Shown in pieces: positions 1 through 64,000 of a stretch of DNA of 64,000 nt. The stretch covers positions 1 through 64,000 of the forward strand of contig CAJIZA010000004.1 in the NCBI GenBank assembly GCA_905181815.1, in the 5' to 3' direction. The position numbers and the translations under genes are program-made. Each line of letters starts with the position of its first letter. Position 1 is the first letter of the stretch. The notes under the pieces are model-generated. The model did no database searches and was not told the DNA's origin. It saw only the letters and a program-made list of their open reading frames with translations. The DNA is from an uncultured Planktomarina sp. (GTDB lineage: Bacteria > Pseudomonadota > Alphaproteobacteria > Rhodobacterales > Rhodobacteraceae).

Positions 1-54
1 GCTCGCATCGGATTGCTGGCGCAGCCTGAAGCTACAGGCTCAATAATTGGCGCC
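1..54. repeat. Truncated IS6-type left-end remnant (copy F)
   Basis: This stretch matches the left end of the IS6-type element at 25.5 kb: the block 'tcgcatc.gattg.tggcgcagc' is followed by 'ctcaataattg.cgcc'. It runs into the stop codon of urtE at its right edge and is cut by the window start. It belongs to the dispersed family described at 6252, 11144, 15458, 17703, 25455 and 28437. The match was made by eye. Confidence 0.6.
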
Positions 55-750
55 TTAAACCGTCATGAACTCATAGAGCGTTTGACGATCCAAGCCATCC
101 GCGCGCCTGTTGAAAGATACAGCACCGCGTTTCATAACCGTGAATTCATCCCCAAGCTCATACGCAAAGTCGAAAAACTGTTCGACCAAAACGATGGCCA
201 TGTCGCCTTGATCACACAGAATGCGAATAACGTGGCCAATTTGCTGAATAATATTGGGTTGAATGCCCTCTGTTGGTTCATCCAGCAACAAAACCCTAGG
301 CCGCGTGATCAAAGCGCGTGCGATCGCAAGCTGCTGTTGTTGCCCACCAGAAAGGTCACCACCCCGTCGCCCTCCCATATCATGCAGCACAGGAAACAGA
401 TCATAAATGTGATCAGGAACTTTGTGATCTGACCTGTCCAGACAGGCAAATCCACTCTCAAGGTTTTCCACCACAGTCATCAAAGGGAAAACTTCGCGCC
501 CTTGGGGCACATAGGCGATCCCTGCCTTGGCGACGTCAAATGGGCTGAGGTGATTGATCAGCTTCCCATCCAAAGTGATGGTGCCATCCACGTAAGGGTA
601 ACGTCCGGAAATTGCTTTGAGCAAGCTGGTTTTACCCACACCATTGGTGCCCATTACCGCGGTCACTTCGCCGGCTTTGGCACTAAGAGACATATTGTTC
701 AAAATTTGGCTTTGCCCGTATTTCATGGTTAAGTTCTGGATATCCAGCAT
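55..750 (-). CDS. urtE: Urea ABC transporter ATP-binding subunit UrtE
   Basis: This is a 231-residue ABC ATPase of the branched-chain amino acid/urea (LivF-like) class. It is one of two cytoplasmic ATPases that power urea import through UrtB-UrtC. The Walker A motif GTNGVGKT is at residues 34-41, the signature LSGGQQQQ at about 133-140, and Walker B LLLDEPTEG at about 154-162. The short length and the EG after the DEPT are typical of UrtE/LivF. It is the last gene of urtABCDE, 3 bp after urtD, and its stop abuts an IS6-type end. The frame is intact, unlike urtC and urtD. The assignment to urea rather than amino acids rests on the operon partners UrtA and the long UrtB. Confidence 0.9.
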   Translation of the reverse strand: MLDIQNLTMKYGQSQILNNMSLSAKAGEVTAVMGTNGVGKTSLLKAISGRYPYVDGTITLDGKLINHLSPFDVAKAGIAYVPQGREVFPLMTVVENLESGFACLDRSDHKVPDHIYDLFPVLHDMGGRRGGDLSGGQQQQLAIARALITRPRVLLLDEPTEGIQPNIIQQIGHVIRILCDQGDMAIVLVEQFFDFAYELGDEFTVMKRGAVSFNRRADGLDRQTLYEFMTV

Positions 751-753
751 ACT

Positions 754-1493
754 TTATCGCCCCAAATACACGTCGATGACGTCTTGATTCTTCGTTACGT
801 GATCCAGAGATCCTTCAGCCAAAACAGACCCTTGGTTCAACACGGTAACCCTACAGTTGAGGCGACGCACAAATTCCATATCATGTTCCACAACTACAAC
901 TGCACGCGTTTTTGCGGCACGCACTAGGATGTCTGTGGTCTGCTCACGTTCTGTCTCAGACATCCCTGCAGCAGGTTCATCCACCAACAAAAGATGCGGA
1001 TCTTGGGCCAGCAGCATACCAATCTCCAGCCACTGTTTTTGCCCATGACTGAGCGCTCCCGACAGTTGATCAAGCGCATCCGTTAACCCGATATCGTCGC
1101 TGACAGCCCGAACACGATTTTCTGTGTCGGGCGCTGCACGATTGAATAATAAATCAAGCGGACTGCGTGGGTTCTTTAATGCCATTGTGATATTTTCACG
1201 CACAGTCTGTTCCTCAAAAACAGTTGGTTTTTGGAACTTTCGTCCAATGCCTGCTTGGGCAATTTGGCTTTCGCTCATATCCAGGAGTGACGACGATTTC
1301 TCGCCCCAGATCACATAGCCTTCATCTGGTTTTGTCTTTCCCGTCACAATATCCATAAAGGTTGTTTTGCCAGCACCGTTTGGGCCAATAATCGCGCGAA
1401 GTTCTGCTTCTCCAATTTGGATAGATAAGTTGTTGATCGCTTTAAACCCATCAAACTGACACTGACACCTGAGACTTCTAAAAGCGTGTTCAT
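754..1493 (-). pseudogene. urtD: Urea ABC transporter ATP-binding subunit UrtD, frameshifted
   Basis: This is the second ATPase of the urea importer. The open part begins inside the gene at residue-equivalent M of 'MDIVTGK' (1356). It keeps the signature LSHGQKQWLEIG and Walker B LLLVDEPAAGMS. The true start is an ATG at 1493 that overlaps the urtC stop (ATGA). The first codons read MNTLLEVSGVSVS and then change frame. The expected continuation 'FDGFKAINNL..GPNGAGKTT', with Walker A, lies one frame over. One base is missing at the T run (AAA on the plus strand, 1453-1455). The total of 740 nt is one short of 247 codons. This is either a real null allele or a homopolymer consensus error. Confidence 0.8.
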
Positions 1494-2667
1494 TGGTGTT
1501 TCTCCCGGTAATTGGAAATCAGATCAAACAACCCACCAATCCCTTTGGGGAAGAAAAGTGTGACCCCGACAAAGGTCAGTCCAAGAAGCACCAGCCACCA
1601 GTCAGTCCATTTAACCAAATAAAAGCCAAGGTTGATGTCGGGTGCGCTGCCGCCTGTGAACCATGATGACATAAGAGAAACAAAAACCGCACCAATCACC
1701 GCACCATAAAGACGCCCACGCCCGCCAATCGCCACCCAAACGGCCAGATAGATTGATGCAATTGGGGCAATCTCTGCGGGATTGATGATACCTGCTTGGG
1801 GGTAATAAAGCGCCCCGCGAAATGCCTGCAATCATGGCCGTAGTGGTAAAAATTAGTAACTTATAATTTTCCACGTTATAACCTAGAAATCGTATCCGTG
1901 CTTCGTTGTCGCGAATGGCACGGATAACAGAGCCGAATTTGCCAGAAAGCATCCACGCAAAGAATACATATCCAGCACCGAGGGCGAAAGCGGAAGCCCA
2001 AAAGAACCAAAGCGATAATGTCGCTTGTGAAACGGCCTCAAGGCCCGGGATGTTCTGCAAACCCGACAGACCGTTGTTCCCGCGCAGTCCAGTATCGTTT
2101 TGGAACAGAGTAAAGCGAAAGCGCGAGTGTCATCGCCTGTGTCAGGATCGACAGGTAAACTCCTGTAACGCGGCTGCGAAATGCCAGCCAGCCAAAGACC
2201 AAAGCCAGCATCCCCGGCACAAGAACAACAGCCAAAAGTTGCAATGTAAGCGAATGTGAGAACGCCCAGATCAATGGAAATTCAGAACTGCCCACAACGC
2301 CGAAAATCTGTGTACCAATTGCGGTGTTCACTTCCTCAACCGTCGGTGGAAGAATGTTATTTTCCAGCGATCCAACAACGATATTTTTTGTGCGCTCGTA
2401 CATCAGCCACATGCCGATGGCGTATCCACCGATCCCAAAAAAGGCAAAATGTCCAAGGCTCAAAATACCACAATAACCCCAAACCACGTCCATCGCGACC
2501 GCAACAAGGCATAGGCACAGCGTCTTGCCCAAGGTCTTAAGAAACGATGTTGAGACAACTGTCGAACCCACCGCTTCACTAAAGATGGTCACAAAAACCG
2601 TGAACACAGATAGCCCAAGCAAGAACCAAAGAACGGACGGGTTTTTAGCAATGAAGGTGTGTTGCAT
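1490..2667 (-). pseudogene. urtC: Urea ABC transporter permease UrtC, two frameshifts
   Basis: This is a LivM/UrtC-type permease that would form the membrane channel with UrtB. The start is ATG 2667 (MQHTFIAKNPSVLWF) just after urtB, with an AGGAGG ribosome site inside the urtB end. The reading frame breaks twice. Near 2112, an extra T in 'ctttac' moves 'ALSL' out of 'FQNDTGLRGNNGLSGLQNIPG'. Near 1820, an extra base separates 'MIAGIS' from 'GALYYPQAGIINPAEIAP'. All three segments are clearly homologous parts of one UrtC with its usual transmembrane stretches. The gene ends in REKHQ, overlapping urtD. If the sequence is right, no functional permease is made. Confidence 0.8.
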
Positions 2668-2669
2668 AA

Positions 2670-4595
2670 TCAACCTCCTGCCGCCCGGCCTTTGAGGGCA
2701 ACAATACCCTTGGGCCGAAATTGAATGAATAGGATCACGAAGAGGATCATGTAAGTTTGAGCGGCTAAGGTGTTCGACGGATTTAGCCATTCGATCCACT
2801 TTTGGCCAAAGCCTATCATCGCGGCCCCTGCCAGCGTGCCCCAGACATTTCCAACGCCGCCAACCACAACGGTCATGAAGCTTTGGACGATGTAGTCAGA
2901 CCCCATTTCGGATGTCACCTTGGCATACAATCCAATCGCAACCCCAGCGGTACCTGCGATGCCAGAACCAAGGCCAAAGGTCATCATATTAATACGATCA
3001 GGATTGATCCCCATAGATGACGCCATCCCCGGATTTTGTGTCACTGCGCGAACCTCAAGACCTAAACGGGTTCTTTTGAAAATGTAGACAATCAAGCTCA
3101 GAAACAGCAGTGCCAGGATGAAAATTGCGATCCGAATAAAGCTGATCTGGATGACATCATTTACCACCCAAGCCCCCGCCAGCCAATCGGGAGATGTAAG
3201 CGGGCGTGCTTGGGTGCCAAAGATGTTCTTAGCTAATTGCTGCAAAGCAATCGAAACACCGAAGGTCGCCAACAATGTTTCCAACGGCCTGTGATACAAA
3301 CGACTAATAACAAGTCGCTCCATAACAACCCCAGCCACAAAAGTGACCGCAAAGGCCAAAGGCAAGGCGACAAAGATCGAAACAGTGTAGTTTGGAATGA
3401 ACAGCTGCACGACATAGCCCGTGTAGGCTCCCATCATAATGAATTCACCATGGGCCATATTGATGACCCCCATGACGCCAAAGGTGATCGCCAGACCAAT
3501 CGCAGCCAGAAAGAAGATCGACGCCAAAGACAGGGCATCCAATGCCAGATCCGCAAACTGTGCGGTTGCTACGCGGTTGTCCGCAGATTTACGCGCCACC
3601 TTTGCTGCTGCAGTGATTTGCGCATTTGGTTCCTCATATAATTCATAAAACACATGTCCTAAGAGCGCCGCATCGCGCACTTCTTGAGTGATCAAAGTGG
3701 GGACGCTGCCCTGTGTCGCCAAAGCGGAATAGGCCGCTTCGCGCGTCAAACGATCGTCCATTTGCGCCAGTGGCAAACCCGCAATACGCCCCTCAATAAT
3801 ATTAGCTTCAAGCTCCTTTCTAATATCAATTTTTGTTTGTTTTTGGGGGGCTAGTTTTGCCTCAACCAAGGCATTGTAGGATTGGTCTGGGGCCACCATA
3901 GGGTCAAGAATAGCCGCAATGTTGCCTTGAGGTGCTACGCGCGCAACCCCTGTGAATGTGGTCAAAACTTGGTTCAATACAGCGCGCGCTTCGACGGACG
4001 TGTCTGTCGAAAGGCTGTTGATTGCTGCAATGCGGTCTTGGGTTTCTATGGCAAAACGCGCTGACAGAAAGTTAGCCAGTTGAATTTTGCGCGATTTGAG
4101 TGCCGCGTCTAACTCGCGATCAATTGAGGCTATTAGGGGGATCAACTGTTCGGCTGCGGGCCGACGTGCGATTGAGGCAACAGCCGTTTCGCGCCGGGTC
4201 AGGTCTGGGTCTAAAAGTTGAAATTGTACCAAAGCTGTGCTGATCAAGCGCCGCACACCACCATTGGGTTTTAGTTGTTTGAAATCAAATTTGGGTGCGA
4301 TTGTTCTTGCTTGTGTGTCCACATCTATAAGCATCAGGCTATCTTCCACCGAAGTGGCAACAAAAAAGTTACCATCGGTGTGCTGCCAAATGTTTTTTTC
4401 AGACCATTGCTCTAAAAATTCGGTGGCTTGAGGCAACCCAGAAGCGGCAATCGCATCAATCGTCTTGCCCACAGTTTTGCGCGAAGGTTTGGCGATTTCT
4501 GTTGCATGGGTCTGCAAAATAGATTGGAGCGTTTGTGCTGTAACAGCGGGGACACTGCAGACTGTAAGGATCACGGCAAAAAGTACGGAGCGCAT
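2670..4595 (-). CDS. urtB: Urea ABC transporter permease UrtB
   Basis: The protein is 641 residues from ATG 4595 (MRSVLFAVILTVCSVPAVTA). This start leaves a clean signal peptide; a longer reading from 4655 is possible but adds a non-signal leader. UrtB proteins differ from LivH by a long N-terminal periplasmic region. Here it spans roughly residues 20-330 and is followed by the LivH-like membrane domain (from 'LDALSLASIFFLAAIGLAITFG'-type sequence, with 'GVMGVINMAHGEF', to the C-terminal 'FRPKGIVALKGRAAGG'). It forms the urea channel with UrtC. The frame is intact. An intercistronic inverted repeat separates it from urtA. Confidence 0.92.
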   Translation of the reverse strand: MRSVLFAVILTVCSVPAVTAQTLQSILQTHATEIAKPSRKTVGKTIDAIAASGLPQATEFLEQWSEKNIWQHTDGNFFVATSVEDSLMLIDVDTQARTIAPKFDFKQLKPNGGVRRLISTALVQFQLLDPDLTRRETAVASIARRPAAEQLIPLIASIDRELDAALKSRKIQLANFLSARFAIETQDRIAAINSLSTDTSVEARAVLNQVLTTFTGVARVAPQGNIAAILDPMVAPDQSYNALVEAKLAPQKQTKIDIRKELEANIIEGRIAGLPLAQMDDRLTREAAYSALATQGSVPTLITQEVRDAALLGHVFYELYEEPNAQITAAAKVARKSADNRVATAQFADLALDALSLASIFFLAAIGLAITFGVMGVINMAHGEFIMMGAYTGYVVQLFIPNYTVSIFVALPLAFAVTFVAGVVMERLVISRLYHRPLETLLATFGVSIALQQLAKNIFGTQARPLTSPDWLAGAWVVNDVIQISFIRIAIFILALLFLSLIVYIFKRTRLGLEVRAVTQNPGMASSMGINPDRINMMTFGLGSGIAGTAGVAIGLYAKVTSEMGSDYIVQSFMTVVVGGVGNVWGTLAGAAMIGFGQKWIEWLNPSNTLAAQTYMILFVILFIQFRPKGIVALKGRAAGG

Positions 4596-4621
4596 GGTTA
4601 GTCTTTCAATTGGTTGAAAAA

Positions 4622-4662
4622 CAGGCGCTTGGTTCCACCCTAACAGAAGAGCCAAGCACCTG
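4622..4662 (-). promoter_or_regulatory. Inverted repeat between urtA and urtB
   Basis: The arms CAGGCGCTTGG (4622-4632) and CCAAGCACCTG (4652-4662) can pair with one mismatch around a 19-nt loop, in the gap between the urtA stop and the urtB start. No T run follows, so it is more likely an mRNA-stabilising or partially terminating hairpin than a full terminator. Such hairpins often let the binding protein be made in excess over the permeases (inference). Confidence 0.5.
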
Positions 4663-4672
4663 CATCAAAGGC

Positions 4673-5962
4673 TTAGTAGTTAGAAGTCAGCTGAACGCAT
4701 GTTTCAGTTTCAACGTTGTACATACCGCAACCCAAATCTTTCCAATCCGACTTCAACACAGCAGAAGCTGGTAAGAAATCAGTCCATGCATCACCTGGTA
4801 CTTCAGATGTTTGGCTGATGATGTCGAATTGGCCATCCGCTTGGATTTCGCCGATCAACACTGGTTTAGCCAAGTGGTGGTTTGGCAACATCACAGCTGT
4901 ACCGCCAGTCAAGTTCGGGTATTCTTGTCCGTACATGGCGGAGCGCACTGCATCTACATCAGTTGTTCCAGCCTCGGTTGCCGCATTTACCCACATATTG
5001 AAGCCAATAAAATGTGCTTCCATTGGATCGTTTGTGACACGTTCTTCGCCAGCAAAGGCCTTCCAAGCAGCAATAAAGTCTGCGTTGGCTGCAGAATCTG
5101 CAGATTGGAAGTAGTTCCAAGCAGCCAAGTGACCCACAAGGTTGGATGTGTCTAAACCAGACAGTTCTTCCTCGCCTACAGAGAATGCAACAACTGGGAT
5201 GTCATCGGCAGAGATGCCAGCTGCGGCCAGCTCTTTGTAGAAACCGATGTTTGCGTCGCCGTTGATTGTTGAGATAACACCGACTTGCTTGCCGTCTTCG
5301 CCCAATGCAACAACGTCCGCAACGATCGTTGCCCAGTCGGATTGACCGAATGGTGTATAGTTCACAAATATATCGTCAGCAGCGATACCTTTGTCTTTAA
5401 GGTAGGACTCAAGGATATTGTTGGTTGTACGCGGATACACATAGTCTGTGCCAAGCAGGGCGAATTTCTCGACACCAAGCTCTTCAAGTAAGTAGTCCGT
5501 TGCTGGGATAGCCTGCTGATTTGGCGCAGCACCTGTGTAGAAAACGTTTTTAGAAGACTCTTCGCCTTCATATTGAACTGGGTAGAACAACAGACCATTT
5601 AACTCTTCGATCACCGGCAAAACTGATTTGCGAGACACCGACGTCCAATTGCCAAAAATGACATCAACCTCATTCACAGTCAAAAGCTCACGGGCCTTTT
5701 CCGCAAATAGTGGCCAATCCGAAGCAGGATCGACAACAACAGCCTCGAGCTCACAACCCAAAAGGCCACCAGATGCGTTTTGCTGCTCGATTAACATCAG
5801 CATTGCATCTTTTAGGGTTGTTTCGGAGATCGCCATTGATCCCGACAAAGAGTGCAAAACACCTACTTTGATTGGATTTTCGCAGGCAACTACCGCCGTC
5901 GCGCTAGTAATACATAGAGCGCTCGCAGAAAGCGTTGAGTAGAAAATGGAACGAATTGACAA
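4673..5962 (-). CDS. urtA: Urea ABC transporter substrate-binding protein UrtA
   Basis: This is a 429-residue periplasmic binding protein of the type I branched-chain/amide family. The signal peptide covers residues 1-26 (MSIRSIFYSTLSASALCITS..VVAC). The mature part begins with 'PIKVGVLHSLSGSMAISE', the typical UrtA/AmiC/FmdD start. It captures urea in the periplasm and hands it to UrtBC. It is the first gene of urtABCDE. The start codon reads TTG with an AAGGGG stretch upstream, so the true start is a little uncertain. The gene is intact. The upstream region holds two palindromes. Confidence 0.9.
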   Translation of the reverse strand: MSIRSIFYSTLSASALCITSATAVVACENPIKVGVLHSLSGSMAISETTLKDAMLMLIEQQNASGGLLGCELEAVVVDPASDWPLFAEKARELLTVNEVDVIFGNWTSVSRKSVLPVIEELNGLLFYPVQYEGEESSKNVFYTGAAPNQQAIPATDYLLEELGVEKFALLGTDYVYPRTTNNILESYLKDKGIAADDIFVNYTPFGQSDWATIVADVVALGEDGKQVGVISTINGDANIGFYKELAAAGISADDIPVVAFSVGEEELSGLDTSNLVGHLAAWNYFQSADSAANADFIAAWKAFAGEERVTNDPMEAHFIGFNMWVNAATEAGTTDVDAVRSAMYGQEYPNLTGGTAVMLPNHHLAKPVLIGEIQADGQFDIISQTSEVPGDAWTDFLPASAVLKSDWKDLGCGMYNVETETCVQLTSNY

Positions 5963-6060
5963 AGGATATACCCCTTAATTATTGCCACGCGCCAAAACAC
6001 TCTCTGGGCACATCCCGTCTTAGATGCTAAAGGACGTAGGCAGCTTCATGTTGCAGCCAT

Positions 6061-6123
6061 GCTAGGGTTGTTGTCTGCCAGGATCGCACCCTAGCGTGGC
6101 AGTGAATTGTTCCAGGTGGAACA
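6061..6123. promoter_or_regulatory. Two palindromes upstream of urtA
   Basis: There are two inverted repeats in the urtA leader. GCTAGGGT (6061-6068) pairs with ACCCTAGC (6088-6095). TGTTCCA-GG-TGGAACA lies at 6108-6123. Both lie 100-160 bp before the urtA start codon. Their position suggests regulator binding, for example nitrogen control, but neither matches the NtrC consensus well and I see no convincing sigma-54 promoter. Function is inferred from position only. Confidence 0.4.
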
Positions 6124-6251
6124 CCCTCATTTCACATTAGGGATTGCGAAAACTGAAGTTGTAACCATTTTTAAAAAAGTAAATGGAGCAATTTCGCTCA
6201 AAAATCATTCTCGTGAGCACACTTAGCATAAATTATCAGCGAAGTGTGTCA

Positions 6252-6786
6252 GGAGTTTTGCTAACCAAATAGGAACAAGCATCAAATTTCTGGTGTAGCC
6301 TGAATCTATGCGCTCAATAATTGGCACCACTCAGTAAGAGCAGCGGTACGGTTCAGCTTGAAATTGGTGCGTGAATAGAGATGCAGTTACCAAACAAAAC
6401 TAATTCCAGATGAATCTACGCCGCTAACACTAAAGGACCAGCCTCCAAAGCACGGGACTCATGATCCGGGGTCCATGGTCCTGCACCCTTCGGCTTAGCT
6501 GTAGCGATTGGGCACCGTAACCCCCTGCCGTTGGTCCACGGACCACAGCCCGAGCAAAACCATCCAGCGCCAACTGAGCTCAGGCAACACGATAGTCAGG
6601 ACTTGGGTGGGTGCGTGCTCTACTGTCCGATAGTGCACTGGCTCTTGGTTCCCGGTCCACGGGCTTGAGCAATATGGTGTGATAACCAGGGGCCAGGTTT
6701 CATGTAGCAAAATGGGGAGTTTTTCGTCATCCAAAGACGCAATAAATTAGCCCTGCCTGTCTAAAGTGGTTTTGTGTGACAGTTCC
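6252..6786. mobile_element. Non-autonomous IS6-type element with foreign core (copy A)
   Basis: The left part (6252-6390) resembles the left end of the IS6 element at 25.5 kb, including the last 20 or so transposase codons read in reverse ('NFKLNR.AAL.EW.QLLSA'). The right part (about 6705-6786) resembles its right end ('aaatggggagt..ttagccctgcctg..gtgacagttcc'). Between them, in place of most of the transposase, is a core of roughly 320 bp starting 'atgcagttaccaaacaaaac'. This core recurs at 17.7 and 28.5 kb. It holds several short palindromes such as GGTCCacGGACC. No convincing gene lies inside. The minus-strand reading frame 6495-6734 is probably incidental. Confidence 0.65.
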
Positions 6787-6836
6787 AACTGTATTACATC
6801 ATCGCCATTTGGATGACTTCTGGGCCAGATTTTATT

Positions 6837-6872
6837 TAGCTAAATGGTGTGTGTTTTGTCATTAGGCGAGGT
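6837..6872. repeat. IS6-type right-end fragment (copy G)
   Basis: 'agctaaatggtgtgtgtttt' and the following 'gtcattaggcgaggtt' match the inner part of the right end shared by copies A, B and the IS6 element. It lies 50 bp beyond copy A, so two elements were probably inserted next to each other, or one was partly deleted. Confidence 0.45.
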
Positions 6873-7001
6873 TAAAAAGTCATCCACTCTGTCTCAGCCC
6901 GTTACTTCCAGCCAGGTCCATCTACATGTATCTTTATTTTCATTAGAAAAAGCTTTAAATGCAAATAAACAAAAAGGATAATGTTGTTCTAGGATTTTGA
7001 A

Positions 7002-7790
7002 ATGAAACTAAATGTACATGGTTGTCGAGGATCCGTTCCAGTGCAATCGAGGGGTCAGACAAGATATGGAGGTAATACATCTTGCTTCGAAGTTACTTTC
7101 GGTCAATTTCAAATTTTTTTTGATACTGGTACAGGCTTCAGAACAGCACAATTTGGTGGTCCTGAGATAACTAAAATATTACTTTACAGTCACTGGCATC
7201 ACGATCATGTCCAGGGTTTTGCATTTAATCCAAATATCTTTGTTCCAGATCATAAAGTTTTAGTTGCAAGCGGTCTATCGTCGGCTGACGTTAGTCGTCA
7301 GATGCTACAACAATATTTCTCAGGGAGCTATTTTCCAATTGACGTTATTGGGTCTTTAAAGAACATAATTTTTCATGAGTTTGAGTATATTAAAGAAAAC
7401 TTTATTAATGATTTTCGGCTAAATAATCTATCTCTCAATCATCCTGGAGGAGCATCAGGCTTTAGGTTAGAGCATAATAAAAAGATAATTTGCTACCTAT
7501 GCGATAATGAGTACCATGAGACACAACTTCCAGAATTAAAAGATTTTGTTGAGGGAGCAAATTGTGTAATTTGGGATGGGATGTTTACTGATGAAGAGTT
7601 ATCTCAAAAGAGGGGGTGGGGCCATTCATCAGTAAATCAAGGTATTGAATTTTGGGAAAAATGTGACGTTAAAAAACTATTGGTTACGCACCATGCACCT
7701 GAGCGAAACGATGATCAACTAGATGAAATAAATAACCAACTACCAGGTAATGTCGAACTGGCGTTTGATGGGATGTCATATGAGTTTTGA
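7002..7790 (+). CDS. MBL-fold metallo-hydrolase
   Basis: This is a 262-residue protein of the metallo-beta-lactamase fold, closest in layout to the PhnP/RNase Z-like group with an N-terminal 'GCRGSVPV' and 'RYGGNTSCFEV'. The metal motif HWHHDH is at residues 64-69. Further ligand candidates are H in 'LNHPGG', D in 'YLCDNEYH' and H in 'LVTHHAPERND'. It would be a soluble two-metal hydrolase; its substrate (phosphodiester, cyclic nucleotide or other) cannot be told from the sequence. It is followed directly by a cyclic-nucleotide-binding gene (9 bp gap), then by a convergent cyclase. The DNA here is clearly more AT-rich than the flanking core, suggesting transfer. Confidence 0.8.
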   Translation: MKLNVHGCRGSVPVQSRGQTRYGGNTSCFEVTFGQFQIFFDTGTGFRTAQFGGPEITKILLYSHWHHDHVQGFAFNPNIFVPDHKVLVASGLSSADVSRQMLQQYFSGSYFPIDVIGSLKNIIFHEFEYIKENFINDFRLNNLSLNHPGGASGFRLEHNKKIICYLCDNEYHETQLPELKDFVEGANCVIWDGMFTDEELSQKRGWGHSSVNQGIEFWEKCDVKKLLVTHHAPERNDDQLDEINNQLPGNVELAFDGMSYEF

Positions 7791-7798
7791 GATGGAAA

Positions 7799-8140
7799 AT
7801 GAAAAAAAAATCTTTTAGGCGTGGGCAAACAGTATTTAATAAAGGTGATGGAGCTAGTGAGCTATTTATAATTTCTTCAGGCAATATTGGCATCTATTTT
7901 CCATCTAATGCAGAAATGGAAAAGCCAGATATTGTGATAAGTAGCCCTGATTTATTTGGAGAGATGGCAGTAATCGATGACACTATGCGAATGGCTACCG
8001 CCAGAGCAGAGACTGAGTGTGTTCTTATTTCAGTAACGAGAGCTGAATTCGAAGACAAGTTAGCGAACACAGATGTTGTTATAAGAGGTGTGGTTGCTAT
8101 TTTGTCGGAACGCCTGCGTGACTTACAAAAAAGACGTTGA
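7799..8140 (+). CDS. Stand-alone cyclic nucleotide-binding domain protein
   Basis: The product has 113 residues from ATG 7799 (MKKKSFRRGQTVFNKGDGASELF); a TTG 12 bp upstream is possible. It is almost entirely a single cNMP-binding domain: 'F.KGD.ASELFIISSGNIGIYF', then the phosphate-binding cassette 'DLFGEMAVIDDTMRMATARAE', where canonical domains have FGE..L....RSAT. The Arg of the cassette appears as 'RMATARA', so binding is plausible but not certain. There is no DNA-binding or catalytic domain. It is probably co-transcribed with the MBL gene and may act as a cAMP/cGMP-responsive partner. A class III cyclase is encoded 200 bp away on the other strand. Confidence 0.8.
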   Translation: MKKKSFRRGQTVFNKGDGASELFIISSGNIGIYFPSNAEMEKPDIVISSPDLFGEMAVIDDTMRMATARAETECVLISVTRAEFEDKLANTDVVIRGVVAILSERLRDLQKRR

Positions 8141-8344
8141 AGTTTTATAAAATATAAGTTTTTTGGATCAGATTTCTGAAATATTGATTGGTTTAATTTT
8201 CCGTTATAATAATAAAGGCTTGCCAATTTTGAAATATTTTTTTGCAGGGTTTAAAGTTTGCTTTTCCGGCCAGCGTGCCCTTTCAAAAAAAGCTTCAGGT
8301 AGTAGATATTTGGCAGCAAATAGCAACAGTGCCAATTCAAAAAC

Positions 8345-10093
8345 TCATATGGTTAAAAGATTTTTTGCAAGCTCAGCAGAAACCACTCCATTCTGATACA
8401 ACTGTGTTGCAATAAATTTATCTATATCCATACCGCTCTCCGCTTTTGCCAGTTCCAGTTTTTCTTTAGCAAGATCAGAATTGCCTAATATATTGCAACA
8501 TGCAGCTGCGTAAAAGAGGCTAGTTCTTGTTTCAATTTGCATGTTTTTGTAGGAGTTCAATGCGTCTGCGTAGTTTCCAAGTAAATAGCTACAAACTCCC
8601 TGTGTTTCAAATATCAGGTCTGACCCAAAAGGATTAATTCTAAGTGCCATATCAATCTGCTTCATCGCATTTTCAGGTTCACCCAAATACGATAAAAGCA
8701 CAGCATATCTAGCTAGATGAAACGTATCACTTGGACAAATTTCTATAGCTTTTTTATGATGGAAGATAGCTTTATCCATATCCCCCTCGAACATAAGTTT
8801 TATAGCACCTAAAATCCTGTGTGCTTCTGGATCGTCGGGATCTATTTCCATAGCTCGGTTAACGGAAGCGAATGCATCCTCCATCCAATTAGATGGCATT
8901 TCGTCCGGAAACCACTCCGAATTATTGGCAAGCGAACAAGTTTTCCACGCAAATGCTCTCGCATAATTTGGGTCCAATTCTGTTGCTTTGGTAAAGAGTG
9001 TCAACGCCTTCTTATTATTCTCTGCTGATACAGAGCTTTTTCGATGGTATTCTAATCCTTGAAGTACAAGGTCGTAAGCCTCCATTACTTCCGGCTTTTT
9101 ATTTGAAAGCTTTACGACTTGGTCGCTTTCAACTTTCCCAACTAGTTTTGCAACGGTAGATGCAACTATTTCATCTTGCACATCAAAAATCTGATCAAGG
9201 CTTGTGTCATAATTCTCATTCCAAATAATTTTTTCATCTACTACCGATAACAAAGATACAGTTATCCGCATTTTACTTCCCATTTTTCGCACCTTACCCT
9301 CAACCAAATAACGGACGCCCAGCTCAGTGCCTATTTGGGTCACAGACTTTTCTTTAATCGAGTATGAAAAACTTGCGTTACTTGCAATTACCAGCAGACT
9401 GTTATGACGTGATAATGCTGAAATAATATCTTCACTAAAACCTTCGCAAAAATAGCCTTGCTCTTCATCATTGCTTAAGTTTTTAAATAACATAACGGCT
9501 ACTGAACCTGCTTCAGCCTTTGGCGAAACAACTTTTGGTTCTGCGTCGGCACTTATGATACCACGAGATGCGCCCTTACATTTAAGAACATTGTAAGCTC
9601 TTATTGGTCTTCCAATATTCTTTAAATGAAGCTCTCCCGCGTCTTCGTAAGACACTTTAACCTTCATGTTGACCTGTTCAAAAATATTTTCTGAAATACA
9701 AAGTCCATCAGTAATCGCTTGTGCTTCCAACCGCGCTGCTATGTTAACGGCATCCCCAAACAAATCTTCATCATCAGACACTAAGACTTGCCCCATGTTT
9801 AGACCTATTCTGTAGCTCATTTTGTCAGATTCATTTGCTTGGCTGTTTAGAGAAACAGACTTATTTTGGATTTGGACAGCACACTCGACTGCGTCGATTG
9901 GACTTGAAAATTCTGCAAGAACACTGTCTCCAGCCGTGTTGAAAATCCGCCCACCTCTTTGCTCAATAGCTGGATCAATGAATTTACGTCTTGCCTGCAA
10001 ATTCATTAAAGTACTGTCTTCGTCGATAGACATTAATTTACTAAAGCCCACAACATCCAGAGCAAGAATCGTAGTAAATTTTTTTTGTTGCAT
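8345..10093 (-). CDS. Class III adenylate/guanylate cyclase with TolB-like and TPR domains
   Basis: This is a 582-residue cytoplasmic protein without membrane segments. Residues 1-180 are a class III cyclase domain: 'ILALDVVGFSKLM' (first metal Asp), 'FNTAGDSVLAEF' (second Asp) and 'DAVNIAARLEAQA' (transition-state Asn/Arg). Residues about 195-320 form a TolB/FlgO-like nucleoside-binding domain ('VAVMLFKNLS..QGYFCEGFSEDIISALS'). The remainder is TPR repeats ('ARAFAWKTC', 'PEAHRILGAIKLM', 'DTFHLARYAVLLSYLG'). This architecture is common in alphaproteobacteria. It converges on the MBL/CNB pair and shares their AT-rich composition, so the three look like one acquired module. Which nucleotide is cyclised is unknown. 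Confidence 0.85.
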   Translation of the reverse strand: MQQKKFTTILALDVVGFSKLMSIDEDSTLMNLQARRKFIDPAIEQRGGRIFNTAGDSVLAEFSSPIDAVECAVQIQNKSVSLNSQANESDKMSYRIGLNMGQVLVSDDEDLFGDAVNIAARLEAQAITDGLCISENIFEQVNMKVKVSYEDAGELHLKNIGRPIRAYNVLKCKGASRGIISADAEPKVVSPKAEAGSVAVMLFKNLSNDEEQGYFCEGFSEDIISALSRHNSLLVIASNASFSYSIKEKSVTQIGTELGVRYLVEGKVRKMGSKMRITVSLLSVVDEKIIWNENYDTSLDQIFDVQDEIVASTVAKLVGKVESDQVVKLSNKKPEVMEAYDLVLQGLEYHRKSSVSAENNKKALTLFTKATELDPNYARAFAWKTCSLANNSEWFPDEMPSNWMEDAFASVNRAMEIDPDDPEAHRILGAIKLMFEGDMDKAIFHHKKAIEICPSDTFHLARYAVLLSYLGEPENAMKQIDMALRINPFGSDLIFETQGVCSYLLGNYADALNSYKNMQIETRTSLFYAAACCNILGNSDLAKEKLELAKAESGMDIDKFIATQLYQNGVVSAELAKNLLTI

Positions 10094-10332
10094 ATCGATA
10101 TATCTCTTTTATGTCCGTCGTCAGATTTTTGGCACCAAAGTCGGCTTAAAGTAAGATAGCTTTTGGCCAATTTTGTTGGATGCACTATGCAGCGCCTCGG
10201 CTTTGATGCAAGCGCCACATTTGGAATATTTTACGTTTGGTCCATTTTATTTTTAGCGGAATGGTTTTGTGGTTCCGAAATAGACGGTAGCGCACATATT
10301 TTCACCTTATACTCGAGGTGGGAAAAATCAAA

Positions 10333-11094
10333 ATGACGACTAGAATTACTTACGTTAATTACAAAGACGATGTTACCATGAGCATCATGAAAAACGGAGA
10401 AGACAAAACACCCAACATAAAGGCAGCAGTAGAGAGTTGCGGAGGGAAACTTTTGGGCTACTACGGATTAATTGGGCAAGATTAAGAAGTTCGCATTATT
10501 GCTGATTGCGAAAGTCAAACAGATTATATGTCTCTGGTTATTTCTGCTTATTTAGGAGGGGCAGTAAGCGAAATTAAGACATTAACATGTTGGACTGGCG
10601 AAGAGCTTGTTGTTTACTCTAAAAAGGCCCAGTCTGTTTCTTACTTACCTCCACAACGGCAAGCATTGATCCATCTACTTAAGGAAGAAATTATGAGCGA
10701 CCTGAATGCACAGTCTGACCGAATGGTTTTAATTATTGGCTGCAGCGTGAAAAATACTGACGAATTCAAAAAATGGTCTAAAGACCGCGCAGCTAAATAT
10801 GTTTACGACCTCAAGGAACAAAACAGTATTAGTTATGAATGGCACTTGTCTGAAGACGGCACTGAGGCGACTTTAATAGAATTATTCGTTGATAGTGATG
10901 GCATGATGGAACGTTTAGGAAATCATATGGCAAGTCCACTGGCGACAGAGGTGTTCGAGCAAGTTGATATTACCAGTGTGCTTTGCCTTGGTAATGCAAA
11001 ACCAGATGCAATTGAGGCGCTTTCTGCTTGGGGTGCTAAGTTTTCAAACCATCACTGTGGTTATAACCGCAGCGAAGTTGTAACCGCTCGCTAA
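10333..11094 (+). pseudogene. GYD-type domain plus ABM-like domain, in-frame TAA
   Basis: Reading from ATG 10333 (MTTRITYVNYKDDVTMSIMK), residues 1-95 resemble a GYD domain: 'AAVESCGGKLLGYYGLIGQD', then TAA at 10483-10485, then 'EVRIIADCESQTDYMSLVISAY' in the same frame. A Tyr codon is expected at the stop. The frame stays open to 11094. The second half, from about 10692 (MSDLNAQSDRMVLIIGCSV, preceded by an AAGGAAG ribosome site), looks like an antibiotic-biosynthesis-monooxygenase-type ferredoxin-fold domain. So this is either one two-domain protein broken by a nonsense codon, or a dead GYD gene with an intact downstream gene. Function is unknown. Confidence 0.6.
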
Positions 11095-11143
11095 TGGATC
11101 GTTTGGACAGTTAAATTATCTAGCCTCCACCTTGATCGCACAA

Positions 11144-11326
11144 GGACCTGTCAAACTAATGAAAACACGCCCCAGATTGCTAGCACAGCCTGAATCTATG
11201 CGTTCAATAATTGGCGCCACTCGCCAAGAGCAGCGGCTCGGTTCAGCTAAATGGCGAGTGTTTTGTCATGCACGGACGCTACAAACATACAATGCCCGCA
11301 TCAACCAAGTTTAATCTGACGGCGCC
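11144..11326. mobile_element. Miniature IS6-type element (copy D, 183 bp)
   Basis: The left end starts GGACCTGTCAAACTAATGAAAAC and carries the 'ctgaatctatgcgttcaata' block. It joins directly, near 11255, to a right end 'agctaaatggcgagtgtttt' that finishes '..tttaatctgacggcgcc'. Both termini are inverted relatives of those at 25455 and 26269, but the whole transposase interior and the foreign core are missing. It lies between the GYD-type gene and the AttH-like gene. Confidence 0.65.
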
Positions 11327-11347
11327 CCTTCAAGGTTGCAAAACCCA

Positions 11348-12379
11348 TCATTCATAGCCTGTCATCTCCAAATATCCAATCCCCGTGTGAGAACCGGTGA
11401 CGCGCACTGGCCCTTCCCAATATGGTACCGACGTATCCATCCAGCTTTGTGTGTTCAATGCCGTTACAACGATATCGATGCCCGCATCAGGCAACAGTAC
11501 CCTCCATGTGGTTGGCACATCACGTCCTGCAACTTGTGACTGCTTGATTGGTTCTGCGGTAAACGCTCCATCTGAATAAGCTACCGTTGCCCCTTCCTCA
11601 TCGATCAGCGTAGCTTGTGTAAAAACGCTGTCACCACGAAGCAAGAAGCCCATTAGCTTGGAGCCATCATCAAACGACAATGAAAACCAATCCCACCCAG
11701 TCTGATCCGATCCAAGAGGTTTCGAGGACCATTCACGGTCCAGCCACGCATCTCCAGTAACGTAAACATCGCCCAACGGCAATTGCAAAGTCCCCTCAAT
11801 TTTATAGAACGGTTGAGAGAAATAGTACGATGCTTGCCCCTCAGCCGATTTCAGCGAATACCCGGCGGTGCCGTGGAACACCCGCGGTCCAATTGCGTAC
11901 ATGGACATATCATAAGCAAAATTGGGCCCGGCAGCTCGCAAGACAGCGCCGCTATCTGGTCCAGAAAATATCCATTCATCAATCCATGCTTCAAACGGAT
12001 CTGCAGTCACACCTGCTTGCCCAATCCCACCCCGCGCCAACCGTTCAGCCACAAAATGCGCATCAGGCGTTGTCACAGCCGCATGTCCCATCCAAAGCTG
12101 CGGCGATGACCAACCTTCATAATCTTTCGGGGCCAGTGCAGTGCGAAACAAAGTCCATTGCAGGCCATAATCTTGTCCATCAGAGCCTTGCAAATTAGCT
12201 GTCAAATACCACCACTCTATCCTGAAATCTGGATGTGATCCGTCATCGGATGGAAATTGGAACGTTGGATTAGTTTCAGGCAACTTAAAACCTTCTGCAC
12301 CAGACCCAAGCCCCGCAAAGCCCTGCGCAAGACTGGTCACTGGCAGCCATAACAAAATAAAAATCAACTTAGCGTTCAT
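11348..12379 (-). CDS. Lipocalin-like / carotenoid 1,2-hydratase-type secreted protein (AttH-like)
   Basis: The protein has 343 residues with a clear signal peptide MNAKLIFILLWLPVTSLAQ, so it is exported. The mature part carries the CrtC/AttH lipocalin-like signature: 'FRIEWWYLTANLQGSDGQDYGLQWTLFR', 'MGHAAVTTPDAHFVAERLARGG' and 'VTGDAWLDREWSS.PLGSDQTGWDWFSLSFDDGS'. AttH-family proteins accompany an ABC exporter (AttE-AttF-AttG type) in many proteobacteria, as here: the gene overlaps the upstream FtsX-type permease by 11 bp. A role in handling an exported lipid-like molecule is inference. No carotenoid genes are present. Confidence 0.8.
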   Translation of the reverse strand: MNAKLIFILLWLPVTSLAQGFAGLGSGAEGFKLPETNPTFQFPSDDGSHPDFRIEWWYLTANLQGSDGQDYGLQWTLFRTALAPKDYEGWSSPQLWMGHAAVTTPDAHFVAERLARGGIGQAGVTADPFEAWIDEWIFSGPDSGAVLRAAGPNFAYDMSMYAIGPRVFHGTAGYSLKSAEGQASYYFSQPFYKIEGTLQLPLGDVYVTGDAWLDREWSSKPLGSDQTGWDWFSLSFDDGSKLMGFLLRGDSVFTQATLIDEEGATVAYSDGAFTAEPIKQSQVAGRDVPTTWRVLLPDAGIDIVVTALNTQSWMDTSVPYWEGPVRVTGSHTGIGYLEMTGYE

Positions 12380-14741
12380 TTGAAAATACCTTCAGCAAAT
12401 CAGCAGGTGGCATACGCACCAATTGCATGGCTGGCCATAGCGCCGCCAGCCCTGCGGCTAGTATCGCAAGCGCACCTAGCTGCGCATAATCCCATGGGAA
12501 CAGAAACATCGGCAGCCGCCACCCAAATGCTGCTACGTTGACCACCGCCAATAAAACCCATGCAAGCGCCAGCCCTAAAGGCAACGCAATTACACCCGTC
12601 AACAAGGCTAACATCACAGTCCGAAAAAGCTCAAGCAGCCCCAATTTCCAACGTGTCAAACCCATCGCCCAAGCAGGTGCAAGCTGTGGGACGCGCATCG
12701 CTGTTAAGGTCAATAAGCTCATTAAAATTGCAAATCCAGCAACCGACAATGTCAATATATTTAAGGCAGCGGTTACCGTAAATGTTCGGTCAAAGATTGC
12801 CAGAGAGTAGGCTTTTATGCTAGCCTGATTTACCACACTGCTTGCAGGTAGACCAGCTTCAGACTTAAGGCCTTCGACGAAGGCGTCCACATCTTCGAGC
12901 GGCAACCGTAGCCCAAATCTAAGTGCTAAAACATTTGGAAACAGGGTCTTAAATAGGGATTCTGCAATAATTGCCTGCCCAATTGGGTTGCCGTAGTCAG
13001 CATAAACACCAGCTATTTTCAACGGCTGTTGACCGATATTCACAACATCGCCCACTTGCAGATCAGCGCTGCGGGCGAGTTGTTCACTGATCAAAACCGC
13101 AGCGTCCGTATGGACGTCTTCCCAAGGGGTTAGCCCCGCAGTTAGGAATGTCCAATTATCACGATAGGTCGTATGATCGCGGGCGCCAAATACGTCTGTC
13201 GGACGACCTGAGATTTGCACCTGCGCTGACATGATTGGTAGTACGGCGTCAACTTGTGGAGTCATAAAATCGACCATATAAGCGGCCTGCTCGGGGCCTT
13301 CCGCTGTCACATAAAGCTCAGACGAAAGCCGTTGATCCAAGAACGCGACAAACGTCAGCCGAAAGCTACTAACCATCGTGGACACGCCCACATTGGTGGC
13401 CATAGCCAGCATTAACGCCATTAATGCCAACGACAAGCCAGGCAACTGTTGACGCGTGTCAGCCCAGAACCAACTGGCAATTACACCTCGGCTGTACTGG
13501 GCTACACCATCCAGTAAAACACGCAGAACGGTAGGCAAACCCAAAGCTGCACCAATCAATAACGCACCGAGCAATACAAAGCCTGTCAAGATTTCATCGG
13601 CGGTCAATCCCAAAACAAATGCAACAAGTAGCAATACGGCAGATGCAGCCACCTGCGCTTTTTCTCCACGACCTGCAATGACAGAGATTGCACGTGGCTG
13701 CGCCCCTACGTTCAATGGCATTCGCGACAGTTTCCACAATGCGGTGCTTGCGGCCAATACCGTGCCAAAGATTGAAATTGCCATGCCGGACGCCAACCAA
13801 ATCAGGCGCAACTTCAACGTGCCTACCACATCCGCTCCATAAAGCCCTCGCAATGTTGCAGACACATCTGGCATCAAGAAAGCCGCGATCAAATATCCCA
13901 GGCCAACACCAATCAAACCTGCGATCAACGCGAGCCACAGCAGTTCAACCACGATCAATAAGACTAGAAATTGCATCGGCACTCCAAGCGTACGCAAGGT
14001 CTGCACCGTTCCACGCCGTTGTTCAAAAGCCAGTCCAATCGCGCCCTGTACGATGAAAATACCGACCGCAAATGACAGCAATCCAAATGCGCTTAAGTTT
14101 AAATGAAAGCTATTTGTAAGCCGTCCAATGTCAGATCCACTTTGGGCAACTCGGCGGGTAAGCTCAGGTGCGATGTCTTCGAGTGATGCCTGGCCAAGCG
14201 GTTGTTCTGATCTAACGACCAGCGCATCAAATTCAGCTCGTCGGCCTAATAATACCTGTACAGTCCCAACGTCGGCTATCGCTGTCCCCGGTGCGATCGC
14301 TGGATCAAATTTCACACCGTCTAATAGGACATCTGGAGCCGCAATAATTCTCCCATCCGCTGAGATAAAACCCTGAAGGTCATTCATGTTAATCAAGCCA
14401 ATGGGAGCCATACCACCCGGTGCCGTCAATGGGTCCAAACCGATGAACCGCACATCACCAATGCGGCCTTCGATCACTGGGCTGACTAGCCAACCACCGC
14501 GGCGTAGCCTGACATAAGTGTCTTGCCCTATTGGCAGCCCATCGCGGTGCACAAGCCGATCAAATTGCGCCTCGCCTAATGTGGCAGAAGCCGCGTCATA
14601 GCTTGCGCGCGCTTCTGCATTGATAGCCTGTACGCCAGACCAAAGCGCAGTCGCCAATGCGAGCCCTGCAAGCAAGGTAAACAATTGCAGCGGACTGCGC
14701 CACCAATGCCCCCACAACGCTGCGAAGGTAACTGCTATCAT
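12369..14741 (-). CDS. FtsX-family ABC transporter permease (AttF/AttG-like)
   Basis: This is a 790-residue inner-membrane protein with an N-terminal membrane helix ('LFTLLAGLALATALWSGVQAI'), a periplasmic region, a FtsX-type helical block near 210-340, a middle group near 365-470, a second periplasmic MacB-like domain and a final FtsX block with four helices ('ALNILTLSVAGFAILMSLL', 'LLTGVIALPLGLALAWVLL', 'AILAAGLAALWPAMQL'). The duplicated FtsX arrangement is typical of lipoprotein/lipid-type extruders of the LolCE/MacB superfamily. It overlaps the ATPase gene by 4 bp and the lipocalin gene by 11 bp, so the three are one operon. Confidence 0.85.
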   Translation of the reverse strand: MIAVTFAALWGHWWRSPLQLFTLLAGLALATALWSGVQAINAEARASYDAASATLGEAQFDRLVHRDGLPIGQDTYVRLRRGGWLVSPVIEGRIGDVRFIGLDPLTAPGGMAPIGLINMNDLQGFISADGRIIAAPDVLLDGVKFDPAIAPGTAIADVGTVQVLLGRRAEFDALVVRSEQPLGQASLEDIAPELTRRVAQSGSDIGRLTNSFHLNLSAFGLLSFAVGIFIVQGAIGLAFEQRRGTVQTLRTLGVPMQFLVLLIVVELLWLALIAGLIGVGLGYLIAAFLMPDVSATLRGLYGADVVGTLKLRLIWLASGMAISIFGTVLAASTALWKLSRMPLNVGAQPRAISVIAGRGEKAQVAASAVLLLVAFVLGLTADEILTGFVLLGALLIGAALGLPTVLRVLLDGVAQYSRGVIASWFWADTRQQLPGLSLALMALMLAMATNVGVSTMVSSFRLTFVAFLDQRLSSELYVTAEGPEQAAYMVDFMTPQVDAVLPIMSAQVQISGRPTDVFGARDHTTYRDNWTFLTAGLTPWEDVHTDAAVLISEQLARSADLQVGDVVNIGQQPLKIAGVYADYGNPIGQAIIAESLFKTLFPNVLALRFGLRLPLEDVDAFVEGLKSEAGLPASSVVNQASIKAYSLAIFDRTFTVTAALNILTLSVAGFAILMSLLTLTAMRVPQLAPAWAMGLTRWKLGLLELFRTVMLALLTGVIALPLGLALAWVLLAVVNVAAFGWRLPMFLFPWDYAQLGALAILAAGLAALWPAMQLVRMPPADLLKVFSNER

Positions 14742-15394
14742 TCGATTTGACCTACCCGCAAGTGTACTCGACTATCTAAACGCGCAGCGAGAGCCGCCGA
14801 ATGTGTGACCATTAAAAGACCCGCGCCTGCCTCTGTCACAAGCGACAACAGCATATCCATGACATTTGAAGCTGTCTCTTCGTCCAAATTTCCAGTCGGC
14901 TCGTCCGCCAATACCAACCGAGGTCGAGACGCCAAAGTACGGGCAATCGCTACCCGCTGTTGTTGACCTCCAGACAATTGCTCAGGGTATTTTGCCACCT
15001 GCGACGACAACCCGAAGTGGTCGATCAGTACGTCGACCCAATCGGCATCGTACTTCCCTGCAAGCCGCGCCTGAAACTCAATATTGGACGCAACTGTAAG
15101 GCTAGGGATAAGATTGAATTGCTGGAATACAATGCCAACTGTCCCGCGCCGAAGCCATGCGCGACCCGCATCGTCCATGGCTAAAATGTCGGCGCCATCA
15201 ATAAAAATTTGCCCCTGATCGGCTGAATCTAATCCACCAATTAAATGCAATAGTGTACTTTTTCCGCTACCTGACTCACCCGTAAGTGCAAGGCTTTGGC
15301 CACTATCTAGCGACAGATCAACACCACGAAGGACGGCAGTACGACCACCGACCGCCTCGAATGTTTTGTGCACTTCTCGCGCTGTAAGCAGCAT
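14738..15394 (-). CDS. ABC transporter ATP-binding protein, LolD/MacB type
   Basis: This is a 218-residue ATPase. The Walker A motif GESGSGKST is near residues 38-46. It has 'VGIVFQQFNLIPSLTV' (Q-loop), the signature LSGGQQQRVAIARTLA and Walker B 'LVLADEPTGNLDEET'. The 'PTGNLD' and 'FNLIPSLTV' forms are characteristic of the LolD/MacB/FtsE group that works with FtsX-type permeases. It is the first gene of the operon ATPase-permease-lipocalin. The likely role is export or extraction of a hydrophobic molecule from the inner membrane, with the AttH-like protein as periplasmic acceptor or modifier (inference). Confidence 0.88.
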   Translation of the reverse strand: MLLTAREVHKTFEAVGGRTAVLRGVDLSLDSGQSLALTGESGSGKSTLLHLIGGLDSADQGQIFIDGADILAMDDAGRAWLRRGTVGIVFQQFNLIPSLTVASNIEFQARLAGKYDADWVDVLIDHFGLSSQVAKYPEQLSGGQQQRVAIARTLASRPRLVLADEPTGNLDEETASNVMDMLLSLVTEAGAGLLMVTHSAALAARLDSRVHLRVGQIE

Positions 15395-15457
15395 GTCAAC
15401 ACCTTCCGTTCTGACAACAAGCTAGCACAGACAGCCCAATTGGAAAGTTGAACCAGT

Positions 15458-15580
15458 GATGCTGTCAGCACCAACGCAAACAACCATCGGATTACCAGCA
15501 CAACTTTCATCTACGCGGCCAATAGTTGGCGCCACTCAGCAAGAGCAGCGGGGCAGTTAATTTTATTCTGACGCTACTGT
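15458..15580. repeat. Degenerate miniature IS6-type element (copy E)
   Basis: Starting at 'gatgctgtcagc', the segment contains 'gcggccaatagttggcgcca', continuing into 'ctcagcaagagcagcgg', the left-end block of the family, and runs into a shortened right end 'taattttattctgacgctac'. It is the most diverged copy I can recognise. Boundaries are approximate. It lies just upstream of the ABC-exporter operon. Confidence 0.5.
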
Positions 15581-15589
15581 CCCAGGCGT

Positions 15590-15960
15590 TGGATGCCTGC
15601 CAGATGGAACACACGATTTCTGCAATGCTATCCAATTGCTGGTCAATATCGGGCCTGTATGGGTGTCCACAATTGTCGTGATCCAAATTTGTAAATTCGG
15701 CATGTGGCAGCCAAAAGAGAAAGCGGCTTTCGGTGAGCACCGCAGCGCAACCACCTTGGACGTTGCGATATCGGCGTGGCCCTCAAGCAAAATTTAGATT
15801 GGGCCGCTTCGCGCAGCGCGACTGTCCGCGCCTCGCGGTGTTCCATTTGCCGCCACTTTTGCAACTGCGGTGTAGCGTTCAGGTGAACGGCTATCTGACA
15901 CACCTACTGCAAGGTGACGCCATGCTTTATCAAGAAAGTCGTATAAATTTTTTGGACCAC
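15590..15960 (-). pseudogene. Unidentified gene remnant
   Basis: No intact gene can be supported here. On the minus strand, peptide-like segments in different frames follow each other: 'MCQIAVHLNATPQLQKWRQM' with 'EHREARTVALREAAQ', then 'LTESRFLFWLPHAEFTNLDH' with 'DNCGHPYRPDIDQQLD'. They suggest one reading frame with shifts, but I do not recognise the family. It sits between copy E and the DUF1415 gene. Confidence 0.25.
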
Positions 15961-16077
15961 GCATTAACTCTAATCTGATATTGCCCTTATGAACTTTATT
16001 AACTGAAACCAGACGTACGCAATGCTGCAGAACCTGTAACTCTGGGCTTGTTCAAAAACTTTGCTGGGCGACTGTCA

Positions 16078-16632
16078 TTATTTCCCCCAGGGGCAGAGTT
16101 CTTCGATCTGTGGGCGACCAAGCTTGTTCAACGTTTCTATATTATCTTTATAAATTTTTTCAGGGTCCAAAACATTAGTCAGGACTTCAGTCATCTGATT
16201 CTGTCGCAGAAGATGAATGGTTGGATAGGGTGACCGATTGGTAAAATGACTGAGATCGTCAGCTGCCATCCCGTCAAATTGATATTGAGGATGAAATGAT
16301 GCCAATTGCACATGCTCTGTCAGTTCTGCTTGTTCCAAAAGTTGTTGAAACCAATCGAGCAAGTTGAGATAATCATCAAAGGCGTCTAATCCTTTGGTAA
16401 ACATGAGCAAGCTCGTGGCAATATCTTTTTTTTTAGCCCCAAGCAGACGCTGTAATTCATTCAAATAGAACTGTTTTAGGTGTATATCTGTGGTCGCATC
16501 ACATACAGAATAATACACTTGACCATGCGCAACGACGCTAAAGGAAAATGGACATAGGTTTAGCCCTACGACCATTTCTTCAATCCACTGGAGGGTGTTC
16601 TTAACCACATCTTGATGAGCGCTTGATAGCAT
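16078..16632 (-). CDS. DUF1415 family protein
   Basis: The 184-residue protein has the hallmark start of DUF1415: 'TLQWIEEMVVGLNLCPFSFSVV' (the NLCPF motif). Later it has 'LLMFTKGLDAFDDYLNLLDWFQQLL', 'LASFHPQYQFDG' and the final 'NRSPYPTIHLLRQNQM' with 'EVLTNVLDPEKIYKDN'. It is the full length expected for the family. The biochemical role is unknown; the conserved Cys and His suggest metal or redox chemistry but this is unproven. It is flanked by mobile-element remnants and has no operon partners. Confidence 0.8.
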   Translation of the reverse strand: MLSSAHQDVVKNTLQWIEEMVVGLNLCPFSFSVVAHGQVYYSVCDATTDIHLKQFYLNELQRLLGAKKKDIATSLLMFTKGLDAFDDYLNLLDWFQQLLEQAELTEHVQLASFHPQYQFDGMAADDLSHFTNRSPYPTIHLLRQNQMTEVLTNVLDPEKIYKDNIETLNKLGRPQIEELCPWGK

Positions 16633-16715
16633 TTTGAAGTCAAACTTAGTGATACCAGAGGTCCTCTCTTGTTCGATCCATTTGGCATGCCCCTTTGGGT
16701 AGCCTGGATTAATCG

Positions 16716-16875
16716 TTAGTGCATCGTCGGCTTCTGGTCCACTGGCACGATGCTTTCCAGTGCAGGCGGACTATAGTCCAGAGCGCCGTGGGGCCACATT
16801 TTGCTGTACTTGCGTTTAAACAGACGAACCTCACCATCCATCAACGTGGGTGTATTTGGGTTCAATTTAGGCACT
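16716..16875 (-). pseudogene. Transposase C-terminal remnant (integrase-core type)
   Basis: In reverse the frame reads '..RLFKRKYSKMWPHGALDYSP' and on to 'PALESIVPVDQKPTMH', then stop. The pattern 'WPHSALGYRPPAPE.I.P.DQ.PTMH' is the usual end of IS3/IS481-type DDE transposases, so this looks like a leftover 3' end. There is no start, catalytic core or end repeats. It lies 130 bp from the first tRNA copy. The family call is from memory of the motif. Confidence 0.45.
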
Positions 16876-17005
16876 ATCAACACCGTGTTTAACACTCAGA
16901 TTCTGCACTAGAAAAAGTCAGAAAGCTAGAAAAAACTGTGCTAGAGGTGTGCTACGCACAAACTGCGTCAACCGAAAACTTAAGTAACTGATTATATTGA
17001 AAGTT

Positions 17006-17082
17006 TGGTAGCGGCACAGGGACTTGAACCCCGGACACGCGGATTATGATTCCGCTGCTCTAACCAACTGAGCTATACCGCC
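17006..17082 (-). tRNA. tRNA-Met(CAU), copy 1
   Basis: This is a 77-nt cloverleaf with encoded CCA. It starts GGCGGTATAGCTCAGTTGG, the anticodon arm is GCGGAA-TCATAAT-CCGC with anticodon CAU, and the T arm contains GGGTTCAAGTCCC. It lacks initiator features (no three G-C pairs in the anticodon stem). The elongator Met form is most likely; tRNA-Ile2 (CAU modified to lysidine) cannot be fully excluded. The sequence is identical to the copy at 29133, together with the short 'ctctggaag' leader. The two bound a 12-kb region. Confidence 0.9.
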
Positions 17083-17141
17083 TCTGGAAGACAGAATTTT
17101 ATAGAACTTGGTCACACCTCTGTCACACGGAGGAACAAAAA

Positions 17142-17172
17142 GTGGCATCAATTAGGAAAAGAAACGGTCTTT
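17142..17172 (+). pseudogene. Tyrosine-integrase N-terminal remnant
   Basis: After 'ggtcacacctctgtcacacg', which resembles the leader seen before some phage-type integrases, a GTG opens 'VASIRKRNGLW'. M/VASIRKRNGTW is a common start of Rhodobacterales tyrosine recombinases next to tRNA genes. The match ends within about 10 codons and runs into an SDR fragment. It is a very short piece, so this call is tentative. Confidence 0.35.
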
Positions 17173-17599
17173 GGTACTTATGCCGCCACGAAACACGCCC
17201 TTGAGGCCTATATGCAAGCACTGCGGTATGAGGTTTCCGGCTTCGGTGTGGACATCACGCTTGTAGAACCAGGGCCATTTGGCACCAATCTGATCAATAT
17301 CGGACGACCGGCGGCACGCAAAAAGATCATTGCCGAATATGGTGAATTGGCCAACGTACCTGATGCAATGCTCTCCGGTTTTTGCTGAGATGCTAAATGG
17401 ACCTGAAAGGCCAGATCCACAGCTTGTAGTTGATTTGTATTGTTCACTTGCAGACATGCCTGCAGGGCAGCGTCCAACCCGGAGCGTTGTGGGTATGACT
17501 TGGGGTGTAAGTGAGATTAATCACAAAACCCAACCGATACAGGATGCGATTTTAAAGGATCTACAACTTGACACAGTTTTGGGCGGTAGCGACGCCTAA
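17165..17599 (+). pseudogene. SDR-family oxidoreductase C-terminal fragment, frameshifted
   Basis: The reading starts at the catalytic region 'GVFGTYAATKHALEAYMQAL', which contains the YxxxK motif. It continues 'FGVDITLVEPGPFGTNLI' up to 'VPDAMLSGFC'. One extra T in a T5 run near 17380 shifts the frame; the homologous end 'AEMLNGPERPDPQLVVDLY' to 'LKDLQLDTVLGGSDA' follows in another frame. The N-terminal nucleotide-binding half is absent, replaced by the integrase-like remnant. It is therefore a doubly damaged piece left at the edge of the island. Confidence 0.7.
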
Positions 17600-17702
17600 T
17601 CGAGTGCTTATTTCGCACCATCAAAACTGAAACTTCCTGTGGACCGGCATGTAGCTTGATGCCGGTTCACTTCTATCCAATTTCTGAATGCCGTTGAAGA
17701 GG

Positions 17703-18112
17703 CGTGAATAGAGATGCGGTTACCAAACAAAATTACCCCCGAATGAATTTACAACGCTAATACTAAAGGACCCTGGTCCGAGACGCGGGGCCCTATGATA
17801 GGGGGCCTGGGGTGAGCCTGGCGCGTCTCATCTGTTTGGATTGGGCGCAGTAACCCTGCTAACAGTCCACGGACCCGGTCCCGAGCAAAACCATCCAACC
17901 TCAACTGAGCGCATGCAACGCTAAGGCAGGACGTGGGTGCGTGCTCTATTGTCCGCTAGGCCCTGGTTCTTGGTTCCCGGTCCACGGGCCTGGGCAAGAT
18001 GGTCCAGGAACCCCGGGCCAGGTTTAAAGTAGCTAAATGGGGAGTGTATTGTCACACGGCGTGGTTACAAATTAGCCCTGCCTGCTTCAAGCAAGTTTAC
18101 TCTGACAGTGCC
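17703..18112. mobile_element. Non-autonomous IS6-type element with foreign core (copy B)
   Basis: It begins at 'gcgtgaatagagatgcggtt' and continues with the core found in copy A ('accaaacaaaatta..gctaatactaaagg', a CCCTATgATAGGG palindrome, 'gagcaaaaccatcca'). It ends with a well-preserved right end: 'aaatggggagtgtattgtca', 'caaattagccctgcc', 'ctctgacagtgcc'. The right end includes the first codons of the transposase (MTIHSPF) in reverse. The outer left end is missing. Its right inverted repeat is nearly identical to that of the IS6 element at 26269. Confidence 0.7.
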
Positions 18113-18123
18113 AGCGGTGGAGA

Positions 18124-18230
18124 TCAGCTTGGCGCATTACCTTCTGACCACCACGACGTCAGGGCCGAATGATCCTGCCAAACATCTGTTCGAGGCTTGG
18201 TTAGAGGCGGCGTTACAAGATGGGTTGTAG
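18124..18230 (+). pseudogene. Orphan 3' gene end, possibly LysR-type
   Basis: The frame reads 'SLAHYLLTTTTSGPNDPAKH' and on to 'LFEAWLEAALQDGL', then stop, with no start. The 'YLL....P......F..WL' spacing recalls the C-terminus of LysR-family regulators, but this is weak. It begins right after the end of copy B, as expected if the insertion removed the rest of the gene. 18231-18352 holds nothing I can identify. Confidence 0.3.
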
Positions 18231-18352
18231 GGCGGTTTTGGGCAGAAAGCGACATCTGCCGCAAGTGTAAACCAATCGTCCTAAGACTTGGGGAGCCGAC
18301 GTTCGTCCAGTCTTGAAATCAAATTTTGTGCTGCATCACCACCTATCTATCT

Positions 18353-19837
18353 TTATAGAGTCTCTTGCAGTTTGAGCCGCTGGATCTTACCCGAAGGCCC
18401 CTTAGGCAGTTCACTTAGAAAATGTACGGTATCAGGTGATTTGAACTTTCCAAGTTTTTCGATGCAGATCGAGATCAAATCGGGTTCTGTTAGCGTCGAT
18501 CCTTCACAGACGCTTACTGCCGCCTCGATGCGCTCACCATATGTTTTGCAAGAACGGGAAAAGGCTGCAGCCTCAACCACATCACTGTGGGAATAAAGGG
18601 CTTCGTCAATCTCGCGAGGTGCAATATTCTCCCCTCCTTTGATGATCAGCTCTTTAAGGCGTCCCGTCACGAACAGGTATCCATCAGCATCCTTACGTCC
18701 CAAATCACCGGTGCGCAGCCACTCACCATGAAACGTCGATTTCGTGGCTTCCGGATTTCTGAGGTATTCCAACATGACGTTTGGTCCACGAACGGCGATT
18801 TCACCCTCAACATTGACCGCACATTCGCTGAGGTCGGATGCAAGGATTGTCACTTCGTTTCCATAGGCAATTCCGGGTGAACCTATCTTTCTGGTTCCAG
18901 GAGGTAAGGGGTTGGACAAAATTTGGGCTGCTGTTTCGGTCAAGCCCATCGTTTCAATGATAGGCATATCAAAGCGCGTCTCGAATGCCGTTTGAACATC
19001 GGGGGATAAGGGTGATGATGCCGAGCGTCCAAACCGCAGGCGTGCTTTACTTTTTGCATCAGGATTTTTGTCACTGTGCAGCAAGTGTGAAATGATGGTT
19101 GGAACAACCGAGAACCATGATACCTCATGTGTGCTGATCTGGTCCCAAAACTGGCTGGCGGAGAATTTTTCCGCCATCACAACAGTACCGCCAGACACCA
19201 ATGCCCCCATGACCGAGACACACAAGCCGTTGATATGACAGATGGGCAGAACACAAAGCGCACGATCCTGATCAGTTAATTGATGTGCGATTGCGGGCGT
19301 CCAGCCCCCGGCCAAAAGGCTGGAATGTGTATGTACGACACCCTTTGGCCGACCGGTTGTACCAGAGGTGTACATGAGTAAAGCGTGATCACCGGCGTTG
19401 ATCTGGTGAAGAGGCATTTCTTCGCTCTGAAACGACGTGAGGCGCTGCATCCAATCTGGCCGTGCATTCTGATACATCTCGCTGACGCTATCATGTACCA
19501 ATGCGACGCGCGCCTCGGAATGCTCAAGCGCGTAGGCAATCGCATCGCGTCCCGCCGCAAGATTGATCATCGTCGCACGAAACCCGCCATAAACCGCGCC
19601 GTAAAAAGCCAAAACACCTTCGCGCCCATTTGGCTGAAGGATCGCTACACTTTCACCTTTGGCGATCCCTTGTGCTGTGAGGGCTTGTGCGATCTCAATG
19701 GCACCGGATCGCAGATCGCTCCAACTGAGTGCCGCGCTCCCATCGGTGAAGACAAAGGCCGTTTCATTCCCTTGCGCGCGGAAATCAAGCCAGTCGCGCA
19801 CTGTTCCAAGAGGCGGCGTTTCAATCGAAAAGTTCAT
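18353..19837 (-). CDS. sauT: AMP-forming acyl-CoA ligase, SauT-like (sulfoacetate-CoA ligase)
   Basis: This is a 494-residue adenylate-forming enzyme. It has the P-loop motif LLMYTSGTTGRPKGVVHTH near 160-178, 'LTETAAQILSNP' (A5-like), 'GEWLRTGDLGRKDADGYLFVTGR' (A7/A8) and the C-terminal Lys motif 'PKGPSGKIQRLKL'. Family alone would say fatty-acid-like CoA ligase. The assignment to sulfoacetate comes from the gene fused by ATGA overlap upstream (SauS-like) and the organic-acid importer: in Cupriavidus necator SauT activates sulfoacetate to sulfoacetyl-CoA for SauS. It is the last gene of the operon. The substrate is inferred and untested. Confidence 0.7.
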   Translation of the reverse strand: MNFSIETPPLGTVRDWLDFRAQGNETAFVFTDGSAALSWSDLRSGAIEIAQALTAQGIAKGESVAILQPNGREGVLAFYGAVYGGFRATMINLAAGRDAIAYALEHSEARVALVHDSVSEMYQNARPDWMQRLTSFQSEEMPLHQINAGDHALLMYTSGTTGRPKGVVHTHSSLLAGGWTPAIAHQLTDQDRALCVLPICHINGLCVSVMGALVSGGTVVMAEKFSASQFWDQISTHEVSWFSVVPTIISHLLHSDKNPDAKSKARLRFGRSASSPLSPDVQTAFETRFDMPIIETMGLTETAAQILSNPLPPGTRKIGSPGIAYGNEVTILASDLSECAVNVEGEIAVRGPNVMLEYLRNPEATKSTFHGEWLRTGDLGRKDADGYLFVTGRLKELIIKGGENIAPREIDEALYSHSDVVEAAAFSRSCKTYGERIEAAVSVCEGSTLTEPDLISICIEKLGKFKSPDTVHFLSELPKGPSGKIQRLKLQETL

Positions 19838-21237
19838 TGACCTGAAGCTTTCCAGTAGTCGGCAAAAATATCCTCAACCTTTGGCTCACGCGCGGGGATT
19901 TCGCGGATGATTTTAACGGTCTGCATGAAGTGTTTCCAATGCACGTTATCATCAATCGAATTGCCGCCCCAAGATCCGCACCCCATCGAAAGGGAAAACG
20001 GCATGCCATTGGTGAATGATCCACCCGTGGCAAAGGTGTGGGCCTGATTAACGATGACACGACATGTAGGGATGAGCGTGCCAATCTCGATAGGGCGGTC
20101 CGCATTTGCCGTATGGATGCCAACAGAGTGACCGGCCCCTTGAAACGCCATGATGCGCTGCGTAATATTCACTGCAGCGTCGAAGTCAGCTGCGCGGTAA
20201 AGTGCTGCAACCCGCGACAGCTTCTCACCCGACAATGGATGATCCGGCCCTATTCCCGTTGTCTCAACGGCAAGGAACTTGGTGTCGGAGGGCACGGTGC
20301 CCTCTATTTCCAGCGCTTCCAGCATTTTGTCAGCGTCTTGTGCGATGACGGAGCGGTTCAGATGTCCGGCGGGCCACAGCTTGGCGACAATCGCGGCTTC
20401 ATCCGTGATTCGCGCGCCGCCCGCCTTTGCCAGTGCCACGATGAAATCATCATAGACTGCATCAACCACAACGATTGAATTCTCGGATGAGCAGGAGGTT
20501 GCATTGTCGAATGTTTTGGATGCGGTGATCTTCTGGGCGGCGTCATCCAGATCGCAGGTTTCATCCACAATGACGGTGACGTTGCCTGCCCCCACGGCCA
20601 AGGCCGGTGTGCCAGAGGTGTAGGCCCGTTTGACGTTATTTTGGGATCCGGTCACGACGATCAGATCGCTGATCTCAAGCAGGCGTTGGGTTTTTTCTTT
20701 GCTGCCCTTGCCACGGACCATCTGCACCAGATCACGGTCCTCGCCGATCTTGTCGAATTCTGCATGGATATAGCCGATCAGGACTTCACAGGCGGGAACG
20801 CCTTTTGGGGAAGGCGACAGCACGATTGCATTGCCGCATTTGAGCGCGTTGATAATGTTGTTTGCAGGCGTTGCCGCAGGGTTGGTCGAGGGAACAACTG
20901 CGCCGATCACGCCGATGGGGCGAGCGATCTGCGTGATCCCTGTTTCGGCATCTTCGCTGATGATGCCGTGTGTCTTGGCCGTCGCGATATCGCGCATCAG
21001 ACCCAGCGTTTTGCGATGGTTTTTGGTTATCTTATCGGGAACATTGCCCAAGCCGGTCGTCTCCACCGCCAATTCAGCAAGGTGGGTGTTGCGCGTAGGT
21101 TCCATAATCGCCCATGCTGCGGCCTGAGCAGCACGATCATACCTGAGTTGCGAACCATGCGCCTCAAAGCGCAGCTGTGCGGAACGCGCACTCGCGACAG
21201 TAGCTTCTACTTCGGCGATGTCATCAATAACGGTCAT
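19834..21237 (-). CDS. sauS: Acylating aldehyde dehydrogenase, SauS-like (sulfoacetaldehyde dehydrogenase)
   Basis: The 467-residue protein is a CoA-acylating NAD(P)-aldehyde dehydrogenase. The catalytic Cys is in 'FDNATSCSSEN' near residue 249, and the cofactor-site 'GVIGAVVPSTNPAATPANNI' is near 109-128. The second 'ALAVGAGNVTVIVDET' is typical of the SauS/EutE/AdhE subgroup. In sulfoacetate degradation it reduces sulfoacetyl-CoA to sulfoacetaldehyde, which Xsc then cleaves; xsc is not in this window. It overlaps sauT by 4 bp, and tctC lies 76 bp upstream in transcription order. A different acyl-CoA substrate remains possible. Confidence 0.78.
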   Translation of the reverse strand: MTVIDDIAEVEATVASARSAQLRFEAHGSQLRYDRAAQAAAWAIMEPTRNTHLAELAVETTGLGNVPDKITKNHRKTLGLMRDIATAKTHGIISEDAETGITQIARPIGVIGAVVPSTNPAATPANNIINALKCGNAIVLSPSPKGVPACEVLIGYIHAEFDKIGEDRDLVQMVRGKGSKEKTQRLLEISDLIVVTGSQNNVKRAYTSGTPALAVGAGNVTVIVDETCDLDDAAQKITASKTFDNATSCSSENSIVVVDAVYDDFIVALAKAGGARITDEAAIVAKLWPAGHLNRSVIAQDADKMLEALEIEGTVPSDTKFLAVETTGIGPDHPLSGEKLSRVAALYRAADFDAAVNITQRIMAFQGAGHSVGIHTANADRPIEIGTLIPTCRVIVNQAHTFATGGSFTNGMPFSLSMGCGSWGGNSIDDNVHWKHFMQTVKIIREIPAREPKVEDIFADYWKASGQ

Positions 21238-21313
21238 GTCGTGCTGTATCCTATTGATTTTGTTGTAATCTTCACCCGTTGGTACGGGTGAAAATCAAGT
21301 TCATTGTGAGATA

Positions 21314-22282
21314 CTACAGACCTGCGAGCAGCTCTTTCAGAGTTTCTTCACGTGCTGCCCACATGGCAAGGACCTCGTCGCGGTTCATCACATGCATTGG
21401 CGATCCGCCAGCTTTCATCTTACCCGCGACGCGGCTGTTCTCGAACATGGTCGGTACAGTCGCTGCCAGCTTGTCGATGATGCCCTGTGGCGTACCCTTT
21501 GGCACCATTACACCGCGAAAGTTCACGGATGCATTGTCCACGGCCAGACCGCTTTCCATCATCGTTGGCACGTCAGGCAAGAACTCGTTGCGCTCAAGAT
21601 CAGCCACGGCAAGGATTTTGACGTTACCTGCCTGTGCCGCACGGAATGCGTCTGACAGGTTGTTGATGCCTGCCATAACGTCGCCCGCAATGACTGCTTT
21701 CATCGCAGCGGCACCGCCGCCTTTGGTAGGGATGTAGGCCATTTTCATGTCGCCCGCTTTTTCCATCTGGAGTGCTGCGATGTGGTGGCCCACAAACAGA
21801 CCAGCACCCGATGTGGTCAGCTTGCCAGGGTTCGCCTTGGCAAAATCGACCACGTCCTGAAGCGTGTTGAACTCACTGTCTTTGCCGACGACCAGCACAG
21901 CAGGATCAGCGCCCCAGTTTGCAATCGGCTCAAACGACGCGGTGCTATACTCGACGCCGCCCTTGATCGACTGTGCGATAAAATGGGGAACGTTGTACGC
22001 CCCTAGTGTATAGCCGTCTGCCTCTGCTTGTCCCGCTAGCCAGTTCCAGCCAACACGACCGCCAGCACCCGGCTTGTTCAGAATTGCGATGGGCATACCC
22101 AAAGCATCCTCGTTGCCAGATGTCATGGTGACAATGCGGGCCTGAAAATCTGTGGCACCGCCGGCACCGTAGCTGACCATCATCATGATGGGACGTTCTG
22201 GATAGTTGGCATGACCGTCAGCAGCTGCTGTTTGGGTCAGGCCCATGAGGGCAATCGCTGCCCCTGCAAGTAAAGTCTTCAT
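21314..22282 (-). CDS. Tripartite tricarboxylate transporter substrate-binding protein (TctC family)
   Basis: The protein has 322 residues with signal peptide MKTLLAGAAIALMGLTQTAAA. The mature domain shows the Bug/TctC pattern: 'YPERPIMMMVSYGAGGATDF' and, later, 'ILNKPGAGGRVGWNW' and 'VGKDSEFNTLQDVVDFAKANPGK'. It would capture a carboxylate in the periplasm and present it to TctAB. The operon partners suggest sulfoacetate, but the ligand is inferred. It lies 41 bp after tctB. It is intact. Confidence 0.85.
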   Translation of the reverse strand: MKTLLAGAAIALMGLTQTAAADGHANYPERPIMMMVSYGAGGATDFQARIVTMTSGNEDALGMPIAILNKPGAGGRVGWNWLAGQAEADGYTLGAYNVPHFIAQSIKGGVEYSTASFEPIANWGADPAVLVVGKDSEFNTLQDVVDFAKANPGKLTTSGAGLFVGHHIAALQMEKAGDMKMAYIPTKGGGAAAMKAVIAGDVMAGINNLSDAFRAAQAGNVKILAVADLERNEFLPDVPTMMESGLAVDNASVNFRGVMVPKGTPQGIIDKLAATVPTMFENSRVAGKMKAGGSPMHVMNRDEVLAMWAAREETLKELLAGL

Positions 22283-22322
22283 TGTCGTTCCTCCCTTGGA
22301 TGAATTCTGCCGCTTGTGCGGT

Positions 22323-22793
22323 TCAGAAAAATATCTCTCGCGGTGTGTAAACTTTGAGTAATAGTGCGAAGAGACCGTACATAACGGCCATGAAGCAGGC
22401 CGTTGTGATGATGCGCTTAACCCATGATTTCAGCACCCTGTGGGGGGCCGGATCATACAGGCTGAGCAGAATAAAAAATGCGATTGACGTGGCAGTGTAG
22501 AATCCCAATCCCTTGGCTGCCCAGAAGATATAGATCAGCGCGATGATCAGGCCGGGTGCAAGATTCTTGAACTGCGTCAAGGATATGCCATTACCGACTT
22601 TGGTCCATCCAAGACAGGCTTTTACGAATGTCCAAAGTGCCAGAACCACAAACACAGTCGCGATGAGGCGCGGAAACAGGAACGCCTCTGATGGCTGCTG
22701 CGTATAGCTGATGTAGCAGACGGATGCGCCCACAGCGGCGACAATACCGGACCCGATGATATGTTGAAAACGCGGCAATGTGATGTTGCTCAT
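22323..22793 (-). CDS. Tripartite tricarboxylate transporter small permease (TctB family)
   Basis: This is a 156-residue membrane protein with four predicted helices, roughly at 11-28 ('IIGSGIVAAVGASVCYIS'), 37-58, 75-100 and 130-150. TctB subunits are poorly conserved and are recognised by size, four helices and position. The gene overlaps the tctA stop by ATGA and precedes tctC. It would assist the large TctA permease. Confidence 0.8.
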   Translation of the reverse strand: MSNITLPRFQHIIGSGIVAAVGASVCYISYTQQPSEAFLFPRLIATVFVVLALWTFVKACLGWTKVGNGISLTQFKNLAPGLIIALIYIFWAAKGLGFYTATSIAFFILLSLYDPAPHRVLKSWVKRIITTACFMAVMYGLFALLLKVYTPREIFF

Positions 22794-24302
22794 CCCATGA
22801 TCTCCTCTTTAGACGTATAGCGCCGCGCCCGAAGTTCCATATATCCCGAGTAGAGTACCGACAGGACGACAACCGCGATGAGGAACAGGTTTAACGGACC
22901 GGTAAAGAAATAAGGAGCCAAGCCGTCAGTCGCAGTGGCAATCATGCTGCCTTGGATGAAGTTGGATTCTGCTATTGGCCCAAGGATCAGACCAAGCACC
23001 AGGGGGGCTGCGGAAAATCCAAATCGTTCAAGAAAATACATCATCACCCCGAGCGAGGCCATGACATAGACATCCCCCATGCTGGACTGGACCGAGTAGC
23101 TGCCAAAAACAGCAAGGCCCAGAACGATCGCTGCCATCATCGACTGCGGCACTTGCGCAACCCGTGCCGCCATTCCAGCCACATAGAGGCCGAAAATACA
23201 CATCAGGATCTGCCCGATCAGCATGGAGTTGATGAACGTCCACGCCACGTCAGGGTGATTGTCAAACAGATCAGTTCCCGGAAAAATACCGTGGATCAGC
23301 AATCCACCAAGGAGAACTGCCGCGGTGGGCGATCCCGGAATTGAGAGCGTGAGCAGCGGCACCAGCGATGGGCCAACCATCGCGTTGTTTGCAGATTCAG
23401 CAGCGATCAATCCCTCAGGATGGCCTGTTCCAAATTTGTCTTTGTCAGGGCTGAATTTCTTGGATTGATCGTAGGCCACAAGACCAGCAATCTGACCGCC
23501 GACGCCGGGGATAAGCCCGATGATTGAGCCGGTAATCGTGCCGATGCCCATCGCGCGCTTATAGCGCAACAGTTCCGAGACTGCGCTCTTGATCGGATGC
23601 TTTTGCACTTGGATTGCTTCGGTGCCATCGTTTTTATGGCCTTTTGCGAACATGGTGATCACCTGAGGTATCGCAAACAACCCGATCAAGGCCGCGATGA
23701 TGTTAATACCGCCGCCCAAAGAGGGATGGAATATGAAACGCTGCGCTCCCATGATGTCGTCAAAGCCGATTGTCGCGAGCCACAGACCTATACAGCCTGA
23801 TAGCAACCCTTTGACGACCGAGGCAGAGTCGAGCGATCCGATCACTGTCACGCCGAGGATCGCAAGCCAGAACAAATGGCTGGGACCAAAGGCGAGCGCC
23901 CATTGGGCCAAGACAGGCGTCAGAAAGATCAGCAAGAGCACACCAAAAACACCACCAACAGCCGAGGATAGGAATGACAGCTGCAGCGCCTTTGCCCCCT
24001 CACCATTGAGGGCCATCGCATGGCCATCTAGTGTGGTTGCGATGTTGGCAGGTGCCCCCGGAATCTTAAGTAGGAATCGCCGAAACTGCGCCGCCTGCAA
24101 CAGTTGACGTATAAGCCGCACCCAACAGGATCAAACCTTGGGCCGCCTCAAGCTGGAAGGTGAAGGGGATCAGTAGAGCGACTGCCATGGTCGGCGACAA
24201 TCCTGGAGTTGCGCCAAGGATTAACCCGCCGATAGTGCCGAGTAAGAGCAAACCAAAGTTGATCGGTGTGAAGACATCACCAAAGTAGTAGATAAATTCC
24301 AT
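22790..24302 (-). pseudogene. Tripartite tricarboxylate transporter large permease TctA, frameshifted
   Basis: The start MEFIYYFGDVFTPINFGLLL is at 24302. The open frame ends at 'TSTVAGGAVSAIPT'. The continuation 'KIPGAPANIATTLDGHAMAL' to the C-terminus lies in another frame starting near 24075. The family has 'GAAY.GS..GG..SAILLNIPG.P' here, so the break falls in a conserved loop. One extra base (or a two-base loss) near 24067-24075 accounts for it: 1513 nt against 1512 expected. Everything else is as in a 503-residue TctA with multiple helices. If real, the importer of this operon is inactive. Confidence 0.85.
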
Positions 24303-24334
24303 TCAGTAGCGTCCCAAGTCACCTTATGTTGACC

Positions 24335-24387
24335 TTTGAGGTTAAGTGATGAAAATAGTAATGCAAATGTTTTCATAAAACCTCAAA
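24335..24387. promoter_or_regulatory. Nested palindrome in the tctA/lacI-type divergent promoter
   Basis: Within the 98-bp gap between the divergent tctA and regulator genes, TTTGAGGTT (24335-24343) pairs with AACCTCAAA (24379-24387). Inside it, ATGAAAA (24349-24355) pairs with TTTTCAT (24370-24376). The two have almost the same centre (near 24361). A divergent position next to a LacI-family gene makes this the best candidate for its operator or operators, but the long spacing is unlike one LacI half-site pair. Confidence 0.55.
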
Positions 24388-24400
24388 TATTGGCGCTTAA

Positions 24401-25435
24401 ATGTATGATAGTAATAAAAATAAGGTTGATATCTTTGCTGTTGCAAAACGGGCGAACGTCTCTATTTCAACGGTTTCGCGTTCTTTCAACCATCCTGAAC
24501 TGGTCAATCCCGCGACTCGCAAAAAGATTGAACGAGCGGTGCGTAAGCTGGGGTATATCCGCAATCGTGCCGCTCAAACCATGCACGGTATCCGCAGCGG
24601 TACGATTGGTTTGGTCGTTCCTACCATCGACCACGCAATTTTTGCTGAAGTGGTCCAAGCCTTCTCGGACAGCGTCGACGCGCACGGCTTTACCATTATG
24701 ATCGCCTCTCATGGTTACGATTTGGAGCGGGAATACGCCGTCTTGCGCAAGTTCCTTGAACACCGTGTCGATCCACTCCCTCTGATTGGCGAAGACCATT
24801 CACAAGAGACCTACGAGCTTATTGAACGCCAGAACATTCCGGCTGTGACAATGTGGAATTATAGCGAGACTTCTCGGCTTTCCTGTATTGGTGCTGACAA
24901 TAAAATGGCGGGGGTATTGGCCGCACAACATCTTGTCGGTCTTGGACATAGGGATATTGGCCTTCTCTTCCCTCCGACCAAAGACAATGATCGGGCGCGC
25001 GACAGGCGCAGCGGGGTGCAGAAAATCCTCCTTAACGCGGGTATCAACATTAATCCTGACTTGGATGTTGAGAGCACCTATAGCATCGCAGACGCGAAAT
25101 CCGCCGCCTTGCACCTTTTGCGAAGTCCGCATAGGCCAAGTGGAATACTATGTGGCAATGATGTTCTGGCGATGGGTGTGCTGTATGCTGCGCGCTCCTG
25201 TAACCTGGACATTCCTCAAGACCTTTCAGTTGTCGGGATCGGGGATTTTAAAGGCTCAAGTGAAGTAGAACCGGGCCTGACAACTGTCCGCTTGCCTGCT
25301 CGGGAAATAGGGCGTTTGGCGGGGAACCACCTCAGCCAGTCGATAACGGGTGATTTGACGAACGAGCAAAGGGTTGGATGCGACATCGCGTTAATTGAAC
25401 GCGGCACCTGTAAACCTCACTTTGGCGTATCGTGA
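24401..25435 (+). CDS. LacI-family transcriptional regulator (probably SauR-like)
   Basis: The 344-residue protein has an N-terminal helix-turn-helix 'DIFAVAKRANVSISTVSRSF' at about 10-29 and the hinge 'YIRNRAAQTM' near 52-61. A periplasmic-binding-protein-type sensor domain follows ('TIGLVVPTIDHAIFAEVVQA', later 'LCGNDVLAMGVLYAARS' and 'VVGIGDFKGSSEVEPGLTTV'). It is divergent from the sulfoacetate-type operon and so likely its regulator, as regulators of this type accompany sau genes. An inserted-looking 'DPLPLIGE' where 'DGIALIGE' is usual is noted. It is followed after 20 bp by the IS6 element. Confidence 0.85.
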   Translation: MYDSNKNKVDIFAVAKRANVSISTVSRSFNHPELVNPATRKKIERAVRKLGYIRNRAAQTMHGIRSGTIGLVVPTIDHAIFAEVVQAFSDSVDAHGFTIMIASHGYDLEREYAVLRKFLEHRVDPLPLIGEDHSQETYELIERQNIPAVTMWNYSETSRLSCIGADNKMAGVLAAQHLVGLGHRDIGLLFPPTKDNDRARDRRSGVQKILLNAGININPDLDVESTYSIADAKSAALHLLRSPHRPSGILCGNDVLAMGVLYAARSCNLDIPQDLSVVGIGDFKGSSEVEPGLTTVRLPAREIGRLAGNHLSQSITGDLTNEQRVGCDIALIERGTCKPHFGVS

Positions 25436-25454
25436 TGACCTTTGGTCCCTCGAC

Positions 25455-26269
25455 GGTGCTGTCAAACTAATGAGAACTCGCATCAGATTGATGGCGCAGC
25501 ATAAATCTATGCACTCAATAATTGACGCCACTCAGCGAGAGCCGCGGCACGGTTCAGCTTGAAATTGGTGCGTGAATAGAGATGGCGTTCCTGGTTGAAA
25601 TGGTTCTGGACTGAAGAGTAGACGGCAGCGAACTTTTGCAGAATCGCATCTGTCGAAAGCGGAGCATGGCGCGTTCTTGTCGTCGAAACGGCAAATAGGA
25701 ATTCTCAGCCCGATTATTTACCCAGCGGCCCGTTTCCAGCCGATCCGCGTTGCCAACAACTTTCATTGCAGCTCCATAGGAACGTAGTTTGTCCGTCACT
25801 ACTACTTCTGGTCCGCCATAGCGCTTCATTGCTTTTTTGAATAATTTCAATGCTGCATTGCGGTCTCGGCGCTTGGTTACATAACTTTCAAACACCTCAC
25901 CTTCGTGATCTACTGCCCGCCAGAGGTAATGCGTCTCTCCATTGATCTTCACGAAAACCTCGTCCAGGTGCCACTGCCAGTTCGAATATGATCTCATCCG
26001 ACTAACCCGGTTTTTTCGTATCTCAGCAGCAAACATCGGACCAAATCTATTCCACCAAAACCGAACTGTTTTGTGCCTGATCTCAATGCCTCGTTCATGC
26101 AAAAGATCTTCCACGTTACGAAGTGAGAGCGGGAAACGAACATACAGCATCACAGCCAGACGGATGATCTCGGGGCTCGCTTTAAAGTACCTGAATGGGG
26201 AGTGTATTGTCACACGGCGTGGTTACAAATTAGCCCTACCCGTCTCAAGCAGTTTTCTCTGACAGTGCC
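25455..26269 (-). mobile_element. IS6-family insertion sequence, about 815 bp
   Basis: The inverted ends are GGTGCTGTCAAACTAATGAG (25455) and, read inward on the other strand, GGCACTGTCAGAGAAAACTG (26269). They share GG..CTGTCA. The 815-bp length and single transposase fit the IS6/IS26 family. I see no clear 8-bp target duplication (left flank ccctcgac, right flank cgcccgcc), and the right flank carries another piece of a right end (copy H). It is the only copy with a nearly complete transposase and so the presumed parent of the shortened copies. Confidence 0.8.
25507..26213 (-). pseudogene. IS6-family transposase, C-terminal frameshift
   Basis: The start MTIHSPFRYFKASPEIIRLA leads into a DDE domain. 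Acidic residues include D of 'WQWHLDEVFVKINGETHYLW', D of 'VVTDKLRSYGAAM' and E of 'NNRAENSYLPFRRRE'-like sequence; the helix-turn-helix lies upstream ('RNVEDLLHERGIEIRHKTV'). After 'ERAMLRFRQMR' one base is missing near 25640. The true end 'LQKFAAVYSSVQNHFNQERH', then 'LNRAAALAEWRQLLSA', is in another frame and stops at 25507. The catalytic triad precedes the shift, so partial activity cannot be excluded. Confidence 0.8.
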
Positions 26270-26310
26270 CGCCCGCCTACTTCAATCTAGTTTAATCTGA
26301 TAGTTGCAAG
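26270..26310. repeat. IS6-type right-end fragment (copy H)
   Basis: 'gcctacttcaatctagttta' and then 'atctgatag' matches the outer right end seen at 11295-11326 and 18090-18112, directly after the intact element. It suggests repeated insertion at one place, or an older element replaced by a newer one. Confidence 0.4.
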
Positions 26311-26345
26311 CAGAGGGTTTACCAACGTTCGATAATTTTTTTTGG

Positions 26346-26924
26346 TTATCTAAATACTGGTCCATGCGCCCATAGTGTGAGCGAATAGCGGACCCCACTT
26401 TGTACTGGTGCTACCTGATGCAATGTAAAACTAGGAAAGACACTTACACAGCCTTGGCCGCGGTTGGCAGATAGTATTTGGGCGCTTGGCATAACCTCGA
26501 GGTCACCTCCTTCATAAGAATCTGGCTCGCTGAGCTGTAGGACGAGTGTAAGCTTACGCTTGCGCGCCAAAATGCCTTCGCCAACGTCAGAATGCCACGC
26601 AAAGTGACCATTATCAGACGCATCATATCTTGCTACCTGAGGGCTTTCAGCGAATTCGCGAAGATCAAAATCAAATTGATCAATATTGGAAATACGGATG
26701 ATTTCAATCAACCGATCCATGACCCAGCCAAGTCCATCGACCTCATCAAGCCATACCAAACTTGCAGTCCGTAGTGCAGGGTTTCTTTTTTGCTGCACAA
26801 GCATAGCATTTTTGAAAGGTACTGCGGTTATAGCCGCAATGATCCTACCACATTCACCCGCACTAAATGCCTCTGGCTTGGAATAGAGAAGTTTAATTTC
26901 ACACTCCTGTGTGTTTGTGGGCAA
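26346..26924 (-). CDS. 2-oxoglutarate/Fe(II)-dependent hydroxylase
   Basis: This is a 192-residue soluble enzyme of the prolyl 4-hydroxylase/PKHD-like fold. The iron ligands are H111-x-D113 ('FAWHSDVG') and H169 ('PSFTLHQVAPV'). R179 ('GVRYSLTLWAHG') would bind 2-oxoglutarate. The length and the 'YEGGDLEVMPSAQILSANRG' strand pattern fit PiuC/PKHD-type enzymes. The substrate is unknown. It ends 36 bp before a cytidylyltransferase gene and reads in the same direction, so it may modify a lipid or headgroup made by that gene and the divergent phosphatidyltransferase; this is inference. Confidence 0.8.
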   Translation of the reverse strand: MPTNTQECEIKLLYSKPEAFSAGECGRIIAAITAVPFKNAMLVQQKRNPALRTASLVWLDEVDGLGWVMDRLIEIIRISNIDQFDFDLREFAESPQVARYDASDNGHFAWHSDVGEGILARKRKLTLVLQLSEPDSYEGGDLEVMPSAQILSANRGQGCVSVFPSFTLHQVAPVQSGVRYSLTLWAHGPVFR

Positions 26925-26960
26925 GAACCATTTTAATAAGGGGGCAACTTCAAGCGACCC

Positions 26961-27392
26961 TTAATATGGTTCAGCGCAGACATTGCGTTGCTCCAGCACC
27001 ATCTCTTTGATTTTCGTGGATGACGTACGTGAGTTATAGCGCACCTGTACTATTTCTTTCCCCATCTCTTTCAGGTAGCCGGAAACATCCAGATTGTGGG
27101 AATTACACCCCCAATCTTCACCTATCACAAAAATATCTGCCCCCACTGCTTTGCATCCAGACACATATTCTAATGTGTGATACGGGCGTACAATATCAAC
27201 ACAGCTAAGCGCTTCTAGCATCTCAACCCTCTGCTCTAATGGAATAATCGGTATGTTTAGCTTGTACTGGTTCACGACATCATCAGAGGCTACGCCAACT
27301 GCCAAAATATCGCCTAAAGATTTACAGTGGTTCAACAAGGCCAAATGGCCGACGTGAAGCAGGTCGAAAGTACCAACGGTATATACAATCAT
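26961..27392 (-). CDS. Cytidylyltransferase, glycerol-3-phosphate type
   Basis: The 143-residue protein starts 'MIVYTVGTFDLLHVGHLALL', with the nucleotidyltransferase HxGH at H14-H17. It has 'AVGVASDDVVNQYK' and the second nucleotide-binding motif 'RTSSTKIKE'. It is the size of TagD/GCT enzymes, which make CDP-glycerol, CDP-ethanolamine or CDP-choline-like products from CTP. The exact alcohol is not set by sequence. It is divergent from a CDP-alcohol phosphatidyltransferase, a natural user of such products, with a 383-bp gap holding a tandem duplication. Confidence 0.85.
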   Translation of the reverse strand: MIVYTVGTFDLLHVGHLALLNHCKSLGDILAVGVASDDVVNQYKLNIPIIPLEQRVEMLEALSCVDIVRPYHTLEYVSGCKAVGADIFVIGEDWGCNSHNLDVSGYLKEMGKEIVQVRYNSRTSSTKIKEMVLEQRNVCAEPY

Positions 27393-27432
27393 TTTCGGTT
27401 TATCCTTTTACCCACCTGGCTTCGATGATAGC

Positions 27433-27720
27433 GATCAAGAACAGAGTCTTCTCGTGCGTACAGTTAGTAAATTATTCACAAACAATTGCGTTGATATGTC
27501 TCCACACGCTCAGGCGTACGGAGTAGCTTAAAGTTTTGAAACCATACGTTTCAAATGCACTACGAATGGAAATAGAGATCAAGAACAGATTCTTCTCGTG
27601 CGTACAGTTAGTAAATTATTCAGAAACAATTGCGTTGATATTTCTCCACACGCTCAGGCGTACGGAGTAGCTTAAAGTTTTGAAACCATACGTTTCAAAT
27701 GCACTACGAATGGAAATAGA
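27433..27720. repeat. 144-bp tandem direct duplication with palindrome
   Basis: Two adjacent 144-bp copies (27433-27576 and 27577-27720) differ at only a few positions (agagtc/agattc, attcac/attcag, gatatg/gatatt). Each contains TTTGAAAC-CATAC-GTTTCAAA, a perfect 8-bp inverted repeat with 5-bp spacer. They fill most of the promoter gap between the divergent cytidylyltransferase and phosphatidyltransferase genes and end 55 bp before the latter's start. They contain no coding frame. A duplicated operator is the simplest reading. Confidence 0.85.
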
Positions 27721-27775
27721 GATTGCCTGTCGAGTTTTTACGAGCAGCCAGTCCTCATAACCCAAAGGATGTCAC

Positions 27776-28426
27776 ATGACAATCAAAAACGGCGCCGCGC
27801 CAAAACCTCCGATACTGTCATACGCCAAAGATCTACCAAACATTTGCTCACTCGCGGGATTGGGATGTTCCTTGTTGGCGATATATTTTTTGATCATCGG
27901 GTTCTATCCTGCTGCGATGATAGGCATGATTTGGGCTGTTGGGTTTGATTGGGCGGATGGATTGATTGCCCGCAGTATGAAGGGACGCACAGGCGATGAC
28001 CGTGCCTTCGGTGGCACGCTTGATCTATTAATAGATATCGTAAGTTACGGCATTACACCCGCTATTTTAATCCTAAGTTTTGGAGATTTCAGCCCATGGT
28101 TTTTGCCTGTTGTGTTTATCACCTTAGTTTCCGGTGTGATCCGTTTGAGCTATTTCAGCACATTCGGTTTGTCAGATGATGCAAAATACACAGGACTTGC
28201 GATTGACAATAACAGCATCAGCCTCGTTTTTATTGTAATGTTTGCAGATTATTTTGAACATTCCACATTCGCTATTATCCTTGCCTTAAGCGGACTATGC
28301 CTAGCAGCTTTGAACGTCTCTCAAATCAAGACGCCTAAACTTTCTGGAAACCCAATTAATGTTGTAGTTCTTGCCGTGTACACACTAATGACAACTTTAT
28401 TTTATGCCTGGTCCATGCTGCGATGA
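27776..28426 (+). CDS. CDP-alcohol phosphatidyltransferase (PssA-like)
   Basis: This is a 216-residue inner-membrane enzyme with about six helices (for example 'NICSLAGLGCSLLAIYFLIIG' near 23-43, and helices to the end). The signature DG.xAR..G..xD...D is present as 'DWADGLIARS' followed by 'FGGTLDLLIDIVSYG'; the spacer between AR and the GGTLD group is four residues longer than in the basic motif. This form occurs in PssA/PE-synthase-like enzymes that make phospholipids from CDP-activated alcohols or CDP-diacylglycerol. The acceptor is undetermined. It may use the product of the divergent cytidylyltransferase. Confidence 0.85.
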   Translation: MTIKNGAAPKPPILSYAKDLPNICSLAGLGCSLLAIYFLIIGFYPAAMIGMIWAVGFDWADGLIARSMKGRTGDDRAFGGTLDLLIDIVSYGITPAILILSFGDFSPWFLPVVFITLVSGVIRLSYFSTFGLSDDAKYTGLAIDNNSISLVFIVMFADYFEHSTFAIILALSGLCLAALNVSQIKTPKLSGNPINVVVLAVYTLMTTLFYAWSMLR

Positions 28427-28436
28427 TAAATGAAAA

Positions 28437-28640
28437 AATCGCTTCAAAATTGATGCGTGAATAGAGATGCAGTTACCAAACAAAACTAATTCCAGATGAA
28501 TCTACGCCGCTAACACTAAAGGGCCAGCCTCCAAAGCACGGGACCCTATGATAGGGGGGGCCACTGGCGCCGATTGCAGCTGAACCGTAGCGATTAGGCA
28601 CAGTAACCCCTGCCGTTGTTCCCCGGACAGCAGCGCATTT
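28437..28640. mobile_element. Partial non-autonomous IS6-type element (copy C)
   Basis: It starts 'gcttcaaaattgatgcgtga', continues with the core 'atgcagttaccaaacaaaac', 'taattccagatgaatctacg', and 'gggaccctatgataggg', the same order as copies A and B, and breaks off near 28640 ('ccccggacagcagcgc'). No right end follows. The core is closer to copy A in its first part. It begins 11 bp after the stop of the phosphatidyltransferase gene. Confidence 0.65.
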
Positions 28641-28653
28641 AGCTGACAAAGTC

Positions 28654-28973
28654 ATAAAAGATACCAAAAGACTTTTGAATTGACCTTACACGAGCGTCAA
28701 TACGACATTCATTCCGCATGGAGCAAACCTAAATTGTTCGGCGGACAAAAAGGATCAGCCTTACTGAATTGCCTTAAATGCACGACAATTAACTACATAG
28801 AATTAGAGACCTCTTTAGTTAAAGATCCCTCATGTAAAAATCTGCGAGCTGTGCCACTCCAAACGATTGAAGCTATAAGGACTATGGATAAATCTTTGTG
28901 GCGTCAATTTGTATGGCCCATACCGATGAAATTCGAACATTTTAGAATAGGTCAAGATTTTACTGATGGTTAA
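28654..28973 (+). pseudogene. Unidentified gene remnant
   Basis: The frame is open from just after a TGA near 28650: 'RYQKTFELTLHERQYDIHSAW', then 'LLNCLKCTTINYIELETSLV', to 'FEHFRIGQDFTDG', then stop. There is no good start codon (a TTG at 28680 is the best), and the CxxC pair is the only visible motif. Since a broken IS6-type core lies just upstream, it is probably the 3' end of a cut gene. I do not recognise the family. Confidence 0.3.
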
Positions 28974-29132
28974 AACTTCATCATATAATATTAGGGGAGT
29001 CGTTTCCGTCTCATAATCAACAGGTCACACACCGGTCACACACTCTTTGACATTTGAACGTTAAAGAGGATAATCTAAGAGCACGATGAAACAGGTGTGA
29101 CCAATGTTTTATTCTGTTTTACTGCGGAGTTT

Positions 29133-29209
29133 TGGTAGCGGCACAGGGACTTGAACCCCGGACACGCGGATTATGATTCCGCTGCTCTAACCAACTGAGC
29201 TATACCGCC
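29133..29209 (-). tRNA. tRNA-Met(CAU), copy 2
   Basis: The 77-nt sequence is identical to the gene at 17006-17082, including encoded CCA, anticodon CAU and the 'ctctggaag' leader. Its 3' end faces the 17-29 kb segment. Integrative elements use tRNA 3' ends as attachment sites, so this copy is the natural original and copy 1 the duplicated border. Two ordinary tandem-origin tRNA genes are the alternative. Confidence 0.9.
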
Positions 29210-29297
29210 TCTGGAAGCGGGAGATAGGCAATGCGACGGCCCTCGTCAAGCACTTATCTGACTTGCTATTTCCTATTTTTTTGCCCTAGCATCGCTT

Positions 29298-30719
29298 ATG
29301 GAACTTTTAGATCAAATTCGTGCTAGTATTGGCGACAAATACGTAGTGACAGGAAAGGATGCGCAGGCTTGGACCCGCGATTGGACGGATGCCTATCACT
29401 GGCAACCCTTGGCTGTGACCCGCCCGGCCAACACCGAAGAGGTGCGAGCAATTGCGCGTACCTGTTTTGCACAAAATATCGCTATGGTACCCGTCGGGGG
29501 CAATACCGGCCTGACCGGAGCGACCAAGGCGCAAGATGCGATTATGATCAGCTTAGATCGGATGAATGCCATTCGGGAAATTAAAGCCAATGCTCAAGTC
29601 GCCATTGTGGAAAGCGGCGCTGTGTTGGACAGTATACACCAAGCAGTCGATGCCCATGATCTGGTCTTTCCGCTCATTTTTGGTGCCCGTGGCTCGGCGA
29701 TGATTGGCGGCAATCTGTCGACAAATGCAGGTGGCTCTAATGTGCTGCGCTATGGCAATACGCGCGATCTCTGCCTTGGGTTGGAGGTCGTTCTGGCCGA
29801 TGGGCAGGTGATGAATTTGATGTCAGAACTGCGCAAGGACAACACCGGGCTCAATCTCAAACATATGTTCATCGGTGCTGAGGGAACTTTGGGCATTATA
29901 ACAGCTGCGGTTTTGCGCCTTTACCGAAAGCCTCTGGCTTATGTCACAGCCATGGTCGGGTTGCGCCAATTAGAAGATGCTCTACCGCTGCTCAACCGGT
30001 TACAAAACGAAACTGGTGGCGGAGTCGAAGCATTTGAATTCATGCCAAGGCGGTATATTGAGCGGCATATTGAAAGAATTTTTGGTGCTGAAGAGCCTTT
30101 TAAGGGCGCCCATGAAGTGAATATTCTGGTGGAAGTGGCGAGCACACGCGCATCCGATTTGCAGCATGACGACAGCGGCACGCCTAAATTGCAAGCAATT
30201 TTAGAAACGGCTCTTATGGATATGATTTCGAACGACAAGGCGCAGGACGCCGTCATCGCACAAAATGAAGCCCAGCGACGCAGCATGTGGGCCCGCAGAG
30301 AGGCCGCCGCTGAAATCACAGTCGGATTTCCCAGCGCGGTGGACACGGATGTCGCCGTCCCCCTGGAAGCAGTGCCGAGCTTTTTGAAGCAGATCACAGC
30401 CCGAGTACAGAAGATTGATCCAGAAGGTCAAGAATTCTACCTGGCACACTTGGGCGATGGGAATTTGCATTATACATTCTACCCCTCAGATTCGAGCGGC
30501 CAGTTCAAAGAGCCCATCACGGAGGCGATTGAGGATGTGGTGCTTGGGTTGCAAGGTAGCTTTTCAGCCGAACACGGAATCGGCCTTTCTAAACGCAACT
30601 CAATGGCGCGGCGCAAGGATCCTGTGGCTTTGGAGATGATGCGGGCCATCAAAACCGCTCTGGATCCGAAAAATCTGATGAACCCCGGGAAAGTCTACCC
30701 GGAGCAGGAGATGCGTTAG
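29298..30719 (+). CDS. FAD-linked oxidase, D-lactate/2-hydroxyglutarate dehydrogenase family
   Basis: The 473-residue flavoprotein has an N-terminal PCMH-type FAD domain ('PVGGNTGLTGATKAQDAIMIS' near 63-83; 'GGNLSTNAGGSNVLRYGNTRDLCLGLEVVLADG'; 'AEGTLGIITAAVLRLY') and the C-terminal vanillyl-alcohol-oxidase-type cap ending 'GSFSAEHGIGLSKRN' and 'ALDPKNLMNPGKVYPEQE'. These are typical of GlcD/Dld2-like enzymes oxidising D-2-hydroxy acids. The exact substrate (D-lactate, glycolate, D-2-hydroxyglutarate) cannot be fixed. It is a single gene at the start of the core region after the tRNA. Confidence 0.85.
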   Translation: MELLDQIRASIGDKYVVTGKDAQAWTRDWTDAYHWQPLAVTRPANTEEVRAIARTCFAQNIAMVPVGGNTGLTGATKAQDAIMISLDRMNAIREIKANAQVAIVESGAVLDSIHQAVDAHDLVFPLIFGARGSAMIGGNLSTNAGGSNVLRYGNTRDLCLGLEVVLADGQVMNLMSELRKDNTGLNLKHMFIGAEGTLGIITAAVLRLYRKPLAYVTAMVGLRQLEDALPLLNRLQNETGGGVEAFEFMPRRYIERHIERIFGAEEPFKGAHEVNILVEVASTRASDLQHDDSGTPKLQAILETALMDMISNDKAQDAVIAQNEAQRRSMWARREAAAEITVGFPSAVDTDVAVPLEAVPSFLKQITARVQKIDPEGQEFYLAHLGDGNLHYTFYPSDSSGQFKEPITEAIEDVVLGLQGSFSAEHGIGLSKRNSMARRKDPVALEMMRAIKTALDPKNLMNPGKVYPEQEMR

Positions 30720-30831
30720 GCGCGCAGCATGACGGGCAAGCTGTAAAATGCCTTGCAACCAGACCCTAGAAGATGGCGCAGTCCGGCGTTTGCGCCGGGC
30801 GCAAATTTGTAGTTTGTAAAGGCTGATATCG

Positions 30832-31190
30832 TTAAGAACTCGTAACCAGAGATCCTTTCAACACCAGCTTTACGTTTTGCGACGTGTCCAGGATGGACCT
30901 GAAGATGTAATTCAAATTCTCCAACCCACAAGCACCTCGGAAATTAAAGTGTTCACTGTAAATCTGCCCACTTATGCCGGCCATAACCCATGCGCGAACT
31001 ATCATGTCCTTTAACCCCTGCGGCCCAGACAGATAGACCCAGGTATTTTCGCTCATATCACGGATGATCTGCGATATTCGCGGCGGTGTCAGCCCTTCGT
31101 TGCGATCATCAGACCGGACAATCAAATTGATCTGCAGCAAGCGTCTTACGTGGCGCTCTACAATTTCCGTTGCGCCAGATAAAGTTGGAA
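30832..31190 (-). pseudogene. Remnant of a flavin/NAD oxidoreductase C-terminus
   Basis: The minus-strand frame 'SENTWVYLSGPQGLKDMIVR' (a NAD-binding 'GP.GLK' motif) and 'IYSEHFNFRGACGLENLNYI' looks like the final part of a ferredoxin/ferric-reductase-type NAD domain, where 'SE.F.FRGAYGL.DL' is common. There is no intact upstream domain, and a stop interrupts the preceding homologous-looking stretch. 31200-31518 beyond it is AT-rich and has no gene I can see. Confidence 0.4.
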
Positions 31191-31518
31191 AAGCCTAAAA
31201 TTCTGTTTATTTTTGGAGAGACCTTCGATTTAATTTAATGGAGCCTTTAAAAAAGATGTGCATGTTTGGGCGCCTCGTCCCTGCAAATTTAGAACTCGTT
31301 CATAAAAAAATAATTTAAACTTCTTGCATGGAGTCATGGCAATCATATTTAAATTATTTGTTACGTTAATGTTAATTAAAATACTCGTAATATAAGATTA
31401 ATGTTTGGTGGGTGGTTTACGCCTATTTTGGTAGTTTCTGCGCTCGTTTTCTTAACAAAGGACTACCGAGAACGGTCGAGATGCCTGATCAATCTAACGA
31501 CTAGACGGCAATAGAGCG

Positions 31519-32400
31519 TCAGGTCCATTTTGCCAAAGGCGGCAAGCTCATCAAGACGGCATCTGGATCGTGGCCAGTTTCGAGACCGAATTTCGTGCCG
31601 CGGTCATAAAGCAAGTTATATTCAGCGTATAATCCGCGATGGATCAGTTGGGCGTCGCGTTCTGCCTCGCCCCACGGCTGATTAAGCCGCGCTTCGACCA
31701 ATGGCGCATAGGCCGGTAAAAAAGCCCGTCCGACATCTTGGGTGAGCGCAAAATCTTTCTCCCAATCGCCAGTGCAGTGATCATCATAGAAAATGCCGCC
31801 CACACCGCGCGCCCGCTTGCGGTGGGGGATATAGAAATATTCATCCGCCCAAGCCGTGTAACGCGGATAGATATCTGCCCCATGCGCTGAGCAGTAGGAA
31901 TTTAAAACCCCATGAAACTGCGCAGTGTCTTCCGCATATTCAATGCAAGGATTAAGATCAGACCCACCACCAAACCACCAGGCATGCGGCGTCCAAAACA
32001 TCCGGGTATTCATATGTACGGCTGGGCAATGCGGATTCTGCATATGCGCCACAAGCGAAATGCCCGCTGCCCAAAATCTTGGATCATCGCGCATGCCGAG
32101 AATACCTTTTCGCGCAGCCATTGCCTCCTGCGCACGCGCGCCTAATGTACCGAAAACTGTGGAGACATTAACCCCTACTTTTTCAAACACCCGGCCACCG
32201 CGCATCACACTCATCAACCCACCACCGGCATCCGAGCCATCTTCAGCCGTTCGCTGCGTTGGGGTGACGGTGAATGTACCGCAAGGCGCATCTATATCAT
32301 GCTGCGCTTCTATCGCTTCGAAACGGGAAACAATATCGTCACGTAATTGGCGGAACCATGCGCTTGCAGCAGCTTTTTCGGAATTAAATGTGTCTATCAT
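31519..32400 (-). CDS. hemF: Aerobic coproporphyrinogen III oxidase HemF
   Basis: The 293-residue protein from ATG 32400 (MIDTFNSEKAAASAWFRQL) contains the HemF signatures: 'MRGGRVFEKVGVNVSTVFG', 'AAGISLVAHMQNPHCPAVHMNTR', 'WFGGGSDLNPC', 'YAEYNLLYDRGTKFGLETGH'. It decarboxylates two propionates of coproporphyrinogen III with O2 in haem synthesis. A TTG 12 bp upstream would give a longer start overlapping the SDR stop; ATG with GAAGAAAG upstream is preferred. It is last in a small minus-strand cluster with the SDR gene. Confidence 0.93.
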   Translation of the reverse strand: MIDTFNSEKAAASAWFRQLRDDIVSRFEAIEAQHDIDAPCGTFTVTPTQRTAEDGSDAGGGLMSVMRGGRVFEKVGVNVSTVFGTLGARAQEAMAARKGILGMRDDPRFWAAGISLVAHMQNPHCPAVHMNTRMFWTPHAWWFGGGSDLNPCIEYAEDTAQFHGVLNSYCSAHGADIYPRYTAWADEYFYIPHRKRARGVGGIFYDDHCTGDWEKDFALTQDVGRAFLPAYAPLVEARLNQPWGEAERDAQLIHRGLYAEYNLLYDRGTKFGLETGHDPDAVLMSLPPLAKWT

Positions 32401-32408
32401 GGCTTTCT

Positions 32409-33212
32409 TCAATGCAGCGATGTGCTCACCGCGTCAACCAGGCTTCGGCCACCATCTACGATTAATATTTCGCCCGTGACAAAGGACGAGCTGTCTGAAG
32501 CTAAAAATTGCACAGCTTCCGCGACCTCTGTCGGACCCGCAATGCGCCCTTGTGGCGTCGCCGCCAAAATCGCTTCACGGTGATCGGGATGTTCGCGGAG
32601 ATGATCTTGCAAGGATGCAGACATTACAGAGCCAAAAGCCACCGCATTCACCCGCACGCGCTCTGGCGCGAGGCTGACTGCCAGGCATCGGGTCATTTGA
32701 TCGAGCGCCGCGCAGCTGACTGAAAATCCCATAAGGTCCGATTGAGTTCTTTGAGCTGCGATGGACGAAAGGTTGATGATTGTGCCCACACAGGGACGAT
32801 CGCTGTCCTTGCCCTGTTTGATCATCCGCCGGGCCACCAATTGCGAGAGTTTAAATCCCGCCATAAGATTTTGGTCTAACATGGTCTCAATACTTTCATC
32901 CTCTTGTTCCAAAGGAGACGTGCGCAAGATTTGCCGCGCCCCATTGACCAGAATATCGACTTGATCAAAAGCATCCAAAGTGGCCGAAAGCAAATTGGCA
33001 ATAGTCAATTTTTCCCGCAAATCTCCAGCAAAATAGCGGATATTTTTGGCCTCATCCGCCATATCGCCCACTTCAGCTCGCAACCGCGCCTCATCTTTGT
33101 CGGCAAACATGACATTGGCGCCCGCATCGGCCAAGTGCCGGGCAATGGCCAAGCCCACACCATTGGCAGCGCCCGTGACGATGGCCGTTTTACCGGTGAC
33201 TGAAAAAGACAT
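32409..33212 (-). CDS. SDR-family protein lacking the usual catalytic Tyr/Lys
   Basis: The 267-residue protein has a Rossmann N-terminus TGAANGVGLAIA (TGxxxGxG type), 'VNGAR' at the NAG position, Ser in 'INLSSIAA', and the family's C-terminal 'VRVNAVAFGSV.. / VAEAVQFLASDSSSFVTGEILIVDGG'. Where the family has YxxxK before 'AALDQMTR', this gene has 'GFSVSCAALDQMTR': Phe and Cys replace Tyr and Lys. Hence it may be a non-enzymatic or altered member. It overlaps hemF. Substrate and role are unknown. Confidence 0.75.
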   Translation of the reverse strand: MSFSVTGKTAIVTGAANGVGLAIARHLADAGANVMFADKDEARLRAEVGDMADEAKNIRYFAGDLREKLTIANLLSATLDAFDQVDILVNGARQILRTSPLEQEDESIETMLDQNLMAGFKLSQLVARRMIKQGKDSDRPCVGTIINLSSIAAQRTQSDLMGFSVSCAALDQMTRCLAVSLAPERVRVNAVAFGSVMSASLQDHLREHPDHREAILAATPQGRIAGPTEVAEAVQFLASDSSSFVTGEILIVDGGRSLVDAVSTSLH

Positions 33213-33251
33213 GGGCTCTCCAGAGGTTGCGAATCTTACGCATTCTAGCGG

Positions 33252-34202
33252 TTATTTCCGCTTTGGGCGAGATGCCTGGAACAGCTTAAACCGACCGTTG
33301 CCCGGAAGCTCCAGTACCTTTGCAAAACACTGTTCTAGCGTCGTTTCATAAGGTAAATGACGATTGGCCACCATGTAAACTGTACCCTTCGGCCGTAAAC
33401 AACGCCGGGCTGCGGTGATAAACGCGCGGCCCAAATCGGGATCGCCCTCTCGCCCAGTGTGGAATGGCGGGTTCATCACGACCGCGTCATAAACACCGTT
33501 CCAATCGCGCGCATCAGCCCAGTGAAACTCAGCCCGCGGATCGCTGACATTGCGTTTGGCACAGTCCAAAGCAAAGTGATCGGATTCAACCAAATCAAGC
33601 CGCGTGACCGAGCCGCGCTTTACAATCTCCGCCGATAAATAGCCCCAACCGGCGCCTAAATCCAGTACATCGCCTGCCAAATGCTCTGGCAAAGCCTTTG
33701 CCAGCAGGGCAGATGCAGGATCAACCGCCCCGGCAGAAAACACCCCCGATTGCGTGACGAATTCGCCAAAATTCTGATCCACTGCACGCAGGCTGGGCAA
33801 TTGCATACCAGCAAACCAAAAAAGGCGCCCATGGGCCTTGGTGATAGTGCCTTGAACGCCAGTCAACTTGCGGAGCGTCTTGTAGTGACTGTCTATCCCA
33901 TCGGTTTTTTGCCCATCCACCACCACAATATCAGCGCAAGCGGCGGCTTGTGCGATAAGATCTGCGGTCTGCTGCCTCGAGCGCGTGCAACAGACCACCG
34001 CAAGCGCAAAGTGCCGCGCTGGGAGGGCAACATCACAGACAAAACCCTGATTCTGCCAAGCGGCATTTAGCGCAACATGTGGCTGGATGATCAAAGGGGC
34101 CGAAAGTCCGGCAACATCAAAGGCAATCGGCGGGTGCAGCAGGGCGACCGGCCCGTCGCTACGCTCGAGCCCTGTGTCAAACGCAAGGGAGAGACGCGCC
34201 AC
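33252..34202 (-). CDS. Class I SAM-dependent methyltransferase, RsmC-like
   Basis: The 316-residue protein has motif I 'DVLDLGAGWGYLSAEIVKRG' near 190 and motif IV 'AVVMNPPFHTGREGD' (NPPF, as in N2-guanine/N6-adenine methyltransferases). It also has the C-terminal 'YMVANRHLPYETTLEQCFAKV', typical of RsmC/RlmG-type rRNA guanine-N2-methyltransferases. A 16S or 23S rRNA target is likely, but the exact base is not determined. It lies 39 bp upstream (in transcription) of the SDR gene and 4 bp after clpS. Confidence 0.82.
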   Translation of the reverse strand: MARLSLAFDTGLERSDGPVALLHPPIAFDVAGLSAPLIIQPHVALNAAWQNQGFVCDVALPARHFALAVVCCTRSRQQTADLIAQAAACADIVVVDGQKTDGIDSHYKTLRKLTGVQGTITKAHGRLFWFAGMQLPSLRAVDQNFGEFVTQSGVFSAGAVDPASALLAKALPEHLAGDVLDLGAGWGYLSAEIVKRGSVTRLDLVESDHFALDCAKRNVSDPRAEFHWADARDWNGVYDAVVMNPPFHTGREGDPDLGRAFITAARRCLRPKGTVYMVANRHLPYETTLEQCFAKVLELPGNGRFKLFQASRPKRK

Positions 34203-34205
34203 AGG

Positions 34206-34544
34206 TTATTCTTTTTCCATGGTACATTGAAGCGGGTGTTCATGGCGCTGCGCCATGTCCAAGACCTGCGCCACTTTGGTTTCCGCAATCTCACGGCTAT
34301 AAACCCCAACAACTGCAAGGCCTTTTTTATGCACTGTGAGCATCAATTCAAAACTTTCTTGGTGAGTCAGACCAAAAAAACGCTCCAGAACCATAATCAC
34401 AAATTCCATGGGCGTGTAATCATCATTTAGGATGAGCACCTTGTAAAGCGGCGGGCGTTTAGTTTTTGGACGGCTGTCCAATGCCACACCGAAATCGCCC
34501 TCATCTTCAGGAGTATCTGCTGCCATGGTCCAATGCGCCGTCAC
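34206..34544 (-). CDS. clpS: ATP-dependent Clp protease adaptor ClpS
   Basis: The 112-residue product is from GTG 34544, preceded by AGAGGG; ATG 34526 ([13 protein letters not shown]) would lack a good ribosome site. It carries the N-degron-binding core '[20 protein letters not shown]' (D-D-Y-T-P-M-E-F), '[24 protein letters not shown]' and '[14 protein letters not shown]', all diagnostic of ClpS. It binds ClpA and N-end-rule substrates. clpA is not visible nearby. It has a divergent neighbour, the HAD gene. Confidence 0.92.
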
Positions 34545-34613
34545 AATATTTACCCTCTGATCGCCAGTTTGCAAAACCTCAGTCTCATCCTCTATATAAA
34601 ACTATAGTAGTTA

Positions 34614-35318
34614 ATGAAAAGGGCCAGCTTGCCAAGCAGTATCAAAATTTTGGGCCTCGATGCCGACGACACGCTGTGGCAGAATGAAGAATTCTTTCGC
34701 CTCACCCAGGATCGCTTTGCTGATATGCTCAGCGCTTATATGCCCCCTGACCCCCTGTACGCAGAGCTATTGGCCGCCGAGCGACGCAACTTGGGACGAT
34801 ATGGCTATGGAATAAAGGGGTTTATGCTGTCCATGGTCGAAACGGCAATTGACGTGTCCAAGGGCCAGATACCTGCACATGTGATCCACGACATAATAGC
34901 GATGGGGCGCGATATGTTGAACCATCCTATTAATCTCTTACCCGGCGTTGCCGAATGCCTGCCACGACTAGCACAAGATTATTCGCTGGTGCTCGTGACC
35001 AAAGGCGATCTTTTGCACCAGGAGCAAAAATTGGCGCAATCGGGTTTGGGGGATATATTTGACGACGTCCATATCGTCAGTGAAAAACACATCGTAACCT
35101 ATCAAAGAATTTTCGGGATGCAGCTGCCCACAACCGCTATGGTTGGCAATTCCATAAAATCTGACATTCTACCTGCGCTTGCAGCCGGTGCCGCCGCGAT
35201 TCATATACCCGGACGCTATGAATGGGAGATGGAAAAAGCAGATGCGCCGCCCGAAGGCCCAAGGTTTTTTAAAGCTTCCTCGTTTATAAAGGTCAGTGCG
35301 CTTTTGATGAAAATGTGA
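34614..35318 (+). CDS. HAD-family hydrolase
   Basis: The 234-residue protein has motif I 'ILGLDADDTLWQNEEFF' (DxDxT), the T/S motif 'LVLVTKGDL', a Lys region 'HIVSEKHIVTYQRIF' and motif IV 'MVGNSIKSDILPALAAGAAAIHIP' (GNSIKSD). It is therefore a soluble Mg-dependent phosphatase of the GS-like (YjjG/haloacid) type. The substrate is unknown. It is divergent from clpS. Confidence 0.85.
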   Translation: MKRASLPSSIKILGLDADDTLWQNEEFFRLTQDRFADMLSAYMPPDPLYAELLAAERRNLGRYGYGIKGFMLSMVETAIDVSKGQIPAHVIHDIIAMGRDMLNHPINLLPGVAECLPRLAQDYSLVLVTKGDLLHQEQKLAQSGLGDIFDDVHIVSEKHIVTYQRIFGMQLPTTAMVGNSIKSDILPALAAGAAAIHIPGRYEWEMEKADAPPEGPRFFKASSFIKVSALLMKM

Positions 35319-35508
35319 CTATTTCAAGGCAAAACATGCGCAACATACAAGATCTAGTGGGCAAAATCTAAAATCGCGCAAATGAGCGATTTCCAGTCCT
35401 TAAAATAGCCTTATTTTAGCTATTCTTTCACTGATTCGTTTGTGCTAGTCTTTCGAAGAGCAAAGCACGGGAAAAATCCCGGCACATATTAAGAGCGAGG
35501 CAACAGGC

Positions 35509-36927
35509 GTGAAACACCGGCTCATACCCTATTTCATCGCGGCCTTTTTTGCGGTGATCCTTCTTCCGTCAGTGGCGGTGCACGCCGCGCCCTATGCCGC
35601 GGTTGTTATGGATGCGCGAAATGGTAAAATCTATCATTCCCGCAACGCAGATACCCGTCTGCATCCGGCGTCCTTAACCAAAATGATGACGCTCTATGTT
35701 GCGTTTCAGGCTATTGAGAAAAACGAAATCTCATTGGACAGCTATGTCACCGTGTCACGCAATGCCGCAGCAGAGCCCCCGTCAAAACTCTGGCTCAAAC
35801 GCGGCCAAAAAATCAAACTGCGCTATCTCATCCGCGCTGCGGCCATCAAATCGGCCAATGACGCGGCCACCGCAATTGGCGAGCTCATTTCAGGCTCAGA
35901 GGCCGCATTCGCCAAACGCATGACCCGCACAGCCCGCGCCATGGGCATGTCCCGCACAACGTTTAAAAATGCCCATGGCCTCACACGCTCGGGTCACCTT
36001 TCTACAGCACGCGATATGACCATTTTGGGCCGTCATATGATTTATGATTACCCGCAGTATTATAACCTATTTTCACGGCGCAGTGCTGATGCGAAAATTC
36101 GCAAAGTGAATAATACCAACCGTCGCTTTCTCGCGGCCTATAAAGGTGCGGACGGAATCAAGACGGGTTACACACGGGCCGCTGGCTTTAATTTGGTTGC
36201 CTCCGCCGAGCGCGGCGGGGAGCGCATTGTCGCCACAATGTTCGGTGGATCGTCCACACCAGCGCGCAACAAACGTGTAGCGCAGCTTTTGGATATGGGC
36301 TTTGCCCGCGCGCCCTCCACCGCCAAACTGCAGCGCCCCAGCCTGCCACCCTATGATCAAAACGAAAACGAGCATGACGGAAAAACTCTGCGTCTGATGA
36401 CAGCCGTAAAACGCTCGCTCCGGCCCAAAATGCGACCCTTTGGCAAGACCAGCGCGCCCGAAGAGGTACTCTTGGCGGTTCTGCCCGATGTGCAGGTGCA
36501 GCCTGGTGACATCCTAACAGCCATTCAATCAGCGACAGCCGGCGCCGTGGCTGTTCAAGTCTCGGCTTCGACCTACGACCCGGAAATGTCCACCACCGCG
36601 CCGCGCGCGCGGCCGCCACAATTCTCTTTTGTTGCCACGCCCGTGGCAGAGCAAGAAACTGAGACCGTAGCCCGCCACGACACCTCCGGCAGCCGCAGCT
36701 GGGGCATCAATATTGGAAAATTCAGCTCCCGCTATCAGGCAGAACGGGTTCTGCTCCGCATGGCCTTGGCAGAGATGACGACGCTGGATGGCGCCGAACG
36801 CAAAGTCAAAGCCCGCGCCAGCGGCTATGAAGCCCTGTTCACCGGTCTGACGCAACACAGCGCAGACCTCGCCTGCCGCAGACTCCATGCGCAGGAAATT
36901 TCCTGCGTATTGGTGGATCCAAGCTAA
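35509..36927 (+). CDS. D-alanyl-D-alanine carboxypeptidase (S11) with C-terminal SPOR domain
   Basis: This 472-residue exported penicillin-binding protein starts at GTG 35509 after GAGG. It has a signal peptide MKHRLIPYFIAAFFAVILLPSVAVHA. The serine-peptidase motifs are S55-x-x-K58 ('HPASLTKMM'), SxN in 'IKSANDAATA' and KTG in 'DGIKTGYTRAAG'. After a variable linker, the last about 75 residues ('WGINIGKFSSRYQAERVLLRMALAE..') form a SPOR peptidoglycan-binding domain ending 'RRLHAQEISCVLVDPS'. It trims the terminal D-Ala of cell-wall pentapeptides and probably sits at the division site. It is monocistronic. DacA/DacC/DacF cannot be distinguished. Confidence 0.88.
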   Translation: MKHRLIPYFIAAFFAVILLPSVAVHAAPYAAVVMDARNGKIYHSRNADTRLHPASLTKMMTLYVAFQAIEKNEISLDSYVTVSRNAAAEPPSKLWLKRGQKIKLRYLIRAAAIKSANDAATAIGELISGSEAAFAKRMTRTARAMGMSRTTFKNAHGLTRSGHLSTARDMTILGRHMIYDYPQYYNLFSRRSADAKIRKVNNTNRRFLAAYKGADGIKTGYTRAAGFNLVASAERGGERIVATMFGGSSTPARNKRVAQLLDMGFARAPSTAKLQRPSLPPYDQNENEHDGKTLRLMTAVKRSLRPKMRPFGKTSAPEEVLLAVLPDVQVQPGDILTAIQSATAGAVAVQVSASTYDPEMSTTAPRARPPQFSFVATPVAEQETETVARHDTSGSRSWGINIGKFSSRYQAERVLLRMALAEMTTLDGAERKVKARASGYEALFTGLTQHSADLACRRLHAQEISCVLVDPS

Positions 36928-37062
36928 AGCACCCCCCCGCCCGCTAGCACAGAGCGTCTTACTCTTATTCTGAATTTGCCACATCTATAGCGCATAACAA
37001 ATTTTATTTTTCGCACCCCGACGCCCAGCGTCGAAATCTCAAGCCAAACTGAGCGCTTTGCT

Positions 37063-37673
37063 GTGCGGCGCATTTTCTGTGTGGGGCGCAATTACGCCAA
37101 ACATGCTAAGGAGTTTGGCAATGATGAGCGCGGTCCACCGTTCTTTTTCACCAAGCCAGCCGATGCCATTGTGGCAAGCGGCGCCGCTTTGACCTATCCA
37201 GGCTTAACGCAAGACCTGAATCATGAGGCGGAATTAGCGGTCGCTATAGGCACCGGCGGGCGGGATATCATCGCCAAGGACGCTGCATCCCATATCTTTG
37301 GCTTTGCATGCAGCAATGATTTAACCCGCCGCGATTTGCAAGCTGTTGCAAAATCTCAGCGCCGCCCTTGGGATATGTCCAAAATTTTTGATGAGAGCGC
37401 CGTGATCAACGCGATTATCCCCGGGCAAAGCATCTCCCCTGATGCTGCGATCCGCTGCCGCGTAGATGGGCGGCTGCGCCAAAATGCAAAATTGGAGACA
37501 TGACCTGGTCCATTGCAGATGTTATCGCTACCCGGTCAGGCCATGTGGCCCTCGCCGCAGGCGATTTGATTATGACAGGTTCGCCTGCAGGGGTTGGGCC
37601 AGTGGTCCAGGGTCAGAGCTATTGCGTTGAAATTAATGGATTGCCCGACGCGGAGTTTCACTACACACTTTAA
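37063..37673 (+). pseudogene. FAH-family hydrolase (fumarylpyruvate-hydrolase type), frameshifted
   Basis: From GTG 37063 the frame reads 'RRIFCVGRNYAKHAKEFGND', 'PPFFFTKPADAIVASG', the metal motif 'NHEAELAVAIG', and 'GFACSNDLTRRDLQAVAKSQ'. At 37494-37498 a G is missing after 'LRQNAKL'. The family end 'MTWSIADVIA', 'GDLIMTGSPAGVGPV' and 'VEINGLPDAEF' follows in the next frame to 37673. With one base added, the total is 204 codons, the normal size. A small soluble C-C-bond hydrolase would result. The reading could be a true loss or a single-base error. Confidence 0.8.
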
Positions 37674-39250
37674 CCTAAGGCCGCCGCCAAGAGCGTTTGG
37701 GTATAGGGGTGTTTCGGGTTTTCAAAGATTTCCTGCGCCATGCCATGCTCTACAATGTCGCCGTCTTTCATGACCAACATTCGATGCGACAAAGCACGCA
37801 CAACCTTCAGGTCATGGCTGATGAAGAGATATCCAAGCTGATACTTTTGCTGCAAATCGCGCAATAGATCGACAATTTGCACCTGGACCGTCCGATCGAG
37901 CGCCGAGGTTGGCTCATCAAGCACGACAAATTTCGGTCTTAAAATCATAGCACGAGCGATAGCTATACGCTGACGCTGCCCACCGGAAAACTCATGGGGA
38001 TAACGGTCCATCGTGTCCGGATCCAGCTCCACCTCCCGCAGCATAGAAGCCACCACCTCGCGATGGCGACTGCGATTGGTGCGGCTGTGGATCTCAAGAC
38101 CCTCTGAGATAATTTCCATCACTGACATGCGCGGACTCAAACTGCCAAACGGGTCTTGAAACACGATCTGCATATCACTGCGCAGCGGGCGCATTTGCCG
38201 CCGGTTGAGAGGATCAATATCCTGACCAAAAAAGGAAATTCTATTTTTTGACGAGATGAGCCGCATCACCGCAAGGGCAAGCGACGTTTTCCCAGAGCCA
38301 GACTCTCCCACTACACCCAAGGTCTCCCCAGCCCGCACCGAAAGGCTGGCCGCATTAACTGCCTTCACATGCCCGACCGTACGGCGCAAAATCCCGTGTT
38401 GAATAGGATACCAAACGCGCAGTTGATCGGTGCAAAGCAGCTCTGGGGCATCTTCAGCAACCGGCGCCGGCGCACCTATGGTCTCTGCATCGATCAACAT
38501 TTTGGTATAGGCGTGGACTGGCGCATCAAAAATCTGAGCGCAAGATCCACTTTCTACTACTTCCCCCTGGCGCATCACCACCACACGATCAGCAATTTTA
38601 CGCACGACGCTCAAGTCATGAGTGATGAACAAAAGGCTCAGGCCTTCGCTGCGCTGCAAATCGGCCAAAAGCTGTAAAATTTGTGCCTCTATCGTCACAT
38701 CAAGGGCGGTTGTTGGCTCATCGGCAATCAACAATTGGGGCTCATTGGCCAAAGCCATTGCAATCATCACCCGCTGCCTTTGCCCACCGGACAGCTGATG
38801 CGGATAGGATTTCAGCCGCATCACCGGATCGGGGATACCTACCTTGTCAAGCAGTTCAATAATGCGGTCCTGCAACGGCTGGCCACGCAAACCTTGATGC
38901 ACCGAAAGGCTCTCACCTAGCTGTTTTTCTATCGTGTGCAGCGGGTTCAGAGACGTCATGGGCTCTTGAAAAATAAAGCTGATATCATTGCCGCGAATGC
39001 GTTGCAGATTGTCCTCTGACGCGCCAATCATCTCTTCACCTTGATAGAGCACAGAGCCACGCGCCACGGCACTTTCCGGCAAGAGATCGACAGTGGCCAA
39101 AGCGGTCACAGATTTACCCGATCCAGATTCGCCCACTACAGCGACAGTCTCCCCCGCGCCCACGTGAAAAGACACATTGCGCACCGCGGGCGTCTCGAGA
39201 CCATCTTGGAGAAAATCAACCGAGAGGCCGCAGATTTCAAGCACGGTCAT
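37670..39250 (-). CDS. yejF: ABC peptide transporter ATPase YejF (double ATP-binding domain)
   Basis: The 526-residue protein has two complete ATPase halves: the first with GESGSGKSV, 'LSGGQRQRVMIAMALA' and 'LLIADEPTTALDV', the second with GESGSGKTS, 'FSGGQRQRIAIARAM' and 'VVLDEPTSALDRTV'. Double-domain size and oppA-like neighbours identify YejF, which drives uptake of peptides such as microcin C. It is the last gene of yejABEF, overlapping yejE. Its stop overlaps the end of the FAH gene on the other strand. Confidence 0.9.
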   Translation of the reverse strand: MTVLEICGLSVDFLQDGLETPAVRNVSFHVGAGETVAVVGESGSGKSVTALATVDLLPESAVARGSVLYQGEEMIGASEDNLQRIRGNDISFIFQEPMTSLNPLHTIEKQLGESLSVHQGLRGQPLQDRIIELLDKVGIPDPVMRLKSYPHQLSGGQRQRVMIAMALANEPQLLIADEPTTALDVTIEAQILQLLADLQRSEGLSLLFITHDLSVVRKIADRVVVMRQGEVVESGSCAQIFDAPVHAYTKMLIDAETIGAPAPVAEDAPELLCTDQLRVWYPIQHGILRRTVGHVKAVNAASLSVRAGETLGVVGESGSGKTSLALAVMRLISSKNRISFFGQDIDPLNRRQMRPLRSDMQIVFQDPFGSLSPRMSVMEIISEGLEIHSRTNRSRHREVVASMLREVELDPDTMDRYPHEFSGGQRQRIAIARAMILRPKFVVLDEPTSALDRTVQVQIVDLLRDLQQKYQLGYLFISHDLKVVRALSHRMLVMKDGDIVEHGMAQEIFENPKHPYTQTLLAAALG

Positions 39251-40362
39251 TGGAAAACCTTCCGCGGATCAAAGGCATCGCGCACCCCTTCAAAAATAAA
39301 GACCAAAAGCGACAACATGATGGTGAAAACAAAAAAAGCAGTGAAGCCCAGATGCGGGGATTGCAAATTTAACTTAGCCTGCTGTGTCAGCTCCCCCAAA
39401 GAGGGCGCAGAGGACGGCAAGCCAAAGCCCAGAAAATCAAGACCCGCCAGGGTTGAAATGGCACCGGTGACAATGAAAGGCAGGAAGGTCAGCGTGGCCA
39501 CCATCGCATTGGGCAAGATATGGCGCATCATAATGGTCCGATTGCTCACCCCAAGCGCTTCAGCCGCGCGCACATATTCAAAATTCCGCGCACGAAAAAA
39601 CTCCGCCCGTATCAAACCCGTAAGCGCCGGCCAGCCGAAGATGATGGACAAGGTCGCCAAAAGCCAAAAGCTGCGCCCCAATATCGCAGTCATAATAATG
39701 ATTACATAAAGCGATGGCAGAGCAGAAAAAATTTCAAGGAACCTTTGGAACAAAAGATCCGTCCAGCCGCCAAAGTATCCCTGCACTGCCCCGGCGATAA
39801 TGCCGATGATCGAGGCAAAAACGGTTACCACCAGCGCGAAAACGATCGAAAGTCGAAACCCATAAATGACTCGCGCCAGGACGTCGCGGGTGGTGTCGTC
39901 TGTTCCCAGCCAATGGGAAGCATCCGGCGGCGACGGGGCAGAGCGGCCCAAATCATTCGGTGTGTCATAGCTATAGGGCACCGGGGGCCAGAGCATCCAA
40001 CCTTGGGAAAACTCCGCCACCTGCGCCCCAAAATCCCCAGCATCAATGGCTGTCATGGTCCCCTCGGGATCGTCAAAGCAGATCTCTAAACCGCCAGAAC
40101 GGATCAGGCATTGCACCTCTGGATCGCGATAGGTTGCTTCAGTCCGAAAATCACCCCCAAAGACCGTTTCGGGATAAAACTGCGTCACGGGCATGAACAA
40201 CTCACCGCGATAACTGACCAATATTGGTTTGTCGTTGGCGATAAATTCCGCAAATAAGCTTAGGCCAAAGAGTAGGGAAAAGATCCAAAAAGACCAAACT
40301 GCCCGACGGTTTTTCTTAAAATTATTGAGGCGGCGGCGGTTGAGAGGGGAAAGTTTGATCAT
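39247..40362 (-). CDS. yejE: ABC peptide transporter permease YejE
   Basis: The 371-residue inner-membrane permease has a long N-terminal periplasmic part after the first helix ('AVWSFWIFSLLFGLSLFAEF'), typical of YejE/OppC: 'DRL..YPETVFGGDF..' then 'HWLGTDDTTRDVLARVIYGF'. The EAA loop is 'AEALGVSNRTIMMRHILPNAM', and the gene ends in 'LLVFIFEGVRDAFDPRKVFQ'. It overlaps both yejF (4 bp) and yejB (4 bp). Confidence 0.9.
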   Translation of the reverse strand: MIKLSPLNRRRLNNFKKNRRAVWSFWIFSLLFGLSLFAEFIANDKPILVSYRGELFMPVTQFYPETVFGGDFRTEATYRDPEVQCLIRSGGLEICFDDPEGTMTAIDAGDFGAQVAEFSQGWMLWPPVPYSYDTPNDLGRSAPSPPDASHWLGTDDTTRDVLARVIYGFRLSIVFALVVTVFASIIGIIAGAVQGYFGGWTDLLFQRFLEIFSALPSLYVIIIMTAILGRSFWLLATLSIIFGWPALTGLIRAEFFRARNFEYVRAAEALGVSNRTIMMRHILPNAMVATLTFLPFIVTGAISTLAGLDFLGFGLPSSAPSLGELTQQAKLNLQSPHLGFTAFFVFTIMLSLLVFIFEGVRDAFDPRKVFQ

Positions 40363-41438
40363 CCACGGGCCTCAAAATCAATCCGCGGATCAATGATCAC
40401 ATACATCAAATCCGACAAAATTCCAACGATTAGCCCAAGCAGGCCAAAGGCGAATAACGTGCCAAACATCACTGGATAGTCGCGCGATATCGCCGCCTCA
40501 AAACCAAGACGACCCAGACCATCCAGAGAGAAAATCGTCTCAATGAACAGCGACCCCCCAAAAAATACGCCAATAAACAAGCTTGGAAACCCAGCAATCA
40601 CGATCAACATTGCATTGCGAAAGATGTGGCCAAACAACACCCGGTTCTCAGTCAATCCTTTCGCACGGGCGGTAACGACGTATTGCTTGCGAATTTCATC
40701 GAGGAATGAATTCTTGGTCAAAAGCGTCAGCGTGGCAAAGCCAGAGATCACAGAGGCAAAAATCGGCAAGGCCATGTGCCAAAAATAATCACCGATCTTG
40801 GCCAGAAGGCTCAACTCCTCAAAACCATTCGAGGTCAGGCCGCGCAGCGGGAAGATCTGCCAATAGGAGCCGCCAGCGAAAAGTACCAAAAGCATGATGG
40901 CAAAGAGAAACGACGGAATGCCATAACCGACAATCACCAAGGCACTGGTCACTGTATCAAATGTGCTGCCGTCACGCATGGCCTTGCGCACCCCCAGAGG
41001 GATACTCACCAAATAGATCAGCAGGGTAGACCATAGGCCCAGAGAGATCGACACAGGCATTTTCTCTAGTACCAAATCCACCACCTTGATGGAGCGGAAA
41101 TAGCTCTCGCCAAAGTCGAACTGCATATATTTCCACATCATGCGGGTGAAGCGCTCTAAAGGCGGCCGATCGAGACCAAATTCACGCTCCAATTGTTCAA
41201 TGTATTCCTGCGGCAAACCGCGCGCTCCAGCATATTGATCATTGCCCGCACTTTCGCCAATGCCCGCGTCATCACCGCCAGTAATGGCGGCGAAGACATC
41301 CCCTTCACCTTCCAACTGCGCCAAGACCTGCTCAACCGGACCACCTGGAACAAATTGGATCAGGGCAAAGTTGACAATCATCACCCCCAGGAGTGTGGGG
41401 ATGACCAGCAAAAGCCTGCGGATGATATATGAAACCAT
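40359..41438 (-). CDS. yejB: ABC peptide transporter permease YejB
   Basis: The 359-residue permease has the N-terminal helix 'LLLVIPTLLGVMIVNFALIQ' and 'FVPGGPVEQVLAQLEG', the long YejB insertion between the first helix and 'EYIEQLEREFGLDRPPLERF', the EAA loop 'VVTARAKGLTENRVLFGHIFRNAM' and the end 'GILSDLMYVIIDPRIDFEARG'. It pairs with YejE to form the channel. The 4-bp overlap with yejE and 1-bp gap to yejA show tight coupling. Confidence 0.9.
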   Translation of the reverse strand: MVSYIIRRLLLVIPTLLGVMIVNFALIQFVPGGPVEQVLAQLEGEGDVFAAITGGDDAGIGESAGNDQYAGARGLPQEYIEQLEREFGLDRPPLERFTRMMWKYMQFDFGESYFRSIKVVDLVLEKMPVSISLGLWSTLLIYLVSIPLGVRKAMRDGSTFDTVTSALVIVGYGIPSFLFAIMLLVLFAGGSYWQIFPLRGLTSNGFEELSLLAKIGDYFWHMALPIFASVISGFATLTLLTKNSFLDEIRKQYVVTARAKGLTENRVLFGHIFRNAMLIVIAGFPSLFIGVFFGGSLFIETIFSLDGLGRLGFEAAISRDYPVMFGTLFAFGLLGLIVGILSDLMYVIIDPRIDFEARG

Positions 41439-41439
41439 G

Positions 41440-43305
41440 TTAGTTTAACACACCTGCGGCTTCTAACTTGACGGCTTTTTTTGCATCGAACCACCAAAAA
41501 TCCAGCTCGCCACGTGCGAAAGGCGGCAGCGGGTCAGGGTAGCCATATTGGTCATAATAGGCAACCGTATGCACCGCTTTGAACCATTGCGGAATCCAGA
41601 AGCGTTTGGCCCTCAATACGCGGTCAAGCGCTTGTATATTGGTATTCAGCTCTGCTTTGCTTTGCGCCCGTACAACTTTTTCAATCAAAGCATCGACAGC
41701 GGGGTCAGAAAGGCCCATCAAATTGCGGCTGCTTTGATCCATTGCCTTGGTGCCAAAATATTGCTCCAAACCCGAAGAAGGCTCAAAACTCATACGCATC
41801 GAATGGGTGGTGACATCAAAATCATAGGCACGGGTGCGTTCACTTTCCTGCGCCGTATCCACACGGTTGAGGCGCGCATCAATGCCCAGAACTTTCATAT
41901 TCTCAATCATCGGATTGGTGATGCGGTCAAAAGCCGGCGAGCTGTCAAGCACCTCAAGGGTGAAGACCTGTCCGTCTTTTTCGCGCATCCCATCACTGTT
42001 GACACGCCAACCCGCCTCATCCAGAAGATACGACGCCCGGCGAAGGTTTTTGCGATCCAATTGTCGCGCGCCTGAAACTGGTGCCATGATCGCCTGATCA
42101 GAGAGGATATCAGCGTTCAACAGGCCCTGATCCACCAAAGCTTGCAGTACAGCCTCCTCGCCCTCGGTCGGCACCCCAGTGGCCTCAAGCTCAGAGTTGC
42201 CCCAAAAGGACTGCACCCGATCATACAGGCCATAGAACAACTGCGCATTGGACCATTCAAAATTAAACATCATTCCCAAAGCTTCGCGCACCCGCCGATC
42301 TTGGAACTTTTCGCGGCGCAGGTTAAACACATAGGCCTGCGCCATGGCCAGATTGCCATCGGGCAATTCAGTTTTCACGACATGCCCCGCGTCAATGGAC
42401 GCAAAATCATAGGAGGTCGCCCATTGTTTTGAGCTGTTTTCAGATCGGAACGTATACAGACCGCCCTTGAACCCCTCAAAGGCCGCAGCTGAATCTGCAA
42501 AATATTCGACTCTAATGCGGTCAAAATTATTCCGGCCGATATTGGGGGGAATAGCTTCGCCCCAATAGTCATCGCGGCGGACATATACCACGCGCTGGTT
42601 CACCTCATAGCTGTCAAGCACATAGGGGCCGGTGCCGATGAAAGGCGTCAGTGAGGAGTCGTCCAACCGCGCGTCATTGCTTTCAAACCAGGCCTTTGAG
42701 AACACAGGAATGCCACCAGCCAAATCGATCACATCCCTGCGCGGCGCATCTTCTGTGAAGATGAATTTGATCTGCAGCTGGGATAGAATCTCAATGTCGG
42801 CCACCATACCCGACACGGCCGCGCGGTAAGAGGGTAAACCCTGTTCCATAAAAAGATTGAAAGTAAACTTCACATCTTCAGCCGTCAAAGCTGATCCATC
42901 AGAAAATCGCACATCATCCCGCAGGGTAAAAATAGCCCAATCGAGACTTTTGGGATATTCGACAGTGGTACAAAGGAAACAATAGCTCGCGGTTGCATCA
43001 TCTGCAAAAGACGTCATGACAGATTCAAATGGGATCGACGATAGGGCGGCCTGATTGCCCTTTCTGGCATAAGAGTTGAAACTGTCAAAGGTTCCAAAAG
43101 ACCATTGCGAAATTTCACCACCCTTGGGCGCCTCTGGGTTCACAAAATCCAAATGCGCAAAATTCGCCGGATATTTCAAATCTCCAAAATAAGAATAACC
43201 ATGACTGATGGTGATCGGATCATGCGCCTCTCCGGCAAGCCCGCCCGCGCTCGTCACAACCAGAGCTGCGCCCAATACAAGTGTGTTACAAAACCCCAAA
43301 GTCAT
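41440..43305 (-). CDS. yejA: ABC peptide transporter substrate-binding protein YejA
   Basis: This is a 621-residue periplasmic oligopeptide-binding protein (SBP family 5). The signal peptide is MTLGFCNTLVLGAALVVTSAGG. The body starts 'ISHGYSYFGDLKYPANFAHLDFVNPEAPKGGEI', the YejA pattern, and includes 'TFNLFMEQGLP', 'IGTGPYVLDSYEVNQRVVYVRRDDYWG' and the C-terminal 'PPFARGELDFWWFDAKKAVKLE'. It delivers peptides to YejBEF. It is the first gene of the operon, with a perfect palindrome upstream. Confidence 0.92.
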   Translation of the reverse strand: MTLGFCNTLVLGAALVVTSAGGLAGEAHDPITISHGYSYFGDLKYPANFAHLDFVNPEAPKGGEISQWSFGTFDSFNSYARKGNQAALSSIPFESVMTSFADDATASYCFLCTTVEYPKSLDWAIFTLRDDVRFSDGSALTAEDVKFTFNLFMEQGLPSYRAAVSGMVADIEILSQLQIKFIFTEDAPRRDVIDLAGGIPVFSKAWFESNDARLDDSSLTPFIGTGPYVLDSYEVNQRVVYVRRDDYWGEAIPPNIGRNNFDRIRVEYFADSAAAFEGFKGGLYTFRSENSSKQWATSYDFASIDAGHVVKTELPDGNLAMAQAYVFNLRREKFQDRRVREALGMMFNFEWSNAQLFYGLYDRVQSFWGNSELEATGVPTEGEEAVLQALVDQGLLNADILSDQAIMAPVSGARQLDRKNLRRASYLLDEAGWRVNSDGMREKDGQVFTLEVLDSSPAFDRITNPMIENMKVLGIDARLNRVDTAQESERTRAYDFDVTTHSMRMSFEPSSGLEQYFGTKAMDQSSRNLMGLSDPAVDALIEKVVRAQSKAELNTNIQALDRVLRAKRFWIPQWFKAVHTVAYYDQYGYPDPLPPFARGELDFWWFDAKKAVKLEAAGVLN

Positions 43306-43363
43306 TTGCCTACCTCACTGTGTTTTTATCAAACTAACCCACAAAGCTTAACTTAGAGGTTTT

Positions 43364-43377
43364 TTCGCAATTGCGAA
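43364..43377. promoter_or_regulatory. Perfect palindrome upstream of yejA
   Basis: TTCGCAATTGCGAA is a perfect 14-bp palindrome 59-72 bp before the yejA start, after a T-rich stretch. It is a plausible operator for the operon. No known consensus is recognised. Confidence 0.4.
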
Positions 43378-43511
43378 GGGGGCAGCGCATTATTTTCAAG
43401 CAAATCCGCGCCAGTTCGGGCGCTTAAGGACCCGTCGATGCACAAAGGGCCGCCCAAAGGTAGCCCTGTCGCACTTAGTTGACGAATACTGCAACTATAA
43501 CATATCTGCGG

Positions 43512-44027
43512 TTAATCGCTGATGGTCTCAAGATAGGCTATTAAATTCGCGCGATCTTCTGGCTTGGACAAGCCATTGAAACTCATCTTTGTGCCAGGCG
43601 CGTATTTGGACGGCTTGGTCAAGAAACCGTCAAGGTTTTCAGCGCTCCAAGTCTCGGCCACAGCCACAAGGCTGCCAGAGTAACCAAAGCCATCAACCGA
43701 GCCCACAGCCCGATCAACAATGGCGTAGAGATGCGGCCCAACACCGTTAGCGCCCGACTCTAATTTGTGGCAAGCTGAGCATTTCTTGAAAACCTTAGCG
43801 CCTTTCACAATGTCAGCTGAGGCCAGGAGATCTTCCAACATAGGGCCGACTTCTGCTTCCGCCTCTTCTTCTTCACCGCTATCGGTTTCGATCCAAGCAA
43901 CCCCATGGTATTCTCCATGGTGCGCTGGGCTATAAATTTTGTCAGCAATCCAGCCGCCAAGAACCAGAACAAGCAAAGCCGAACACAGGGCGGATGCAAT
44001 TTTGGTCAAAGTCATCGTGTCAAACAT
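43512..44027 (-). CDS. Membrane-anchored c-type cytochrome
   Basis: The 171-residue product is from ATG 44027 (MFDTMTLTKIASALC); ATGs 10-15 bp upstream are alternatives, and a much longer upstream reading is unlikely because it overlaps pheA. One N-terminal helix 'IASALCSALLVLVLGGWIADKIY' serves as anchor or signal. After an acidic linker 'SGEEEEAEAEVG', a class I haem domain follows: 'KKCSACHKLESGANGVGPHLY' (CxxCH) with distal Met in 'PGTKMSFNGLSKPEDRANLIAYL'. This matches Rhodobacterales 'cytochrome c family protein' types acting between bc1 and oxidases. It is divergent from pheA. Confidence 0.85.
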   Translation of the reverse strand: MFDTMTLTKIASALCSALLVLVLGGWIADKIYSPAHHGEYHGVAWIETDSGEEEEAEAEVGPMLEDLLASADIVKGAKVFKKCSACHKLESGANGVGPHLYAIVDRAVGSVDGFGYSGSLVAVAETWSAENLDGFLTKPSKYAPGTKMSFNGLSKPEDRANLIAYLETISD

Positions 44028-44146
44028 GTCGCGATCCATCATTACAATTAAGTTGTATCCCTCTAGTCCCTTCCCCCCCTGTCGTGCAAGGTGTAGATGG
44101 CGCGACGAAACGACCTTTTTCGCGGAATTTGCTAAGGAGACACCGA

Positions 44147-44977
44147 ATGGCCCAAAAAATCGCTTTCCAAGGAGAACTCGGCGCCTATTCCCATGAAGCC
44201 TGTGTCGCCTCACGGCCCAGTCATGAGCCCCTCCCCTGCGCCACATTTGAAGATGTCATCGCAGCGGTGAAAACCGGAACGGCGGAATTTGCCATGCTAC
44301 CCGTGGAAAATACCACCTACGGACGCGTCGCCGATATGCACCGCTTGCTGCCCGAAAGCGGCCTATTCATTAATGACGAAGTTTTTGTGCGCGTGCGGAT
44401 AAACCTCTTGGCCCTGCCCGGCGTTGCTCTTAGCGATATCAAAGTGGCCCGTGGGCATTTGGTAATTTTACCGCAATGCCGGAAATTTCTGGATGCCCAT
44501 GGCATCCGTGGCGAAGCCGCCGCGGATAATGCCGGCGCCGCCGCAGATATCGCCGCGCGCAATGAACGCACCACCGCAGCGCTGGCCTCTGAATTGGCCG
44601 GCCGCATTTACGGCCTGGAAATCCTGAGAAAAGACGTTGAAGATCAATCTCATAACACAACCCGCTTTTTGGTCATGTCCGCGCAAAACCGACCTGAGCG
44701 GCGCACAGGTAAGATGCTGACTAGCTTCGTCTTTCAAGTACGCAACATCCCCGCGGCGCTTTACAAAGCCATGGGCGGCTTTGCGACCAATGGGGTGAAC
44801 ATGATCAAATTAGAAAGCTACATGCTGGGTGGCGCCTTTCGCGCAACGCAGTTTTATGCCGATATCGAAGGCCATCCCGATGACCCCGAGGTGAAACGCG
44901 CCTTCGATGAACTGGCATTTTTCACCGATATGATTCGCGTCTTAGGAACCTATCCGGCCGATCTGGGCCGGACTTAA
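44147..44977 (+). CDS. pheA: Prephenate dehydratase
   Basis: The 276-residue enzyme is from ATG 44147 (MAQKIAFQGELGAYSHEACV), with AAGGAGA 8 bp upstream. It has the PDT core 'FEDVIAAVKTGTAEFAMLPVENTTYG', the TRF-type motif 'SHNTTRFLVMSAQ', and a C-terminal ACT domain 'KMLTSFVFQVRNIPAALYKAMGGF' and 'NMIKLESYMLGGAFRATQFYADIEGH' with the Phe-binding 'GVNM.KLES' loop. It converts prephenate to phenylpyruvate, and Phe feedback is expected. It is monofunctional, with no chorismate mutase domain. Confidence 0.92.
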   Translation: MAQKIAFQGELGAYSHEACVASRPSHEPLPCATFEDVIAAVKTGTAEFAMLPVENTTYGRVADMHRLLPESGLFINDEVFVRVRINLLALPGVALSDIKVARGHLVILPQCRKFLDAHGIRGEAAADNAGAAADIAARNERTTAALASELAGRIYGLEILRKDVEDQSHNTTRFLVMSAQNRPERRTGKMLTSFVFQVRNIPAALYKAMGGFATNGVNMIKLESYMLGGAFRATQFYADIEGHPDDPEVKRAFDELAFFTDMIRVLGTYPADLGRT

Positions 44978-45027
44978 CCGCTGTAGACCTGAACGCTGCG
45001 GCACATCTGCACGGCCCAATCATGAAG

Positions 45028-45444
45028 TCATGATTTAAATTTCCGGTGCAATGAGCCTTTTGCAAAGTGCATAGATTGCTGCAAAAGCCGCGCCAACAGG
45101 TTTTTTGGTTTCATTTCAACTGAAACCAACAATTGGGAGAGGTTTTGCGCCAAAGCCAAAACCGAAATGGCCACATCCCCCGTCAGCCCATCTGATTCGT
45201 TTGATAGGCCCAGACGCTCCGACGCTTGCACCTCCGTCACCAAACAGCGCAGTTTTCGCGCCCAGCCGCGGAATTTGAAATAGATCTTCTAAGCCATGCC
45301 GGGCCCAACATCTGGACAATCATCCACACGCAGCACGGCAATGCCGCGTTACTGCATGGTGCGTTGAAACGGCTCATGACCACACAGGGCGGCAAAAACC
45401 GCCTGCACAGGTGCTTCTATATCTTCATGGCTTGAAAACTTCAT
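45028..45444 (-). pseudogene. SRPBCC-family protein with two in-frame stops
   Basis: From ATG 45444 the frame reads 'MKFSSHEDIEAPVQAVFAAL', then TAA at 45349-45351, 'RGIAVLRVDDCPDVGPGMA', TAG at 45289-45291, then 'KIYFKFRGWARKLRCLVTEV' and 'LTGDVAISVLALAQNLSQLL' to 45028. All segments lie in one frame (139 codons) and together match a full SRPBCC/polyketide-cyclase-like protein common in this group; Trp is expected at the second stop. Two nonsense codons without a frameshift point to genuine decay. The function of the family is unknown. Confidence 0.7.
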
Positions 45445-45512
45445 CTGCAGCCTTCAGGCTAATAATTTTCACGCATGTTATCAATTTAATTCAATTCACT
45501 AAAAACTTCTCA

Positions 45513-46484
45513 TCACTCTAGATGATCTGCCAGCCAATGTCCCAGCAGAAAATGCGCAATCGCACCTTTTCGTGCCGGTTTAATCTCAGGGTGCACCCCC
45601 TCAAACACGTCTAACATCTCTTCACGGCTGACCCAGAGGGCGTCTTCGATCTCTTTGGGATCGATTATTATATCCTCATTCAACGCCTCGCCGGCACAGC
45701 CAAACATCAAAGACGCAGGAAAAGGCCAGGGCTGGCTGGCCAGGTAACGCACCTGCCCTACACGAATACCCGATTCTTCAAAAACCTCCCTACGCACAGC
45801 GGCCTCTAAAGTCTCACCCGGTTCCACAAAACCAGCCAAAAGCGAATACATCCCTTCCGGCCAAGCATGCGAACGCCCCATCAAAACCTTATTTCCATGA
45901 GTAATCAGCATGATCACAACCGGATCAGTCCGCGGAAAATGCGAACGATTGCAGGCCGGGCAATTGCGCTGCCATCCCGCCATCGCCATATCAGAAGGCG
46001 CCCCGCAAGTAGCGCAATAGCCATGGGAGCGGTGCCATTCCAAAAGCCCGCGCCCGGTGGCCGCCAATTCAGCATCGCGCGCGGATAATTGTGTCATAAT
46101 CGCCCGTAATTCAGCAAAATACTCGCCATCTGTCAAAGCCGGATGCACCTGCTGCGACGGGTCCAGAAAGGTATTTAGCGTTTCCGGCAACTCTTCTGGC
46201 TCCCAAATGGAGATATCCGCCAAAAACAACGGCTCTTTGGTCTCATTTAGTCCCAAAAAGACCAGAAAATCGGCCGCGCGGCCTAATGCCGGGTGATCCA
46301 AATCCACCCAGGCCAATCCGAGCATGCCGTCCGCCTGGTCTTGCACCAGAGGCTTCCCACGCCAAAACAAGATGGTTTTGGCCGAGCTATGCGCCTGAAG
46401 GGCCGTCTGCCCCTCTAGGCCGCGCAATTCTGCGGCCCGGTTGAGCGCAGAGCCCCCAAAAGTAACTGTTTCCGCATGCCGCAT
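45513..46484 (-). CDS. nudC: NADH pyrophosphatase NudC
   Basis: The 323-residue hydrolase has an N-terminal NUDIX-like domain, then a zinc ribbon 'CATCGAPSDMAMAGWQRNCPACNRSHFPRTDPVVIML', then the Nudix box 'GFVEPGETLEAAVRREVFEESGI' near 200-222. The SQPWPFP.S motif 'YLASQPWPFPASLMFGC' is diagnostic of NudC. It cleaves NAD(H) to NMN(H) and AMP and can decap NAD-RNA. It is divergent from the ffs/dnaX locus. Confidence 0.92.
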   Translation of the reverse strand: MRHAETVTFGGSALNRAAELRGLEGQTALQAHSSAKTILFWRGKPLVQDQADGMLGLAWVDLDHPALGRAADFLVFLGLNETKEPLFLADISIWEPEELPETLNTFLDPSQQVHPALTDGEYFAELRAIMTQLSARDAELAATGRGLLEWHRSHGYCATCGAPSDMAMAGWQRNCPACNRSHFPRTDPVVIMLITHGNKVLMGRSHAWPEGMYSLLAGFVEPGETLEAAVRREVFEESGIRVGQVRYLASQPWPFPASLMFGCAGEALNEDIIIDPKEIEDALWVSREEMLDVFEGVHPEIKPARKGAIAHFLLGHWLADHLE

Positions 46485-46565
46485 GTGCTCAATCCCAACT
46501 TTTTATCACAGATGTATTCAATTCGCCCAAGCGATGAATTGCAATGTCAATTTCAAAGCCCTATA

Positions 46566-46672
46566 TGGGCCGGGAGAGGTTGGCGCGGGCAAGTGCCTCG
46601 CCAACCTGGTCAGATCCGGAAGGAAGCAGCCACAACGAGCCCCACTTGGGTCGATGTCCAACCTCTCACCCT
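46566..46672 (+). ncRNA. ffs: 4.5S signal recognition particle RNA
   Basis: The segment from about 46566 to 46672 contains the SRP core 'GGTCAGATCCGGAAGGAAGC' (46608-46627). It is flanked by complementary arms ('gagaggttgg' near 46574 and 'ccaacctctc' near 46658), which form the long hairpin of the short bacterial SRP RNA. It sits about 100 bp upstream of dnaX, the usual Rhodobacterales position. The ends are estimated to within a few nucleotides. Confidence 0.92.
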
Positions 46673-46770
46673 TCCAAACTGGCCCGTAAGAATTGCCAGC
46701 ATCCCATGCGGGGTTTACTGGACCAATGCCGGCGCTGCCTGTAGCATCTGAGCAGGATTCGAGGGATATA

Positions 46771-48558
46771 ATGACCGACACCGCTGCATATCAAGTTTTG
46801 GCGCGCAAATACCGCCCAGAGACCTTTGCCGATTTGGTTGGGCAGGATGCTATGGTCCAAACCCTACGCAATGCCTTTGAAGCCGACCGAATTGCCCAAG
46901 CCTTTGTCATGACTGGCATTCGCGGAACCGGAAAAACCACCACTGCGCGCATCATTTCCAAGGGCATGAATTGCATCGGCCCCGATGGTACGAGCGGCCC
47001 GACCATCGACCCCTGTGGGAGCTGCGAGCATTGCACAGCCATCATGGAGGGGCGCCATGTAGATGTGATGGAGATGGATGCCGCCAGCCGCACCGGCGTC
47101 GGCGATATTCGCGAAATTATTGATTCGGTTGCCTATCGTGCCGCCTCAGCGCGCTACAAGATCTATATCATCGATGAGGTTCACATGCTGTCGACCAACG
47201 CTTTCAACGCGTTGCTCAAGACCTTGGAAGAGCCGCCCACGCATGTCAAATTTATCTTTGCCACCACAGAAATTCGCAAAGTCCCTGTGACGGTTCTGTC
47301 GCGCTGCCAAAGATTTGATCTGCGGCGCATTGAGCCCGATGTCATGATTGCGATGCTGCAAAGAATTGCTAAAGCGGAGGGCGTTGAGATCACCGAAGAA
47401 GCGCTTGGGCTCATCACCCGCGCCGCCGAAGGCTCGGCACGCGATGCGCAATCACTTTTGGATCAAGCCATTTCCCATGGTGCCGGAGAAACCACTGCCG
47501 ATCAGATGCGCGCCATGCTGGGTCTTGCGGATCGGGGGCGAATTTTGGATCTGTTTGATCTGACTTTGCGCGGTGATGCGGAAGGCGCCTTGGGCGAGCT
47601 GTCGGCGCAATATGCCGCCGGCGCCGATCCTATGGCGATACTGCGCGACCTAGCAGAGGTCAGCCATTGGGTCAGCGTCATTAAGATAACGCCCGTTGCT
47701 GCCGAAGATCCCACTGTCTCGCCCGATGAGCGAAACCGAGGGCTGATCATGGCGGAGCGTATTCCGATGCGCGTGTTAAGCCGGATGTGGCAAATGCTGC
47801 TCACCGCACTCGAAGAGGTCGGGCGGGCGCCCAATACGATGATGGCCGCAGAAATGGCGTTGATCCGCCTAACTCATGTGGCCGATCTGCCCACACCAGA
47901 TGAATTGATCCGAAAATTGCAAAACACACACGTTCCAACACCAGAGCCCCAAAACGCCGGCACCCCTGACGGAGCGGGAGGGAGCGCGCGCCAAAGCGGC
48001 CCGGCCTTTGCCCCGCAAGCTACCAGCCCATCTGCCTACGCCAGAGACACTGCCCCTAGGGCGCAAGGATTCGGCGGAGCTACAGCCTCTGCCACGCGTG
48101 CCGAGGCCCCCGCAGCAGAGACGCTGGCGCGCTTTGCTCGGTTTGAGGATGTGTTGGAACTGATCCGCCATCACCGCGACGTTAAGCTCTTGGTTGATGT
48201 GGAAACCAGCTTAAAATTGGTGAGCTATAGCCCTGGTCGGATTGAATTCGAGCCAACCGAAAAAGCCCCGCGTGATCTGGCCCAACGACTCGGCACCCGG
48301 CTGCAAACCTGGACCGCGCAGAGATGGGCCGTCTCTATTGGCGCCAATGGCGCCAGCACCATCGTCGAAATTCGTGATGCGGCCGTCCTTGAGCTCAAAG
48401 AGCAAGCCAAGGTTCACCCTTTGGTGCAAGCTGTACTTGTCGCCTTTCCAAAGGCACAGATCAGCGAAATTCGCACCGCAAAAGATATTGCGGCGGAGGC
48501 GCAGATCGACGCCCTGCCTGAGGTCGAAGATGAATGGGATCCTTTTGACGACGAATAA
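46771..48558 (+). CDS. dnaX: DNA polymerase III subunit gamma/tau
   Basis: The 595-residue clamp loader subunit starts at ATG 46771 (MTDTAAYQVLARKYRPETFADLVG), preceded by GAGGG. A longer reading to 46693 is unsupported. It has Walker A 'GIRGTGKTTTARI', a zinc module 'CGSCEHCTAIMEG', Walker B 'IYIIDEVHML' and SRC motif 'VLSRCQRFDLRRI'. A Pro/Ala/Gly-rich linker ('PEPQNAGTPDGAGGSARQSG') precedes the tau domain V region. It loads the beta clamp. It is followed by ybaB and recR in the usual operon. Confidence 0.95.
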   Translation: MTDTAAYQVLARKYRPETFADLVGQDAMVQTLRNAFEADRIAQAFVMTGIRGTGKTTTARIISKGMNCIGPDGTSGPTIDPCGSCEHCTAIMEGRHVDVMEMDAASRTGVGDIREIIDSVAYRAASARYKIYIIDEVHMLSTNAFNALLKTLEEPPTHVKFIFATTEIRKVPVTVLSRCQRFDLRRIEPDVMIAMLQRIAKAEGVEITEEALGLITRAAEGSARDAQSLLDQAISHGAGETTADQMRAMLGLADRGRILDLFDLTLRGDAEGALGELSAQYAAGADPMAILRDLAEVSHWVSVIKITPVAAEDPTVSPDERNRGLIMAERIPMRVLSRMWQMLLTALEEVGRAPNTMMAAEMALIRLTHVADLPTPDELIRKLQNTHVPTPEPQNAGTPDGAGGSARQSGPAFAPQATSPSAYARDTAPRAQGFGGATASATRAEAPAAETLARFARFEDVLELIRHHRDVKLLVDVETSLKLVSYSPGRIEFEPTEKAPRDLAQRLGTRLQTWTAQRWAVSIGANGASTIVEIRDAAVLELKEQAKVHPLVQAVLVAFPKAQISEIRTAKDIAAEAQIDALPEVEDEWDPFDDE

Positions 48559-48626
48559 TCCACTCCCAATGCTCCAGCGCTGCGCTGCGGGCCGCTTTTA
48601 CAACACGCACAAAAAGAGGTGACACA

Positions 48627-48971
48627 ATGCTAAACGGTCTCGGCGGCCTTGGCGATATGGCCAAGATGATGAAAACAGCTCAGGAAATGCAGGGGAAAAT
48701 GACCCAATTGCAGGACGATCTGGCAAGTATCTCGGTCACAGGTGAAAGCGGTGCAGGGCTGGTGACCGCAACGGCAAATGCCAAGGGCGTTTTGACCGGA
48801 TTGAATATCGATGCCAGCATTTTTGACCCTAATGAAAAAGAAGTAGTGGAAGATCTCATCCTTGCCGCCATCAAAGACGCACAGGCCAAAGCGGCGGACC
48901 GATCCGCATCCGAAATGAAAGCCCTGCAGCAAAGCCTTGGCCTGCCTACGGATATGAAACTGCCCTTTTAA
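48627..48971 (+). CDS. YbaB/EbfC-family nucleoid-associated protein
   Basis: The 114-residue protein has the family pattern 'GDMAKMMKTAQEMQGKMTQLQ' (helical arm), 'VTGESGAGLVTATANAKGVLTGLNID' and 'EKEVVEDLILAAIKDAQAKA'. Members form dimers with helical tweezers that bind DNA. A conserved position between dnaX and recR supports the call. An 'AAAGAGGTG' ribosome site lies just upstream. Confidence 0.9.
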   Translation: MLNGLGGLGDMAKMMKTAQEMQGKMTQLQDDLASISVTGESGAGLVTATANAKGVLTGLNIDASIFDPNEKEVVEDLILAAIKDAQAKAADRSASEMKALQQSLGLPTDMKLPF

Positions 48972-48987
48972 CCCTTAGGCTACATCC

Positions 48988-49581
48988 ATGAGCGACAGCA
49001 GCAAAAATCTTGACCATTTGATCGAATTAATGGCCAAACTGCCGGGGCTTGGGCCGCGTTCGGCGCGACGAGCGGTTCTGCATATGGTCAAAAAACGTGC
49101 GCTATTGATGGCGCCTTTGGCAGATGTTTTGGCTGAAGTGGCAGTCACCGTCCGCGAATGTTTGAATTGCGGCAATATCGGCACTGCCGATACCTGCGAC
49201 ATTTGCCAAAATCCCAAACGCGAGAATGGTGAGATTTGTGTGGTGGAGGAAGTCTCGGATCTTTGGGCCATGGAGCGCAGCCATATGTTCAAAGGCCGCT
49301 ACCATGTGCTGGGCGGAACCCTTTCGGCACTCGATGCCATTGGTCCTGATGAACTGCGCATTCCCCGGCTCTTACGAAGAGTCCGTGATGAGAATGTCTC
49401 TGAGGTGATTTTAGCACTCAATGCCACCATCGACGGGCAGACCACCGCCCATTATATCGCTGATCAACTGGGCGATGTGCGCGTCTCTACCCTGGCTCAG
49501 GGCGTGCCGATCGGCGGTGAGCTAGACTATCTGGACGATGGGACGATCACAGCGGCTCTCCGGGCACGCAAAACACTTTAA
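48988..49581 (+). CDS. recR: Recombination mediator protein RecR
   Basis: The 197-residue protein has the N-terminal helix-hairpin-helix '[19 protein letters not shown]', the C4 zinc finger '[19 protein letters not shown]' (four Cys), and the Toprim domain '[15 protein letters not shown]' plus '[21 protein letters not shown]' and '[19 protein letters not shown]'. With RecF/RecO it loads RecA at single-strand gaps. It is last in the ffs-dnaX-ybaB-recR group. Confidence 0.95.
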
Positions 49582-49655
49582 GCGCAAGTTCGGCATGGGC
49601 AAAATGAAAGGCGGCCGAAGCCTCCTTGATTGTTTTTGTGTTTAAGATCCTCAAT

Positions 49656-50408
49656 TCAACCAGGCTGCTCTTCACCTTCACCACTTGGCAGGTTGAAGAA
49701 ACTGTCGGCATCCAACAAATCACCATGCTGGCGCTCGTCTTCCTCCTCTGGCGCGTCGGCCAGGGTGAAGGTTTCTAGACCAGAAATGGCGGCTGGAATG
49801 CGCGGCTCTTCGGGCATGCCAAGGCTATGCTCGGTGCCGACCAAGCGGCGGCGCTCATCGTCAGACATCGCCTGACCATCACTTAATTTCTTGGCGTTTG
49901 CCTTTTGCACCAAAGCATCCAACTCCGACTGCTTACACAGGCCCAAGGCCACCGGATCAATCGGGTCGATGTTGGTAATGTTCCAATGGGTCCGCTCACG
50001 GATGGCCTGAATGGTTGGCTTGGTTGTCCCGACCAGTTTCGAAATTTGACCATCAGTGAGCTCTGGGTGGAACTTAACCAACCAGAGGATCGACGCCGGG
50101 CGGTCCTGACGTTTAGACAGGGGCGTATAGCGCGGACCACGGCGTTTTTCTTCGCCGACAGCAGCGGCATAATACTTTAAAGTCAGCTTATGCGTTGGGT
50201 GGGCCTGCGCTTTATCCAGTTCTTCTTGGGTCAACTGATTGTTGGCAATTGGATCGAAGCCTTTTACGCCCGCAGCCACATCCCCATCGGCAATACCTTG
50301 AATTTCAAGCTCATGCATTTCAACAAACTCCGCAATCTGTTTGAAGCTGAGGGTTGTATTATCCACCAGCCAAACTGCGGTAGCTTTTGCCATAATTGGT
50401 TTTGCCAT
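49656..50408 (-). CDS. trcR: Cell-cycle transcriptional regulator TrcR (DUF1013)
   Basis: The 250-residue protein from ATG 50408 (MAKPIMAKATAVWLVDNTTL) matches the DUF1013 family throughout: 'LSFKQIAEFVEMHELEIQGIADGD', 'GFDPIANNQLTQEELDKAQAHP', 'YTPLSKRQDRPASILWLVKFHPEL' and 'QISKLVGTTKPTIQAIRERTHWN', the last a helix-turn-helix-like segment. The acidic tail 'APEEEDERQHG..GEGEEQPG' is variable in the family. TrcR is an alphaproteobacterial, CtrA-linked regulator. It is single-copy and monocistronic here. Confidence 0.9.
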   Translation of the reverse strand: MAKPIMAKATAVWLVDNTTLSFKQIAEFVEMHELEIQGIADGDVAAGVKGFDPIANNQLTQEELDKAQAHPTHKLTLKYYAAAVGEEKRRGPRYTPLSKRQDRPASILWLVKFHPELTDGQISKLVGTTKPTIQAIRERTHWNITNIDPIDPVALGLCKQSELDALVQKANAKKLSDGQAMSDDERRRLVGTEHSLGMPEEPRIPAAISGLETFTLADAPEEEDERQHGDLLDADSFFNLPSGEGEEQPG

Positions 50409-50590
50409 TTCGGCCTCCATCCTAAACTTTAACTCCGGACATAGCTTCCTCAACGCCTCGCGGCGGTCCCGGGTTTTGGCGGGACGAGTTACCATGTTTG
50501 GGGAACTTGTAGACTGTATAATCCCTTGCGTAGGAAAGGGAAAGCCCCCGCAGGACGATCGGCAATTATTTGCGGTCAAAGCACCAGGGC

Positions 50591-51568
50591 TCAAATTTCC
50601 AAAACAATTTTACCGATATGCTGACTGGCTTCCATATGCGTATGGGCTTTACTGGCCTCGGCCAGTGGGAATGTGCTGTCGAGAACAGGGGCAATGCGGC
50701 CTGCCACCAGATGCGGCCAAACCTCATTATGCAAGGTCTCCGCAATTTTGGCCTTGGCCAGATTACTTTGTGGTCGCAGGGTCGAGCCCGTCAACGTCAA
50801 GCGGCGGGTCATCATTTGCACCAAATCGAGCTCCACCTTCGGGCCCTGCAGAAAGGCAATTTGCACCAAACGCCCATCATCCGCCAAGGCCTTGAGATTG
50901 CGTTGGATATAGGGGCCACCAACCATGTCGAGAATGAGGTTCATACCTCCATAGGCTTTGAGCACGTCCTCAAAGACCTCATGGCGGTAATTAATCGCCC
51001 GCTCTGCCCCAAGGTCCTTGCACGCTTGGCATTTCGCCTCTGATCCAGCGGTCGCAAAAACCCTTGCTCCGAATAAATGCGCCAATTGAATGGCCGTTGT
51101 TCCGATGCCTGATGAGCCACCATGAACTAAAAATTTTTCCCCAGCCTGCAACGCACCGCGCTGAAAGACATTGGAATACACGGTGAAATAAGTTTCAGGC
51201 AGGCAAGCAGCTTGCTTCAGGCTCAACCCCCGTGGAACAGGCAAGCAATGGCGGGCCGAGGTGGCGACAAATTCTGCGTATCCGCCTCCTGGCAATAGCG
51301 CACAGACCTCATCGCCTACGACCCATTCAGTCACGCCCGCGCCAACTTCGGCAATGTGTCCAGCCCCCTCCAGCCCCGGCAGATCGCTGGCACCTGCAGG
51401 TGGGTTGTAAAGGCCTGCACGCTGTAGCGCGTCTGGCCGATTGACCCCAGCATAGGCCAAGGCAATCACCACCTGCCCATGACCCGCACGTGGGCGGGGG
51501 CGCGTGGTAACTTGCAACACATCTGGTGCGCCAGGCGCCGTTATTTCAACAGCAGTCATTTGGGACAT
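50591..51568 (-). CDS. NAD(P)H-quinone oxidoreductase, zinc-type MDR family
   Basis: The 325-residue enzyme is from ATG 51568, preceded by TAGGAGGG. It has the GroES-like N-terminus 'VEITAPGAPDVLQVTTRPRPRAGHGQV', the quinone-reductase motif 'YAGVNRPDALQRAGLYNPPAGASDLPGLEGAG' and the Rossmann fold 'FLVHGGSSGIGTTAIQLAHLFGARVFATAGS'. The zinc ligands of alcohol dehydrogenases are absent, as in the QOR/TED2 group. The physiological acceptor is unknown. It is 27 bp after the COQ9-family gene and probably co-transcribed. Confidence 0.85.
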   Translation of the reverse strand: MSQMTAVEITAPGAPDVLQVTTRPRPRAGHGQVVIALAYAGVNRPDALQRAGLYNPPAGASDLPGLEGAGHIAEVGAGVTEWVVGDEVCALLPGGGYAEFVATSARHCLPVPRGLSLKQAACLPETYFTVYSNVFQRGALQAGEKFLVHGGSSGIGTTAIQLAHLFGARVFATAGSEAKCQACKDLGAERAINYRHEVFEDVLKAYGGMNLILDMVGGPYIQRNLKALADDGRLVQIAFLQGPKVELDLVQMMTRRLTLTGSTLRPQSNLAKAKIAETLHNEVWPHLVAGRIAPVLDSTFPLAEASKAHTHMEASQHIGKIVLEI

Positions 51569-51595
51569 ATTCGCCCTCCTACACAATATTCCAGA

Positions 51596-52277
51596 CTAAA
51601 ACTTAGACGACCGCCCGGGCAAATCATCGCGCGTCTGGGGCGCTTTGATCTTTCCTAAAAGCCAAAGCGGCCCCGCCAAAACGGCGTTCAGAGGTTTGTT
51701 GTCGCGAATCTTTGCCTTGGCAATCTCGATTTGCATGACATTTTTTATGCGCCGATCCAAAAACGCCCATGTCGCCGCATGGCCCGAGCTCTCATCCCCC
51801 AGCCAAAACAAAACCGTCGCACCATAAACAGCACTTAAGGTCGCGCGCTTTGAATACCAATTCACATCGCGTGAGCTGTCTCCCAAGACATCCCAGATAT
51901 GATCAGCCGTCCCCCAAATCAACTTGGCTCCTTCGCCCGCATGTTGCGGCAAAGCAAAGAGCGAGGTGGCGCGCCTCACCACCTCTTTATCCGCAATAGC
52001 CTCAAGTCGCAGTCGCACGACCAATGTGATTTTTTCTCTAATTTTCAGGGAAACAGTGGATGAGCTCTGATAGGCCGCGCGCATGTGGGCATCTCCTTGG
52101 TGATGATAGGCCACGGCCAAATCCAGCGCGCCACGCGGCGCTAGCATGGCTGCAAAGGCCGGGTCCATTTTCAAATCCGCCACTGCGCAATCAAAGCTAG
52201 TCTCTCGACCAGCCATCAAACACCACATGGGGCAGGATCGCTGTAAGAAGTTCTGATAAGTGTTGTTCGACTTTCAT
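51596..52277 (-). pseudogene. COQ9-family protein, frameshifted in a GA run
   Basis: The natural start is ATG 52277: 'MKVEQHLSELLTAILPHVVF', 'DGWSRD', then stop. The homologous continuation 'RETSFDCAVADLKMDPAFAA' is in another frame because (TC)3 at 52201-52206 lacks one dinucleotide (or has one base too many). The rest, 'YHHQGDAHMRAAYQSSSTVS', 'LIWGTADHIWDVLGDSSRDVNWYSKRATLSAVYGATVLFWLGDESS', is a clear COQ9/ubiquinone-biosynthesis auxiliary protein. A two-base slip in a dinucleotide run could be a real variable tract or an error. The quinone reductase neighbour fits. Confidence 0.8.
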
Positions 52278-52379
52278 GGATCCCCCAAGTATCTGGCCGC
52301 TAGACAAAGCAACAAGCCCGCGCTATCCAGCGGGCTCCTGCAATTTTGCAATTTAAACTAGAAAGGTGGTGAAAACCAC

Positions 52380-52580
52380 ATGCAGGTTAGTGTTCGCGAC
52401 AATAATGTCGATCAGGCCCTCCGGGCTTTGAAGAAAAAGCTACAACGCGAAGGTGTGTTTCGTGAAATGAAGCTCAAGCAACATTTCGAGAAACCATCCG
52501 AGAAAAATGCGCGCGAAAAGGCTGAGTCCATCCGTCGCACCCGTAAGCTGGCGCGTAAGAAAGCTGAACGTGAAGGGTAA
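52380..52580 (+). CDS. rpsU: 30S ribosomal protein S21
   Basis: The 66-residue basic protein is '[20 protein letters not shown]' with '[46 protein letters not shown]', the full S21 pattern. It has a strong GAAAGGTGGTG ribosome site directly before the ATG. It is single-gene, with an intrinsic terminator downstream. Confidence 0.97.
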
Positions 52581-52626
52581 ATGATGTAAATCATTGCTCT
52601 GGGCTACGCGCTCCGAAACACATGAA

Positions 52627-52656
52627 AACCCCCGCGTTACGTGGGGGTTTTTTGTT
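52627..52656 (+). terminator. Intrinsic terminator after rpsU
   Basis: AACCCCCGCG-tta-CGTGGGGGTT forms a 10-bp stem (one wobble pair) with a three-base loop, followed by a run of six T. It lies about 45 bp after the rpsU stop and just before the end of the convergent Lrp-type gene, so it may serve both. Confidence 0.88.
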
Positions 52657-52658
52657 GC

Positions 52659-53117
52659 CTAAAGCGGAAGTGCGGTGGTTTTGAACACCGTGCGCAGCGC
52701 AAAGCTTGACTGCATTTGGGTGACACCGGGCAACTTGGCCAGAAAGGTACGATGGATTTGGGCGAAATCATCCGTGTCTTTCGCCACGACTTTAAGCAAA
52801 TAATCCGCGCTGCCAGCCATCAAATGGCATTCCAAGACATCGGGAATCAGCGTCACCGCTTTTTCAAAAGCCACCAACACATCGTCAGTTTGACCGCTTA
52901 GAGTAATCTCCACAAACACCGTCGTGCGGCGATCCACTTTGCGCGGATCCACCAGCGCCACATAGTCACGGATATAGCCTTCAGCCTCCAGACGGCCGAC
53001 ACGCCTATGACAGGCAGAAGCGGACATATTGACCTGATCAGCCAAATCCGAATTCGAAATGCGACCTTTGACCTGCAAAACCGATAATAATCGACGATCT
53101 GTAGCGTCTAATTTCAT
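52659..53117 (-). CDS. Lrp/AsnC-family transcriptional regulator
   Basis: The 152-residue protein has the N-terminal HTH 'LDATDRRLLSVLQVKGRISNSDLADQVNMSASACHRRVGRLEAEGYI' and the RAM effector domain 'VDRRTTVFVEITLSGQTDDVLVAFEKAVTLIPDVLECHLMAGSADYLLKVVAKDTDDFA..'. The 'GSADYLLKV' loop forms the amino-acid pocket. Target genes are unknown and no target amino acid can be read from the sequence. It is divergent from nothing obvious: a 188-bp gap holds a hairpin. Confidence 0.9.
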   Translation of the reverse strand: MKLDATDRRLLSVLQVKGRISNSDLADQVNMSASACHRRVGRLEAEGYIRDYVALVDPRKVDRRTTVFVEITLSGQTDDVLVAFEKAVTLIPDVLECHLMAGSADYLLKVVAKDTDDFAQIHRTFLAKLPGVTQMQSSFALRTVFKTTALPL

Positions 53118-53207
53118 ATCTTCGCCAAATCTCTCAAAGTTTCGCCAACAGGAGTATATTCTGCCAACCTAAGCCTTAACACCTGTGATCACAACAGTTC
53201 AATAATG

Positions 53208-53228
53208 CCCAAGGCGCTATGCCTTGGG
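53208..53228 (-). terminator. Hairpin downstream of pheT
   Basis: CCCAAGGC-gctat-GCCTTGGG is a perfect 8-bp inverted repeat about 80 bp beyond the pheT stop, read on the minus strand. Only a weak T run follows, so it may be an incomplete terminator or an mRNA 3'-end stabiliser. Confidence 0.5.
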
Positions 53229-53304
53229 ACTGGACACTGGGAACATCAAATATATGCAATGAAAGATCCCGAAACTGACGCTAAAATTCAGGCTTTGGCA
53301 AGAG

Positions 53305-55698
53305 TCACCCGCGAAGGCTACCGCCGGTGGCTTTGGTCACTTTCGCAACAATTTTTTCTGCAACAGCCTCAATATCAGCATCTTTCAATGTCACGTCTTT
53401 GGGTTGCAACCGGACCGTCACCGCCAGAGACTTCAATCCTGCCGCTAAAGAGCCGCCGGAAAATTCGTCAAAGACGCGAACATCGACAATCAGGACCTTA
53501 TCGGCCCCTTTGGCTGCATTCACCAAGGTGATCGCCTCGACCGATTGATCCACCACAAAGGCAAAATCACGCTCCACGGCTTGCAAGTCAGAGATATTCA
53601 GGGCCGGGCGTGTCGCCAATTTGGACTTTGGAACTGGGATATTTTTTGTATGTACCACAAAAGCCACGACCGGACCCTTCACATCCAAAGCCACAAGAAC
53701 TTTGGGATGAACTTCACCAAAGCCTGCCAGAGAAATCTTGCCCAATGCCATGCGCGCGGATCGGCCCGGATGCCACCAATCGGAAAGACCGCTCTGAAAC
53801 TGCACCTTAGATGGGGCACCAATGGCCTGCAGCACAGCTTCCACATCAGCTTTGGCATCATAGATATCGACCGCGCGGCGGGTGCCATGCACATCTTTCG
53901 GGCCGGTGTGGCCAACTAAGATTCCGCAAGCCAATGCCTCTTGATCTTCCGGCTCACCACCATGCCACACAGGGCCCACTTCGAACAAAGCCATGTCCGA
54001 AATACCACGCGCCTGATTGCGCGCTGCAGCTTGTAGCAGCCCGGGCAAAAGTGACGGGCGCATATGGCTCATCTCAGAGCTGATCGGATTTGACAGCATG
54101 GTCACATCTGCGCCACCGCCGAACATCTCTGCCGATTTGCGGTCAATAAAGCTATAGGTCACGCATTCACTATACCCCAATGCCGCAATCATGCGCCGGG
54201 CGGTTTGCTCACGGGTCTGTGACAAAGACAACACCGGCTTAGGCACACCCAAATCCACCCGTGCAAAGGGCTTGCCCACCAGTTTGGTCAAAGAGGCCAT
54301 TCGTGCGACCTCTTCCACCAAATCCGCCTCGCCCATCACATCTGGCCGCCAGCTTGGCACATGCGCCATATCGCCCACAAGACGGAACCCAAGATCAGTC
54401 AACGTTGAGCGCTGCATCCGCTCCGAAATATCCATACCAACGAGACCCTTAACCCGCTCCACGTCCAACTTAAAAGCCCGTTCGGTATTGGGCACAGCGC
54501 CCGCTTGGATAAGCTGGGACGCTTCGCCACCGGCGTGATCCACGATCATCCGCACCGCATGCTCCAAGCCTTCAAGCGTGAAGGCGGGATCTACCCCGCG
54601 CTCAAACCGATAACGTGCATCGGAATTGATCTGCAACGCGCGGCCCGCATAAGCAATTTGCACCGGGTTCCAATAGGCCGATTCAACAAAGACATTAACC
54701 GTATCATCGGAGCATCCCGTGTCAGCCCCGCCCATGATCCCAGCAATGCTTTGCGCGCCAGTGTCATCGCTGATCACTATTTGACCTACGGAAAACTGGT
54801 AGGTTTTCTCGTCCAGCGCCACAATTTCTTCGCCGCCCGTGGCCCGGTGCACCCGTAAATTCCCAGCAATTTTATCAGCATCAAACACATGCAACGGCCG
54901 GTTGCGATCCATGGTAAAGAAATTGGTGACATCCACCAGAAAGCTGATCGGCCGCAGGCCGATGGCCCGCAACGCCTGTTGCAACCAATCTGGACTTGGG
55001 CCATTTTTGACCCCACGAATGACGCGGCCACAGAATATCGGACAACCGTCTAACGTATCCTCATCAATTGAGACTGAGAATTCAGTGGTGAACTCGGGCA
55101 GCACCAGCGTAACATCGCGATCTTTCAATTTGCCCAATCCCCGCGCGGCCAAATCTCGGGCAATGCCGCGCACGCCCAAAGCATCAGGACGGTTTGGCGT
55201 GATAGCGATCTCAATCACCGGATCCACACGCGCCGGATCGTTCTGTGCCAGCCAATCGGCATAGCTTTGTCCCACCTCGCCACAATCCAGCTCGATGATC
55301 CCATTATGCTCGTCACTCAGCTCCATCTCGCGCTCAGAGCACATCATACCATAGCTCTCAATACCACGGATTTTGCCAACACCAATTGTGGTGTCAATGC
55401 CCGGGACATAAGCCCCCGGCGGCGCCACGACCACTGTGATGCCTTCGCGCGCATTTGGGGCGCCGCAGATGATTTGCGTCATACCAGTCGCGGTCGCCAC
55501 CTGACAGACGCGCAGCTTATCCGCATCTGGGTGTTTTTCCGCCTGGGTAACCTTGCCAAGCGTGAAAGCCGCCAGCTTAGCTGCTGGGTTTTCAACCCCT
55601 TCTACTTCCAGACCAAGGTCGGTCAAAGCATAGGTGATATCATCCAGGCTCGCTTGGGTCTCTAAATGGTCTTTCAACCAAGACAGTGTGAATTTCAT
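53305..55698 (-). CDS. pheT: Phenylalanine-tRNA ligase beta subunit
   Basis: The 797-residue subunit is from ATG 55698 (MKFTLSWLKDHLETQASLDDITYAL). It has the tRNA-binding EMAP-like domain 'AFTLGKVTQAEKHPDADKLRVCQVATATG', the B3/B4 editing domain, the B5 domain, and the C-terminal anticodon-binding FDX domain 'SDLQAVERDFAFVVDQSVEA..'. The ATG overlaps the stop of the amidotransferase gene (TAATG), so the three-gene group pheS-GATase-pheT is one unit. Confidence 0.95.
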   Translation of the reverse strand: MKFTLSWLKDHLETQASLDDITYALTDLGLEVEGVENPAAKLAAFTLGKVTQAEKHPDADKLRVCQVATATGMTQIICGAPNAREGITVVVAPPGAYVPGIDTTIGVGKIRGIESYGMMCSEREMELSDEHNGIIELDCGEVGQSYADWLAQNDPARVDPVIEIAITPNRPDALGVRGIARDLAARGLGKLKDRDVTLVLPEFTTEFSVSIDEDTLDGCPIFCGRVIRGVKNGPSPDWLQQALRAIGLRPISFLVDVTNFFTMDRNRPLHVFDADKIAGNLRVHRATGGEEIVALDEKTYQFSVGQIVISDDTGAQSIAGIMGGADTGCSDDTVNVFVESAYWNPVQIAYAGRALQINSDARYRFERGVDPAFTLEGLEHAVRMIVDHAGGEASQLIQAGAVPNTERAFKLDVERVKGLVGMDISERMQRSTLTDLGFRLVGDMAHVPSWRPDVMGEADLVEEVARMASLTKLVGKPFARVDLGVPKPVLSLSQTREQTARRMIAALGYSECVTYSFIDRKSAEMFGGGADVTMLSNPISSEMSHMRPSLLPGLLQAAARNQARGISDMALFEVGPVWHGGEPEDQEALACGILVGHTGPKDVHGTRRAVDIYDAKADVEAVLQAIGAPSKVQFQSGLSDWWHPGRSARMALGKISLAGFGEVHPKVLVALDVKGPVVAFVVHTKNIPVPKSKLATRPALNISDLQAVERDFAFVVDQSVEAITLVNAAKGADKVLIVDVRVFDEFSGGSLAAGLKSLAVTVRLQPKDVTLKDADIEAVAEKIVAKVTKATGGSLRG

Positions 55699-56360
55699 TA
55701 CTTGGCCCCTGTGGTTCTGTGGCGCGGTGTGACATTTGCATGCCAGTTTTGCAATTCCAACGTCCAGGTTGCAAGAGCTAGATCGCCCTGCCCACCCCAC
55801 TCTTCGGTATCCGGCAGTGGTTTTCCGCGATCCGCCAGCCAAGTTGCAAAGTCTGCTATTGAAAATTCAGGATGATACTGCGTGCCCCAAAAGCTGAAAT
55901 TTGCAGTGTCATAGGCAAAGGCCTGCACCAGAGAATGGGTGTTTCCAGCCAAAAGACGCGCCCCCACGGGCAGGCGCTGCATCATAGGGTGGTACCGCCC
56001 AATATCGGTCGAAGTGATAACTTCAGCCAGCCCATCTTCATCTCCATGAGGCGAGGCGGCGCACACGCCACCCATCTTAAAAGCTGCCAGTAGCATACCG
56101 TTGCAAGAGCCCCAAATCGGCACCTTCCAGCGGGTCACTTGCCTCCGGATATACCGCAGAACCCACCCCTCGGGTACATCCACACACGACCCGGTAAACA
56201 CCACCCCATCAAATACCCCATCAGGAGGAGCCTGCCCTAAGTAGGGCGCGCAGAGGCTGCAGGTGATTTGCCGCAAAAGTGCCTGCAAGACCGCAGCAAA
56301 GCACTGCCCCAAAGCCAGCAATCCCGGGCCATTAAAATCAACAATCAAAACGCGGGTCAT
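55698..56360 (-). CDS. Class I glutamine amidotransferase-like protein
   Basis: The 220-residue protein has a class I GATase fold: 'MTRVLIVDFNGPGLLALGQC', oxyanion segment 'FDGVVFTGSCVDVPEGW', nucleophile elbow 'VPIWGSCNGMLLAAFKMGG' (Cys in G-S-C-N-G) and His-x-Glu 'FWGTQYHPEFSIADFATWL'. It would hydrolyse Gln or a gamma-glutamyl compound. No synthetase partner lies next to it. Instead it sits between pheS and pheT, 33 bp from pheS. Residues around the Cys differ from GuaA (G-I-C-Y-G). Role unknown. Confidence 0.8.
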   Translation of the reverse strand: MTRVLIVDFNGPGLLALGQCFAAVLQALLRQITCSLCAPYLGQAPPDGVFDGVVFTGSCVDVPEGWVLRYIRRQVTRWKVPIWGSCNGMLLAAFKMGGVCAASPHGDEDGLAEVITSTDIGRYHPMMQRLPVGARLLAGNTHSLVQAFAYDTANFSFWGTQYHPEFSIADFATWLADRGKPLPDTEEWGGQGDLALATWTLELQNWHANVTPRHRTTGAK

Positions 56361-56393
56361 GCGGTCACGCCCGCGATTCCCCCTGGATCGACA

Positions 56394-57467
56394 TCATCGG
56401 CTCAGCCCGCTGACCAACCCCGGCTTATCCAGCGCCGCAAAACCATAATGGCGCAGCCAGCGCAGATCGCTATCAAAGAAGGCCCGCAAATCTGGAATGC
56501 CATATTTCAGCATAGCGATCCGATCAATGCCCATGCCGAAAGCAAAGCCTTGGTGTTTCGAGGCATCAATTCCACCCGCGGCCAATACTTTAGGATGCAC
56601 CATGCCGGAGCCCAAAATCTCAAGCCAATCATCACCCTCGCCCACTTTCAGCTGCCCATCTGCCCAAGAGCAGCGAATATCCACCTCTGCGGAAGGTTCC
56701 GTAAAGGGAAAGTGCGAGGCGCGGAACCGCAGCTCCACATCATCCACTTCGAAGAAAGCTTTCACGAATTCTTCTAGGCACCACTTTAGATTGGCCATGG
56801 AAATATCTGTGTCCAGCGCCAAACCTTCGACCTGATGAAACATTGGCGTATGGGTCTGATCGTAGTCGGCCCGATACACGCGACCCGGGCAGATAACCCG
56901 CATCGGAGCACCCATTTTTTCCATTGAGCGGATTTGAACCGGGCTGGTATGCGTGCGCAGAACATGCGGCGGGCGATCATCGCCCTCGGCTCTATGGGTA
57001 TAGAACGTGTCCATCTCTGCGCGTGCGGGATGGTGCCCAGGCATGTTGAGTGCGTCAAAATTATACCAATCAGTTTCAATCTGCGGCCCTTCAGCCACGG
57101 AAAATCCCATATCGGCAAAAATCACGGTGACTTCTTCCCAAACTTGAGAAATTGGGTGGATGGTTCCTGCCAGCCTCTGGCGCCCCGGCAGCGTGACATC
57201 CAACCATTCAGACTTCAAACGCTCCTCCAAAGCGGCATCAGCCATGGCTGATTTGCGCGCACTGAGGGCGGAATTAACCTCGTCTTTCAGAGCATTGAGC
57301 GCCGGTCCGGCCTCCTGCCGCTCTTCGGGCGACATTTTACCTAATGATCGCATTTGCAGGCTGATCTCGCCCTTCTTCCCAACAGCTTGAACGCGCAGCT
57401 CTTCCAGCGCAGCTTCATCCGCCGCCGCTGAAATGAGGGTTAAATATTTTTCGCGCAGATCATCCAT
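56394..57467 (-). CDS. pheS: Phenylalanine-tRNA ligase alpha subunit
   Basis: The 357-residue subunit is from ATG 57467 ([23 protein letters not shown]), just after an upstream ATG four codons earlier. The coiled-coil arm is residues about 1-90. The class II motifs follow: motif 1 '..[37 protein letters not shown]', motif 2 '[24 protein letters not shown]', and motif 3 '[18 protein letters not shown]'. With PheT it forms the alpha2beta2 enzyme. It is first in its group. Confidence 0.95.
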
Positions 57468-57577
57468 CGGATCCTCCAAATTATATTGCGCCCCGTGCTA
57501 GCGAGATTATGCGGCGCGAGCAAGAGCGCTTGCGCAAAACTCCCCCTCGCTGGAGGTTAGAGGTATGCCAGGGGCAT

Positions 57578-58462
57578 CTAAGCGCCCTTCCAACGGCCGA
57601 GCAACCAATACCACTGATCGGGGTTGGCCAATATGCGCGCTGACAGATTGTCATTGAAAGCTTGAGTCATCGTAATGCTATCAGAGGCCGGAATAGGAGC
57701 ATCAAATTCCACAGCGAATTTCGTGCCATCCTCCGTGCGGGTGCCGAAAGCGGGCACCAGCGGCAGATCATACTTTATCGCCAATTGCGCCGCGACCAGA
57801 GCCGTGAGCGCCGGTTGCCCCAAAAACGGTAAACGTACCCCATCAGAATATTTCTCATCCAATAAAATCGCGATGAAACCGCCAGATTGCACATGGCGCA
57901 CCAAGGCGCGGGTGCCTATTTTCCCAGTGGCCAGAATAGGCTTTCCCCCAGCTGCGATGCCCGAATAAAGGCGTCGCTCATAGTGGCGATTGGTTTGCGG
58001 TCGATAAACGGCACCAGCCTCTAACCCCAGTGATTTGAGTGTTGAGCGCACCGCCTCCCATTGGCCAAAATGGCCCGAGACGATGATGGCACCCTTTCCC
58101 TCTGCATGAGCTTTTTGCAGGGCGGCAAGCCCTGGGCCGGATACGATGTTGCGGTGGTGTAGGGTTTGAAATTCGCTGCAATGCAGGATTTCATACAGGG
58201 TGCGCCCCATGTTGCGGCCCATATTGCGGCACAGATCCAACCGCTCACGGCGCGGCATATCTGGATATACGCGCCGCAATTCAGACTCAACTCGCCGGCG
58301 TGCCACAGGAAAGAATCGGACCAAGAGGCCAACCAATCCTCCAAAAGCCTGAGCTCGGCGGTCAAAAGCGCGACCACGGGATATGGTTAAGGCTGACAGC
58401 AGCGGGATATAGCGGACGTGCTGCCACAGAGTTTTGACCAAACGCGAAATCATCATTGTCAT
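57578..58462 (-). CDS. Lysophospholipid/lipid A acyltransferase (LpxL/HtrB family)
   Basis: The 294-residue membrane-associated acyltransferase has the HX4D/E catalytic motif 'IIVSGHFGQWEAVR' (H..E) near 128-141. It also has 'VYRPQTNRHYERRLYSGIA' and 'FIAILLDEKYSDGVRLPFLGQPALTA', family features. It probably adds a secondary acyl chain in lipid A synthesis. The cytoplasmic N-terminus 'MISRLVKTLWQHVRYIPLLSALTIS' is amphipathic. It is monocistronic. Confidence 0.85.
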   Translation of the reverse strand: MTMMISRLVKTLWQHVRYIPLLSALTISRGRAFDRRAQAFGGLVGLLVRFFPVARRRVESELRRVYPDMPRRERLDLCRNMGRNMGRTLYEILHCSEFQTLHHRNIVSGPGLAALQKAHAEGKGAIIVSGHFGQWEAVRSTLKSLGLEAGAVYRPQTNRHYERRLYSGIAAGGKPILATGKIGTRALVRHVQSGGFIAILLDEKYSDGVRLPFLGQPALTALVAAQLAIKYDLPLVPAFGTRTEDGTKFAVEFDAPIPASDSITMTQAFNDNLSARILANPDQWYWLLGRWKGA

Positions 58463-58618
58463 ATGATGGAATTCGAGTGACCCGCCAAGGGTAAAAGCGC
58501 CAGAAAGGCGAGCTCCAAGATCAAGAGCCCAGGAAAGCAGTGCGTACTGAGGAAAGGTTAAGGGGTAAAATAAGCGGCGAGCTATTTGTTTTTATGAGCG
58601 CTCCGCGCAATCTTAGCA

Positions 58619-59094
58619 TCATTTTCTTCGCACAGTTTTTTTAACAGCGGATGGCTGGAGATAAATAATTTTGAAATTTTCAACCGGCGAATCCTTCGGC
58701 ACGTTTAATATTATCAAATTCTTGTTGAGCACCGTGGCCCCCATTCCAGAGTCCGGTTTGTATGTCAGAATCACGTTCTCGCCCTTGGCGTCCGAGTGAT
58801 CAATCTTCAATTCACCTTCCAAAGCGGCGTTGCCAAGAATACCACTGGCGTAAACCATACGCGCACCCGCGACGGGCAAATCTAGTTGGTCCTGCACATC
58901 CCACATTTCTCTGTGGTCAGACGTTGTCCGTCAGGTAGAAAATCAGATGTGATTGTCCATTCCACAAAGCCAAAATCATTGGCTTGCAGATCTGCGCTGC
59001 AATTCAGCAAAAAGGCAGAAGCTAAAATTGACACGAAAAGCTTAATTCGACCCCCTCCAAAGTTTGACCTGTCCCAAGAGCCAAAGTGCACCAA
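58619..59094 (-). pseudogene. Periplasmic hypothetical protein, frameshifted
   Basis: The 5' part reads 'RIKLFVSILASAFLLNCSAD' with 'LQANDFGFVEWTITSDFLPDGQR', a secretion signal with a Cys that may be a lipobox relative. Near 58919-58927 one base is missing, and the 3' part 'MWDVQDQLDLPVAGARMVYA' to 'IIYLQPSAVKKTVRRK' follows in another frame. Joined, about 150 residues result. The true start is unclear: GTG at 59031 or an ATT after GGAGGGGG are options. The family is not recognised. Confidence 0.55.
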
Positions 59095-59224
59095 AACTTA
59101 TCGTTCCGCCATATGTGACATGCTGCACCGCTACGGAAGGGCGCAGGCGCACAGATCGGTCGAGACCCTGTAATTTATGGTTATATAGGATTATCCCGTG
59201 TTACAAAGCGTAGTTATTTAGCAC

Positions 59225-59460
59225 ACCGATGGCTTTGTTCGAAGCACAGTGCCAAGGCGCCGACCACGGACGACCCAAGGCCAGCCACTGCAGTATTGCC
59301 CATCACGCTTTTAAGGCCAGGGTCAAGAGACACGGTCAACGGCGCTTGTCGCGTCTCAGACGCTTGCACCAATGCTGTGTGCAGCCAGAGTGAAGGCTCA
59401 AGGTCTTGAGCTTCTTCGCTAAGTGGAACAAACGCCGTAGAAGCAATTTAGGCTAGAATA
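59225..59460 (-). pseudogene. Possible gene remnant without start
   Basis: The region 59095-59688 has no complete gene. On the minus strand an open stretch reads 'AFVPLSEEAQDLEPSLWLHT' and 'SLDPGLKSVMGNTAVAGLGS' to 'LCFEQSHRCAK', stop, with good codon use but no start codon and no recognised family. The rest of the gap is AT-rich, particularly 59460-59630. Confidence 0.3.
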
Positions 59461-59634
59461 CGAGCCGAAATAAAACGAAGCATCAAAAATCCAAAATTTG
59501 AATAAGATTTTTGTCACAATCGCACAGAAAATTAAATAATCCTCTAAATTATCTTATATAATGAACCTCCGAAACTTATTTGTAAAAAAAATTTAAAAAT
59601 AATCTACTGACTAGATACCGCCGAAGTGCAAACG

Positions 59635-59665
59635 AAAACAGCCCCAGAATTACTCTGAGGCTGCA
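59635..59665 (-). terminator. Terminator after rpmI-rplT
   Basis: On the minus strand the hairpin AGCCTCAGA-gtaat-TCTGGGGCT (one mismatch) is followed by TTTTC. It lies about 25 bp after the rplT stop. Confidence 0.75.
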
Positions 59666-59688
59666 TCTAAATTTTTCTGAAGGCTGAT

Positions 59689-60051
59689 TTAAGCCAGCGC
59701 AGCCTGCGCTTTGGTCACGATTGCGCCAAAAGCGTCAGGTTCGTGTACAGCCAAATCGGCCAAAACTTTGCGATCCACTTCGATACCTGCCAAGGACAGA
59801 CCGTTGATGAAACGGCTGTAGGACAAAGTTTCGTCGTGGCTGCGGCATGCCGCATTAATGCGCTGGATCCAAAGGCTACGGAAATTACGCTTGCGGGCCT
59901 TCCGGTCACGCGTGGCGTATTGGTTGGCCTTATCGACTGCCTGGGTCGCTGTTTTGAACAAATTCTTCCGGCGACCGGAATAGCCTTTGGCAGCTTTAAT
60001 GATTTTCTTGTGACGGGCGTGGGTTACTGTCCCACCTTTAACACGTGACAT
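59689..60051 (-). CDS. rplT: 50S ribosomal protein L20
   Basis: The 120-residue protein has the L20 pattern '[54 protein letters not shown]' and the C-terminal '[30 protein letters not shown]'. It is an early assembly protein of the large subunit and in some bacteria an autogenous repressor. It is 14 bp after rpmI. infC is not present upstream in this window. Confidence 0.97.
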
Positions 60052-60065
60052 CTCTGTGAACCTCC

Positions 60066-60266
60066 TTAACGGTCATAGGGCATGTAGCTCTTGACGATCT
60101 TCGCGTCAGGAGCAGACAGAGTGGTCGTGCCGCGGGCGTCACGAATGAATTTACGAGTACGTTTGATCATACCGTGGCGTTTGCCAGCTTGTGCAGCCAT
60201 GACCTTACCGGTCGCTGACACCTTGAAGCGCTTTTTTGCGCTCGACTTGGTCTTCATTTTGGGCAT
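60066..60266 (-). CDS. rpmI: 50S ribosomal protein L35
   Basis: The 66-residue basic protein is '[20 protein letters not shown]' to '[11 protein letters not shown]', the standard L35. It heads the rpmI-rplT pair, with a good AGGAGAT ribosome site before the ATG. Confidence 0.97.
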
Positions 60267-60379
60267 TTCGATCTCCTATTTTAGAACGTGAGCGCGCGAC
60301 TCGGCATGCCACTTATGGCCGGTCCCGCGTTAGAGCTTGGCTTTTAGGCGCGAACGCCTGCAAGAGCAAGCGGTAAATG

Positions 60380-60610
60380 CTATTTCACCAATGCCACCAC
60401 AGCGATCAAAAAAGCCTGCGGAATATCAGAAATCATCAACCCAGCGGGCGTCATAATCCGAGACCAAGCCACCATTCCAATCCCCAAGACAAAGAGCCCC
60501 TTCCCCAAACGTGCTGAGCGGTCCTCAATCGAAGCATTAAGCGCTCTGATGATACCAAGTATGGATAAAACAATGCCACCGGCGATCATTGAAGCCAAAT
60601 TTGGATCCAT
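60380..60610 (-). CDS. Small two-helix membrane protein
   Basis: The 76-residue protein has predicted helices near 4-21 ('NLASMIAGGIVLSILGII') and 38-56 ('LGKGLFVLGIGMVAWSRI'), and a third hydrophobic stretch at the C-terminus. Its ATG overlaps the pyk stop (TAATG), so it is translated with pyruvate kinase. No domain is recognised. Confidence 0.7.
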   Translation of the reverse strand: MDPNLASMIAGGIVLSILGIIRALNASIEDRSARLGKGLFVLGIGMVAWSRIMTPAGLMISDIPQAFLIAVVALVK

Positions 60611-62058
60611 TAGTTGTCCGGTTCAGATCGAAAGATCAACCGCTCCTCACAAGGTGCAACGCGCAAAATATTCGTTGTGCCAGCTTGGTTAAACGGAACC
60701 CCAGCTGTCACGGTTATTTGATCGCACTCTTCCGCAAAACCTTGGCTAACTGCGGCCCGTACAGCCGCCACAACCGCAGTCTTAAAGCGATCTACAGGCC
60801 CGGTGATCACACAATTCGTGCCCCAGGTCAGGCACAAACGCCGAGCAGTACTGATATTTGCCGTTAAAGCAATGATCGGCACCCGGGGACGTTCCCGCGC
60901 TGTCAGACTGGCAGTTGTGCCCGAAGAGGTAAAGCATGCAATCGCTTTAACATCCGTAGTGTCGGCGATTTCGCGCGCGGCGGCCACAATACTATCGGCG
61001 ACAGATTTGCCCTGCACACTTCGGCTGGCTTCTAAAATCGCTGTATATGTCGGGTCGCGTTCGACCTCGATGGCCACATTGTTCATAGTGGTGACCGCTT
61101 CAATCGGGAATAGACCCGCTGCGGATTCCGCCGACAGCATGATCGCGTCTGTACCTTCGTAGATAGAATTGGCAACATCGCTGACCTCAGCGCGAGTCGG
61201 CATGGAACTTTCAATCATACTTTCCAGCATCTGCGTGGCGACGATCACCGGCTTGGCAGCCGCCCGACATTTACGCACTAATTGTTTTTGAATAGGCGGT
61301 ACCGCCTGCACCGGAAGCTCGACTCCCAGATCGCCACGCGCCACCATGATCCCATCGCTGACGCGCAAAATCTCTTCAAAGGCCGTCACAGCAGCAGGTT
61401 TTTCGATCTTTGACAGAACAGCAGCCCGACCATTGGCCAAAGCACGCGCTTCATAGACATCTTCGGGACGCTGAACAAAGGACAGCGCCAACCAATCGAT
61501 ACCCAAATTGCAGGCAAACTCCAGATCCGCTCTATCTTTCGAAGAGAGGGCTTTGAGCGGCAAAACCACATCCGGCACGTTCACACCCTTGCGGTTTGAA
61601 ATCATGCCACCAGCTTCGACCACACATTCCGCGAAATCAGGGCCGCAGCTTTGCACCTTCAAACGAATCTTGCCATCATTTACCAAGAGCCGTGCACCCG
61701 GCTCCAGCGCCTGAAAAATCTCAGGATGCGGGAGCGTCACGCGATTGACATCGCCAGGAAGATCTTGCAAGTCCAAACGAAAAGCTGCGCCGGTGGGCAA
61801 ATCTTCTTCGCCCTTTTCAAAGGTTCCAACCCGCAGCTTTGGTCCTTGCAGATCGGCCAAAATTGCGATGGGACTGTTCAGATCTTTCTCCACCTGCCGA
61901 ATGATTGCATGGCGCGCAGCAATCTCTGAATGATCCCCATGGGACATATTCAGACGAAAAACATCTGCACCCGCCTCGTGTAAAGCTCGGATCATGTCAT
62001 AATCGTCTGACGCCGGACCCAGTGTGGCGACGATTTTTACGTTTCTATCACGTTTCAT
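60610..62058 (-). CDS. pyk: Pyruvate kinase
   Basis: The 482-residue enzyme has 'KIVATLGPASDDYDMIRALH' (N-terminal), 'RLNMSHG', the active-site 'GIMVARGDLGVELPVQAVP', the substrate motif 'VIVATQMLESMIESSMPTRAEVSDVANSIYEGTDAIMLSAESA', and the C-terminal effector domain ending 'TNILRVAPCEE'. It converts phosphoenolpyruvate to pyruvate with ATP formation. The C-terminal GVPFNQAGTTN loop is as in class II enzymes, but the allosteric effector cannot be told. Confidence 0.95.
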   Translation of the reverse strand: MKRDRNVKIVATLGPASDDYDMIRALHEAGADVFRLNMSHGDHSEIAARHAIIRQVEKDLNSPIAILADLQGPKLRVGTFEKGEEDLPTGAAFRLDLQDLPGDVNRVTLPHPEIFQALEPGARLLVNDGKIRLKVQSCGPDFAECVVEAGGMISNRKGVNVPDVVLPLKALSSKDRADLEFACNLGIDWLALSFVQRPEDVYEARALANGRAAVLSKIEKPAAVTAFEEILRVSDGIMVARGDLGVELPVQAVPPIQKQLVRKCRAAAKPVIVATQMLESMIESSMPTRAEVSDVANSIYEGTDAIMLSAESAAGLFPIEAVTTMNNVAIEVERDPTYTAILEASRSVQGKSVADSIVAAAREIADTTDVKAIACFTSSGTTASLTARERPRVPIIALTANISTARRLCLTWGTNCVITGPVDRFKTAVVAAVRAAVSQGFAEECDQITVTAGVPFNQAGTTNILRVAPCEERLIFRSEPDN

Positions 62059-62144
62059 TCAAAGAACTCTTTTATGTTACCGCTATCATGTTGAACCTCT
62101 AATGCCCCAATTCACATCCCTGTGCAACTCAGCTAAGAGGGGGC

Positions 62145-62894
62145 ATGAGCGGCGAATATCCATTTTCCATTACAGGACCCGAACATAAAGGGCCATGGCT
62201 GATAACATGTGATCACGCAGACAATCGCGTGCCACCAGAGATAAACAACAGCAGCCTGGGATTGCTGGCCGATGATATGAACCGCCATATTGCTTACGAT
62301 GTGGGGGCCAAAGGGCTCGGCCTTGCGCTAGGCCGACATCTAAAGGCGCCAGTCTTATGCAGCAATTTTTCCCGTTTGGTGATTGATCCCAACCGCGGAG
62401 AAGATGATCCCACATTGCTGATGAAACTCTATGACGGCAGCCTGATTCCTGCCAATCGTCACGCCGATGCGGCCGAGATCACCCGCCGGCTCGAGGCTTA
62501 TCACCGCCCCTATCATGCCGCCTATGCGGAACTCGCTGCATCCGACCCTGCCATTGTGGCTATTCACTCCTTTACCCCGCAGCTTGCCGGTCGACCAAAA
62601 CGGCCTTGGGAAATCGGCATCCTCTTTGCCGCCGACAGCCGCCTGGCCGATCCAGTCATCGCACGATTGCGCGCGCGCGGAGATCTCACCATTGGCATTA
62701 ATGAACCCTATAATGGGCATTTGCCCGGCGACAGCATCGACCGCCACGCTCTTCGTCAGGGACGGCTCAATATCTTGATTGAAGTCAGAAATGATTTAAT
62801 CAAAACTCCCCAGGACCAAGAAGCTTGGGCCGCGTTGTTGGCACCCCTCCTGAAATCGGCCCTAGCAGAGGTGCAACCGCACCCCCCATCATAA
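62145..62894 (+). CDS. N-formylglutamate amidohydrolase-family protein
   Basis: The 249-residue enzyme has 'WLITCDHADNRVPPEINNSS' (metal-binding H), 'HIAYDVGAKGLGLALGRHL', 'SNFSRLVIDPNRGEDDPTLL', 'IVAIHSFTPQLAGRPKRPWEIGIL' and 'NEPYNGHLPGDSIDRHALRQGRLNILIEVRNDLI', the FGase/HutG2 family pattern. It would cleave N-formylglutamate or a related N-acyl amino acid. No hut genes are nearby, so the physiological substrate is open. It is divergent from pyk. Confidence 0.85.
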   Translation: MSGEYPFSITGPEHKGPWLITCDHADNRVPPEINNSSLGLLADDMNRHIAYDVGAKGLGLALGRHLKAPVLCSNFSRLVIDPNRGEDDPTLLMKLYDGSLIPANRHADAAEITRRLEAYHRPYHAAYAELAASDPAIVAIHSFTPQLAGRPKRPWEIGILFAADSRLADPVIARLRARGDLTIGINEPYNGHLPGDSIDRHALRQGRLNILIEVRNDLIKTPQDQEAWAALLAPLLKSALAEVQPHPPS

Positions 62895-62896
62895 GG

Positions 62897-63199
62897 ATGA
62901 CCCAAATGGACGCCCAATTAAAACTCGAACTTGAAGCCGCCGCTTTCCGCCGCCTACAGTACCATCTCATCAATGACCGTACAGATGTGCAGAATATTGA
63001 TATGATGAATCTTACTGGATTTTGCCGCAATTGCCTGTCGCGTTGGTATCAGGAGGCTGCGCAAGAGGCTGGCGTTGAAATGAGCAAGGCGGAGGCGCGC
63101 GAAGCATTCTACGGCATGCCGTTTGAGCGCTGGAAAGACGCGTATCAAAATGAAGCCAGCCCAGAAGCCCAGGCAAAATTTGCTAAGAATCACGACTAG
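62897..63199 (+). CDS. DUF1244 family protein
   Basis: The 100-residue protein is from ATG 62897 (MTQMDAQLKLELEAAAFRRL); a second ATG three codons later is equally possible. It has the family block 'VQNIDMMNLTGFCRNCLSRWYQEAAQEAG' with paired Cys, and 'EAREAFYGMPFERWKDAYQ'. It is 2 bp after the FGase stop, so likely co-transcribed. The Cys pair suggests metal binding; the function is unknown. Confidence 0.85.
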   Translation: MTQMDAQLKLELEAAAFRRLQYHLINDRTDVQNIDMMNLTGFCRNCLSRWYQEAAQEAGVEMSKAEAREAFYGMPFERWKDAYQNEASPEAQAKFAKNHD

Positions 63200-63201
63200 G
63201 A

Positions 63202-63633
63202 CTAGCTTTTCTCAACCATCACGGCTTTTGCCTCAGACACCCAATCGTTCCGGCCGGCCCGGCCTTCAAATTCACGCAGCTGTGCATGAATATGTGCAAT
63301 TGCGTTTGCCGTCCAAGCGCCAATTTGCGCGTGGGAATAAATACCGAGCTGATGACATTGCGCCTCATTTTTTGGTCCAATACCTCTAATCCCTCGCAGA
63401 TCATCAGGTGGATCATCTAAGTTGAAGCCAGTCGGCAAGGTCGGCGCGCCCGGCATCGCTTCGGGCGCCAAAGACGGCAGGGTTTTGCCCGAAACTGCGC
63501 CATCCTCAGGGTCAAGCACCCTGCGATTTTTGCCAAGCCCCCAGATGATCCAGCCGCAAAACAACCCCAACAGACCCGCCAACAGAAGCAAGACCCAATT
63601 TTCAGTCAAAAGAAACATCCAACCTTCAAACAT
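63202..63633 (-). CDS. Membrane-anchored protein with helix-hairpin-helix-like domain
   Basis: The 143-residue protein has one N-terminal helix near 12-31 ('WVLLLLAGLLGLFCGWIIW'), then a proline-rich linker and a C-terminal HhH-like domain 'DDLRGIRGIGPKNEAQCHQLGIYSHAQIGAWT' common at the ends of NuoE-like and ribosomal-protein-associated hypothetical proteins. It ends '..DWVSEAKAVMVEKS'. The convergent neighbour is DUF1244. The role is unknown; DNA or protein binding near the membrane is possible. Confidence 0.7.
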   Translation of the reverse strand: MFEGWMFLLTENWVLLLLAGLLGLFCGWIIWGLGKNRRVLDPEDGAVSGKTLPSLAPEAMPGAPTLPTGFNLDDPPDDLRGIRGIGPKNEAQCHQLGIYSHAQIGAWTANAIAHIHAQLREFEGRAGRNDWVSEAKAVMVEKS

Positions 63634-63657
63634 GCGCGCCTCCCCTCTCCGATCGTT

Positions 63658-64000
63658 TCATGGCTGCTCACCCCAAATGAACTCAATGCGGTCCGCAGGC
63701 TGCACAAACGACACCTGCTGCGCATCATGCGGCCTGCGATCTCCAAATCCCTTTGGGTGAATGCGCTCTTTGGTCAAGCCACGCGCGGTTAATGCCGCGA
63801 CTAAGGCCGTGGCCCGGGCCTGGCTGAGTTGGTCATTTTCCGTCTCACTCGGCATCAAAAAACTATGATTGACCACGTCAACCCACAGCGCAGAGTTCTG
63901 CAAACAATGACCAATCAATCCAGCCAAACGCGCCAGTACAGGCGCTGCGCTTACATCAAAGCGCGCAAGACCCTCCCCGAAACTGAGTTGTTCCTGCTCC
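63658..64000 (-). CDS. OmpA-family C-terminal domain protein (partial)
   Basis: The reading frame continues to the right edge of the window, so only the C-terminal part is seen: 'LSFGEGLARFDVSAAPVLAR', 'HSFLMPSETENDQLSQARATALVAAL' (OmpA-type 'N..LS..RA..V...L' helix), 'GLTKERIHPKGFGDRRPH' and the end 'IEFIWGEQP'. The domain binds peptidoglycan in the periplasm. The usual 'VEGHTD' loop appears altered ('WVDVVNHSFLM'), so peptidoglycan affinity may be changed. Start and N-terminal domain lie outside the window. Confidence 0.75.
   Translation of the reverse strand, partial: EQEQLSFGEGLARFDVSAAPVLARLAGLIGHCLQNSALWVDVVNHSFLMPSETENDQLSQARATALVAALTARGLTKERIHPKGFGDRRPHDAQQVSFVQPADRIEFIWGEQP

Follow-up and report, generated by a model that had tools for sequence, protein, structure and literature searches.

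What are the repeats that resemble an IS6-family element at their ends yet hold a foreign interior, and how do they relate to the blocks of cargo that they separate? We addressed this question for a stretch of 64,000 nt, hereafter the window, from an uncultured Planktomarina sp. (GCA_905181815.1, contig CAJIZA010000004.1, positions 1-64,000, forward strand). Three such repeats (A, B and C) had been described in an earlier note as non-autonomous IS6 derivatives, in which a core of about 320 bp replaces most of the transposase gene and seems to travel on IS6 ends.

Repeats and cargo blocks of the window

The window was found to hold the features listed below, where LE and RE denote the IS6 left and right ends, CL and CR the left and right core modules, and LB a 70-bp module.

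2-56, plus strand: LE fragment (nhmmer), a repeat within the window
6252-6786, plus strand: copy A, composed of LE 6252-6389, CL 6391-6524, CR (model span 6522-6715) and RE 6690-6786
6822-6903, plus strand: extra partial RE, after A
11144-11326, plus strand: mini-element of 183 bp, LE fused to RE without core
11327-15463, no strand: cargo block with a repeat on each side
15464-15560, plus strand: LE fragment (nhmmer)
16793-17051, plus strand: island-end (att-type) module, about 210 bp and 48 nt of the 3' part of tRNA-Met
17004-17090, minus strand: first 87-bp repeat with tRNA-Met(cat), gene 17006-17082
17703-18112, plus strand: copy B, composed of a 21-nt LE remnant, CL 17724-17857, CR and RE 18015-18112
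25455-26269, plus strand: IS6-family element of 815 bp, transposase ORF 25554-26213 on the minus strand
26280-28456, no strand: cargo block from the IS6 element to C
28447-28634, plus strand: copy C, composed of an LE remnant 28447-28475, CL 28477-28611 and about 23 bp of CR
29131-29217, minus strand: second 87-bp repeat with tRNA-Met(cat), gene 29133-29209

The members at 2-56, 6822-6903, 11144-11326 and 15464-15560 were absent from the earlier note, and all four lie on the same strand. The likeness among the repeats is far beyond chance, and many of them are partial. The IS6 element encodes a DDE_Tnp_IS240 transposase (PF13610, 120 bits), the C-terminus of which is apparently frameshifted compared to the open 238-residue frames of its relatives; open transposase frames were found in genome G011. 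Only three transposase matches at E<=1e-40, none of them clearly intact, were detected in the window's own genome (91.7% complete).

Cargo blocks were found to end at the repeats. The 183-bp mini-element opens a cargo block that is also present on contig C5 of the same genome (97%); positions 11339-15456 of this block, which has CrtC and FtsX/MacB domains (Pfam), were found again in genome G008 at 82%. The block between the IS6 element and C was found again on contig C1 of genome G003 at 95%.

The core is composed of two modules

The core was common to A and B as the earlier note had it, with some 320 bp that cannot be matched to the IS6 transposase gene; A was confirmed to have both IS6 ends. 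This common core did not extend to C, because C has only CL and about 23 bp of the module that follows. The left end is indeed partial in B and C, with just 21 to 29 nt of it kept, and the palindrome CCCTATgATAGGG was present in B and C but absent from A. The view that the core is no simple internal deletion was borne out: it is foreign to the insertion sequence and has its own history, and its halves, CL (about 135 bp) and CR, were found separately.

By DNA search with positions 17703-18050, the core was found in other genomes of the genus (12 of 20), and 13 matches were found in the window's own genome, 2 of them to the IS6-end part of the query only (A was matched with E 4e-60). A model of CL had matches in 15 of the 20 genomes, and CL was found in eight genera. 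No match to 17703-18050 was found in plasmids or phages, and no exact CL or arm pattern was found in viral contigs. In the arrays, the left partner of CL was either the IS6 left end or LB, and its right partner either an att module or CR followed by the IS6 right end. Among 55 unique full CL copies the combinations were LE-ARM (15), LE-CR (14), LE-T3 (4), LB-ARM (4), LB-CR (4), LE-T4 (3) and others (11). The borders of CL (CAAACAAAAC ... GTAACCCC) are sharp and common to its partners. CL is not tied to IS6 ends: rather than being confined to fixed orthologous sequence lacking such ends, which the earlier note had named as a finding that would refute its view, copies occurred both with and without them.

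Two other ideas about the core were discarded. That it is a gene was set aside at the level of ORF lists, which covered the window as well as three loci. An early idea, that 'left-only' copies lack the right half because one passenger was inserted in mid-core, was dropped, as many of the right-hand sequences are att modules of different tRNAs.

CL copies beside tRNA genes

Part of the window, 17,004-29,217, is an island bounded by the 87-bp tRNA repeats at 17004 and 29131. To the right of the second repeat lies conserved backbone, and copy C is located 522 bp before the second tRNA-Met, facing its 3' end. The empty site of this island was found in G011, where a single tRNA copy has the flanks joined; direct tRNA repeats and an empty site, by which tRNA-targeted islands are recognized, are thus both present. 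The att-type module next to the first repeat is multi-copy in G003 and G011. No integrase ORF was seen at the left end of the window island; a start near 17143 had been suspected from the residues ASIRKRNG, but this frame stops about a dozen codons on and is a remnant at most. A complete example was found in G011, where a tRNA-Met 3' repeat at 2826622 adjoins an integrase (PF13356/PF00589), and LE-CL-T4 lies at the other end beside an intact tRNA, 43.9 kb away.

CL copies of the genus were surveyed for tRNAs in their neighbourhood, using the 97 copies of at least 40 bits (22 of 119 matches fell below 40 bits and were dropped). An intact tRNA was located within 900 nt downstream of CL in 17 of these copies, in all 17 on the opposite strand and with its 3' end toward CL, and a further 16 reached a tRNA 3' fragment; these counts are not independent events, because copies that share a tRNA across genomes may be orthologous. 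Neither tRNA nor fragment was present within 900 nt of 57 copies, and 7 had too little sequence. In the fragment control, 16 of 80 copies had a fragment on the expected strand and 1 on the other strand, compared to 0-1 in shuffled sequence and 0 upstream. No tRNA was found upstream of the 97 copies in up to 300 nt. When sorted by right partner, 25 of the 30 copies typed ARM, T3 or T4 reached a tRNA or fragment and 5 reached none, as did all 27 copies with CR. The distance from CL mostly follows the tRNA: about 105 bp for Ser and Arg, 141-146 bp for Phe, 212 bp for Thr and 238 bp for Met. The same arrangement is present in other genera. Weak matches of T3 were noted at tRNA-Met; the survey placed T3 before tRNA-Thr.

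Because of this adjacency to tRNAs, the orientation and the tRNA-following distances, CL is, as judged from its sequence surroundings, a conserved component of integrase-type islands at tRNA-Ser, -Arg, -Thr, -Met and -Phe and belongs to the end next to the tRNA.

Cargo is joined to different sequence at the repeats

Seven comparisons revealed the same cargo joined to different sequence, with the break within a repeat. Five breaks lie in or at an IS6 end: at about nt 20 of LE (A compared to G003, with a shared cargo of only about 240 bp), at about nt 33 and nt 32 of LE in two further swaps, at the left tip of the mini-element, and near the CR/RE border. The remaining two lie in CL, one from about nt 60 and one at its end (B compared to G008). 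Some breaks are blurred, because the partners resemble each other. The left flanks were homologous in 14 pairs of CL copies; both right sides could be typed in 7 of these pairs, and in 4 of the 7 they differ, always as CR versus an att module.

Taken together, these comparisons suggest that all three repeats, A, B and C, are chimeric joints linking cargo blocks in tRNA-anchored islands of a Planktomarina-like Rhodobacteraceae lineage. Our best reading, to which we assign a probability of roughly 0.6, is that the joints have been swapped through homologous recombination, through end reactions like those of IS26, or both. IS6 copies and CL would serve as portable, mostly directly oriented homology, and cargo blocks would swap when like IS6 ends react, as in the targeted conservative exchange of IS26, or alternatively by homologous recombination in CL. 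Replacement of CL-att by CL-CR-RE would turn an island end into an internal joint, and the cargo would therefore join a longer array. Counted against this reading are the apparently frameshifted transposase of the window, the absence of a clearly intact copy among the three matches in its genome, the blurring of some breaks, the two breaks in CL and thus outside the IS6 ends, the shortness of the cargo shared in the swap at A, and the copies that reach neither tRNA nor fragment (57/97 in all, 5/30 of those typed as att).

Host homologous recombination alone, acting among old dead repeats, is a less probable but serious alternative. IS6 ends and CL would here be mere shared sequence, the transposase would have no present role, and co-orientation would survive through the loss of inverted copies or through the inversions to which they lead. 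The breaks in CL, the apparent frameshift and the many partial repeats are consistent with this alternative; by contrast, IS6 ends hold or adjoin 5 of 7 breaks, three of which are some 20-35 nt from the left tip, and past that point the partners are just ~80% alike; G011 also has open transposase frames.

A cis-acting role of CL is more doubtful. CL, which lies at an approximately fixed distance to the att sites of five tRNA families and occurs in eight genera, might be a working site of a shared island system, that is, a cargo exchange point and a portable adaptor linking integrase islands with block exchange of the IS6 type. If so, cargo that swaps its att module would change its integration target, and cargo whose att module is swapped for an IS6-ended joint would be locked into the array.

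Target duplications and orientation

That A, B and C are copies of a non-autonomous IS6 transposon, as the earlier note viewed them, is unlikely. By that account the core was captured once, and LE-core-RE has since been copied by the IS6 transposase in trans. It is favoured by elements with core and both IS6 ends, which occur in several genomes of this genus and in a single genome from a different one, and by the open 238-residue frames of relatives. The 8-bp target duplications proposed as a check were, by contrast, nearly absent. At the exact position, flanks agreeing at 6/8 or better were found for 1 of 44 LE..RE elements, and for none of the 8 with core or the 18 with transposase sequence; with shifts of up to 3 nt, a count without control for the shifts, 4 of 44, each a mini-element, reached 6 or 7 of 8. 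The 8 core elements, found in relatives, have both tips. In the window, the left tip of A is too degenerate for A to be included in the 44 (by eye its flanks match at 3/8), B has lost its left end apart from the 21-nt remnant, and C has neither tip. Clean empty sites for A, B or C were not found among the matches listed from 20 genomes, and the sites of A and B instead display swaps.

Orientation also argues against independent transposon copies. All eight window elements share one orientation, as do 67 of 73 adjacent element pairs in seven blocks of G011. Agreement with the majority of the block was found for 69 of 80 elements with the G011 blocks as fetched, and for 75 of 77 when blocks were cut at orientation switches (with two minus elements at 1258-1259.6 kb and a single one at 338.8 kb left out). 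Within 1258-1326 kb of G011 orientation switches twice (minus, plus, minus), which is counted against the chimeric-joint reading. No tRNA was found in the parts of 775-812 and 1170-1330 kb of G011 that were read, where element orientation could thus be compared with no tRNA; this, too, is counted against that reading. With core halves joined to other partners, some copies linked to LB or to no recognized IS6 left end, and flanks that are reused cargo blocks and not simple targets, the claim that the core travels on IS6 ends was not upheld.

A new site-specific cassette system, with a recombinase acting on CL itself as the integron integrase acts on attC, is very unlikely. The sharp CL borders common to its partners, the mostly fixed distances to att and the arrays that run one way over long stretches would suit such a system, but the seven swaps break at about six different places: LE at about nt 20, LE at about nt 32-33, the mini-element tip, CL at about nt 60, the CL end and the CR/RE border.

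That the element carries a structured RNA gene, as the earlier note had suggested for the core, is most improbable, and the idea was rejected for CL: there are short GC-rich palindromes, and on the forward strand a 3-pair hairpin puts the consensus energy 3.3 standard deviations under that of column shuffles, but the RNAalifold consensus of CL folded alone had just 3 pairs at -1.9 kcal/mol over 52 of 53 copies (L022 was dropped as a near-copy of L029), and Rfam gave no match there at gathering score.

Comparison with known systems

The repeats resemble MITE and tIS derivatives of IS6, a type to which the 183-bp LE-RE mini-element belongs, in having IS6 ends without full transposase; unlike these derivatives, A and B have an interior that does not come from the IS, and target duplications are lacking. 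Integron gene-cassette arrays are directional arrays of cargo with repeated joints. Here, too, cargo runs one way and is separated by repeated joints, but the joints are long and have no fixed crossover nucleotide.

Also related are tRNA-targeted genomic islands with P4-type integrases. These islands, together with additive flexible genomic islands and tycheposons (PMC10872708), share with the present ones the tRNA 3'-end repeats, the tandem cargo blocks and, in the G011 example, the tyrosine integrase at the far end. Unlike them, the tRNA-side ends of five tRNA families share one 135-bp module here, and internal joints carry IS6 ends.

Arrays of the IS26 type (IS6 family) are described as copies in direct orientation that enclose differing cargo and as forming translocatable units, and in the targeted route exchange occurs at like ends without duplication of the IS (PMC7885326, PMC7986276). 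The direct orientation and the differing cargo between copies are similar here. The joints analyzed here differ in lying in tRNA islands of marine bacteria and not in resistance regions, and in the large number of non-autonomous copies that bear sequence of island ends; an exchange reaction would here be deduced from sequence comparison. A review of the IS6 family names just one member with a passenger gene (PMC7986276).

Implications

These findings bear on how streamlined pelagic bacteria assemble their variable genes and pass them on to one another. In the islands described here the joints between cargo blocks are visible, can be typed and can be compared across species. They suggest that former island ends now serve as internal joints and that an IS6-type element may act like IS26 outside its known resistance setting. 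The CL module provides a simple sequence handle for finding such islands and makes the question of transposase versus RecA testable.

Module structure of the repeat copies

The IS6-related repeat copies of the window appear to be chimeric recombination joints between blocks of cargo. The copies and the parent element are as follows; all 8 repeats of the window are on the plus strand and face tRNA 3′ ends.

6252-6786, copy A
17703-18112, copy B
28447-28634, copy C
25455-26269, parent IS6 element with a DDE_Tnp_IS240 transposase

By alignment of the three copies and a repeat search of the window, the foreign interior that the earlier note had assigned to all of them was found to be common to A and B (about 320 bp shared), whereas C has only its first half. 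The palindrome that had been named as part of the core is present in B and C but not in A. The window transposase has 219 residues; its C-terminus looks frameshifted, as relatives align only with residues 1-193 and many have open frames of 238 aa.

Models were built from aligned copies for the IS6 left and right ends (LE, RE), the left and right core modules (CL, CR), a module alternative to LE (LB) and the att modules of tRNA-side island ends (ARM, T3, T4). CL starts with CAAACAAAAC and ends with GTAACCCC. It is usually preceded by LE or by LB, a 70-bp piece with unrelated sequence ahead of it, and is usually followed by an att module or by CR, which is often then followed by RE. Among 55 unique full copies of CL (3 from other genera), the module pairs around CL were LE-ARM (15), LE-CR (14), LE-T3 (4), LB-ARM (4), LB-CR (4), LE-T4 (3) and others (11). 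The left and right partners of CL thus combine freely. In the 15 LE-CL-ARM copies, conservation was highest in GTAACCCC and the repeated TGTGGGTAG arms (mean identity 0.93-0.94), and these arms were also detected ahead of an integrase ORF in comparison genome G008. A structured-RNA reading of CL was rejected, as RNAalifold on 52 copies returned 3 pairs only, with a weak consensus energy on both strands (-1.9 and -2.5 kcal/mol) that was below column shuffles by 3.3 standard deviations on the forward strand and 1.4 on the reverse.

Distribution and association with tRNA genes

Positions 17703-18050 matched 12 of 61 genomes drawn from the own genome, genus, family and class, all within the genus (12 of its 20 genomes); the own genome had 13 matches, 2 of these to the IS6-end part alone. 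In G011, 62 matches to a full G011 element or its IS6 ends were found in clusters. A sequence-only model of CL, with 150 first-look candidates scored per genome, gave 119 matches in 15 of the 20 genus genomes. Under stricter filters, CL was detected in 9 of 394 genomes of the family (8 of 393 genera, own genus counted). The exact CL pattern occurred in 19 stretches of named records, which come from Planktomarina and from further Rhodobacteraceae, Ascidiaceihabitans and Yoonia among them. In other genera CL lies ahead of tRNA-Ser, -Met, -Phe and -Thr, and in one genome (G132) it is without a recognised LE.

Left-only copies extend into tRNA genes. When up to 900 nt were read downstream of 97 genus CL copies of at least 40 bits, an intact tRNA gene was found for 17, always on the strand opposite to CL and with its 3′ end directed at CL; none was on the same strand, nor was any tRNA detected in up to 300 nt upstream of the 97 copies. 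The other copies had a tRNA 3′ fragment (16, of which one match, 692 nt away, may be due to chance), neither (57) or too little sequence (7). In these 80 copies, fragments numbered 16 on the expected strand compared to a single one on the opposite strand; three rounds of shuffling gave 1, 1 and 0, and the upstream sequence gave 0. A tRNA or fragment was reached from 25 of 30 copies typed ARM, T3 or T4 compared to 0 of 27 typed CR. The distance from CL mostly tracks the tRNA (Ser 103-106 nt, Arg 105, Phe 141-146, Thr 210-213, Met 238-239), with outliers for Phe (once 117), Met (once 362) and copy C (522 to its tRNA-Met). Copies at the same tRNA in different genomes may be orthologues.

Probable exchange of cargo at the joints

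In seven flank comparisons, the same cargo was found with different neighbouring sequence before or after it, the break falling within the repeat. Resemblance between the partners blurs some of the breaks.

Flank comparisons and position of the break
A versus G003: about nt 20 of LE; shared cargo 1533-6355, 92%
G011 versus G003: about nt 33 of LE; 1.7 kb, 98%
Two G003 loci: about nt 32 of LE; cargo of only about 240 bp
Mini-element (LE joined to RE without core) at 11144 versus contig C5 of the own genome: left tip of the mini-element; 1.7 kb, 97%
G003 versus G011: close to the border between CR and RE
G001 versus G011: within CL, starting at about nt 60; 3.1 kb, 98%
B versus G008: CL end; 692 bp, 97%

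Enough left flank for pairing was available in 95 of the 97 CL copies. Homologous left flanks were found for 14 pairs, and of the 7 in which both right sides were typed, 4 differed, always as CR versus an att module. Two cargo blocks, 11339-15456 and 26280-28456, are also present in relatives, with their ends at the repeats.

Islands at tRNA-Met

G011 has a complete island, in which a second copy of a tRNA-Met 3′ part stands at 2826622, directly ahead of an integrase (PF13356, PF00589), and the intact gene, immediately preceded by LE-CL-T4, lies 43.9 kb away; CL is thus at the island end away from the integrase. The window has two copies of tRNA-Met.

17004-17090 and 29131-29217, tRNA-Met repeats, 87-bp identity

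At one G011 locus (L163), window left flank 16793-17090 is joined to right flank 29131-31162 at a single tRNA copy, and the stretches read in G001 and G003 have a single tRNA-Met at that site with different left-hand sequence. Based on the repeats and the single-copy sites, the 12.1-kb stretch holding B, the IS and C is identified as an island.

Just past the first tRNA copy (17100-17640), the letters ASIRKRNG, which are typical of integrase starts, occur in a frame that soon stops, followed by a frame that by eye resembles a short-chain dehydrogenase and is common to G008 from 17165 on; possibly a cargo joint has cut into an integrase here and left a remnant. At 27428-27715, between two cargo genes, a 144-bp sequence occurs twice, directly adjacent and 97% identical, with one copy at that place in G003. 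Elsewhere, 46573-46671 is a bacterial small SRP RNA gene (Rfam RF00169). In G011:C1, 2428870-2434899 and 2512409-2518436 (83.5 kb apart) have ORFs in the same order and of nearly equal lengths, one set ahead of an integrase and one ahead of tRNA-Arg, and look like duplicated island ends. In arrays at loci L062, L078, L082, L074 and L087, the att fragment is succeeded by stretches that resemble each other (in L062, TGTTCACTTCC..GCATCC); here the next tandem island may begin with its integrase-side end.

Transposition and orientation

The proposal that the core transposes as an IS6-ended unit was not borne out: an 8-bp duplication of at least 6/8 at the exact position was found in 0 of 8 core elements (one site counted in two genomes) and in 0 of 18 elements with transposase sequence. 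Among all 44 elements with both tips, one, a mini-element, had 6/8 (shuffled pairs, 0.5%), and the mean flank match was 2.4 compared to 2.1 when shuffled. With shifts of up to 3 allowed, 6 or 7 of 8 was reached in four elements, minis only.

In seven G011 blocks picked for matches to the full G011 element, orientation was the same in 67 of 73 adjacent pairs, and 69 of 80 elements had the majority orientation of their block. Within block 1255-1330 kb the orientation changes twice (minus, plus, minus); when blocks were cut at such switches, 75 of 77 elements agreed, the exceptions being one complete IS and one fragment of a transposase. At four loci (L065, L064, L076, L071; about 1500-1613) the IS6 left tip adjoins an att fragment, in three of them with GTGGC or GTGGT immediately before the tip, which would fit a site that IS6 prefers or reuses.

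Possible mechanism

In the literature, the 8-bp duplication is tied to a copy-in route, tycheposons and additive islands that carry repeats of tRNA 3′ ends are described (PMC10872708), and an RCA phage is reported to integrate at tRNA-Met(CAT) (PMC6918029). Joints of this kind were not described among the papers listed for Planktomarina temperata islands, insertion sequences or transposases, or for Planktomarina tRNA with integrase, in mostly open-access literature. The arrays fit the pattern of IS26-like exchange between like ends, with three of the breaks at about 20-35 nt from the left tip, and cargo may be exchanged by such a reaction between like IS6 ends. Since some breaks fall in CL, homologous recombination within this module may provide a second route.
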